Assembly (NCBI GenBank): GCA_016282915.1
Contig: JAEELW010000041.1
Coordinates: 1 to 37,269 of the forward strand
DNA: 37,269 nt
Origin: Lachnospiraceae bacterium
Lineage (GTDB): Bacteria > Bacillota > Clostridia > Lachnospirales > Lachnospiraceae
Direction: 5' to 3'
Of this stretch, positions 1-37,269 are shown piece after piece. The number at the start of each line of letters is the position of its first letter. Within the stretch, counting starts at the first letter, position 1. The translations under genes and the position numbers were made by a program. Below the pieces are notes generated by a model that saw only the letters and a list, made by a program, of their open reading frames with translations, was not told where the DNA came from and did no database searches.

Positions 1-1
1 G

Positions 2-2764
2 GATGTGAATTATTTTTTCCATGTGGGCGGTACCACGGCGAATCTCGAAAAAACGGATTACAAGAGCCAAAAAGAGAGAGCGCGCTATTATAAGAAAATG
101 GATGAGCAGATGGATACTGTTTTTGAAGGCATGCTGCTCATGTATCTGGAACTGGAAGAGCATAAAAACGATCCGGAAGTCCCCTATGAAAAGACCGTGA
201 TCAGCGCCGGGGAACAGAGCGAACGTATAGAAGCGAGAAAGCTGGAGAAGACCAAAAAGGAAAGAGACCTTATACGGAAGGAGATCGAAGCCGAAGAGCA
301 GAAGAAGCGGGAAGAAAAAGAAGCCCTCCGCAAGGCCGAGAAGGAAAAGCGGGAGCAACAGAAAAAGGAGCAGGAAGAGAAAGAAAAGGCCGGGGCAGAA
401 GCCGAAGAAAAGACAACGGCAAAGAAGAGTTCAAAGACAAAGAAGAAAGCAAAGATGAAGGCGCTGCCTAATGCGGCGAAGAAGATAAGGAATGAAAGCT
501 CGAAAGTGGCTTTGCAGAATGAAACGCTGCTCAAAGAGGGCGCAACATTATTTGCTTCCAGGCAGACCCAGCTGGCAAAGGATATCGTGAAGAAGAATCT
601 TCAGATCCAATATGATGAAAAGCGTACGGTGCGCGAAAGAAGGCGCAACGCGAAGAACCTTACCCTGGCTGTGGATCAGGTGACGGATCAGAAGATCAAG
701 CTTCGCAGATCAGTTCCGCTGGATCTTAAGAAAAAGATGGATCATCTGACCTTTACCAGATTATCCGATTTTGCTTTCATGTATGGCGGACAGGCCGAGC
801 TGGAAAAGCTGGTGAAAACTGCAGGAGAAGCAAAGGATAGAAAAAAGGAACTCGGGAAATATATCGCCGGGGGTCCCGAGCAGAAGAAAAACGATTATGC
901 CATACTGGATACTTTGACGGCAGAGCTTTTAAAGATGGATCTGCAGGCTTATGACGTGAGTTCGGACGAAGCCATATCCAGAAATGCCGTTCTGCTGGAA
1001 AAGATGGCCCGGGGTGTGGAAAGCTACCAGAAGCTGGTGCAGGAACTGGGGGGGAGTGATTATTTCGAATATCTGAAGGAGAAAAAGATCGACGGCCTGA
1101 AGGAGGATCTGTCCCAGACCGTGCTGGCACAGCTGGACCGGCTTTCTTCCATCGCGAAGTATTACCGTCTGCGCAAGCTGGCCATCGAGGATGATAACTA
1201 TATCGAGGGAAGGACGAAGGAGGATACCTTCGAAGCGGACCGGCAGAAAAAGATCGAGACCCTGTCTCAGGAACAGAGCATGCTCTTTACCGATGTCTTC
1301 AGGGATAAGCGGAAATATAACAGCGTAGATCTGAATACGATCACTATGGAAGAGCAGGAGATCCACAGATTGGAAGAGGAGCGTTTCCATGTGGCTCCGA
1401 AGTGGATGTATGATGCCTTTTCCATGACAAAGTTAAAAGAAAAGAATGAGGATCCGACCCCTGTTTTCGGCGCGGTTCTTGGCAGAGCGAATGATGAGCT
1501 CTACTCATACCAGAAGACCGTGATCAATAAGAAAGAAAACAAAGAGATGAGAAAGGTCCTTTATGAGGTCAGAGACCGGCTTGAAAAGAAGGTATTCGGC
1601 GGCTCTCCGAAGTTTATGGGAGGGAAGGATAAGTATCTTGAGAGTATTGATATCTCCGATAGCTGGGACCGTATGCTGCCCCAGCTGATCAATGTGCTGA
1701 GTTACCGGCGTACTCCCGAAGAGATGCGTGAGATGATGGAGCTTCTTACGATACAGTCAACCCCCGAATGGAAGGAGATCAAAAAGGATCCCGAGGCCGT
1801 GGCCTATTATGAAAGCGCCTTCAAGGAGATGGCCATGCGGGAGATCGCATCGGTATATGCAGTGATGAAGCGTGTCGCAAACTCCATGGCTTTAAAGATC
1901 CTGGTCATGCATCCGGCGGATCTGTCCATGCAGATGACGGTGGAGATCAAGTCGCAGCTGATGGGAGCTATCGTGGCTTCCAACATAGACTGCGGCAAGG
2001 TAAGCCGTGAAGCGGTGCAAAAGCTCTTTGCGGAGAACAATCAGGATCAACGGCATCTCTTCGACTACGAGGACTTTCTGGAGACAAACTCGCTGACAGC
2101 GAGCACCACCTTTAAGACACAGAACAACGGTGAGTTGCTGAAACAGCTGATCCATAACCCTGTGACTTTTGAAGAAGAATTTAATACGAAAATGAGTTAT
2201 GAAGAGCTGGAAAAGATGATGTTTGGACAGAAGGATACGTTAAAGGCCGGAGGACAGGAGCGTGAAAAGAAGGTGGAGGAGCTGAAAAAAAGAAAGGCTA
2301 CGGATCCCATGGCGGCGGAGGAACTGAATTGGACGAAAGGCGTGAGCTCTGAGTACTTCTTCCTTATGCAGCATCCGGAAGTCTTCAGCATGAAAAACTT
2401 CCTGGCCCGGACACCGGAGGGAGAATATATCTTTGGAAAGGAGTTCCAGCTGAACGGAAGGATCCTTCTGTCACCGGAAAATGCGGTGGGCTTGAAGAAC
2501 ATACTGGATAAGGGAAAGGTAAAGCCGCTGAATGAGAAGGAACTCAAGGCTTATGAGCAGTCCCTTAAGGATCGTAATATGCCAAAGTATATCATGGAAG
2601 AGGATCCTTATGGTATCGGCCTGTACCGGAACCATATGGATGGCCTGGTGAAAAAGGATAAAAACGGAAACGCGATCTACCGGAACGGAAAGCTGCAGAT
2701 GAAAAATCTGATCACGATGCAGGAGATCGATCCCGTAACGGGAAAGCTGAAAGAAGAAAAATAG
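2..2764 (+). CDS. C-terminal part of a large K/E-rich coiled-coil protein (5' end outside window)
   Basis: The reading frame is open at the left edge (codon GAT at 2-4) and runs 921 codons to a TAG stop. The first possible start in the window is a GTG at 5, but no ribosome binding site can be judged and the sequence reads like the inside of a protein, so I treat it as 5'-truncated. About residues 75-155 (counted from the GTG) form an extremely charged coiled coil or single alpha helix (many KKE, EEK, KREEK blocks). The rest looks helical and soluble. I see no signal peptide, membrane segment or catalytic motif. Only 31 bases and a GGAGGG ribosome binding site separate it from the next giant gene, which suggests one operon. 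I do not recognise the family. The join of a 'GG...LE' segment to a charged coil resembles the right end of the giant gene at 27170, so it could be the tail of a paralogue, but this is weak. Confidence 0.85.
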   Translation, partial: DVNYFFHVGGTTANLEKTDYKSQKERARYYKKMDEQMDTVFEGMLLMYLELEEHKNDPEVPYEKTVISAGEQSERIEARKLEKTKKERDLIRKEIEAEEQKKREEKEALRKAEKEKREQQKKEQEEKEKAGAEAEEKTTAKKSSKTKKKAKMKALPNAAKKIRNESSKVALQNETLLKEGATLFASRQTQLAKDIVKKNLQIQYDEKRTVRERRRNAKNLTLAVDQVTDQKIKLRRSVPLDLKKKMDHLTFTRLSDFAFMYGGQAELEKLVKTAGEAKDRKKELGKYIAGGPEQKKNDYAILDTLTAELLKMDLQAYDVSSDEAISRNAVLLEKMARGVESYQKLVQELGGSDYFEYLKEKKIDGLKEDLSQTVLAQLDRLSSIAKYYRLRKLAIEDDNYIEGRTKEDTFEADRQKKIETLSQEQSMLFTDVFRDKRKYNSVDLNTITMEEQEIHRLEEERFHVAPKWMYDAFSMTKLKEKNEDPTPVFGAVLGRANDELYSYQKTVINKKENKEMRKVLYEVRDRLEKKVFGGSPKFMGGKDKYLESIDISDSWDRMLPQLINVLSYRRTPEEMREMMELLTIQSTPEWKEIKKDPEAVAYYESAFKEMAMREIASVYAVMKRVANSMALKILVMHPADLSMQMTVEIKSQLMGAIVASNIDCGKVSREAVQKLFAENNQDQRHLFDYEDFLETNSLTASTTFKTQNNGELLKQLIHNPVTFEEEFNTKMSYEELEKMMFGQKDTLKAGGQEREKKVEELKKRKATDPMAAEELNWTKGVSSEYFFLMQHPEVFSMKNFLARTPEGEYIFGKEFQLNGRILLSPENAVGLKNILDKGKVKPLNEKELKAYEQSLKDRNMPKYIMEEDPYGIGLYRNHMDGLVKKDKNGNAIYRNGKLQMKNLITMQEIDPVTGKLKEEK

Positions 2765-2795
2765 GTTTTGTACCTGTTGACTGCGGAGGGAAAAA

Positions 2796-5700
2796 ATGAA
2801 GGAAGCGGATGAGGTCCTCAAAAAGAGTCTCAAAACGGAGCAAAGGCTGATCAGCGAAAGGGAGCCTGAGTATTCACCGAATATCCTCGATACCGGGGAA
2901 AAGCTGCTCATGTCCCGGACACAGATACAGGGGGATAAGCAGGAAGTTATAAGGGAAAAGCAGCCGGCTTCTTATCCGGCCGTCAACGATAATGAGACAG
3001 CTGCAAAAAAAGAGACGGACATACGCCGGAATATCGATAAATATGTCCGGAGGATCGTAAACGACCGTAACCGTATGTCCGGCTACCGTAAGGTGGTCAA
3101 AGCGGCACAGCTGTACCTAGATGCGGAAAAGAAGGCAGAAAGAGCCGTGGCGCTGAAAGCCTTGCTTGAGAGCGCAAAGATCTATCTGGCGGAAGGGAGC
3201 AACAAGTCATATGGCGTGGCCCGCAAAGACCTCTGCAGGGACCTGATGGAGGTCATCGGGGAATACGAAACGGTACATAACGAAAAACACGGATCACCCG
3301 CCCTTCTGTCCGGTGCGGAATACCTGATCAGCGGAGGCGAGTTGAGTGATGAACTGGTGGATCAGGAGATCCGTATTGCTTACGCGCAGATCAAAGGAAA
3401 CAAAAAATTCTTAAGCATGAGTGAGAGCAAGCGCAGGGAGGCCTTCCGTCGAAAGATCGCCGAAATGCGCCTGGCACGGCAGCTTCGTGGGGAGATCGAC
3501 AGCCTTGATGAACAGAAGACCCGTGAACTGAACGACCTTGTGTCCGGAGATCATATTGATGATACGGCAACCGCTGCGCCGGGGTACGCCGGGGCGGTGA
3601 AAGGCTGCGTAAAGAACTTTATGAGTTTTTACCAGGCTCCTCAGAACATCATCGAGGAACAGAACATTTCTGCCGGAGATATGCCTTTAGAGCTATTGCG
3701 TGCGTTGATGTCCGGGGACGATACGAAGGAACTGAACCTGAATAAGGGAAAAGTACTGGAAACCATGTTGTACCAGATCCTGTCCTGGGATCTGAATGAA
3801 TTCGCATTTTCAAAACCCGAGGATTTTTTAAAAAAGAAAAAGGAAGGAAAGTTTAAGGAGCTTTACGGGAAGCTTCAGTTTGCTTCGAATGCGGGATCCC
3901 TTCTGGATGAACTGGAGCGCATAGGGGAGAAGAAGGTCTATCAGACCGCCATTACAGATAAACAGTTTAAGGAACTGCGCAGCCGCATCAGCCTTCTTAC
4001 CTCCGTTGAGAAGGAGTACAGTACGCGGCTTGAACTGATGAGCAGCCCTTATTATGCCCTTCTTCTGCAGGAAGATATCAGCGATCTTGATACGAAAGAG
4101 CGGAACCTGATCACGGGAGCGGATGAGGAAAAGAACGATACTTATGAGGAAAGCTACAGACGTATCCTTAAGTTGCGGAAACAGAACGGCGCCGCCGACG
4201 GAGCCTATACCCGCGGGGCGGATATGGCCAAGCTTAAAAAAGCACACGATAAAAAGTTCGCGATCCGCGGGGATTACCGGGACCGGGAGGGGGATCTGCT
4301 TCTGAAAGCGGAATCCGAGCGCATCATGATGAGCCGGCTTAAGGGACAGAAAGATGCGCTGGAGGAAGAAAAGCGGAAGATCGAAGAGAAACGTCTGGCG
4401 GACGAACGACAGAGACTTGAAGAAGAGCAGCGGAAGATACGCGAGGCGGAAGATCTTAAGAAACGGCAGGAAGAAGAACGTAAGCAACGCGAGGCGGAGG
4501 AGCTTAGGAAACGGCAGGAAGAAGAACAAAAGCAACGTGAGGAAGCCGAGCGAAAGAAGAAAGAGGAAGAAGAGCTTCGGAAGCTGGATCAGGAGGCAAG
4601 GAAGAAACGGGAAGAAGAACTGCGGAAGCAGCGGGAAGAGGAACAGAAGAGGCAGGAAGAAGAAAGAAAGCGCCGGGAAGAGGAAGAGCGGATACAGAGG
4701 GCAAAGGATGAGATCAAGGCCCTGAACGAGCGCTATGAAGCCCTGAAAGACGAAAAGGCGACGGATGAGGAAGCGGCAAAAGTCCGGGAGGACATCAAGG
4801 CGCAGCTGCTCAAACTGAGCGGCGAAGATGCGGAGACTATCGAATTTATCCCCACGGAGCTTTTGAATAAGCTGCTGGCGGATCATATCGGATCTGCCGG
4901 AACGACACAGATCGGGGATAAGCTTTCGGAGGCCATCGATCAGCTGCTGGATAAATTTGATGAAAGTTACGAGATCATAAGGAAACCTGTCCGTGAGCTG
5001 AAGAAGAAGAAGGAGCTGAATGCGGCGGAGCGTCAGTGCCTGTATGAGTATTGTTTAGACAACTTATATTATAATTCGGATTCCGAGGACTGGAAATACG
5101 ATTCTCTGAAGGAGATGCCGGCAGAAAAGCTGATCCCGCTGGCCCTTCATCTGTCCGACTATGATGAATCGAGCCCTGTGGCAAATAAGGTGGACCGCTG
5201 GAGCGACCTTTCCGAAGAGAATGTGAAAAAGCACAGACAAGCGGCGGGCGCCTTCATGGCGGAGCTTTCGGGAGAGAAGGCTGCGCTCTTTACGCTGCTT
5301 CCTTTATCGGAACTCTCGGCGCTGACCCTGGATACGGCCAACAGCCTGATGCATCCGGAAGAGCTTCAGAAAAAGCTGGATAAGTATGTGAGCCGGGCGA
5401 AACAGGTGAAGGATCGTATGGACCGGGCAAAGGCAGCAGCGGAGTCCGGTGAGAAAGACGCCATGTTTGCCATGATCGGGGAGCTAACCGGAGCGGATAC
5501 GGCTCTGATCGCGGACATCCCGGCCGACAGGCTTCAGGAGATCCTTAAGGATCTGGGAGAGATGGCAGCAATGGACAGCGCCAGCCTGGAGAGCGAGTGT
5601 AAAGAAAGGGCCGAACTGGTCCGGAAAGACTTTACGGAGGAGAAGCTGCAGGAGAACTTCTTTAAGTACAAGGGAGAAGTGGATAAGCTTGAGGAGGACG

Positions 5701-8700
5701 AAAAAGCACCCGTTGCCCGCAGCGGCAAGAGGGACTATGCCGTGCTGTATCTGAAAAAGATGCTTTCCGTCGGCGAAAAAGAGCTGGAAAACTATGATAC
5801 GGACCGGCTCTATACCATGGCTAAGGATTTCTCCCTGATCAGGCGGCTGACACAGTGGAACGATCCCGAATACGAAGAGGATCTGAAACGCAGCATCAAC
5901 GAGCTTTACGGCCTGGATATCCCCCAGGAGATGAAGGATAAGATGGGGGAGCTGCTTAATATCAAAGTGGAGAAGGCGGCCATCCCTGAGCAGACATATG
6001 AAGAACTGAAGGGCGTAAAGGCGGATCAGGAGTATAAAAAGAATACGGAGCTCTTCCGGGAAAGAAAGCTGGGAGAGCCGGTCTTTGACGAAAAACTGAA
6101 GATGAAAGAGCAGAGCGTCGAGTACCGGAAGCATCTCGAAGCCCTGAAGGAAAGCACAAAGAGCAAAAAGAAAAAGGATGCTCCCAAAACAAAGGCAGCT
6201 GCGGCAGCCTGGAGCAAAGAGTCCGTAAGCGTTCTTAACTTTGCAGGTGATGCTGTGGAATGCCTGATGCCCGGTACCGCCGGGCAGGATAAGGCTGTGG
6301 CGCTTCAGAAGCTGTTCATGAAAAACACGAAGCTTTTAAAGGCATTCAGTGAGGCAAAGCTTAAAAAGAAAAGCGGAGATCCCTTTACGGAGATCCTGAA
6401 AAATATCAGCAATGAGCAGAGAAAGATCTTTGATGAACTGCGTATCGTCGTAAATGAGCTGGTCTCCACCTGTGAAAAAAGCGCCATGTCCATGGAGAGA
6501 TTTTTAGCCTCCGACCGGATGACGGCTTTCTGTTCCGAAGCGGCAGGAAAGCTGGAAGGGGCAGTGGCGGCCCTGGAAGCCGAAGTAGTGGAAAAGATGG
6601 AGCCCGTCACCACCAATATCTTTGACCAGGTGGAGGGCATGGGCATGATCCCGCTGGTGGATGACCTGGACAATGCCGATGCCACAAAGGAAGAGAAAAG
6701 GAGAGAGGGAGTCCGGAAGCTGGATTACATGCAGAACGAGCTTCTCTATGACCGGGAACGGGGACAGGGCAAGTTCATGGAGCTGCTCACCTCCGGATAT
6801 TTTAAGAACGCTTCCCCCCAGAACCGCCGCTTCATGCTTTCCTATATCGTTAAGGATATGCAGAAAAAAACGGAGGGCGGGACCGACGCGGAGTTGGGAG
6901 GCCATTATTTTGCTTCCGCCATGAAGGGAGCGGGGCCGCTGATGCAGAAGATGATCCAGGGTCTGCCCGAGCGTATGGTGGTGCCGGAGATGCGGGAGGC
7001 CGTTATGGTGGTCAAATCCAATCTGCGGCCCATTGATGCGGAATACAAACAGCAGGTCTTTGAACGCATGAAAAAAGACTCCAAGGGAAAGATCATTGAG
7101 ATCAACGAGCTTCAGTCCCTGGGGGCGGCTTCCGTGGCGGAGACTTTTCTATGTGAGGTGGTTAGGAAGAACGAGCAGCCTGTGAAGGTGGTCATAAAGA
7201 TCAAGCGTCCCGATGCCATGCAGCGCATGCAGGATGAGCTTTCCTTTATCCGGAAATGCTCCAGGGATGCGGATTTTTCCTATGAAGAGCAGGAGTATCT
7301 GGCGGATCCGCAGAAGTTTGAACAGGAATACGCAACGAAACATGATCTGAAGGATCAGAAGGAGAAGAAGCGCTACAATGAGCTCGTAAACAGCGCGAAG
7401 AAGAAAGACTTAAGCATCGGCGTGACCGAGTCCGGTTTCCTGGCGCAGTTTTCTGCCATCGAAAAAGAGTTTGATTTCAAAAACGAGTTGGCCAATGCCA
7501 AGCGCGGCGAGAAAAACTATATCTCGAACAAACGTCATGTAAATACCGTAAAGATCGATGACAGCTTTAAGGCGGATGCGGATTATATCGTTATGAACCT
7601 TGCCGAAGGACAGACACTGGATACCTATATACGCAACACCCGTGATTTTGTGGAGGACACCATGTCCGTCTATAAGAACGAGGACACGGCATCCAAAGAA
7701 AAATATGTGTTGAATGCTTATAATGTATCCACCTATATCCTGAACAGACAGGCGCTGGTAAGGAAGCTGAACGAAGCGAAGGAAAGGCAGAATTATGTTT
7801 CCGATCTGGCATACCAGTGGATCAAGATGGCGATCTTCGGCAGCAGCACCCTGTCCGTAAACGGCGAGAATTTCCATCACGGGGATCTGCATTCCGGCAA
7901 TATCATGATCAGCGATAAGGGAACAACGGTGCTGGATTACGGTAACGCCACGGTCCTGGTGGATTCCAAGGTCACCCAGATCCTGGGGATGATGACGGCG
8001 GTAGCGGCGAACCGTACGGACTTTTTTGTGGATGCCTTTGATGAACTCTTAGGCATTGCGGAAGCGGAGGATGAAAAGCTGGAAGGCAAGCCCGGCTATG
8101 TGGGTTATTCCCGTATGTCGCTGGCCCAGAAAAGGGAATACGAAAAGAAGTTAAAGGAGATCTTTGCCCTGGGCAGCCAGAAGGATGCCGGCAAAAAGAT
8201 CCTTCTGTCCCTTTCCATCGCACAGGAGATGGGACTGAAACTCCCCCGGGAGATACAGAACTTTTCCCAGTGCCAGCAACGCCTGGAAAACAGTGTGCTG
8301 GAGATCAAGGATACCGCGGTGGAGATCGCAAAGACCCTTCAAAATATGGAACGCATAACGGTGGATCCGAAGTTTAAGAATGTACCGGATCCCGTCATGC
8401 TGCTGCAGGGCATGCTGGGTGTGAAAAATGAGAAGGGGGAATACGTTTACAACAAAAGTTCCGCGTACTCCAAAGTACTGTCCCAGTTTGCCGTGGATTC
8501 GGCGGACAGGATCCTGGAAAGCGCAGGGAAGCTGGATGGTTCCGAGGAAGAGACCGGGAAATTTGCCCGCAGTTTCCTTCCCGGATATCCCGGGATCAAA
8601 ACGGATTCCATTTTTAATAACAGGGCGGAATTTGCGAAGATCAAAGAGGATTTTTACAAGGTCAGAAGTTATATCGACAAAGGGGAAGCGGTTCCCGAAG

Positions 8701-9926
8701 AGCTGACGAAGGCTATGGAGAGTGCCAAGCAGAAGCTTTCCATGGATATGCTCAATTCGGAGATCCTGACCGCGAGAAATGAAGATGGCGCCTATACCGG
8801 CTATGCAAACGAAGCGCTGACCGAACACGGAGGCTATGATGTGGAGGCTTTTGAGCAGCTGGAGTATATGATCGAAGACTTTGGACCCAAGCTCCTTAAT
8901 GCCTCGGAGGCCATGGATGATTACCTGGCAACTCTTAAGAAGGGCGGGAAGGAAAAAGATCTTGAAGCGAAAAAAGAGGCCTTCCTGGCTGCGGCCAGGA
9001 CTATGGAAGTGGCCAATGTGATCACCAGCCCGGCCATGAAGCAGCTTAAGAAAAATGTGACGGGCTTTTCTACCCGGGAGGAAGAGTCTGAGCTGGAAGC
9101 CCAGCTGTCCAATGTGGTCGCGGCTTCCTTCGGAAAGATCGGTCCTTTCTTCCAGGACTTTAAGAGAAAAAAGAAACATCTGGAATCGGTGCAGGATGCC
9201 AAAGATCCCGAGACCCTTAAAAAGGCACGGAAGGAATATGACAAGGCACTGGAAGATTTCCTTATCGCCTACGGAAACTGCGCGGTCACGACGCTGAATG
9301 AACATATGAAATGCCTGGCGGAAAGCAATGTGGATCCGAAGCTTTATGAGGACAATGATTATCTTCCCGATTTTGTGACGGAGATGGGGAACTGTCTGAG
9401 CAATCATTATGTCCGTGCCGGCGGAAAACTGGGACTGAAGTATAAGGACGAGATCGCCCGCTTAAAGAGGGAAGCCGAAGATCAGGAACGCAAGGAAAAG
9501 GGCATCGAAAAGACACAGGAGCAGATCATAGCGGATAAGAAAGCGGATGAGGAATACCGGACGAACCGTAAGAATTATGTGGCCAAGCGTGAGGCGGAAC
9601 TGAACAGACTGGAGACGGCTTATCAGGAGAAGCAGAAGGCAAAGGCGGAACGTAAGAAGAAGAGGGAAGAAGAGCAGCTCAAAGCCCTTGCGAACCAGAA
9701 GAGCGCCGTCGAAAAGGAAGCAGTGGCAAAGCAGAAGGATGCCGATAAGTATACGGAAAAGATCGCGAAGCTTAAGGAGAAGCAGAAAAAGAAGGGCGGA
9801 GCGAAGATCGAAGCCGAGATCAAAGAGGCTATCCGGAAGGAGACGAATGCCAAGGCTGAGGTTGAAAGGCTGAATAAAGAAGCGGACAGGATCGGGAAAC
9901 TGATCGAAGAGAAAAAGAAGAAGTGA
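2796..9926 (+). CDS. 2376-aa coiled-coil protein with divergent ABC1/AarF/UbiB-type kinase domain
   Basis: The ATG is preceded by GGAGGG at 2785-2790. Residues 1-515 are helical. About 518-665 is an almost pure E/K/R/Q single alpha helix. About 1370-1780 is an ABC1 (AarF/UbiB) protein-kinase-like domain: GAGPLMQKMIQGLPE at 1378-1392 occupies the place of the family's KxGQ segment, LGAASVAETF (from 1442) is the Ala-rich nucleotide loop, K1468 in VVIKIKRP is the ATP lysine, HHGDLHSGN at 1694-1702 gives catalytic D1697 and metal ligand N1702, and LDYGNA gives D1714 (DFG equivalent). The C-terminus (about 2250-2376) is again a K/E coil. Classical UbiB proteins are about 500-550 residues, act in quinone biosynthesis and usually have C-terminal membrane helices. 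This protein is over four times longer and shows none, so a quinone role is unlikely. The residues needed for ATP binding and phosphotransfer are kept, so I infer an active kinase or ATPase with unknown target. It overlaps the GNAT gene by 4 bases (GTGA). Confidence 0.93.
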   Translation: MKEADEVLKKSLKTEQRLISEREPEYSPNILDTGEKLLMSRTQIQGDKQEVIREKQPASYPAVNDNETAAKKETDIRRNIDKYVRRIVNDRNRMSGYRKVVKAAQLYLDAEKKAERAVALKALLESAKIYLAEGSNKSYGVARKDLCRDLMEVIGEYETVHNEKHGSPALLSGAEYLISGGELSDELVDQEIRIAYAQIKGNKKFLSMSESKRREAFRRKIAEMRLARQLRGEIDSLDEQKTRELNDLVSGDHIDDTATAAPGYAGAVKGCVKNFMSFYQAPQNIIEEQNISAGDMPLELLRALMSGDDTKELNLNKGKVLETMLYQILSWDLNEFAFSKPEDFLKKKKEGKFKELYGKLQFASNAGSLLDELERIGEKKVYQTAITDKQFKELRSRISLLTSVEKEYSTRLELMSSPYYALLLQEDISDLDTKERNLITGADEEKNDTYEESYRRILKLRKQNGAADGAYTRGADMAKLKKAHDKKFAIRGDYRDREGDLLLKAESERIMMSRLKGQKDALEEEKRKIEEKRLADERQRLEEEQRKIREAEDLKKRQEEERKQREAEELRKRQEEEQKQREEAERKKKEEEELRKLDQEARKKREEELRKQREEEQKRQEEERKRREEEERIQRAKDEIKALNERYEALKDEKATDEEAAKVREDIKAQLLKLSGEDAETIEFIPTELLNKLLADHIGSAGTTQIGDKLSEAIDQLLDKFDESYEIIRKPVRELKKKKELNAAERQCLYEYCLDNLYYNSDSEDWKYDSLKEMPAEKLIPLALHLSDYDESSPVANKVDRWSDLSEENVKKHRQAAGAFMAELSGEKAALFTLLPLSELSALTLDTANSLMHPEELQKKLDKYVSRAKQVKDRMDRAKAAAESGEKDAMFAMIGELTGADTALIADIPADRLQEILKDLGEMAAMDSASLESECKERAELVRKDFTEEKLQENFFKYKGEVDKLEEDEKAPVARSGKRDYAVLYLKKMLSVGEKELENYDTDRLYTMAKDFSLIRRLTQWNDPEYEEDLKRSINELYGLDIPQEMKDKMGELLNIKVEKAAIPEQTYEELKGVKADQEYKKNTELFRERKLGEPVFDEKLKMKEQSVEYRKHLEALKESTKSKKKKDAPKTKAAAAAWSKESVSVLNFAGDAVECLMPGTAGQDKAVALQKLFMKNTKLLKAFSEAKLKKKSGDPFTEILKNISNEQRKIFDELRIVVNELVSTCEKSAMSMERFLASDRMTAFCSEAAGKLEGAVAALEAEVVEKMEPVTTNIFDQVEGMGMIPLVDDLDNADATKEEKRREGVRKLDYMQNELLYDRERGQGKFMELLTSGYFKNASPQNRRFMLSYIVKDMQKKTEGGTDAELGGHYFASAMKGAGPLMQKMIQGLPERMVVPEMREAVMVVKSNLRPIDAEYKQQVFERMKKDSKGKIIEINELQSLGAASVAETFLCEVVRKNEQPVKVVIKIKRPDAMQRMQDELSFIRKCSRDADFSYEEQEYLADPQKFEQEYATKHDLKDQKEKKRYNELVNSAKKKDLSIGVTESGFLAQFSAIEKEFDFKNELANAKRGEKNYISNKRHVNTVKIDDSFKADADYIVMNLAEGQTLDTYIRNTRDFVEDTMSVYKNEDTASKEKYVLNAYNVSTYILNRQALVRKLNEAKERQNYVSDLAYQWIKMAIFGSSTLSVNGENFHHGDLHSGNIMISDKGTTVLDYGNATVLVDSKVTQILGMMTAVAANRTDFFVDAFDELLGIAEAEDEKLEGKPGYVGYSRMSLAQKREYEKKLKEIFALGSQKDAGKKILLSLSIAQEMGLKLPREIQNFSQCQQRLENSVLEIKDTAVEIAKTLQNMERITVDPKFKNVPDPVMLLQGMLGVKNEKGEYVYNKSSAYSKVLSQFAVDSADRILESAGKLDGSEEETGKFARSFLPGYPGIKTDSIFNNRAEFAKIKEDFYKVRSYIDKGEAVPEELTKAMESAKQKLSMDMLNSEILTARNEDGAYTGYANEALTEHGGYDVEAFEQLEYMIEDFGPKLLNASEAMDDYLATLKKGGKEKDLEAKKEAFLAAARTMEVANVITSPAMKQLKKNVTGFSTREEESELEAQLSNVVAASFGKIGPFFQDFKRKKKHLESVQDAKDPETLKKARKEYDKALEDFLIAYGNCAVTTLNEHMKCLAESNVDPKLYEDNDYLPDFVTEMGNCLSNHYVRAGGKLGLKYKDEIARLKREAEDQERKEKGIEKTQEQIIADKKADEEYRTNRKNYVAKREAELNRLETAYQEKQKAKAERKKKREEEQLKALANQKSAVEKEAVAKQKDADKYTEKIAKLKEKQKKKGGAKIEAEIKEAIRKETNAKAEVERLNKEADRIGKLIEEKKKK
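4443..4538 (+). repeat. Two 48-bp tandem repeats encoding a 16-residue single-alpha-helix unit
   Basis: Positions 4443-4490 and 4491-4538 are near-identical 48-base units, encoding EAEDLKKRQEEERKQR and EAEELRKRQEEEQKQR (residues 550-581 of the 2376-aa protein). Flanking sequence decays into the same charge pattern without clear DNA identity. The units keep frame and sit inside a long E/K/R/Q helix, so this is expansion of a rigid helical spacer, not a CRISPR array or mobile element. Confidence 0.85.
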
Positions 9927-10453
9927 AAACGGAAAGAATACTGGAGACCGAGCGCTGCTATGTCCGGGAGATCACCTTAAAGGATGTCCCCCTGGAGTAT
10001 GAGCTTTACGACAGTCCCCATATGACGGATTTCATCGAACCCCTCTGGGAACCGGAACTGCAGACGGAGTACCAGAGACAGTATATCGAAAAGATCTACG
10101 GGAAATACGGCTACGGCATGTGGGCGGTCTTTGACAAAGTAACAGACCGTCTCATCGGTGAGGCGGGACTGGAACACCGCATCGATGCCAATCGGGAGAA
10201 ATTTCCCTACGACTGGATGTTTGATGAAAAATGTGACGAACTGGGTTTCTGCTTTGCGGAGGATCTGTGGGGACAGGGCTACTGCACGGAAGTCTGCAGG
10301 GCGATCTTAAAGTACGGGATCGAGACCCTGGGGCACAATTGTTTTTTCGCCAGGGCCGAGAAGGAAAACAAAGCCTCCGTAAGGGTACTGGAAAAGCTGG
10401 GCTTTTCGCATTATGAAGGCAGGTATTACCGGCTTATGACGGAAGGTGTTTAA
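9923..10453 (+). CDS. GNAT-family N-acetyltransferase, RimJ/RimL-like
   Basis: The 176-residue length is typical for a single-domain GNAT enzyme, which transfers acetyl from acetyl-CoA to an amine of a small molecule or protein N-terminus. The opening LETERCYVREITLKD matches the RimJ/RimL-type first strand (L.T.RL.LR...DD). Motif A is clear: LGFCFAEDLWGQGYCTE contains the family's WGxGYxTE pyrophosphate-binding turn, followed by ENKASVRVLEKLGF, the usual 'N.aS.rvleKlGF' of motif B. The start is GTG at 9923, overlapping the upstream stop as GTGA, so translation is probably coupled to the giant kinase protein. Substrate unknown. It could be an ordinary metabolic or ribosomal-protein acetyltransferase captured in the operon, or could modify one of the neighbours; the overlap favours a link with the upstream gene. 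Confidence 0.93.
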   Translation: MKTERILETERCYVREITLKDVPLEYELYDSPHMTDFIEPLWEPELQTEYQRQYIEKIYGKYGYGMWAVFDKVTDRLIGEAGLEHRIDANREKFPYDWMFDEKCDELGFCFAEDLWGQGYCTEVCRAILKYGIETLGHNCFFARAEKENKASVRVLEKLGFSHYEGRYYRLMTEGV

Positions 10454-10469
10454 GGAAGAGGGATAGGAA

Positions 10470-10485
10470 CTGCGGGATACCGCAG
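10470..10485 (+). other. Small perfect hairpin in the 61-bp intergenic gap
   Basis: CTGCGG (10470-10475) and CCGCAG (10480-10485) form a perfect 6-bp stem with a GATA loop. An alternative 5-bp stem ATACC/GGTAT around GCA (10477-10489) overlaps it. No T-tract follows, so it is not an intrinsic terminator. It lies about 15 bases before the ribosome binding site of the next gene (10500-10508) and might mark an mRNA processing or translation-tuning element. Function is speculative and the stem is short. Confidence 0.3.
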
Positions 10486-10514
10486 GTATACTTGAGCATA
10501 AGGAGGGGCAATCC

Positions 10515-13500
10515 ATGAAGGAACATGATGAAGAGCAGCTGAAGGATCCGCAGTTACTGAATGACCACAAGACCATCGATGACGAGATGCAGCTGAAAGG
10601 CGACCAACTGGCAGCGAATATGCAGGCATCGATGACACAGCTGAATGAACTGAGCCGGCAGAAAGCGGCACAGGAACAGGCGGAGTATGAAAAGGCAAGG
10701 GATGAGAGCAACCTGGACTATACGCGCCGCCAGGTGAAAAAGCATATGCCCCGGGACCGCAGGGAGATCTATGACAAGAATGACCTTAAGCAGATCCAGA
10801 GCAGGCAGGAACGTATGGTCGTGGATATGGACAGCCTGGGCAAACAGAGCAATTACAGGGCCATGAAGAAGCTTGGGAAGCTTATGGATACCAGGGCCGA
10901 ACTGGACGAGATCAATCTGATCCTGTACCGCTACCATAACGGGGACAGCTTTGCGGAGGATGTCAACAAGCTGGCGGACATCGATACCCAGAATCTCCGC
11001 TTCCGTCAGACCCTTGACCTGGCCCATCTTCTGGTGAACGAGAAATCCAAATCCGATTCCCCGGAGATGAAGGAGCTCAAAGCCGATCTGATCCGGCTTT
11101 CCATGACGCTGGAGAATATGAAGGATGTGACGGTGGACCGTGAAAACATGGTGGAGGTCTCCTCTGCTTTTGAACTTGCGGTAAAGAGCATGGAGCATTA
11201 TCTGGCGATACGTAAGCCGAAGAGCCCCCGGGGGAAGCGGCGTTACAATATGGTGTTTGATGTCTGGAAGTCCCTGTCATTCCAGAATGACCTGATCAAA
11301 CTGGCAAAGGGTTCCGAAGCTGCCGGCCAGCTGGAAGAGGGTACCACTTTCGGACAGATCTTCCATATGACCGAGACCCATGCCAATGATGTAAAGCGTC
11401 AGGATAAGCCGCTTCAGGATCTGTATGGCCCCATACAGCTGAGCAGGGAAGGACGCGAGGTGGCCAAAGTCTTCCGGGAAGGCTTTGATTTCTCGGAGAA
11501 GTTTTCACAGCCGGGTATCAGGGAAGCCACCAGGAAAGCGGAATGCGCAAAAACCATGGCCTTCTATAATGCCCTGAAGAAATTCAAGCCGGGGCAGCTG
11601 CGGGCAGAGTATGTGGAGATCTACGGAAAGACCGTCCGTTTACTGCAGAAAGAAGACAATACCCTTTTCCTTGTGGAGGACGGGCAGCAGTACCGATTGG
11701 ATCATTCGGCGGAGTACCTGAGCAACCATATCGAGGGGGATATCTTCAAAAAAGCATCGGCTTACGGAGATGAGAATATCCTGAAGCTGGCGGAAGAATA
11801 CGGCAGCGCCGGGGATCTGACGACGGGACAGCATCAGAGGCTGCGTGAAAATGTCACGGAGTACCTGTCAAAGCGTCTGGGGATACAGAAGGACGTTTTC
11901 ACCACCATCCTCCGTACCAATATGACCAACTATACGATACGTCTCTTACGTGGAGAGATGACGGAGGACGAGGTCAGACAGGCCATACAGAACAATGTCA
12001 AATCCGAAAACCTGATCAACGGTATGGAGATGACAGAGCTTCTGGAGATCAACGAGCACCGGCAGGGCCTGATGCAGGACAAGGTCCGTACCATGTACGA
12101 GATCGAAAACCGGATCGAACGCAACGACTGGAGCGAGGAAGAAAAGGCGGTCCAGAACCTGATGGCGGATTTTGTCTATACCGAGGATACCTTTATCATG
12201 GATAAAAACGCCGACCAGCCGGAAGAGTATCTGCGCACTGTCCTTTTAAAAAATTCCGGGGCCATCGCTACGCTGATCAAGCAGGGGAAGGATGCGGATA
12301 ATGACCTGATCAGCGACATCTTTAAGAAGATGTCCCTTGACGAAGTGAAAGGCGCGACGCAGACAAGCTTTGAACGGGTCATCGCTTTCGGACTCCGGGA
12401 TATCACTTCCTTTTTGGGGGCGGAAACGGATCTGAACCGTTCCGTGGATGAGATCAAAGCACAGATCGAGACGAAACTGAATGATCGGAATCTCGTGCCG
12501 TTAAACCTTAAGCTGAAACAGCTTGCCACGGATGTGAACAAGAGCATTGATAATGCCTGCAACATCATGCAGGACAACGTGAGCGAGATGACGGACAGCA
12601 TCTTTGACAAAACCGAGAAGGATGAAGAGACCAGTCTGAAAGCGATCATGGAGAATGCCTGCCGCAGTGAAAAAGGACAGGGTCTCTTTACCAGAACGGT
12701 CTTTAAAAACTATTTCCGTTCCATGTCCGCCATCGACAAGCGGAGCATGCTTTCTTCCGTTCTCCGTTTGTCCACTAAGGTGGATTATCAGGAACCCTCC
12801 GATCAGGAGCTGCTCAGGGATATCCGCGAACGTAAGCTTGCGAAATACCCGAGCCTGGCGGTCGAACGGAATCTTGATGCACAGCCGCTGACGCACCAGG
12901 AAAGAGAGCAGCTTGACGCATACCGGGCCGAGAAGAAACGGCTGAAGGTGGGGGCAAACTACCTGGCGGGACTGATCCGCGGGGCAGGTCCCCTGTTCCA
13001 GAAGATGCTCCAGGGGCTTCCGGAAGAGTCGCTTCCCGTGGAGATCCGTAAGGCCATGAGCGATGTGAAGGCAAGACTGGCGCCCATTCCGGAGCGTGTG
13101 GTAAAGGCACAGCTTCTGGGCCTGATCGAGGGCTCCGGTGGGGCCGTAACGAAGATCGATGTGGAAAAGAGCCTGGGGGCTGCTACCGTGGGCGAGACCT
13201 TCCGCTGCCGGATCTACGGCCCGAACCTGCCGGTGGAGGGCAGGCCCGTTGTGATCAAGCTGCTTCGTTCCGATGTCCAGAACCGCATGAAACGTGAGGA
13301 AAAGGTGATGCTGGACTGCGCAAAGCAGTCGGATGAAAGCAACGGCATGTATGAGACCTATAAGGGACAGCTTTCGAATTTCTACGCGGAGCTGAACTTT
13401 ACAAAAGAAGCCGAGAATGTGGTGGAACTCGGAAAGGTATACAGGGGAAAGAAAACGAACGTAAAGATCGTGGAACTGAACCAGCTCTTCAACGCCACCA

Positions 13501-15425
13501 CCAACTGCCTGATCGAGGAAGAGGCAGAGGGGGATACCCTGGACGCCATCCTAAGGAAGATGGCAAGAATTCGGGAAGAGATGAGGAGCGTATTTAAAAA
13601 TGTAAGCGAGGTAGGATTTAACAAGGAGAATATTCAAAAGACCAAAGAGTGGAGGGACAGATTTGTCGATGAGGCAAACAAGCTCATAAAGCAGAGGGAT
13701 CTGGTGGCGGACATGTGCAATATCTGGGTGGATGAAGCGATCTTCAAATCCGGGTATTATCATGCAGATCTTCATGCCGGAAACATCATGGTATCGAAGG
13801 ATAAGGCGACCATGATCGATTTCGGGAACGCGGCAAAGTTCGACGCGAACCAGCAGGACTGCATCACGCGTATGACCGCAGCTGCCGGAATGGGGAATGC
13901 CGCAGGCTTTTTCGCGGCCTTTAATGACCTGCTCTTAAAGAAAAATGAGGAAGACAAAACAGAGGAAGACCTTGCTTTTGAGCAGTTCTATGATGAGGAT
14001 AAGAGAGCCGAAGTCCTTCAGGAATTTGAAAAAATCATGGATATGGGTGATGAGAAGCAGGCCGGAGAGCGTATCTCCTGCGCCCTGATCAAGGCCCAGG
14101 AACTGGGGATCAAGCTTCCGCCGGCGATCTACAATTTCTCCCAGGGACAGCTGCGCCTGCAGAAATCCATTAATGACATCAATGATATGGTCGAGAACCT
14201 GAAGAAGGACATTGACTGGCTGGATAATATCCATACAAACTATGAAGACGCGGATCCGGTCAACTACATCCAGAATGTGGTGGCAAAACAGATCCGGGAT
14301 GCGGTGGACCAGAAGAAGGAACTGCCGGACCGGAAAGCGGTCTTTGAGTCTTATATCAATATGCTTGAACCGGTGAATAAGGAAGACTTCGTGAAGGGGA
14401 TCCTGGATAATACCCATAAGGATGCACAGCTGGATAAGGGTATCGCGGAGATCGATAAACGGAAGGAATTCGACCGGAAATATTTAAACGGTATCATGGG
14501 TATTTCGGAAGCCCTGAAAACGGACGAGACCATGGAACAAGATGAGGAAGGCAACGAGATCATGGTGGAGCCGGATTATGAGCAGTACCGTGTGGCCTGG
14601 GAGGATTATAAGGCAAAGTGGCGTGACAAAAAAGGGTCACCCGAGCAGATCAATGCCGGAAGGGATGCTATCGTCACAATGCAGCCCATGGATGTCAAGG
14701 CACCGGTATATCAGCTTTTCGGCGGCTTTGCCCGCCTTTCGGGGCAGCTGATGAACGCGCTGGAAGCTTTTGATGAAGAGGCGGTGGAGGATGTGCTCAA
14801 GGCATATTTTGAAGAAATCCCTCTTTGTAAACAGCTGGAAGCAAAAGTGAAGGAACTGCGTTCCCTGCAGGACCGCAAGAAACTGAATGATAACAAAAAG
14901 CAGCAGCTTACGGACGAGATCTATGAGCTGTATACCGGTGTGCAGAAGATCCGTGTACGGAATAATCCTCTGTCGAAGGCGGTCGGTGTCATGCTGGAAA
15001 ACGCACTGAATTATGAGAGCGTGGAAAAGCAGATGCAGATGCTGTTTGAAGACCAGACACCTACGAAGGTCATGGTAGACGGAAAGGAAGAAGAGCGGCC
15101 TTCGGGACCGGAGCTGAAAGCGGTATTTCTGGAGTATAAAGATCTCTATATGCAGAACATGGATAAGCAGGGCCTGCTTGCCCAGGATGCACCGGCACAG
15201 GTAAAAGCAAAACTGGATGCACTGAGGGAGAAGCTCTATAAGATCCATCAGGAGATCAGTACCCGCCGCATAAAACAGTTTTATGAGGAGCGCTTTGCAA
15301 AAAAGACGGATATCAAGAGCTATGACTTTACAAAGGTCATGAAGGATGTTGTGAACGCGAACATCTTTAAGTTCGGATTCCGGGTCGGAATGGATATCGT
15401 GGCACAGATCATGAAAAATAGTTAA
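10515..15425 (+). CDS. 1636-aa coiled-coil protein with divergent ABC1/AarF/UbiB-type kinase domain
   Basis: The ATG follows AAGGAGGGG at 10500-10508. The N-terminal 180 residues are helical and charged. About 182-260 holds a module shared with the next gene (SPE at 182, PRGKRRYNM at 238-246). About 815-1160 is an ABC1-type kinase domain: GAGPLFQKMLQGLPE (823-837), SLGAATVGETF (from 886), ATP lysine K915 in VVIKLLRSD, YHADLHAGN with D1085 and N1090, and IDFGNA with D1102. This is closer to classical UbiB (HADxHxGN, DFG) than the 2376-aa paralogue. Block order and spacing before the kinase match that paralogue, so the two descend from one ancestor. The rest, to 1636, is helical and K/E-rich. 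No signal peptide or membrane helices are seen. I infer a soluble kinase or ATPase with unknown target; membership of the ABC1 superfamily is well supported, the pathway is not. Confidence 0.93.
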   Translation: MKEHDEEQLKDPQLLNDHKTIDDEMQLKGDQLAANMQASMTQLNELSRQKAAQEQAEYEKARDESNLDYTRRQVKKHMPRDRREIYDKNDLKQIQSRQERMVVDMDSLGKQSNYRAMKKLGKLMDTRAELDEINLILYRYHNGDSFAEDVNKLADIDTQNLRFRQTLDLAHLLVNEKSKSDSPEMKELKADLIRLSMTLENMKDVTVDRENMVEVSSAFELAVKSMEHYLAIRKPKSPRGKRRYNMVFDVWKSLSFQNDLIKLAKGSEAAGQLEEGTTFGQIFHMTETHANDVKRQDKPLQDLYGPIQLSREGREVAKVFREGFDFSEKFSQPGIREATRKAECAKTMAFYNALKKFKPGQLRAEYVEIYGKTVRLLQKEDNTLFLVEDGQQYRLDHSAEYLSNHIEGDIFKKASAYGDENILKLAEEYGSAGDLTTGQHQRLRENVTEYLSKRLGIQKDVFTTILRTNMTNYTIRLLRGEMTEDEVRQAIQNNVKSENLINGMEMTELLEINEHRQGLMQDKVRTMYEIENRIERNDWSEEEKAVQNLMADFVYTEDTFIMDKNADQPEEYLRTVLLKNSGAIATLIKQGKDADNDLISDIFKKMSLDEVKGATQTSFERVIAFGLRDITSFLGAETDLNRSVDEIKAQIETKLNDRNLVPLNLKLKQLATDVNKSIDNACNIMQDNVSEMTDSIFDKTEKDEETSLKAIMENACRSEKGQGLFTRTVFKNYFRSMSAIDKRSMLSSVLRLSTKVDYQEPSDQELLRDIRERKLAKYPSLAVERNLDAQPLTHQEREQLDAYRAEKKRLKVGANYLAGLIRGAGPLFQKMLQGLPEESLPVEIRKAMSDVKARLAPIPERVVKAQLLGLIEGSGGAVTKIDVEKSLGAATVGETFRCRIYGPNLPVEGRPVVIKLLRSDVQNRMKREEKVMLDCAKQSDESNGMYETYKGQLSNFYAELNFTKEAENVVELGKVYRGKKTNVKIVELNQLFNATTNCLIEEEAEGDTLDAILRKMARIREEMRSVFKNVSEVGFNKENIQKTKEWRDRFVDEANKLIKQRDLVADMCNIWVDEAIFKSGYYHADLHAGNIMVSKDKATMIDFGNAAKFDANQQDCITRMTAAAGMGNAAGFFAAFNDLLLKKNEEDKTEEDLAFEQFYDEDKRAEVLQEFEKIMDMGDEKQAGERISCALIKAQELGIKLPPAIYNFSQGQLRLQKSINDINDMVENLKKDIDWLDNIHTNYEDADPVNYIQNVVAKQIRDAVDQKKELPDRKAVFESYINMLEPVNKEDFVKGILDNTHKDAQLDKGIAEIDKRKEFDRKYLNGIMGISEALKTDETMEQDEEGNEIMVEPDYEQYRVAWEDYKAKWRDKKGSPEQINAGRDAIVTMQPMDVKAPVYQLFGGFARLSGQLMNALEAFDEEAVEDVLKAYFEEIPLCKQLEAKVKELRSLQDRKKLNDNKKQQLTDEIYELYTGVQKIRVRNNPLSKAVGVMLENALNYESVEKQMQMLFEDQTPTKVMVDGKEEERPSGPELKAVFLEYKDLYMQNMDKQGLLAQDAPAQVKAKLDALREKLYKIHQEISTRRIKQFYEERFAKKTDIKSYDFTKVMKDVVNANIFKFGFRVGMDIVAQIMKNS

Positions 15426-15451
15426 ATCTATGGGATAAGGAGGAATGAGCA

Positions 15452-16930
15452 ATGGATTTTAAGCTGGACAGGGAAGAAAAAAGGCTGAAAGAGTACGAGC
15501 TGAATGTGCAGCGGGAAGAAGGAAAGGAGACGACAGACCTGGGATACCGGGACATGAACAAGCGTTTCCTGAACCTGGAACAGCAGACTATGTTTTCGCC
15601 TGAGGCATGGGAAGAAAAGAAGAAGGCCCATGAGACCAGGAAAGATGAACTGGAAAAGAAATGGCACAGGCTCACCGAGGACAGGAAAAAAGAACTGGAC
15701 AAGTCCGGGAATAAGAACTTCAGTGATAAGGAAGCGGGCTACTATGAAAACTTCAGCTTAAAAGAGATGGAAGTCTTTTTAAAGAACAGTGACCGTGGAG
15801 GGAATTCGCCGGAGTTTAACAGTGTGGCAACGGATCTGGAACTCTATAATGTGATCAGCGATCAGGGGGATACCTTTGAACTGATCAATCTTCTCTCTCG
15901 GCTGAAAGAAAGCTGTGATGAATATATCCGCACCAGGACTACCTATCGTACGCCCAAGGGGAAAAGAAGGCGGGCGATGATACTGCAGGTACAGTCAAAG
16001 GTGGAGTCGCTTTTAAACGATACCTACGGATCCATCACCGCGGATGCCGGCGAAGCTTACAAGGAGTTCAGCGCCGTAAAGGACGATGAGAATACGGAAG
16101 AGAAAAAAGCCGTGGTGGAAAAGGCTTGCAAGACCCAGTTTAACCAGATCTTCCAGGATCTGTCCGAAAACAAAGTGCTCACGAAAGAACAAAGGCAGAC
16201 GGCGGATGACCATATGAAAGAGATCCTGCATAGCCTGAAGGATCAGAGTGCGGATAAGAACCAGTCTCCGAACCTGTCCACCAGACTGTTCAATGCCATC
16301 GGCTGGGCAGCACATAAGCCCCGGCTTGTCCGCAGTTTCGAAGATGAGAAAAAGAAATCGCCCCTGGGGATCAAGATGTACCATTCCATCAATCCCTATG
16401 GCGAAATGAAGGATGCGGAGATACTGGGAGAACAGCTGAAGGGTGAACTGGGACAAAACAGCCGCCAGTATTACAGTGCCGGAAATTACGGGAAAGGAAC
16501 CTATACCGCGGTAAGATCAAAGCTTACCGAGGATAGAAGCAAAGAGGAAAAAGACCGGATCGATAAAAAGGCAAGCAACCACAGCTGGGAATTCGGTGAC
16601 AAGGTGGGGGCGGTCCAGTTTACCATGATGCTGAATGAAAATGCCAGGATCATCAACTTCACAGATGCAATAAGCCTGGTCAAAGAATTCAAGGCAAAAT
16701 ATCCGCAAACCTATCAGGCATTTCGTGAGCTGGAGATCCGGGAAGGATACGGATATGCGGAGGAACCGGCCATAACGGCGCTCCTTGCGTTTTACGGATA
16801 TAATACGCTGCGGTTTATGAGCGGCTGCGGACCGGATATCGATTACTATATCACGACGGACCGAAAGGCGTTTTCGATCAACGATAATACTCAGATGATG
16901 AGAACGGAAAAAGGTTTTGAAGCTTATTGA
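15452..16930 (+). CDS. Helical protein with C-terminal PARP-like ADP-ribosyltransferase candidate domain
   Basis: 492 residues; the ATG sits 8 bases after AAGGAGG (15437-15443). Residues 1-110 are a charged coil. About 119-190 repeats the module of the upstream 1636-aa protein (SPE at 119, PKGKRR at 168-173). The C-terminal 190 residues are different: YHS with H311; a YYSAGNYGKGTYTA segment (340-353) that resembles the GKGIYFA loop of PARPs, giving Y351; a GAVQFTMMLNENARII strand; and DIDYYITTDRKAFSI with D464 where PARP-like enzymes carry the third catalytic residue. This H-Y-D order fits the H-Y-[E/D/Q] class of ADP-ribosyltransferases, which transfer ADP-ribose from NAD. The family call is motif-based inference; it might instead be an inactive fold relative. 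It would act as a toxin, effector or internal modifier. A small acidic protein follows 15 bases downstream. Confidence 0.88.
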   Translation: MDFKLDREEKRLKEYELNVQREEGKETTDLGYRDMNKRFLNLEQQTMFSPEAWEEKKKAHETRKDELEKKWHRLTEDRKKELDKSGNKNFSDKEAGYYENFSLKEMEVFLKNSDRGGNSPEFNSVATDLELYNVISDQGDTFELINLLSRLKESCDEYIRTRTTYRTPKGKRRRAMILQVQSKVESLLNDTYGSITADAGEAYKEFSAVKDDENTEEKKAVVEKACKTQFNQIFQDLSENKVLTKEQRQTADDHMKEILHSLKDQSADKNQSPNLSTRLFNAIGWAAHKPRLVRSFEDEKKKSPLGIKMYHSINPYGEMKDAEILGEQLKGELGQNSRQYYSAGNYGKGTYTAVRSKLTEDRSKEEKDRIDKKASNHSWEFGDKVGAVQFTMMLNENARIINFTDAISLVKEFKAKYPQTYQAFRELEIREGYGYAEEPAITALLAFYGYNTLRFMSGCGPDIDYYITTDRKAFSINDNTQMMRTEKGFEAY

Positions 16931-16945
16931 TAAAAGGAGGAGACC

Positions 16946-17230
16946 ATGAAAGAACTGACGATGGGAGAAGAAAGATTTTTAAGCGAATCGGCGGACGCCT
17001 GGAAGATGGAGATTTACGCAAAGAGTGAAGGAGAGCTTTCCGATGCATTAAAGGAAAAGATCAACGGTATGGCCAAGGCCTATGTGGAGGCTTTTACGGC
17101 TTTTTACAAAGAGGAAGCCGCCAAAACGGATGAACGGGATACGGATGTACTGCAGGGAGCTTTTGAGGAAAAATACCAAAAGGAGCATCCGGAGTTTTTC
17201 GATATCGACGCGCTGATAAAAGAGGGTTAA
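16946..17230 (+). CDS. Small acidic helical protein, unknown function
   Basis: 94 residues, with an excellent AAGGAGG site at 16934-16940 five bases before the ATG. The product is rich in Glu, Asp, Lys and Ala, predicted all-helical, without cysteine, signal peptide or membrane segment, and I do not recognise a family. It lies 15 bases after the PARP-like protein and 3 bases before the GNAT-like gene, so it is in the same transcript. Size, acidity and position directly behind a possible toxin domain would suit an immunity protein or a dedicated chaperone, but nothing in the sequence proves this. It might also be a free-standing remnant of the helical modules in the neighbouring giants. Confidence 0.82.
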   Translation: MKELTMGEERFLSESADAWKMEIYAKSEGELSDALKEKINGMAKAYVEAFTAFYKEEAAKTDERDTDVLQGAFEEKYQKEHPEFFDIDALIKEG

Positions 17231-17233
17231 GCT

Positions 17234-18046
17234 ATGACGGTTGAGATGATCGAAGGCGGTAATCTGCGGGATTACATGCATCTTCTGGATAATGAGGAGA
17301 TCTATGGCATACGTTCGGGACGGCTGAGCGGGATCGGCGTTTTTGATGAGGACGGGGATCGGCCCATGGGTTTTGCGGTGCTCGAGATCCTGCCCGGATA
17401 TGTGAGCCTGCGCCGTCTGTTCGTGGCCGGCCGCTGCGATAAACGCAGGGTGTCGGAGGAGATCCTGGAAGTGGTGAGGAGCATGCCGAAGAAAGACCGG
17501 CTCCCGGTGTTTTTCTTTGTTACCGGGAACGGCGGGGAAGAACTGCGGCTGATACAGAAGAACGGTTTCCATCTCGATGAGGGAGATTATACCTGTAAGG
17601 AAGTGCTTCTTTCCGGAATGAAGGATATCTATGTGACCGGGATCGAGAACGCCGGGGTATGTATCGATTCCGTTGCGGACGTGACAGATGAGGAACTCTA
17701 TCCTTTCGTGTTCAATTCGCCCCACGATCCCATACTGCAGATCCCCTGGTTTGATATCGACAGGGACCGTTTTGCGGACGGTATCGTATGCAAAAAGAAT
17801 AACAGGGTCACGGCGGTGCTGCTTTTGGAAGAAAATGACGACTATGTGGTCGTGCCCTGGTTCTACGGCACGGATACGATCAGTATAAGCATCTGTCTCG
17901 CCCGCCTGAAGGAGATCTTTTCCCATGATGCGGAAGAGGATGTGACGGTTCATTTTCTTGCTGCGGCAGGAGTAAGAAGCACCGGTCCGGACGACTTTTT
18001 TGAAGAGATCCGGGAACTGCCCATACAGCTCTATAAGATGCGGTAG
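17234..18046 (+). CDS. Tandem GNAT-like protein (degenerate acetyltransferase fold)
   Basis: 270 residues; a weak ribosome site AGAGGG lies 7 bases before the ATG, and the gene begins 3 bases after the upstream stop, so coupling is likely. The N-terminal half reads like a GNAT: a central strand RPMGFAVLEILPGYVSLRRLFV, followed by a helix starting with CDKRRVSEEIL where active enzymes have the R/QxxGxG/A acetyl-CoA loop, then a strand and IQKNGFHLDEG, equivalent to the '..GF...' end of motif B. The loop glycines are missing, so CoA binding is doubtful there. The second half (about 140-270) has another mixed alpha/beta pattern compatible with a second GNAT lobe. Some Firmicutes proteins of this build act as regulators. 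A catalytic role is uncertain. Confidence 0.85.
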   Translation: MTVEMIEGGNLRDYMHLLDNEEIYGIRSGRLSGIGVFDEDGDRPMGFAVLEILPGYVSLRRLFVAGRCDKRRVSEEILEVVRSMPKKDRLPVFFFVTGNGGEELRLIQKNGFHLDEGDYTCKEVLLSGMKDIYVTGIENAGVCIDSVADVTDEELYPFVFNSPHDPILQIPWFDIDRDRFADGIVCKKNNRVTAVLLLEENDDYVVVPWFYGTDTISISICLARLKEIFSHDAEEDVTVHFLAAAGVRSTGPDDFFEEIRELPIQLYKMR

Positions 18047-18208
18047 GGAAGATGGAACCGCAGCAGACGGAAAGAGATCGAAAGCTTTACAGAGCTCCGC
18101 GGAAGGAAAAAGATCCTGCCGGTCCTGATCGAAGGAGAGCCGGAGGATGCCTTCCCGGAGTTTTTTATAATATGGTCTCTGAAGATACTTGGGATTGAGA
18201 AAATGTGA
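18047..18208 (+). pseudogene. Remnant of a TIR domain (C-terminal third only)
   Basis: Directly after the GNAT-like stop, and in the same frame, an open stretch encodes RKEIESFTELRGRKKILPVL followed by IEGEPEDAFPE, ending at TGA 18206-18208. This matches the alpha-D/beta-E part of the TIR domains common in Lachnospiraceae, which read about 'sxWCxxEIexF....grxxILpvLveGeP...FPeeL'. The first two thirds of a TIR domain, including the catalytic Glu region, are absent; there is no start codon or ribosome site, and the reading after FPE diverges. I call it a decayed fragment of a TIR protein (NADase or scaffold in immunity or signalling). Family similarity is from memory of the motif. Confidence 0.6.
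18140..18166 (+). terminator. Possible intrinsic terminator before the signalling operon
   Basis: CCGGAGG (18140-18146) can pair with CCT (18150-18152) and CCGG (18155-18158) around an ATG loop with a 2-base bulge. Six Ts follow at 18161-18166. The stem is imperfect and overlaps the TIR remnant, so this is a weak candidate. Its place just upstream of a good promoter makes a transcript boundary plausible. Confidence 0.35.
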
Positions 18209-18223
18209 ATTTTCTGGTATAAT
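18195..18223 (+). promoter_or_regulatory. Sigma-A-type promoter for the c-di-GMP/phosphorelay operon
   Basis: TTGAGA at 18195-18200 and TATAAT at 18218-18223 are separated by 17 bases, and TG at 18215-18216 makes an extended -10 (TGGTATAAT). The region is clearly richer in A/T than its surroundings. Transcription should begin near 18230, about 45 bases before the EAL gene. This is the best promoter-like sequence I see in the window. Confidence 0.75.
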
Positions 18224-18274
18224 ATTCAAATATCTGTATGCTGTTCAGGGAAGGAGCCCGGCGGTAGCTGAGAG

Positions 18275-20221
18275 ATGACGTTTGGCGAGTTATTAGGCAG
18301 GTATTATACTTTTATATTCGTACTGGTCATCCTGCTTTATACGATCTATTTCAACCGAAAGATGTACAGCAGGGTGAAGGGTCATTTTCTGGCGCTCCTC
18401 GTTTGTGTTGTGCTGGAGACGGTCTTTTCCGCCGTGGAAGAATACTTTGCTGCCCTTCCGGAGCCCAGCATCTGGCGGATGCTTCTTTCGACGGTCTGTT
18501 ATATCCTGCGGCCGGCGATCATATATCAGATGCTTCTGATCATCATAAGGGATGAGGGTAAGAAAAAGAAACTGCTCACGGGACTTCCGCTTTTTGCATT
18601 TTCCCTGATCATGTTCATCAATATCCCGCTGGCGTCCCCGCTGGTCTTTTCCTATACGGAGGTGAACACCTTCGGTACCGGGCCGCTTTTCTTTACGACA
18701 TACGGTATACTTGTTCTATATCTTGCACTCATTCTTGTATTTGCTTTTCTGAAATGCGATCTGTCCGACGGGGCCGGCGAACTGCTGACGGTCCTGATCG
18801 GCGTGGCCTTTATCATCCTGAATATCGCAGGGGAGCGCTTCATCCATGGTTTCAGCGGGAATTCGGAAAATGCCACGGCCCTTGCCGTCCTGATCTATGC
18901 GGTCTATTTCAAGAGTGTTGAGGACCGGAGGGAAAGAAAGATCCTGGAAACTACGGAAAAAAAGACGGGCCTCCTCAACGAGAATGCCTGTATCACGAAG
19001 CTGGATGAGCTGGCCCGGCTTTCAAAGGCAGAAGAGTATGCTGCCGTCTTTTTCGACCTGGAGCGTTTCGGCCTGGTCAACGACCGTTACGGCATGGAGA
19101 TCGGAAACCGGGTGATCACGGAGTATGTGGGGATACTGGGCGGCATCCTACGTCAGGACGAGATCCTGGCAAGGCAGGGCGGCGACCGTTTCATTGCGGT
19201 GGTACTGCAGAGGAACCTGGACGTGCTGCTGGCACAGCTTGCGTCGACCAGGGTCCGTTTCACCGAAGGGGGGACGGATTATGATATCACTATCAGCGCC
19301 CATGTGGGCGTGTACCGGATAGAGAAAGACGATCTGAACGGGGAAGAGATCGTTTCCAACGCCCATTCCGCCCACAGCTACGGAAAGAAAGTGGGGAATA
19401 AGGTGACCTATATGAGTCCCGAGCTGAAGGCGGCACTTAAGGATGAGAAACAATATGCGTCCGAGATCCCCGTGGCGATGGCAAAAGAGGAGTTTGTTGC
19501 CTATTACCAGCCCAAGGTCAATTCCAGGACCAATATGCTCTGCGGCGCGGAGGCTCTGGTCCGTTGGGCGCGTAACGGCCAGCTGATCCCTCCCGGGAAG
19601 TTCATTCCCATCCTGGAGACCAGGGATCTGATGTGCGATATGGATTTTTACATGCTGCGGCATGTCTGTGCCGATATCGCGGCCTGGATCGAGAAGGGGC
19701 TGGTGCCTCCGACGATCTCGGTCAATTTTTCCAGAAGAAACCTTTCCAATACGCAGCTTGCGGCCGATATCGACGCGGTCGTGAAGGAATACCATGTACC
19801 CAAGAAGATGATCGAGATCGAGATCACCGAGACCACGGACGAATTTCCGATCAGCGTGCTGAAGGCTTTTGTGGACGACCTTCACAGGCTGGGTTATAAG
19901 GTGGCCGTTGACGATTTCGGAAGCGGGAGTTCTTCCTTAAGCCTTCTGCGCGAAGTGACCTTTGATACGCTAAAGATCGACAAGGGCTTTGTGGACAGGG
20001 CCTACGCCAAGGATCTCGCGATCCTCAGTTCCATGATAAAGCTCGCGGATGCGATCGGCGTGGAAACGCTGGCGGAAGGCGTGGAACAGAAGGAGCAGGT
20101 CGATACGCTTCTGTCCCTCGGCTGCGAGATCATCCAGGGTTATTATTATGACAGGCCTCTTCCGAAGGAGAGTTTTGAGAGAAGGATCATAAGCAGGAGA
20201 TATAAAGATGACCAAGGTTGA
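18275..20221 (+). CDS. 7TM membrane protein with degenerate GGDEF and intact EAL domain (c-di-GMP phosphodiesterase)
   Basis: 648 residues. About seven hydrophobic helices lie in residues 10-212, a sensor region like the 7TM inputs of signalling proteins. The GGDEF-like domain (about 225-390) keeps the FFDLERFGLVNDRYG half-site, but the signature is GGDRF (302-306); the Glu needed for diguanylate cyclase chemistry is Arg, so it is probably inactive or a GTP-binding regulator. The EAL domain (about 405-640) has EALVRW (E426), SVNFSRRNL, EIEITET, VAVDDFGSG (D546, D547), LKIDKGFV and AEGVEQ, the full set of metal and catalytic residues, so it should hydrolyse c-di-GMP to pGpG. The ATG is the first start after an in-frame TGA (18269-18271); the nearest strong Shine-Dalgarno (AAGGAG, 18251-18256) is unusually far, 18 bases away. 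It overlaps the next gene by 14 bases. Confidence 0.95.
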   Translation: MTFGELLGRYYTFIFVLVILLYTIYFNRKMYSRVKGHFLALLVCVVLETVFSAVEEYFAALPEPSIWRMLLSTVCYILRPAIIYQMLLIIIRDEGKKKKLLTGLPLFAFSLIMFINIPLASPLVFSYTEVNTFGTGPLFFTTYGILVLYLALILVFAFLKCDLSDGAGELLTVLIGVAFIILNIAGERFIHGFSGNSENATALAVLIYAVYFKSVEDRRERKILETTEKKTGLLNENACITKLDELARLSKAEEYAAVFFDLERFGLVNDRYGMEIGNRVITEYVGILGGILRQDEILARQGGDRFIAVVLQRNLDVLLAQLASTRVRFTEGGTDYDITISAHVGVYRIEKDDLNGEEIVSNAHSAHSYGKKVGNKVTYMSPELKAALKDEKQYASEIPVAMAKEEFVAYYQPKVNSRTNMLCGAEALVRWARNGQLIPPGKFIPILETRDLMCDMDFYMLRHVCADIAAWIEKGLVPPTISVNFSRRNLSNTQLAADIDAVVKEYHVPKKMIEIEITETTDEFPISVLKAFVDDLHRLGYKVAVDDFGSGSSSLSLLREVTFDTLKIDKGFVDRAYAKDLAILSSMIKLADAIGVETLAEGVEQKEQVDTLLSLGCEIIQGYYYDRPLPKESFERRIISRRYKDDQG

Positions 20222-21557
20222 TAATCATAAAAAAGTGATCAGGATCCTTACGTTTATTTTGCTTGCGATCACGGCGGTCATACTGGTGCTCTTTGTCATC
20301 CATGCGATCAATGTGAAGAACTACAATGAGGAATGGAGAGTGGTCACGCCGGATTCTTCGGCCACACAGGTGGTGGTGGATATCCATCCGCGCGGAGGCT
20401 CGACCGATTCCTGGCTGAAGACGGATACGGGTCTCGGGACGGATCTGAACGCAAAGATCTACGATCTGGTCGTGACGAATAATGCCCATACCTATGTGGA
20501 GGACTGGTATATCCGCATACAGATCACGGAGAACTGCTATTTAAACAATGCCTGGTGCGGCAAGTTTGAAGTCCATCAGTTTGATGAAAGGGGAAAGGAA
20601 CTTTCCCAGACGGTCGATCTGCGTGATTTTGATTACAACGATCTGCAGATCAATTATTACCATGCCGGTCAGGATCTGCTCATTCCCCTCACGCCCGGGG
20701 ATTATCTGATCTACCATCCGGATGCCGGTGTCTCCGAAGAGGTGCCGATCAAAGGAACAGCCGACATGTCGGGTTCCAGCGTATGCGGGATCATCATGTA
20801 CAGTGTCTCCGGCGATGTGGACCTGAATGCCTATGAGCTTTCCTACCGGCTTCACCAGTCGGTATGGGAGGGTAAACAGGGGAGTTTTTTCATCGCGGCA
20901 TTTGCACTGCTGGCACTGTCGTTTATGATCCTGGGCACGGTCTTTCTGGTGACCGTCCGTTTTGAGGGCAGGATCCAGAGCCAGAACAGGGTGCTCGGGG
21001 ATGCCTTCAAGATCTGCTGCGGACTGGCCGATTCCAGGGATTATTATTCAAAAGGACATTCCGAGAGAGTCGCTCTCTATTCGAGGATGATCGGCGAAAA
21101 GATGGGCATGGATAAAAGCGACTGCGATCTCGTATACAATGCGGCACTCCTTCACGATATCGGAAATGCCTTTGTCAGTGAGCAGATCCTTCGGAAAAAC
21201 GGGAAGCTTACGCGGGAGGAATATGCGGAAGTAAAGAGGCATACGGTCAGGGCTTCGGAGATCCTGAAGGAGGCCACGTCGATCCCGAAGGCAGAAGAAG
21301 CCGCACTTTACCATCATGAACACTTCGACGGGAGCGGCTATCCGTACGGAAAGAAAGAGGAGGAGATCCCGCTGATCGCGCGGATCGTTGCGGTCGCGGA
21401 AGCTTACGATGCGATGAGCAATGACAGGCCGTACCGGCAGAAGCTGATGCGTGAACAGATCAGGGAAGAGCTGATCAAAAACAGGGGGACGCAGTTTGAT
21501 CCTGCGATCGTTACGGCCTTTCTGGATATTATGGGTGAGAGGGATCTCGGATCATGA
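20208..21557 (+). CDS. Membrane-anchored HD-GYP domain protein (putative c-di-GMP phosphodiesterase)
   Basis: 449 residues. AGGAG (20195-20199) gives the ATG at 20208, inside the previous gene. A transmembrane helix lies at about 12-33; an extracytoplasmic beta-rich domain at about 40-220 (Trp/Tyr/Asn-rich, 'VTNNAHTYVEDWYIRI...NNAW', reminiscent of carbohydrate-binding beta-sandwiches); a second transmembrane helix at about 226-250; and the HD-GYP domain at about 260-449. Motifs seen: LLHDIGN (H316, D317), KRHTVRASEIL, HHEHFDGSGYP (H369-P379) and AEAYDAMSNDRPYR. The usual Lys after HDIG is Asn, and the usual VADxYDA Asp is Glu (AEAYDA), so activity or metal choice may differ. HD-GYP enzymes degrade c-di-GMP to GMP or pGpG. 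With the EAL protein before it, the operon encodes two c-di-GMP-degrading outputs. It overlaps the following kinase gene by ATGA. Confidence 0.94.
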   Translation: MTKVDNHKKVIRILTFILLAITAVILVLFVIHAINVKNYNEEWRVVTPDSSATQVVVDIHPRGGSTDSWLKTDTGLGTDLNAKIYDLVVTNNAHTYVEDWYIRIQITENCYLNNAWCGKFEVHQFDERGKELSQTVDLRDFDYNDLQINYYHAGQDLLIPLTPGDYLIYHPDAGVSEEVPIKGTADMSGSSVCGIIMYSVSGDVDLNAYELSYRLHQSVWEGKQGSFFIAAFALLALSFMILGTVFLVTVRFEGRIQSQNRVLGDAFKICCGLADSRDYYSKGHSERVALYSRMIGEKMGMDKSDCDLVYNAALLHDIGNAFVSEQILRKNGKLTREEYAEVKRHTVRASEILKEATSIPKAEEAALYHHEHFDGSGYPYGKKEEEIPLIARIVAVAEAYDAMSNDRPYRQKLMREQIREELIKNRGTQFDPAIVTAFLDIMGERDLGS

Positions 21558-24500
21558 ACAGATGGAAGAAGCATATCCTGATCTTGTTTGCTGCCATACT
21601 TATGAATATCTGCGGGCGTTACCTTGCACTTTCGCTTGAGCTGCCGGCGTATCTGAACCTGTGCGGGACCATTTTGGCGGCCTATCTTGCGGGGCCGCTC
21701 AGCGGGGCGGCAGCAGCGGCCGCAAGCTGCGTCCTGTCCTGTCTGTTCAGCCCGGGCGATCTGTATTTTCTGATCGCGGATATCGCCGTTGCGCTCGCCG
21801 CCGGACTCGTTGCAAAGAAAAACGCGTATTTCTCGAAGTTTTCACTGATCATCAGCGCTACCGCGTTTTTTGCCTGTGTCAGGGCGGCGGTCATTCTCCC
21901 GGTCAATCTGAAAGTTTACGACGGAAGGAGCGGCTTTGTCACTACGGATGCGGTCATCGATTATCTCGGCAGTCTGTCTTCTCCCGCCTGGTTAAGGTAT
22001 ACGGTGGCAGCGCTTTTTATCGGCTTTACGGATGTGCTGGCCGCGACATTTCTGATCTGGTTCGGGATGCATATCCGGAGGAATTTCGGAAAACGGAGAC
22101 GGGCGGCCGAACTGAAGAAGCAGCTCCGCGGGAATATAGCGGCAGGACTGCTCCTTGTCCTTTTATCCTCACTGATCTTTGGCGCGGTTCCTGTCCTTGC
22201 GAAGGATCCCATCAGTTTTGTCGAGAAGCTGTATAACGGTGAGAACGGTCTTGTGGGCGGCTGCCTGAACGATATCGCCATGACGCGGGACGGTTCCATG
22301 TGGATCGCAACCTACGGCGGCCTGTTCCGCTTTAACGGCTCGCGTTTCATCCTCATGGACAATCTGCAGAGCGTAAGGTCGGTTCAGTCGCTTTTTGTCG
22401 ATGAAGAAGACCGTCTGTGGGCGGGGACGCAGGACGCGGGCGTTACGCTTTTAAACATCGATATGTCCTGGCGTACCCTTGATATGAACAACGGGCTTCC
22501 TTCCAATTCCGTGAAGTGCATCTCCAGGGACAGCAACGGTCTGTATTATTTCGGGACGACGGGCGGACTCGTTACCGCAGAGTATGATAACGGCGAGGTC
22601 CGCATCCTTAAGACGATCCCGGAGGCCGGAAACATCAGGGATCTTTCGCCGGATAAAGAAGGGCATATGATCGTCATGACCAATCTCGGGGAGATCAGCT
22701 GTTATGAAAAGGGGGAGCTGCTGGCAGCGCTGGAGCTTTCCGGACATACTCCGAGAGGGATAAAGTACAGGAGTAACGGAGCGATCTATATCGGGACGGA
22801 GACGGAAACGATACTGATCTATGAATTCAGGGATGGTGCGTTTAAAAAAAGGGGAAGTAAATTTGCCCAGGGTATGAAGACGGTCCGGGATTTCTGGTTT
22901 GACGAGAGCGGGATCATCTATGTCGCCGCGGACAACGGGATCGGCTGTTTCGACACTACCGGGCATTTCACGATGATCGAAAGCGGGAGTTTCAACAATT
23001 CCATCGATCATGTATTCCGTGATTATCAGGGAAATATCTGGTTTACTTCGTCAAGGTGCGGACTGCTCTGTCTCGGCCGTTCGGGATTTACCGATGTTTT
23101 CAAACTGTGCAATGAAAAGAATACGGTCTGTAATGCGATCAGGAATTGGAACGGATATTATTATGTCGCTTCCAATGACGGACTCAGGATCCTGGATGTA
23201 AACACGGGGGTAAGCCTGAAGAACAATGTGACCAAGCAGTTATCCGGCGTACGGATCCGGAGCATGGAGATCGCCGCCGACGGGAACCTTCTGCTCGCAA
23301 CCTACGGCATGGGCCTGGTGGAGGTCACGAAGGACGGAAAGGTCCTTCCGTACCTGGGCTGGGACGGAGCGGAAGAAAATGTCCGCCTGGTAAGCGTTCT
23401 TTCCGACGGTACGGTCGTAAGCTCCAGCGACGCGGGAATGCTCTTTATCCACGATCAGAAGGTAAAGTCAAGGCTCAGGCTCGGAAAGGATCTGGGCGGC
23501 GGAACGATCCTGAACATCTTCGAGACGGAGGACCACAGCCTTCTGTGCGGAACGGACGGAGACGGGATCGCGGTGATCAGGAACGGGAAGCCGGAGCGTT
23601 ATATCACACGTGAGGACGGGCTTTCTTCCGGGGTAGTCCTCAGGATCGTGAAGGATAAATACGCCGACGGCTATTTTGCGCTGACGGGCAGCGGTCTCTG
23701 CTATATGGATCCGGAGCTGAATGTCCGGGAACTGAAGATGCCCTATTATAATAATTTTGACATCGCATTTAATGACAACGGGGAGATCTTTGTCCTGGGC
23801 GGCGCCGGCATCTATATCTGCGATTACGGTGCGCTGCTCGCTAACGGGAGCATGGATACCTATGTCCTGCTGGACAGCAAAGCTGGGCTTCCCGGGAGCA
23901 TAACGAGCAATGCCTGGAATCATATCACGGAGGACGGGCAGATCTATATCTGCGGCACCGGCGGCGTGTACCGTCTGAACCTGAACAATTATGAGGTGCG
24001 CGTCGGGGACTACCGTACCAAGATCACTTCGATCAAAAGGGACGGCGTCTTCGAGGATGTGACCCAGATCGGGACCATCACGATCCCCAGAGGAACGGAG
24101 CGTATTGAGTTCGATCTGGAAATCAACAATTATACCACTTCCGATCCGTATGTGAGCTATTACCTCAACGGCGTGGATAAGGAAAAGACCACGGTCCTTT
24201 CCAGCAAGCTCGGAAGCGTGACTTATTACGATATCCCATACGGAGAGCACGATTTTGTCATCAACGTCCTGGATGATAAGGGAAGGATACTGGCGAGCCA
24301 GACCTACGTCTTTTCAAAGGAAAGAGAGATTTATGAAAATACGGGCTTCCTCGTGTATTTTTATATCATGCTCTTTACGTTCATCGCCTTTATCGTAACG
24401 TCCATCGTGCAGGGAGCCCTCTGGTCGCAGCAGAAAAAAGAAAAGGGACGGCATGAACAGGTCGTATCCCAGCTGGAACGGGAAAAGACGGAGGCGCTGG

Positions 24501-26365
24501 AGCGCGCGCTCCACATGGAGGAGGATGCAAACCGGACCAAGTCGGCCTTCCTTGCCAATATGTCCCACGAGATCCGTACGCCGATCAACGCGATCATCGG
24601 TATGGATACGATGATCATGCGGGAGTCCAAAGAAGCGGCGATCAGGACCTATGCACGCGATATCCTCAGTGCCGGAAAGACGCTGCTCTCCCTGATCAAC
24701 GATATCCTGGATTTCTCCAAGATCGAATCCGGAAAGCTGGAGCTGGTGCTTGGGGAATACCGCCTGTCCGGGCTGCTCAACGGCATCATGACGATGATCG
24801 CGCCGAAGGCGGAGGCGAAGAAGCTGGAACTGGAGGTGAACGTTGATCCGGATACGCCGGACGGTCTGTACGGGGATGAAGTGCGGATCGAACAGATCAT
24901 CATCAATATCCTGAACAACGCCGTGAAGTATACGGAGAAGGGAAAGGTCAGCCTCGATGTCGCTTTTGAAGAAGCGGAAGGCGGAGCTATCGTCTTAATG
25001 GTAAGCGTGACGGATACCGGGATCGGGATCAGGGCCGAGGATCTGGAAAAACTCTTCTCTCCTTATGAAAGGATCGAGGAACAGAGGAACAAAAAGATCG
25101 AAGGCACAGGCCTGGGCATGAGCATCACCAAGAACCTGCTGGAAAAGATGGGAAGCAGGCTGGAAGTCTCCAGCGTATACGGGGAGGGATCCACCTTCAG
25201 CTTCCGGATCACGCAGCCCGTGATCAACGCCGAAAAGATCGGGGATTTCCGGGAGAGGGCAGAGGAAGAGACTGCGGCCCCTGCGGATACGGAGCACTTC
25301 CACGCGCCGGATGCACAGCTCCTTGTGGTCGACGATGTGGAGATGAACCTCATCGTTGCGAGAAACCTTCTGAAGCGGATCCGCGTACAGCTGGATACCG
25401 TGCAGAGCGGAAAGGAAGCCGTAGAACGCGCAAAAGAAAAAGCATATGACATCATTCTGCTGGATTCCATGATGCCCGGAATGAACGGGGAAGAGACCAT
25501 GCAGAGCATACGCGCCGGGTGCCCGCTCAATGCCGAAACGCCCATCATCGTGCTCACGGCGCATGCCGTAAAGGGCGCCCGGGAGGAGTATCTGTCCCTG
25601 GGATATACGAACTATCTTTCCAAGCCTCTGGACGGGGTAAAGCTGGAAGCGATGATACAGAGCTATCTGCCGGATGAAAAGATCATCTTCGTTGAGGAAG
25701 AAATGCAGGAAGCTGCTGCGGATACGGACACCCGGCAGGGAAGCTGGCCTGCGGCGGAAGACAGCGAGCTTTCACGCATCGCAAAGATCGACGGGATCGA
25801 TACCGCACAGGGTATGGAGACAGCCGGAGGAGAAGAGGCCTATATCCTGATCTGCCGCAATTTCCATGATACGGCCCAAATGCGGATCGGGATGATAAAG
25901 GAATATTTTGAAAAAGAGGAATACGGTGACTATACGATACAGGTACACGCCTTAAAGAGCTCCGCAAGGCTGATCGGCGCCCTTGCTTTTTCGGAAGAGG
26001 CGCTGGCGCTGGAAACGGCCGGAAGGGAAGGCGATACCGAAAAGATCAGAAAGGATACGGAGGGTATCCTGAAGAAATACGAATGGTACTATGAGCAGCT
26101 GGATGAGATATTCGGCGAAAAGGAAAACGGGGATGACGACAGGGAAGCGATCTCCGAAGACGAGCTGAAGGAACGTCTGTCCGAAATGGCTGAGCTTCTG
26201 GAAGCATTTGACTTTGATACCGCAAAGGAGCTTTTTGATACCTTTGCTGATGTGCGTTTACCCGATGATTTTAAGGAGATATACGGAGAGATGAAAACAA
26301 AAATGGCGGAGCTGGACAGGGACGGTATGCTCGCGCTGATAAGCGGAGGAAGTGAGGATGATTGA
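21554..26365 (+). CDS. Hybrid sensor histidine kinase: membrane domain, propeller, Y_Y_Y, HisKA-HATPase, REC, HPt
   Basis: 1603 residues. Residues 1-175 are hydrophobic and resemble ECF-transporter S-component domains ('YLNLCGTILAAYLAGPLSG'). A further helix at about 195-217 ends in AKD, like an export signal. About 225-815 holds some 13-14 propeller blades with Reg_prop signatures (MWIATYGGLFRFNG, LWAGTQDAG, LYYFGTTGGL, LLCGTDGDG, IYICGTGGVYRLN), followed by a Y_Y_Y domain (about 820-925) and a transmembrane helix (about 930-955). Inside: HisKA with H1005 (SHEIRTP), HATPase with N-box N1121/N1122, DTGIGI and GTGLGM, receiver with D1304 (LLDSMMPG), and HPt with H1465 (HALKSSARLIGA). About 90 further helical residues may be a second HPt-like fold. 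It should run a His-Asp-His phosphorelay from a periplasm-facing or sugar-type signal, perhaps to the next gene's receiver or back to the c-di-GMP enzymes. Confidence 0.96.
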   Translation: MNRWKKHILILFAAILMNICGRYLALSLELPAYLNLCGTILAAYLAGPLSGAAAAAASCVLSCLFSPGDLYFLIADIAVALAAGLVAKKNAYFSKFSLIISATAFFACVRAAVILPVNLKVYDGRSGFVTTDAVIDYLGSLSSPAWLRYTVAALFIGFTDVLAATFLIWFGMHIRRNFGKRRRAAELKKQLRGNIAAGLLLVLLSSLIFGAVPVLAKDPISFVEKLYNGENGLVGGCLNDIAMTRDGSMWIATYGGLFRFNGSRFILMDNLQSVRSVQSLFVDEEDRLWAGTQDAGVTLLNIDMSWRTLDMNNGLPSNSVKCISRDSNGLYYFGTTGGLVTAEYDNGEVRILKTIPEAGNIRDLSPDKEGHMIVMTNLGEISCYEKGELLAALELSGHTPRGIKYRSNGAIYIGTETETILIYEFRDGAFKKRGSKFAQGMKTVRDFWFDESGIIYVAADNGIGCFDTTGHFTMIESGSFNNSIDHVFRDYQGNIWFTSSRCGLLCLGRSGFTDVFKLCNEKNTVCNAIRNWNGYYYVASNDGLRILDVNTGVSLKNNVTKQLSGVRIRSMEIAADGNLLLATYGMGLVEVTKDGKVLPYLGWDGAEENVRLVSVLSDGTVVSSSDAGMLFIHDQKVKSRLRLGKDLGGGTILNIFETEDHSLLCGTDGDGIAVIRNGKPERYITREDGLSSGVVLRIVKDKYADGYFALTGSGLCYMDPELNVRELKMPYYNNFDIAFNDNGEIFVLGGAGIYICDYGALLANGSMDTYVLLDSKAGLPGSITSNAWNHITEDGQIYICGTGGVYRLNLNNYEVRVGDYRTKITSIKRDGVFEDVTQIGTITIPRGTERIEFDLEINNYTTSDPYVSYYLNGVDKEKTTVLSSKLGSVTYYDIPYGEHDFVINVLDDKGRILASQTYVFSKEREIYENTGFLVYFYIMLFTFIAFIVTSIVQGALWSQQKKEKGRHEQVVSQLEREKTEALERALHMEEDANRTKSAFLANMSHEIRTPINAIIGMDTMIMRESKEAAIRTYARDILSAGKTLLSLINDILDFSKIESGKLELVLGEYRLSGLLNGIMTMIAPKAEAKKLELEVNVDPDTPDGLYGDEVRIEQIIINILNNAVKYTEKGKVSLDVAFEEAEGGAIVLMVSVTDTGIGIRAEDLEKLFSPYERIEEQRNKKIEGTGLGMSITKNLLEKMGSRLEVSSVYGEGSTFSFRITQPVINAEKIGDFRERAEEETAAPADTEHFHAPDAQLLVVDDVEMNLIVARNLLKRIRVQLDTVQSGKEAVERAKEKAYDIILLDSMMPGMNGEETMQSIRAGCPLNAETPIIVLTAHAVKGAREEYLSLGYTNYLSKPLDGVKLEAMIQSYLPDEKIIFVEEEMQEAAADTDTRQGSWPAAEDSELSRIAKIDGIDTAQGMETAGGEEAYILICRNFHDTAQMRIGMIKEYFEKEEYGDYTIQVHALKSSARLIGALAFSEEALALETAGREGDTEKIRKDTEGILKKYEWYYEQLDEIFGEKENGDDDREAISEDELKERLSEMAELLEAFDFDTAKELFDTFADVRLPDDFKEIYGEMKTKMAELDRDGMLALISGGSEDD
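26345..26349 (+). promoter_or_regulatory. Ribosome binding site that decides the start of the tandem-receiver gene
   Basis: GGAGG here lies 8 bases before the ATG at 26358 but only 2 before an in-frame GTG at 26352. The ATG is therefore the better start, overlapping the upstream kinase gene by 8 bases. Confidence 0.75.
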
Positions 26366-27122
26366 TACAAGGGTACTCTTTGTTTCTGACAGAGAGACAT
26401 TTATCGTACAGTCCATCATCAAAAAACTGGAAGCGGAAAAAGTGGAATGTACGTTCTCGACGCTTCAGGTTAAGAACCTGAGCGATGTGAAAAGCCGGAT
26501 CGGCTCGCTGGTCTATCTCTACATCGACGACCAGAACGAATCTGACAGGGAAGGTCTGACTTACCTGAGAGATCTCTGTGCGGATAAGAACTGTTCGCTC
26601 TACCTGATCGGCTACAAGGAGACGATCGAGGAGATGAAGGAGAAATATTTTCCGGCCGGTATCGCGGGCGAATTCTACCGCCCCGTAAACGCCGGACAGC
26701 TGGCGGCGGAAGTATTAAAGGAAGTCAGTAAGGATGCGGACTTCATAAACAGAAAACACATCCTGGTGGTGGACGATTCCGGCGTCATGCTTTCGACCAT
26801 CAAAAGCTGGCTCGATGAGAAATACCGCGTAACTCCCGTTAATTCGGCGCTGAACGCGATCACATTTCTCTCGAAGGAAAGACCGGATCTGATCCTTCTG
26901 GATTATGAGATGCCCGCATGCTCCGGGAAACAGTTTCTTGAGATGCTGAGGAGCGACAGCGAGCGGGGGGATATCCCTGTCATCTTCCTCACCGGCAGGG
27001 ACGATGCAGAGAGTGTCAGAAGCGTACTGGCACTGAAACCTGCAGGCTATCTGTTGAAATCCCTTCCGAAGGAAAAGATCGTAGGGGAGATCGATACTTT
27101 TTTTGCAAAGCAGAAAGCATGA
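26358..27122 (+). CDS. Tandem receiver-domain response regulator
   Basis: 254 residues from the preferred ATG (256 if GTG 26352 is used). About 1-125 is a diverged receiver-like domain: VLFVSDRETF has only one acidic residue at the metal site, and the phosphoacceptor region reads VYLYIDD. About 130-254 is a canonical receiver: ILVVDDSGVM (acid pair), LILLDYEMP with phosphoacceptor D182, IFLTGRDD with the switch Thr, and GYLLKSLP with the conserved Lys. There is no DNA-binding or enzymatic output, so it is a phosphate shuttle or protein-protein switch. Its gene overlaps the hybrid kinase gene, making that kinase's HPt the obvious donor. The diverged first domain may serve dimerisation or partner recognition. 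Confidence 0.94.
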   Translation: MIDTRVLFVSDRETFIVQSIIKKLEAEKVECTFSTLQVKNLSDVKSRIGSLVYLYIDDQNESDREGLTYLRDLCADKNCSLYLIGYKETIEEMKEKYFPAGIAGEFYRPVNAGQLAAEVLKEVSKDADFINRKHILVVDDSGVMLSTIKSWLDEKYRVTPVNSALNAITFLSKERPDLILLDYEMPACSGKQFLEMLRSDSERGDIPVIFLTGRDDAESVRSVLALKPAGYLLKSLPKEKIVGEIDTFFAKQKA

Positions 27123-27128
27123 TATAAA
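27120..27128 (+). promoter_or_regulatory. Possible extended -10 promoter before the giant peptidase gene
   Basis: TGATATAAA at 27120-27128 matches an extended -10 element (TGn-TATAAT, one mismatch) in an A/T-rich patch that starts at the end of the receiver gene. The only -35-like text is poor (TTGCAA at 27103, spacer 14). It could start transcription of the giant gene from its own 5' region, or the gene could simply be read from the upstream operon. Confidence 0.3.
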
Positions 27129-27153
27129 TAATAAAACCCAATCCATTTTAAAA

Positions 27154-27160
27154 GAGGAGG
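27154..27160 (+). promoter_or_regulatory. Strong ribosome binding site of the giant peptidase gene
   Basis: GAGGAGG ends 9 bases before the ATG at 27170. It fixes the start of the frame that runs to the right edge; an overlapping short frame beginning at 27103 has no such site. Confidence 0.8.
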
Positions 27161-27169
27161 TTCAGGCAA

Positions 27170-30100
27170 ATGAAAGAAAAAGACAAGGAGCAGGTAAAGG
27201 TAAAGAAGGAACAGCCTGTTATACAGGGGGAACAGCAGAAACCGCAGGAACAGGCTGTTTTGAAGCAGGAACAGCCCGTTCTGCAGCAGGAACAGAAGCA
27301 GAACGAAAGCCTGCTTGCCGGCCAGCAGAACCTTCAGGCCGTTCCGAAGGAGGAGGAAAAGCTCCGTCAGAAGGATGACAAAGAAAAGGCGGAAGAGAAT
27401 AAGATCAAAAAAACTGCGACCCTGAAAAAGGTCGAAAAAAATATGCCGGAGCCGATGGGGGGAGTGCAGCATCAGAATAATGCGCCCCTTCCCGATCATC
27501 ATTACCGGCTTCCCAATGCCACCCAGGTCATAGAAGCGGGAGTGCAGCAGGATCCCAATAACTGCTATGCCTGCTCCGCTTCGCTTTCCTTTAACCTGTT
27601 TCTTAAGAATAACGGGGAACTTACGGGCTTGAACGAGGCCAACCAGTTTAGGATCCGCCGCTATCACCCGGGGTTCAAAAACTTTGATGATATGAAGGGG
27701 ATCATAGCGCAGAAACTCGGCATTGATATTAGCAAAAAGGAAGGCCTTGAACAGGTACGGAGTCTGTATGATTCTTATTGCGCTGAGATCGATACTTACT
27801 GCGGAAGGGGAAAGGACGAAGTCGGAAATATATATGAGCTTGGCGATTATTTCCTTGAACGGAGCAAGGATGTTGCCCTTCACAAGATGACCTTTGCGGT
27901 ACCCAGTAAAGAGTATAAAACACATATAACGGTGAACGGGGTAAAGATCCCGGTTCCCTATGACAAAGAGCAGCAGGAAGAAGCAGACAGGACCTACAAC
28001 GATATGAAGGTGACCCTGCTGAATAAGCTTAAGGAAGTCTTGGAGACCGGTAATGCGGTATCCTTCCTCAGGAACGGTCATTACCTGACCATCGTGGGTA
28101 TCGATGGTCAGAAACTGATCTATGCCAATTCTTCCAATCCGAAGGTGGAGGAATCCGCGGATGTGGATACTTTCCTGGACCGTTCCGGATACGGCACCTC
28201 GGCGGAGATGACCTGGTTTTCGAAGGTGGGGGATGTTCAGAAACTGAAAGAGGATTACCCGAATCTGGAGTATGACCAGGAAAACGGTTTTACCGCCCAG
28301 GACCGCGCAGTGGGAGATCTGCTCTATGTATCTCACAAAAAAGGTATTTCCGTGTCCAGGGATGTCTTAGGCAGCCAGGTGACGGAATCGGTATATCTGC
28401 CCACGAATAAGAAAGCCTGGGAAAACGAGCAGCTTGAGGAGGATAAGGAAGTCCTTGCCGGTGTGGATCTTAAAACGAAAGTACACATCGATGAAAAGAA
28501 GGCGGAACGTTTCGAGGCCATGAAGAAGGAACGCAGCTCGAACGTATCCGGGGTGAAAGAAGAAAAGCCCGTGATGAGCGGGTATCAGCCGGAATTCTGG
28601 GAGAAACGCTGGGAAGCTCTGAAGCGTGAGCGTATGGAGGACATCAATGCACTGCGCGGAAGAGTAAAGAGTGAATATCGTGACAAGAAAGCATTACAGG
28701 CGTTCCAAAGAAAGAAGGAAACGCTCTCGCTGCTTTGCAGTGATGATGAATTCTGGGAGCAGGAGAAGGTTTCCTTAAACGGTAATGATAAGATTCTTGC
28801 CGACTATGAAAGGCTCGGAAAGGAGATCGAGCTTAAGGGCATGATCGTGGACCAGATACTCATCGATGACGAACTGATGGCTGTTCCTGCCATATCGACG
28901 ATCATGGCTAAGTATCAGGCTCTCGACAGCATTCTGGCTGACGCTGTGACCACGGTAGACCGGGTGGAAGAGATCGAAGCGCATTACATGGAACTGATCG
29001 GTGATATGAACCGCTACGTCAACGGCAACATGGCGGACCGTATCGGCAAAAAGGGGAAGATCAAAGCGCTGCCCGGCGGAGATCTGCTCCGTGACCTTAT
29101 GGATATTTTCGTGAAGGAGAGGGATAACCTTTCCGCCGATCTGGCCCAGTGGAAAGAGAACGGTTTCATCCCGGCGGATGTATCCAAGGGCTATGATATC
29201 ATATCGCGCAAGGCCATGGCCGGTGAGCTTGTGGACAGTCCGAAGCATATCATGTACAAAGAAAAACTCGCCCTCTGGTCAAGAAGACGTGATAACCGAA
29301 AAGAAGACAGCACACAGATGAAAGCTGTCAAAGATTCCTTTACCAAGCTGCAGCTCGCCCTGGGCGAAAAGATCTACGATGATCCGGAGGACATGAAGGA
29401 ACAGGCCAAGATCCTGGCGGCCATATTTGATGACGTGATCAAGAAATCAAATAAGTATCTGAAGGATCACAAAAGCCCCCGTAACGATGACGGGAAAGAG
29501 CGCCGTGACGCCGTGGAAGTGATCCTGAATAACGCGAAGACCGCTAAGGTGGGGATCTTTGTGGCGGAACAGAAGATGCGGGAGTGGAAGCTTACGGGCA
29601 AGACCTGGGCGGATGCCTATGCCCTTTCCGTGAATACCACCGCAAATCTCTTTACAAAGAGCATGGTCACCCGGGAGAACATCGAAAAGAACAAGCAGGC
29701 GGAAATAAAGAAGGATATGATCGCCGAGCTTGCAAAGGTAAAACAGAGCGAACTCAGCACCCGCAAGAAGAAGGAAGTACTCATCACGGATGCGAAGAAA
29801 CGAAAAGAGTATTTAAGAAAGCAGAACAAGAAAAAGGCTACGCCGGCCATGGTGCTCTTCTTCCGTACCGGTGTCTGGAAAGAGGATGCGACTAAGGATG
29901 ATGTGAAGAATACAAAGAATGTCCGGAAAGACTGGGTGATCGGGAAGTTTGAAGACTGGGCATACGATGATTTCTTCGGTCATGAATGGATCAGTCCCGA
30001 GGCATACCGGGCCAATGTGGAGGAAATGAACCGGCATGCATTCGAGAATCTCAAAAAGATCCATGACATGGATGTGAAACAGCTGCGGAACCGTTTCCTG

Positions 30101-33100
30101 CGGCAGCTGATGAGTGTTTACGGGAATCATGTGAGTGAGGATCAGGTTCAGCAGCTGGGTAATCTCGGTATCGGATACGAACGCCAGATGGAAGAACTGG
30201 AGCGTCTTGAGAGAGGAGATTATGACAAAAAAGAATACGGCAGCCTGAAGGAGTACAATTCCATCGAGCGGATCGTGAACCTCCGCTTTGACCTGGTAGA
30301 TGACGAGATCCGGAATATATACAAGAACAAGCTCTTAAAGAGCCCCTCCTGTATGATGGAGGATGGGCTGGCCTTTCTGTTTACGCTGGACGATATCGTG
30401 GAGGATGATGAGGACTATGCAAGACTCGAAAAACTCCGGGAGATCGGGAAGAATTATGATAAGGTCACGGAGGAACTGGATCTTCAGATCCGGGGCCGGG
30501 ATATCTACGAAAGCGAGGCTATCCGGAAGATCATCATCGGTGAGGTTAAACTCAGTGATAAAGATTATGAGATGATCAAGGAAAATGTAAGAGATCTTGA
30601 TAAGCTCATCGAGGATATGGTGGGAGACAAGTTCAGCTATCTCACGTATTATGAGGTCCGGGCCGGGCTTCTGGCCTTCCTCGGAGACAAGATCCTTTTC
30701 GGCAAATATGACTTTGTGCGTGATCTGGCAGAAGAGTATATGGACAGGATCGCCGTCACGAACCGTGAGGCGGCCAGGATGGAAAACGACTACAATATCG
30801 CATACGAGAAGGCCATGAAGAAGGGCGTGTTCAGCAAACAGCTGAAAAAGTCCGGCGCTGCCCTTCTGTATTCCGGCAGACGTTTCTGGAAGAACCTTAA
30901 TAAAGAAGACCAGATCGGCGGCAGGACCAAACGTATGAGGGAGAGACTCAGGCTGATCACCCTGGTGGATTCCGTGCTGACCGAGGAGACCGAAGGGAAA
31001 AAGTTTACCCGTAATACCTGGAACTGGCTCATGGGCAGGATGGAATATATGGCAGCCTGGAGACTGGCGAATGAAGACACGCCGGATGAAGGCTGGTTTA
31101 AGACCTCGGCGGAGGAAAAAAAGCTCCGTGAAAAGATCCGTACGTGGATCCGGGATGATATCGAGGCAAAGACAAAGCACGAGGAAAAGAAGAAGGGGCT
31201 GAAGGTATACATCGACAGGAAGGAATTCCTGGATGAAAAAGAGCCCGTGAACGATTATGTGAGAAAGGGCAAGGTGAAACATATCAATGTGATCCGGAAG
31301 GATGACTATACTTTTGCCGGACTCCTGCGCGGCAAATATTTCATTGAATCGCCGGAGATCGAAGATCTCATCCCGGATCAGGAGCTCAGGAATTTTCTCT
31401 GCGATAATATCGGGAGCGCGGTCTGCTGTAATCCCGAGCTGAAGGAGCTTTTCCCCTTCCTTAAGAATATCGAGAGCCTGGACCAACTGGAAAGCCTGTC
31501 CATCAGCCAGTACAAGACCGTGCTCAATTACTTCAGGAACAATCTGCTGGCGGACGATGTGGTCGAGGGGGTGAAAAATCTCCTTAAGGAATCCGACAAG
31601 GAAAAGGAAACGAAAGAACAGCGTGAGATCCGTAAGTATACCCTTCTGGAAGTGATGAAACATAAGACGGACACGAAAGGGATGAGCAAGATCATTGCCG
31701 ATCAGCAGAAGATGCTCTCCTCTCAGGATGAACTCCACTACAAGCGTATCATGATCAGCCTCGGGAAGAGTGCGCAGCGGCGTGACGGAAAGATCCATTA
31801 CCGTTATAACGATATCCTTGAGGATGACAAGTCCTGGTTTAAAAAGGATACGTATTTTGCAAAGCGGCTTAAGAATTTCGACAGAGCCCATGAGGTATGG
31901 GGACTGCTGGAGGAACTCGGCCCCGAAGCGGTGCAGCAGGTAAAGACCTGGATCATCGAGATCATCAACAAGACACTGGAGGATCAGGGCAATGGGCAGG
32001 AGGACCGGTACAAAAAGCTGGCTGCGATGCTTTCCCATGATTATAAGGCAGAGAATGCAAACATCGAAAAAGTGATCGAGGAGAATAAAGGCAAAAAGAA
32101 GCAGAAGGCCATCCCCGAGAGAAAAGTCTTTGAATTTGTGCCGGATCAAAGGCTGGAAGAAAGGTTTAAAAAGACACACGAAAAGGATCCCAGATACAAG
32201 GGGAAGGATCTGCTTTCCGCCATCCGCGACATCTTCATGGAGGGAAGGTCGAAGGATAACGAAGATAAGAGCACTCCGCTTCCTCCCGTGGCCGACTATC
32301 TGCTTGAGATGTCCATGTTCGATTACCACGACCTTGTTCTGGGACACGGCGGAAACGGTCAGGGCCTGCTCTGGGCGGACAAGTCGCAGAAAGGCAGTTC
32401 CATGTACAGGTCTGCCATGTATGCACAGTCCAAGGACACCATACAGAAGGTGAACGAACTGGAAAATGAACTGAAACGCTTCAGTGATCCGAAGTTCAGG
32501 GAGATCCTCCGGGATAAGCTGGCACCGCTTTATCTGCATATGAAGTTTGATCATACGCGAGTCAGATATAAGTATAACAGGGACTATGTAAAGCTTCAGA
32601 AGAAAACGGAGGAAGCCAATCGCCTCAACATGCAGTATCTGAATGCTAAAGAGACGCTGTCCCAGATGAAGCAAGAGGCAAAGACCGGTAAAAATGTAAA
32701 TCCGGAGACCATCAAGGTACTGGAGGATGAGGTCAATAAACTCCATAAAGATGCGGATAAGGCTGCCGTCGAAATGATGAAGGACAAGAAGCGTATCGAT
32801 GACATCTTACATTCCGCCGACATGACGAATGTGAGTAAAGAGGAGTTTGATGAGATCCAGGAGAATGAGCGGAGATTCGGTATCGGCAATATCGGACAGA
32901 TCTCAAGTATGCTTCTGTCCCATATCAGTGATAACGGTGAGCTTTCCGCACAGCTGTGTGATACGGTAGCCCTTTATGATTCCCGGAGGAGAATGTTTGA
33001 AAACTACGGGGACGGAGAACTGGCACCCTTCTGGGATGAGCTGGTAAAGATCGACGCGATCTTTAAGGATCTCATCGACCCGGCAGATACCGTTGCCGGG

Positions 33101-36100
33101 GAGCGCATCAAAAATCTTTATGAAAAACTGTCACCTCTCGGGAAAGCCCTGAAGGAACAGTATTCCTATGTCAATGATTTCTTTATAGAGACGGAACTTG
33201 GGAATCTGATGGACGGGGAAAAGAAGTCCTCGCAAAAGATCTGGAGCGAGCTTAAGGATAAGAGTGAAAAGGAGCAGGTTGCATACTGGAACAAGAGGCT
33301 CCTGGATGCCCAGAAGCAGATCATGGAGCAGGGTGTAAAGGGCGAAAAATCCGTACATCACAATATGGCAGACGCGCACGATACGCTCCGGAAAGAGCTG
33401 GCCAAGTATTTCGTGGATCAGCCCGATTTTGAAAAGAAGATCAAAGAACAGGAAAGTATCGTGGAGGGCGGTCTCTTTGCCGATTCCGATATCCTGAAAC
33501 TGGCAAAGAAGAATGAGCAGAAGCGCTTTAAGGCTTCCGCTCTGGCGCTCCGTAAGGCGGACGGGGTGATCTACAACATAGAGACCTACGTCCTCACGGA
33601 TCCCGACTGCATACAGCAGGCCTATGATGTGGGAACGTTAAAGGCGCTTTATACAGAGATCGCGCGGCATTATATCAAAAACACGGAACTGGCGGAAAGG
33701 ACCATCGTGAAGTATATCCTCAGTACGGAATATGATGTGGCGGATGCCGAGGGTATGGACGATGTGGCACTGAACGAAAAGCTCAATTCCCTTACCAAAG
33801 AGCAGAAGCGGAAGATCCGGAATACGAAGGAGGCGTTCCTTACCCACGTAGAGGGTCCCTGCATCAAGGAAAAGGCAGCGGATTTTGAAAAGCAGGTCAA
33901 AGACAGGGCCAAATACTTTGTCACAGAGACCAACGCCCAGCTGGAAGCAGATATCAGCTTCACCGAGGAATACCGCGAAGGCGCCAGGAAACGTCTGGAG
34001 CAGCGTAAGAAAGCGTCTCTGGCAGTGCAGACCGTCAAGTCAAAAGGCAGGACCGCGTACAGCAACGCCCTTTTCGGTGGAAGACTGGATGAGCTAAAAG
34101 CCTTTGGTGACAAGAAGAGAGCCCTCATTTATACGAAGGAGGGACAGGACGGTTCCCAGGTCATAAGCAAGGGAGAAAAAGAAGACAAGGAGCTCTTCAG
34201 GGAAGCAAAGAAGCACTTCATGAAGAAAGGCGGCGCTCCGGAGTATCCCGATATCCTGGCAGATTGTCTGGATGAGTATATACGCGTCAACAGCGGGATC
34301 CTGGAAAAGGCAGACCGCTTTGTCGACTGGGTCACCAAAAATGATAATCATATTGTTCAAGAAGAGAAGCGCCTGAAAGCCATCTACGATTACGGGAAAA
34401 CAAAGGCAGGCCTTCCTGATTATGCGGTGGATCTCTATGTCGCATATCTGGCAAAGTACGTGAAGGCAAGCGTCGATGTGGAGGAGGGCCTTGAACTGTC
34501 CATTAAACAGGTGTCCAAGGAGATCATGCCCTATATCGAAAAGCTGCATGAGCTGGATGAGCTCAGTTTCGGCCAGCCCTCTTTAAAGCTTGCCCACAGG
34601 GATGCATGCGAAAAGATGCGCGCATATCTCTTCATGGTCAATGACCGCTCAGCAGATGATCTGGGCAAATTCTCCAACATGATCGAGGCGCAGAAAGCTT
34701 TCTTTACCCATGCGGAGACAGCGCTTTCTGCCATCGAAGAGGCAGTAAAGAGCGATTCCTATACCGGCCTGCTTGAAAAGGCAGATCAGGTCAGATATGT
34801 CAACGGGCTTTACGAGTACTTTGTATCGGATATGCTGGAAGAAAGCAAGGCGCAGATGGATGACCATTCACGTGTATTTGATGTTGCCGCTTTTAAAGCC
34901 AAGGTATCAGAGCGTATCGCTGACAGCTTCAGCCGTGAGGCGCTTATGGTAAAGGACGGCCAGGTCAGCTATCTGGATATGCGCGAAAAGAATATCTATG
35001 CGGGCGGCGTAGACCAGAACGATTTCGAGCAGTATATGATCCGCTCCTTCGGGGACGAATTCATCAAGGATTATAATGCGCTGGATGATGACCAGAAGAA
35101 GATCTTTGCCATGGGACTTTATGTGGGCAAGACCGAAGAGCGGGGTACCATGCGGGCGATCTACGGGCTGTCCAATACGGAGGTAAAGGCCGCCAGAAAC
35201 GATATCATGTCTTATATGAAGAGCGAGAAGGTAAGCCTTCATGTGGATTACGGCAAAGCCATGCGGGCCCTTACCGCGTCCGGCAAGGGTGCAAAGGTGC
35301 TTGCGGACAAATCCCTCTTCGACCAGGCGCTGGTATTTGTAAAACAGATCGAGTCCCAGCGGGATGAACTGCGTCCGAAGGATTACATGAGGATGGCGGA
35401 CAGCAAGACCATAGCACAGGCTGCGGATTCCTTCAGGGCACACCTGGGTACAAAGCACAAGGATTTCAAGAATGAAAACTACAGGGAAGTCCTGAATGTG
35501 GATCTTGATGACCGGCATGCGTTCCTGAATAAACTGATGGAATATCAGAAAAGCGACCAGACACGTGCAAAGGATAAGAGCACGCGTATCCAGGGTATCA
35601 TGGAGCAGGTGAAGGCCCTTACCGTAAGCCAGCAGTCGCTGCTGATCTATGTGCTGCAGGACAGGACCGTGCTTGACAATTCCGCCATGAAGGACAGTAA
35701 GACGAAACTGATACCTTTTGTAAATTCCGAAAAGCGTTTCGAGATCTTTGATAAGCTGCAGAGCAGCGAGGGACGGCTTGATGCCTTAAAGCAGGCTGCG
35801 GATCCGAAGCTGATATGCGAATCCATGAGACAGCTTTTGAGTTTCCAGCTAAGAGACGATAAGGAGCTTTCGGAAGGAGAGCTTAAGGAGAGTGATTTTG
35901 TTGCAGATTCCTTAAAGCGCAGGGATGCCCTGGACTGGGATCTTCTGCAGAGGGGTATCGATTTTGTCAACGAGATCGAAAACGAACGGCTTCGTATCTC
36001 CACGGTCAGAATGGCCGGAGAACTGATCACGAGGGAGGATTACAAGAAAGATTCTCCGGAGATCCGCTTCTATTACAGGCATATGCCCCGTCTCCTTACT

Positions 36101-37269
36101 CAGGACGAGCTCAGCCAGGAAGAAACAATGGAGGGTATCATCCATCAGGCCTATGCGGAGGATAAGGCGGATATCAAAAAATACAGCTTTAAGAACAACA
36201 CGGTCATGGATGACCTTATGGCAGGATTTACCGCCCTGTCGCCGGAGGAAAAGAATCTCTTCTACCGTGCCCTTGAGCACAGGGACATCCTGGATGTCTC
36301 CCAGAAGAATCTGTACCTGAACATTATCGGCAAGGGAGAACGTGACTATGTGAATCCCAAGGGGCGTAACGATCTGGCGGATGAGTTTATCAACAATAAA
36401 GGCAATGTGGAACTCGGCCGAAGAGCATATGAAAAGGCCCTGTTATCCCTGTGCAGCACACAGATCAATGACGATATGGACTTCTCAAAGATCAAGGGAG
36501 TTTCCCAGGCCGAGCGCAACCTTACGGTCACAAACCAGCTGATGGTCCAGGACCGGGGAACCTGGTTTGGAGGCAAGACCAGGTTTGACTGGAAGCTCTT
36601 TGCCAGAGCGCTGCAGTTTGTCTATCGTACCGTGAACGAAATGAAACTGGCCGCCGGTGACGAAGAGGTCTATAAAGCGCTGGGTGACAAGAGCCAGGGC
36701 GAGATGAAGATCGACAGAAGCTACTTAAGGCAGAATCTCCACCATACCGGAGCAAGATTCCTGCGCTTCCTGGGCGGTGAGGCAGCCCAGCAGCTGGAGA
36801 GCCCCATCAGCTATTTTGATACAGCTACGGATTATGCCAATTTCGTGTTGTCCGCCAAGACTACGAATTACTTAAAGAGCAAGTCAAGACAGCTGGCCGG
36901 CAAGGGAGAGAAGAACAAGTATGAAGAGGCGGAAGATAAGGAAAAGGAAAAGCAGGACAAGCTGACCGCCGAGATCGAAGCAAACAAGTCGGCCCTGGAA
37001 GAAGAGAGAGAGCATGACAAGAAGGTAAAGAAAAAAGAAGATGAGAGGGAAGATCCCAACAAGGTAAAAGAAGAACGGGAAAAGAGCATCGAAGAGAACA
37101 AAAAGAAAATGGAGACCCTTGAGAAGAAGAACGGGGATCTGAAGAAAAAGATCGAGGCGCAGCAGGCGATCCTGAAGCAGAAGAATCTGTCGGATGAAGA
37201 CAAGAAAAAGGCGAACGAGTCGCTGAAGGGCTTCACTGATGAACTGAAGCAGAACGCCATCGACACGGA
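27170..37269 (+). CDS. Giant protein (at least 3366 aa) with N-terminal papain-like cysteine peptidase domain (3' end outside window)
   Basis: From the ATG at 27170 the frame has no stop to the right edge: 3366 complete codons plus two bases. Residues 13-60 are Gln/Pro/Glu-rich with repeated EQPV. About 110-345 looks like a papain-like (CA clan, C39/C70-like) peptidase: QQDPNNCYACSAS places Gln126 six residues before Cys132, as in papain's Q..C spacing, with CYACSAS parallel to CWAFSAV; NGHYLTIVGID gives His304 and YANSSNP Asn320. The following 2900 residues are soluble and mainly helical, without signal peptide or membrane helices, and contain diverged repeats beginning near 2637, 2816 and 3022. 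From about 3237 a K/E coiled coil starts. The peptidase might mature the protein itself or act on a partner or host target. Family naming is motif-based; the body is unrecognised. Charge, length and codon use match the giants at 2-16930. Confidence 0.93.
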   Translation, partial: MKEKDKEQVKVKKEQPVIQGEQQKPQEQAVLKQEQPVLQQEQKQNESLLAGQQNLQAVPKEEEKLRQKDDKEKAEENKIKKTATLKKVEKNMPEPMGGVQHQNNAPLPDHHYRLPNATQVIEAGVQQDPNNCYACSASLSFNLFLKNNGELTGLNEANQFRIRRYHPGFKNFDDMKGIIAQKLGIDISKKEGLEQVRSLYDSYCAEIDTYCGRGKDEVGNIYELGDYFLERSKDVALHKMTFAVPSKEYKTHITVNGVKIPVPYDKEQQEEADRTYNDMKVTLLNKLKEVLETGNAVSFLRNGHYLTIVGIDGQKLIYANSSNPKVEESADVDTFLDRSGYGTSAEMTWFSKVGDVQKLKEDYPNLEYDQENGFTAQDRAVGDLLYVSHKKGISVSRDVLGSQVTESVYLPTNKKAWENEQLEEDKEVLAGVDLKTKVHIDEKKAERFEAMKKERSSNVSGVKEEKPVMSGYQPEFWEKRWEALKRERMEDINALRGRVKSEYRDKKALQAFQRKKETLSLLCSDDEFWEQEKVSLNGNDKILADYERLGKEIELKGMIVDQILIDDELMAVPAISTIMAKYQALDSILADAVTTVDRVEEIEAHYMELIGDMNRYVNGNMADRIGKKGKIKALPGGDLLRDLMDIFVKERDNLSADLAQWKENGFIPADVSKGYDIISRKAMAGELVDSPKHIMYKEKLALWSRRRDNRKEDSTQMKAVKDSFTKLQLALGEKIYDDPEDMKEQAKILAAIFDDVIKKSNKYLKDHKSPRNDDGKERRDAVEVILNNAKTAKVGIFVAEQKMREWKLTGKTWADAYALSVNTTANLFTKSMVTRENIEKNKQAEIKKDMIAELAKVKQSELSTRKKKEVLITDAKKRKEYLRKQNKKKATPAMVLFFRTGVWKEDATKDDVKNTKNVRKDWVIGKFEDWAYDDFFGHEWISPEAYRANVEEMNRHAFENLKKIHDMDVKQLRNRFLRQLMSVYGNHVSEDQVQQLGNLGIGYERQMEELERLERGDYDKKEYGSLKEYNSIERIVNLRFDLVDDEIRNIYKNKLLKSPSCMMEDGLAFLFTLDDIVEDDEDYARLEKLREIGKNYDKVTEELDLQIRGRDIYESEAIRKIIIGEVKLSDKDYEMIKENVRDLDKLIEDMVGDKFSYLTYYEVRAGLLAFLGDKILFGKYDFVRDLAEEYMDRIAVTNREAARMENDYNIAYEKAMKKGVFSKQLKKSGAALLYSGRRFWKNLNKEDQIGGRTKRMRERLRLITLVDSVLTEETEGKKFTRNTWNWLMGRMEYMAAWRLANEDTPDEGWFKTSAEEKKLREKIRTWIRDDIEAKTKHEEKKKGLKVYIDRKEFLDEKEPVNDYVRKGKVKHINVIRKDDYTFAGLLRGKYFIESPEIEDLIPDQELRNFLCDNIGSAVCCNPELKELFPFLKNIESLDQLESLSISQYKTVLNYFRNNLLADDVVEGVKNLLKESDKEKETKEQREIRKYTLLEVMKHKTDTKGMSKIIADQQKMLSSQDELHYKRIMISLGKSAQRRDGKIHYRYNDILEDDKSWFKKDTYFAKRLKNFDRAHEVWGLLEELGPEAVQQVKTWIIEIINKTLEDQGNGQEDRYKKLAAMLSHDYKAENANIEKVIEENKGKKKQKAIPERKVFEFVPDQRLEERFKKTHEKDPRYKGKDLLSAIRDIFMEGRSKDNEDKSTPLPPVADYLLEMSMFDYHDLVLGHGGNGQGLLWADKSQKGSSMYRSAMYAQSKDTIQKVNELENELKRFSDPKFREILRDKLAPLYLHMKFDHTRVRYKYNRDYVKLQKKTEEANRLNMQYLNAKETLSQMKQEAKTGKNVNPETIKVLEDEVNKLHKDADKAAVEMMKDKKRIDDILHSADMTNVSKEEFDEIQENERRFGIGNIGQISSMLLSHISDNGELSAQLCDTVALYDSRRRMFENYGDGELAPFWDELVKIDAIFKDLIDPADTVAGERIKNLYEKLSPLGKALKEQYSYVNDFFIETELGNLMDGEKKSSQKIWSELKDKSEKEQVAYWNKRLLDAQKQIMEQGVKGEKSVHHNMADAHDTLRKELAKYFVDQPDFEKKIKEQESIVEGGLFADSDILKLAKKNEQKRFKASALALRKADGVIYNIETYVLTDPDCIQQAYDVGTLKALYTEIARHYIKNTELAERTIVKYILSTEYDVADAEGMDDVALNEKLNSLTKEQKRKIRNTKEAFLTHVEGPCIKEKAADFEKQVKDRAKYFVTETNAQLEADISFTEEYREGARKRLEQRKKASLAVQTVKSKGRTAYSNALFGGRLDELKAFGDKKRALIYTKEGQDGSQVISKGEKEDKELFREAKKHFMKKGGAPEYPDILADCLDEYIRVNSGILEKADRFVDWVTKNDNHIVQEEKRLKAIYDYGKTKAGLPDYAVDLYVAYLAKYVKASVDVEEGLELSIKQVSKEIMPYIEKLHELDELSFGQPSLKLAHRDACEKMRAYLFMVNDRSADDLGKFSNMIEAQKAFFTHAETALSAIEEAVKSDSYTGLLEKADQVRYVNGLYEYFVSDMLEESKAQMDDHSRVFDVAAFKAKVSERIADSFSREALMVKDGQVSYLDMREKNIYAGGVDQNDFEQYMIRSFGDEFIKDYNALDDDQKKIFAMGLYVGKTEERGTMRAIYGLSNTEVKAARNDIMSYMKSEKVSLHVDYGKAMRALTASGKGAKVLADKSLFDQALVFVKQIESQRDELRPKDYMRMADSKTIAQAADSFRAHLGTKHKDFKNENYREVLNVDLDDRHAFLNKLMEYQKSDQTRAKDKSTRIQGIMEQVKALTVSQQSLLIYVLQDRTVLDNSAMKDSKTKLIPFVNSEKRFEIFDKLQSSEGRLDALKQAADPKLICESMRQLLSFQLRDDKELSEGELKESDFVADSLKRRDALDWDLLQRGIDFVNEIENERLRISTVRMAGELITREDYKKDSPEIRFYYRHMPRLLTQDELSQEETMEGIIHQAYAEDKADIKKYSFKNNTVMDDLMAGFTALSPEEKNLFYRALEHRDILDVSQKNLYLNIIGKGERDYVNPKGRNDLADEFINNKGNVELGRRAYEKALLSLCSTQINDDMDFSKIKGVSQAERNLTVTNQLMVQDRGTWFGGKTRFDWKLFARALQFVYRTVNEMKLAAGDEEVYKALGDKSQGEMKIDRSYLRQNLHHTGARFLRFLGGEAAQQLESPISYFDTATDYANFVLSAKTTNYLKSKSRQLAGKGEKNKYEEAEDKEKEKQDKLTAEIEANKSALEEEREHDKKVKKKEDEREDPNKVKEEREKSIEENKKKMETLEKKNGDLKKKIEAQQAILKQKNLSDEDKKKANESLKGFTDELKQNAIDT
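35078..36391 (+). repeat. Diverged internal protein repeats in the giant peptidase protein
   Basis: Segments starting at residues 2637 (35078), 2816 (35615) and 3022 (36224) share the pattern AL[TSD]..[QE]..L/F...L. The last two also share a DR/HRD-x-LD-S step and a later [FY]VN...R....D block: ALTVSQQSLLIYVLQDRTVL versus ALSPEEKNLFYRALEHRDIL. Spacing is about 180-206 residues. Similarity is at the protein level only, so the repeats are old. They suggest that the body is built from tandem helical modules. Confidence 0.5.

What the first reader, a model, noticed from the sequence alone, without database searches (positions are those of the whole stretch)
1..37269. Giant-protein locus carrying a set of protein-modification enzymes
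Within about 28 kb of giant-gene sequence (excluding the 18-27 kb cassette) there are two ABC1/UbiB-type kinase domains embedded in coiled-coil giants, a GNAT enzyme coupled to one of them, a PARP-like candidate, a tandem GNAT-like protein and a papain-like peptidase at the head of a giant of at least 3366 residues. The scaffolds share very high K/E content, lack of signal peptides and, in one pair, a common module. That looks like one undescribed system (intracellular modification machine, polymorphic effector set or defence island), not unrelated neighbours.
Basis: partly seen in the sequence, partly recalled or inferred. Interest (0 to 1): 0.85.

Follow-up and report, generated by a model that had tools for sequence, protein, structure and literature searches.

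The report
Giant effectors of a contractile injector
This stretch of a gut bacterium's genome encodes several unusually large proteins with kinase, peptidase and possibly ADP-ribosyltransferase parts that look like the payload of a phage-tail-like injection machine encoded elsewhere in the same genome, an arsenal that I did not find described for this group of bacteria.

Summary
The window is a whole 37.3-kb contig encoding five K/E-rich proteins: two with divergent UbiB/ABC1 kinases (B, D), one with a papain-fold peptidase head (P), one PARP-like by motif only (E), one truncated (A), plus two GNAT-like genes (C, F). D, E and P share a ~95-residue module unknown to Pfam; two giants of other species combine the peptidase, module and kinase in one protein, so this is one polymorphic family (77 kinase-giant loci seen, Lachnospiraceae wherever a family or genus is named). 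A GNAT-like gene directly follows the kinase giant in 41 of 63 cases.

The window's genome has one. In its genus strong module hits and a CIS sheath coincide (12 of 12 against 0 of 23, cut-off chosen afterwards, only two or three independent events). Of 50 kinase-giant genomes 46 carry Pvc16, against 20 of 200 in a family sample. In one relative a giant-GNAT pair lies directly upstream of CIS genes. Best reading: CIS effectors with dedicated GNAT partners. Delivery, targets, GNAT role and ART activity are untested. I found no description in print in the searches named.

The parts
2..2764 (+). A: 3' part of a K/E-rich giant, 5' end cut by the contig end (920 aa seen)
   Evidence: residues 201 onward share a region with module-bearing proteins L183.9 and L198.1 (iterated profile, E 4e-38 and 8e-36); no Pfam hit; module not significant
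2796..9926 (+). B: 2376-aa giant with a UbiB-like kinase
   Evidence: homologue of 2491 aa in G079:C30, E 2.6e-161. Module not significant in B; profile comparison of B-type N-termini with the module inconclusive (prob 12.7%, E 0.0023)
6687..8423 (+). UbiB-like kinase region of B (residues 1298-1876)
   Evidence: profile; catalytic residues kept in alignment A1
9923..10453 (+). C: GNAT acetyltransferase overlapping the end of B
   Evidence: PF13302 1.8e-25; close relatives in five other giant loci, L056, L062, L064, L066, L067
10515..15425 (+). D: 1636-aa giant with module and UbiB-like kinase
11001..11288 (+). shared module in D (residues 163-258)
   Evidence: 5.9e-29
12600..14294 (+). UbiB-like kinase region of D (residues 696-1260)
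   Evidence: (PF03109 7.1e-16)
15452..16930 (+). E: 492-aa protein with the module and a PARP/ART-like C-terminal part (motif only)
   Evidence: module 2.1e-22; relatives of similar length in six other loci, five of them aligned with E; ART assignment from a glycine-rich G-x-x-G-x-G-x-Y pattern, recalled
15749..16015 (+). shared module in E (residues 100-188)
17234..18046 (+). F: tandem GNAT-like gene, partner of E by its place
   Evidence: homologues L182.1, L175.2, L177.5, L187.8, L117.5 (8.5e-34 to 6.9e-20), each directly beside an E-like gene; not seen in the sixth E-like locus, L106, where E lies near the locus edge
18275..27122 (+). signalling cassette (EAL/GGDEF, HD-GYP, hybrid histidine kinase, response regulator); a neighbour, membership unproven
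27170..37267 (+). P: giant of at least 3366 aa, 3' end cut
   Evidence: residues 1084-1790 and 2038-2476 recur in L053.8, a giant separated by two GNAT-like genes from a D-type kinase giant
27545..28405 (+). papain-fold peptidase head of P (residues 126-412)
29255..29548 (+). shared module in P (residues 696-793)
   Evidence: found by the A4 profile, which has no P in it: genome search 29291-29539, E 6.4e-10; 2.1e-11 among the seven window proteins; missed by the default filters

Best explanation
The window is an effector island of a Pvc16/Afp-type contractile injection system (CIS) in a Lachnospiraceae bacterium. The giants belong to one polymorphic family: a variable N-terminal stretch, a shared helical module, long K/E-rich scaffold, and a varying enzyme part (UbiB-like kinase, papain-fold peptidase, PARP-like domain; in relatives also a calpain-like peptidase). 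The module, near residue 90 in most members, probably docks the protein for loading (by the Pvc15-like AAA+ ATPase, or onto the tube or baseplate). GNAT-like genes beside the giants are dedicated partners, most likely holding, acylating or neutralising their giant before delivery. On contact with a target cell, perhaps a competing microbe or a gut eukaryote such as a ciliate, the enzyme parts would be injected. SHOWN: the shared module, the mixing of domains, the GNAT pairing, the co-occurrence with CIS genes and, in relatives, their adjacency. INFERRED: loading, injection, target, GNAT role, enzyme activities.
For: One family: the module profile hits D, E and P of the window, 71 of 92 distinct kinase ORFs and 46 distinct other ORFs, starting at residues 60-130 in 49 of 67 kinase and 30 of 42 other proteins that begin with M. 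L061.5 and L127.4 each carry the P-type peptidase, the module and the UbiB kinase. Two non-kinase members carry calpain Peptidase_C2 (5.7e-13, 5.1e-23). CIS in the window's genome, G000:C113: Pvc16_N 8.9e-27, sheath 4.6e-17, tube gp19 9.4e-31, Phage_base_V 3.1e-20, gp25 4e-17, two Baseplate_J (8 of 10 proteins tested had a hit); the protein at its fetched end, G000C113.31, is homologous to L117.3 and L194.1, which hold the AAA+ motif GAPGTGKS. Co-occurrence: in 35 genomes of the genus, sheath in 12, module at E <= 1e-9 in the same 12 and in 0 of the 23 others; T7SS EssC does not track the module (5 of 12 against 5 of 23, p 0.26). Family sample of 200: Pvc16 in 20, module at E <= 1e-5 in 7, of which 5 have Pvc16 (p 1.1e-4, 8.1e-4 without the window's genome). 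Of 50 genomes taken only because they hold a kinase giant, 46 have Pvc16. Linkage: in L094 the giant, its GNAT, an 82-aa ORF, then five genes homologous to the start of the CIS cluster, in the same order and on one strand, with Pvc16 further along a contig of the same length; in L117 AAA+, FtsE-like, GNAT, E-type effector, kinase giant, GNAT; an array of kinase giants (L079, L173) is on the contig of a sheath. GNAT-like genes: 41 of 63 at rank +1, 20 of 51 at rank -1, 13 of 199 at ranks 4-8; by Pfam alone 35 of 59 downstream and 13 of 42 upstream.
Against: No CIS gene lies in the window; the CIS is on another contig. The cut-off of 1e-9 was chosen after seeing the data (the next genome, G010, has 1.3e-9); at 1e-5 three and at 1e-3 eight genomes have the module without a sheath. 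On an rpoB tree of 29 of the 35 genomes (11 of the 12 with a sheath) the pattern needs only three changes, two or three independent contrasts, sign test p 0.5, so the Fisher values overstate it. In the 200-genome sample 2 of 7 module genomes (G163, G169) lack Pvc16 and 15 of 20 Pvc16 genomes lack the module. Four of 50 kinase-giant genomes lack Pvc16. P-type peptidase giants also occur in G117 and G041, which are not among the Pvc16 hits. In L117 the Pvc16 hit is on a different contig. The module is not significant in A or B; 21 of 92 distinct kinase ORFs lack it, 11 of these beginning with M. The GNAT families were built from the same loci in which they were then counted. No delivery, particle or activity data. 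A protein of at least 3366 aa is large for a CIS payload.
Confidence: 0.72

Rival explanations
1. Cytoplasmic regulatory scaffolds: the giants stay in the cell and act as modification machines (kinase, GNAT, peptidase) in a signalling or stress network next to c-di-GMP and SpoIIE/STAS genes.
For: No strongly hydrophobic stretch in the window's giants, and in only 2 of 100 kinase ORFs; signalling cassette in the window; one SpoIIE-like phosphatase cluster in 19 loci and one STAS cluster in 10 (classes recalled from the sequences).
Against: Patchy presence (20 of 35 genomes at E <= 1e-3); one module joined to unrelated enzyme types; co-occurrence with CIS genes and adjacency in relatives. The CIS cluster itself has a STAS gene related to those near giants (11 loci), so the signalling genes fit the CIS reading too.
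Confidence: 0.13
2. Giants and CIS are not functionally tied; both mark a lineage or life style and travel together by shared ancestry or in the same islands.
For: Only two or three independent events in the genus; 18 of 77 record titles name a ruminant gut site and one horse faeces, most of the rest carry codes some of which I recall as rumen projects.
Against: 46 of 50 genomes against 20 of 200 and direct gene adjacency in L094 and L117.
Confidence: 0.1
3. Anti-phage or other intracellular conflict system (defence island) with GNAT antitoxins.
For: Varying enzyme domains with adjacent small partners.
Against: PADLOC gives only two weak kinase-motif hits (0.002, 0.007) in the five proteins tested; presence follows the CIS; other defence genes nearby were not surveyed.
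Confidence: 0.05

Closest known systems
Payloads of Afp/PVC-type extracellular contractile injection systems (including the giant Afp18 of Serratia entomophila, recalled)
   Same: Enzyme-bearing proteins tied to a Pvc16-type CIS with an AAA+ (Pvc15-like) ATPase; in PVC the Pvc15 ATPase selects payloads by N-terminal signals (abstract and section 3.1 of PMC11495950 seen).
   Different: Here a shared ~95-aa module not in Pfam, GNAT partners and genes often on other contigs than the CIS (6 of 30 listed Pvc16 loci share a contig with a kinase-giant locus). The PVC paper describes disordered N-terminal signals with rare homology. DUF4157, which passages of PMC8213781 link to eCIS toxins, was not hit in the window's proteins.
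UbiB/ABC1/COQ8 atypical kinases (PDB 7cy2, 5yjz)
   Same: A-rich loop, K-x-x-Q, catalytic lysine, H-x-D...N and D-[FY]-G conserved (motif names recalled); PDB relatives by profile at E about 1e-3.
   Different: Embedded in long K/E-rich scaffolds (median 1765 aa in 73 complete ORFs); the glycine of K-x-G-Q is replaced; quinone pathways were not examined.
Papain-fold peptidases: UfSP, ZUFSP/ZUP1, C39-like
   Different: 10-14% identity; Foldseek itself has no match at E <= 0.001; joined to a giant scaffold and the module; cathepsins and papain score almost as high, so specificity is open.
Polymorphic effectors with a shared sorting domain (for example RIX-domain T6SS effectors; PMC10435454, search listing and start of abstract only)
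   Same: One module joined to varying enzymes.
   Different: Other secretion system, no known sequence relation; no immunity activity shown for the neighbours here.

Membership tests
CIS (Afp/PVC-type) payload proteins | Genome encodes a CIS with Pvc16, sheath, tube, baseplate and spike | tested here: met
   G000:C113
CIS (Afp/PVC-type) payload proteins | Gene next to or downstream of the CIS operon | tested here: inconclusive
   Not in the window's contig; relatives: next to CIS genes in L094 and L117, same contig for L079
CIS (Afp/PVC-type) payload proteins | N-terminal loading signal | tested here: inconclusive
   A conserved module near the N-terminus exists; its role as a signal is inferred
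CIS (Afp/PVC-type) payload proteins | Packaged in and delivered by the particle | not testable with these tools
   needs proteomics and gene-removal strains
UbiB/ABC1 kinases | Match to the family model over the curated cut-off | tested here: met
   D 58.5 bits against 22.9; B over the cut-off only with its neighbouring pieces in the frame (40 bits)
UbiB/ABC1 kinases | KxGQ motif (recalled) | tested here: inconclusive
   K and Q invariant in 7 of 7, the glycine replaced
UbiB/ABC1 kinases | Catalytic HxD...N and DFG-like residues | tested here: met
   7 of 7 rows
Papain-like cysteine peptidases | Papain fold | tested here: met
Papain-like cysteine peptidases | Catalytic Cys and His | tested here: met
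   C33 and H205 invariant in A5 (4 rows) and A8 (5 rows); that they are the catalytic pair is inferred
GNAT acetyltransferases | C matches a GNAT model | tested here: met
   PF13302 1.8e-25
GNAT acetyltransferases | F matches a GNAT model | tested here: inconclusive
   no Pfam or NCBIfam hit; grouped with GNAT-like neighbours by profiles of related loci
PARP/ADP-ribosyltransferases | Family or fold match | tested here: inconclusive
   no hit; fold model pLDDT 50.6; motif only
Known anti-phage defence systems | PADLOC model match | tested here: not met
   A-E only: two weak kinase-motif hits

The most novel reading that the evidence does not exclude
A new class of CIS payload: giant proteins up to more than 3300 aa that combine UbiB-like kinases, deconjugase-like peptidases, PARP-like and calpain-like domains behind one new loading module, each matured by a dedicated GNAT partner (an acyl or acetyl switch comparable in logic to toxin-activating acyltransferases), carried by gut Lachnospiraceae and aimed at rumen ciliates or fungi.
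Probability: 0.3. Interest if true: 0.92.

Novelty: new variant of a known kind. Interest (0 to 1): 0.8.

Why it matters
If true, gut Lachnospiraceae, among them cultured Butyrivibrio, carry contractile injectors with a large effector repertoire, UbiB-family kinases would join the delivered effectors, and the module would allow such effectors to be listed from sequence. It bears on warfare between microbes, and perhaps between bacteria and protozoa, in the rumen, and on how a CIS handles very large payloads. That I found no earlier description rests on the listings (open-licence PMC papers only, mostly the top 8-20 rows of longer lists) and on word look-ups in six papers.

Tried and rejected
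Counting ABC1 hits as giants: of 25 ABC1 matches in the genome most cover only the catalytic-loop part of the model (about 140-220), which I took for ordinary Ser/Thr kinases without testing each. G028:C244 (1995-aa frame) was set aside because its protein had no blastp match to the window proteins at 1e-4. Viral origin: 1 of 43 candidate stretches in IMG/VR was a weak relative; PHROGs gives only kinase-motif hits, best 1.1e-6 for D (A, B, D, E, F tested). T7SS delivery: EssC does not track the module. ART fold for E: poor model, PDB profile searches empty or spurious. Module in B: left open. Module as a known Pfam family: 2 of 20 members had single weak hits (PF12918 0.0042, Hormone_3 0.0093), taken as chance. 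Neighbour genes were called by a greedy longest-ORF script, so small genes under long antisense ORFs (F of the window is an example) can be missed and some listed neighbours may be spurious. Rows dropped: one search left out L052, L054 and the window, neighbours cut by a locus end and neighbours on the other strand; of its 64 downstream genes the 5 of 700 aa or more were left out, and likewise long ones upstream; one search left out L075, L105, cut neighbours, and neighbours that are themselves kinase or module proteins. The 77 loci come from 54 assemblies by my count of the titles; one search took 50 (L075 and L105 left out as duplicates of G007 and G020, L133 and L135 for the cap). Of the 61 module hits I did not fetch all: 40 regions were taken.
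Full report
WHAT IS THERE. The window is one entire contig (G000:C76) of a 3.85-Mb genome. It encodes, on one strand, five K/E-rich proteins (A, B, D, E, P), two GNAT-like genes (C, F) and a four-gene signalling cassette. B and D contain homologous kinase regions (28% over 608 aa, E 2.7e-52). An alignment of seven such regions from four genomes keeps the features I recall for UbiB kinases: an alanine-rich loop (SLGAASVGET), a K-x-x-Q segment, the catalytic lysine, H-x-D-L-H-x-G-N and D-[FY]-G-N. They look catalytically intact; activity is untested.

ONE FAMILY. A profile started from D residues 161-262 grew to 87 ORFs in the window and related loci, 18 of them without the kinase (17 distinct), among them E of the window (2.5e-11). 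Rebuilt from 20 rows without P, it also found P (6.4e-10) and a further protein in the window's genome, on C105. Among distinct ORFs it occurs in 71 of 92 kinase proteins and in 46 others (cut or near-identical copies were not merged). The rest of these proteins differs: UbiB-like kinase, E-type, calpain (5.7e-13 and 5.1e-23), and a 13-member cluster some of which have weak Fam20C or PI3/4-kinase hits (0.028, 0.017). L061.5 and L127.4 carry the P-type peptidase, the module and the UbiB kinase in one protein. The module is not in Pfam. A and B do not show it significantly; B belongs by its kinase, A by a region shared with two module proteins.

SPREAD. A scan of one genome per species with the kinase alignment gave 237 matching stretches that encode a relative; the best 80 were kept and form 77 loci. 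Their titles say Lachnospiraceae, Butyrivibrio, Pseudobutyrivibrio or Eubacterium, except five named only 'bacterium' or Clostridiales; 18 of 77 name a ruminant gut site and one horse faeces, the rest carry strain or project codes. The median of 73 complete kinase ORFs is 1765 aa, range 755-2693. In the window's genus 20 of 35 genomes have the module at E <= 1e-3.

PARTNERS. Of 59 immediate downstream genes scanned, 35 match Acetyltransf_1; of 42 upstream genes, 13. With families built from the loci, GNAT-like genes make up 41 of 63 at rank +1 and 20 of 51 at rank -1, against 13 of 199 at ranks 4-8; these families were built from the same loci, so the Pfam counts are the cleaner evidence. Around the non-kinase module proteins of L168-L207 the pattern is mirrored: 15 of 27 at rank -1, 5 of 28 at rank +1. 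Partners go with effector type: F has five relatives, each directly beside an E-type gene; in the sixth E-type locus, L106, none was seen near the locus edge. In 53 of 64 cases the downstream same-strand gene starts within 61 bp or overlaps, as in an operon.

THE DELIVERY LINK. Because the pattern resembles secreted effectors, I looked for a machine. A phage-type sheath is present, in one copy each, in 12 of 35 genomes of the genus. Those 12 are exactly the genomes with module hits at E <= 1e-9 (0 of 23 others). That cut-off was chosen afterwards: G010 follows at 1.3e-9, three more genomes come in at 1e-5 and eight at 1e-3. On an rpoB tree of 29 of these genomes (11 of the 12 with a sheath) the pattern needs only three changes, with two or three independent contrasts, all concordant. 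So this part alone is suggestive. Outside the genus: in 200 family genomes Pvc16 occurs in 20 and the module (E <= 1e-5) in 7, of which 5 overlap, including all five with E below 1e-10; G163 and G169 have the module without Pvc16. Of 50 genomes chosen only for a kinase giant, 46 have Pvc16. T7SS EssC does not follow the module.

PHYSICAL LINKAGE. In L094 the kinase giant (6581-12598) and its GNAT (12579-13604) are followed, after an 82-aa ORF, by five genes homologous (29-60% identity) to the start of the window genome's CIS cluster, in the same order; Pvc16 lies further along a contig of the same length. In L117 an AAA+ ATPase with GAPGTGKS, homologous to the one at the end of that cluster, stands before an FtsE-like ATPase, a GNAT, an E-type effector, a kinase giant and a GNAT; the Pvc16 of that genome is on another contig. 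For the window itself no such linkage can be seen; its CIS is on contig C113.

HOW IT PROBABLY WORKS. Giants are made in the cytoplasm, held or modified by their GNAT partner, recognised through the module and loaded into a CIS with the help of its AAA+ ATPase, and injected on contact. Only the sequence relations are shown. Size is a difficulty: P exceeds 3300 residues. The GNAT role could be chaperone, activator or immunity; pairing by effector type favours a dedicated partner over a general enzyme. Targets are unknown; calpain-like, deconjugase-like and PARP-like parts suggest eukaryotes, and the rumen holds many ciliates, but this is inference.

LITERATURE. The listings showed no paper on a CIS or on these giants in Lachnospiraceae or the rumen; I saw listings and abstract starts, often only the top rows. 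In six papers I looked up words only: five on CIS hold no 'Lachno(spir)' or 'rumen', and the cockroach paper (PMC10266427) holds 'contractile injection' only in its reference list. Of PMC11495950 I saw the abstract and one section. Subscription papers and preprints were not covered.

VERDICT. New variant of a known kind (CIS payloads), with an undescribed module, UbiB-like kinase effectors and GNAT partners.

Noticed in passing
L214:3647-20000 and L215 (G000:C113 37647-74000): The CIS cluster also encodes membrane proteins, a protein with MORN-like repeats, a TolC-like protein, a STAS protein, an FtsE-like ATPase and a membrane histidine-kinase-like protein, which suggests an envelope-anchored rather than a released CIS (classes recalled from the sequences).
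   Followed up: partly
L214:19913-20000 continuing in L215:1-2684 (G000:C113 53913-56684): A 923-aa CIS-cluster protein with a repeat of about 30 residues (16 matches to its core pattern); the protein at the same place in other genomes has 541-742 aa.
   Followed up: no
L079 and L173 (whole): Tandem array of several kinase giants and a 612-aa module protein, on the contig of a CIS sheath.
   Followed up: partly
L203:1446-5135 and L193:4032-7157: Module-bearing proteins with a calpain (Peptidase_C2) domain.
   Followed up: partly
L132:13799-17623, L181:2260-5730, L196:4013-6355 and relatives: A 13-member cluster of module proteins, some with weak Fam20C or PI3/4-kinase hits, possibly a second kinase class.
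   Followed up: no
L059:9390-20000: Three further K/E-rich giants (1338, 1001 and at least 1141 aa), two of them 41% identical, near a P-type peptidase giant in a genome (G041) without a Pvc16 hit.
   Followed up: no
G000:C43:18345-22571: The window's genome also has a T7SS EssC-like ATPase over the family cut-off.
   Followed up: no
window 30335-32746 (-): An 803-aa antisense ORF inside P, probably an artefact of codon use.
   Followed up: no
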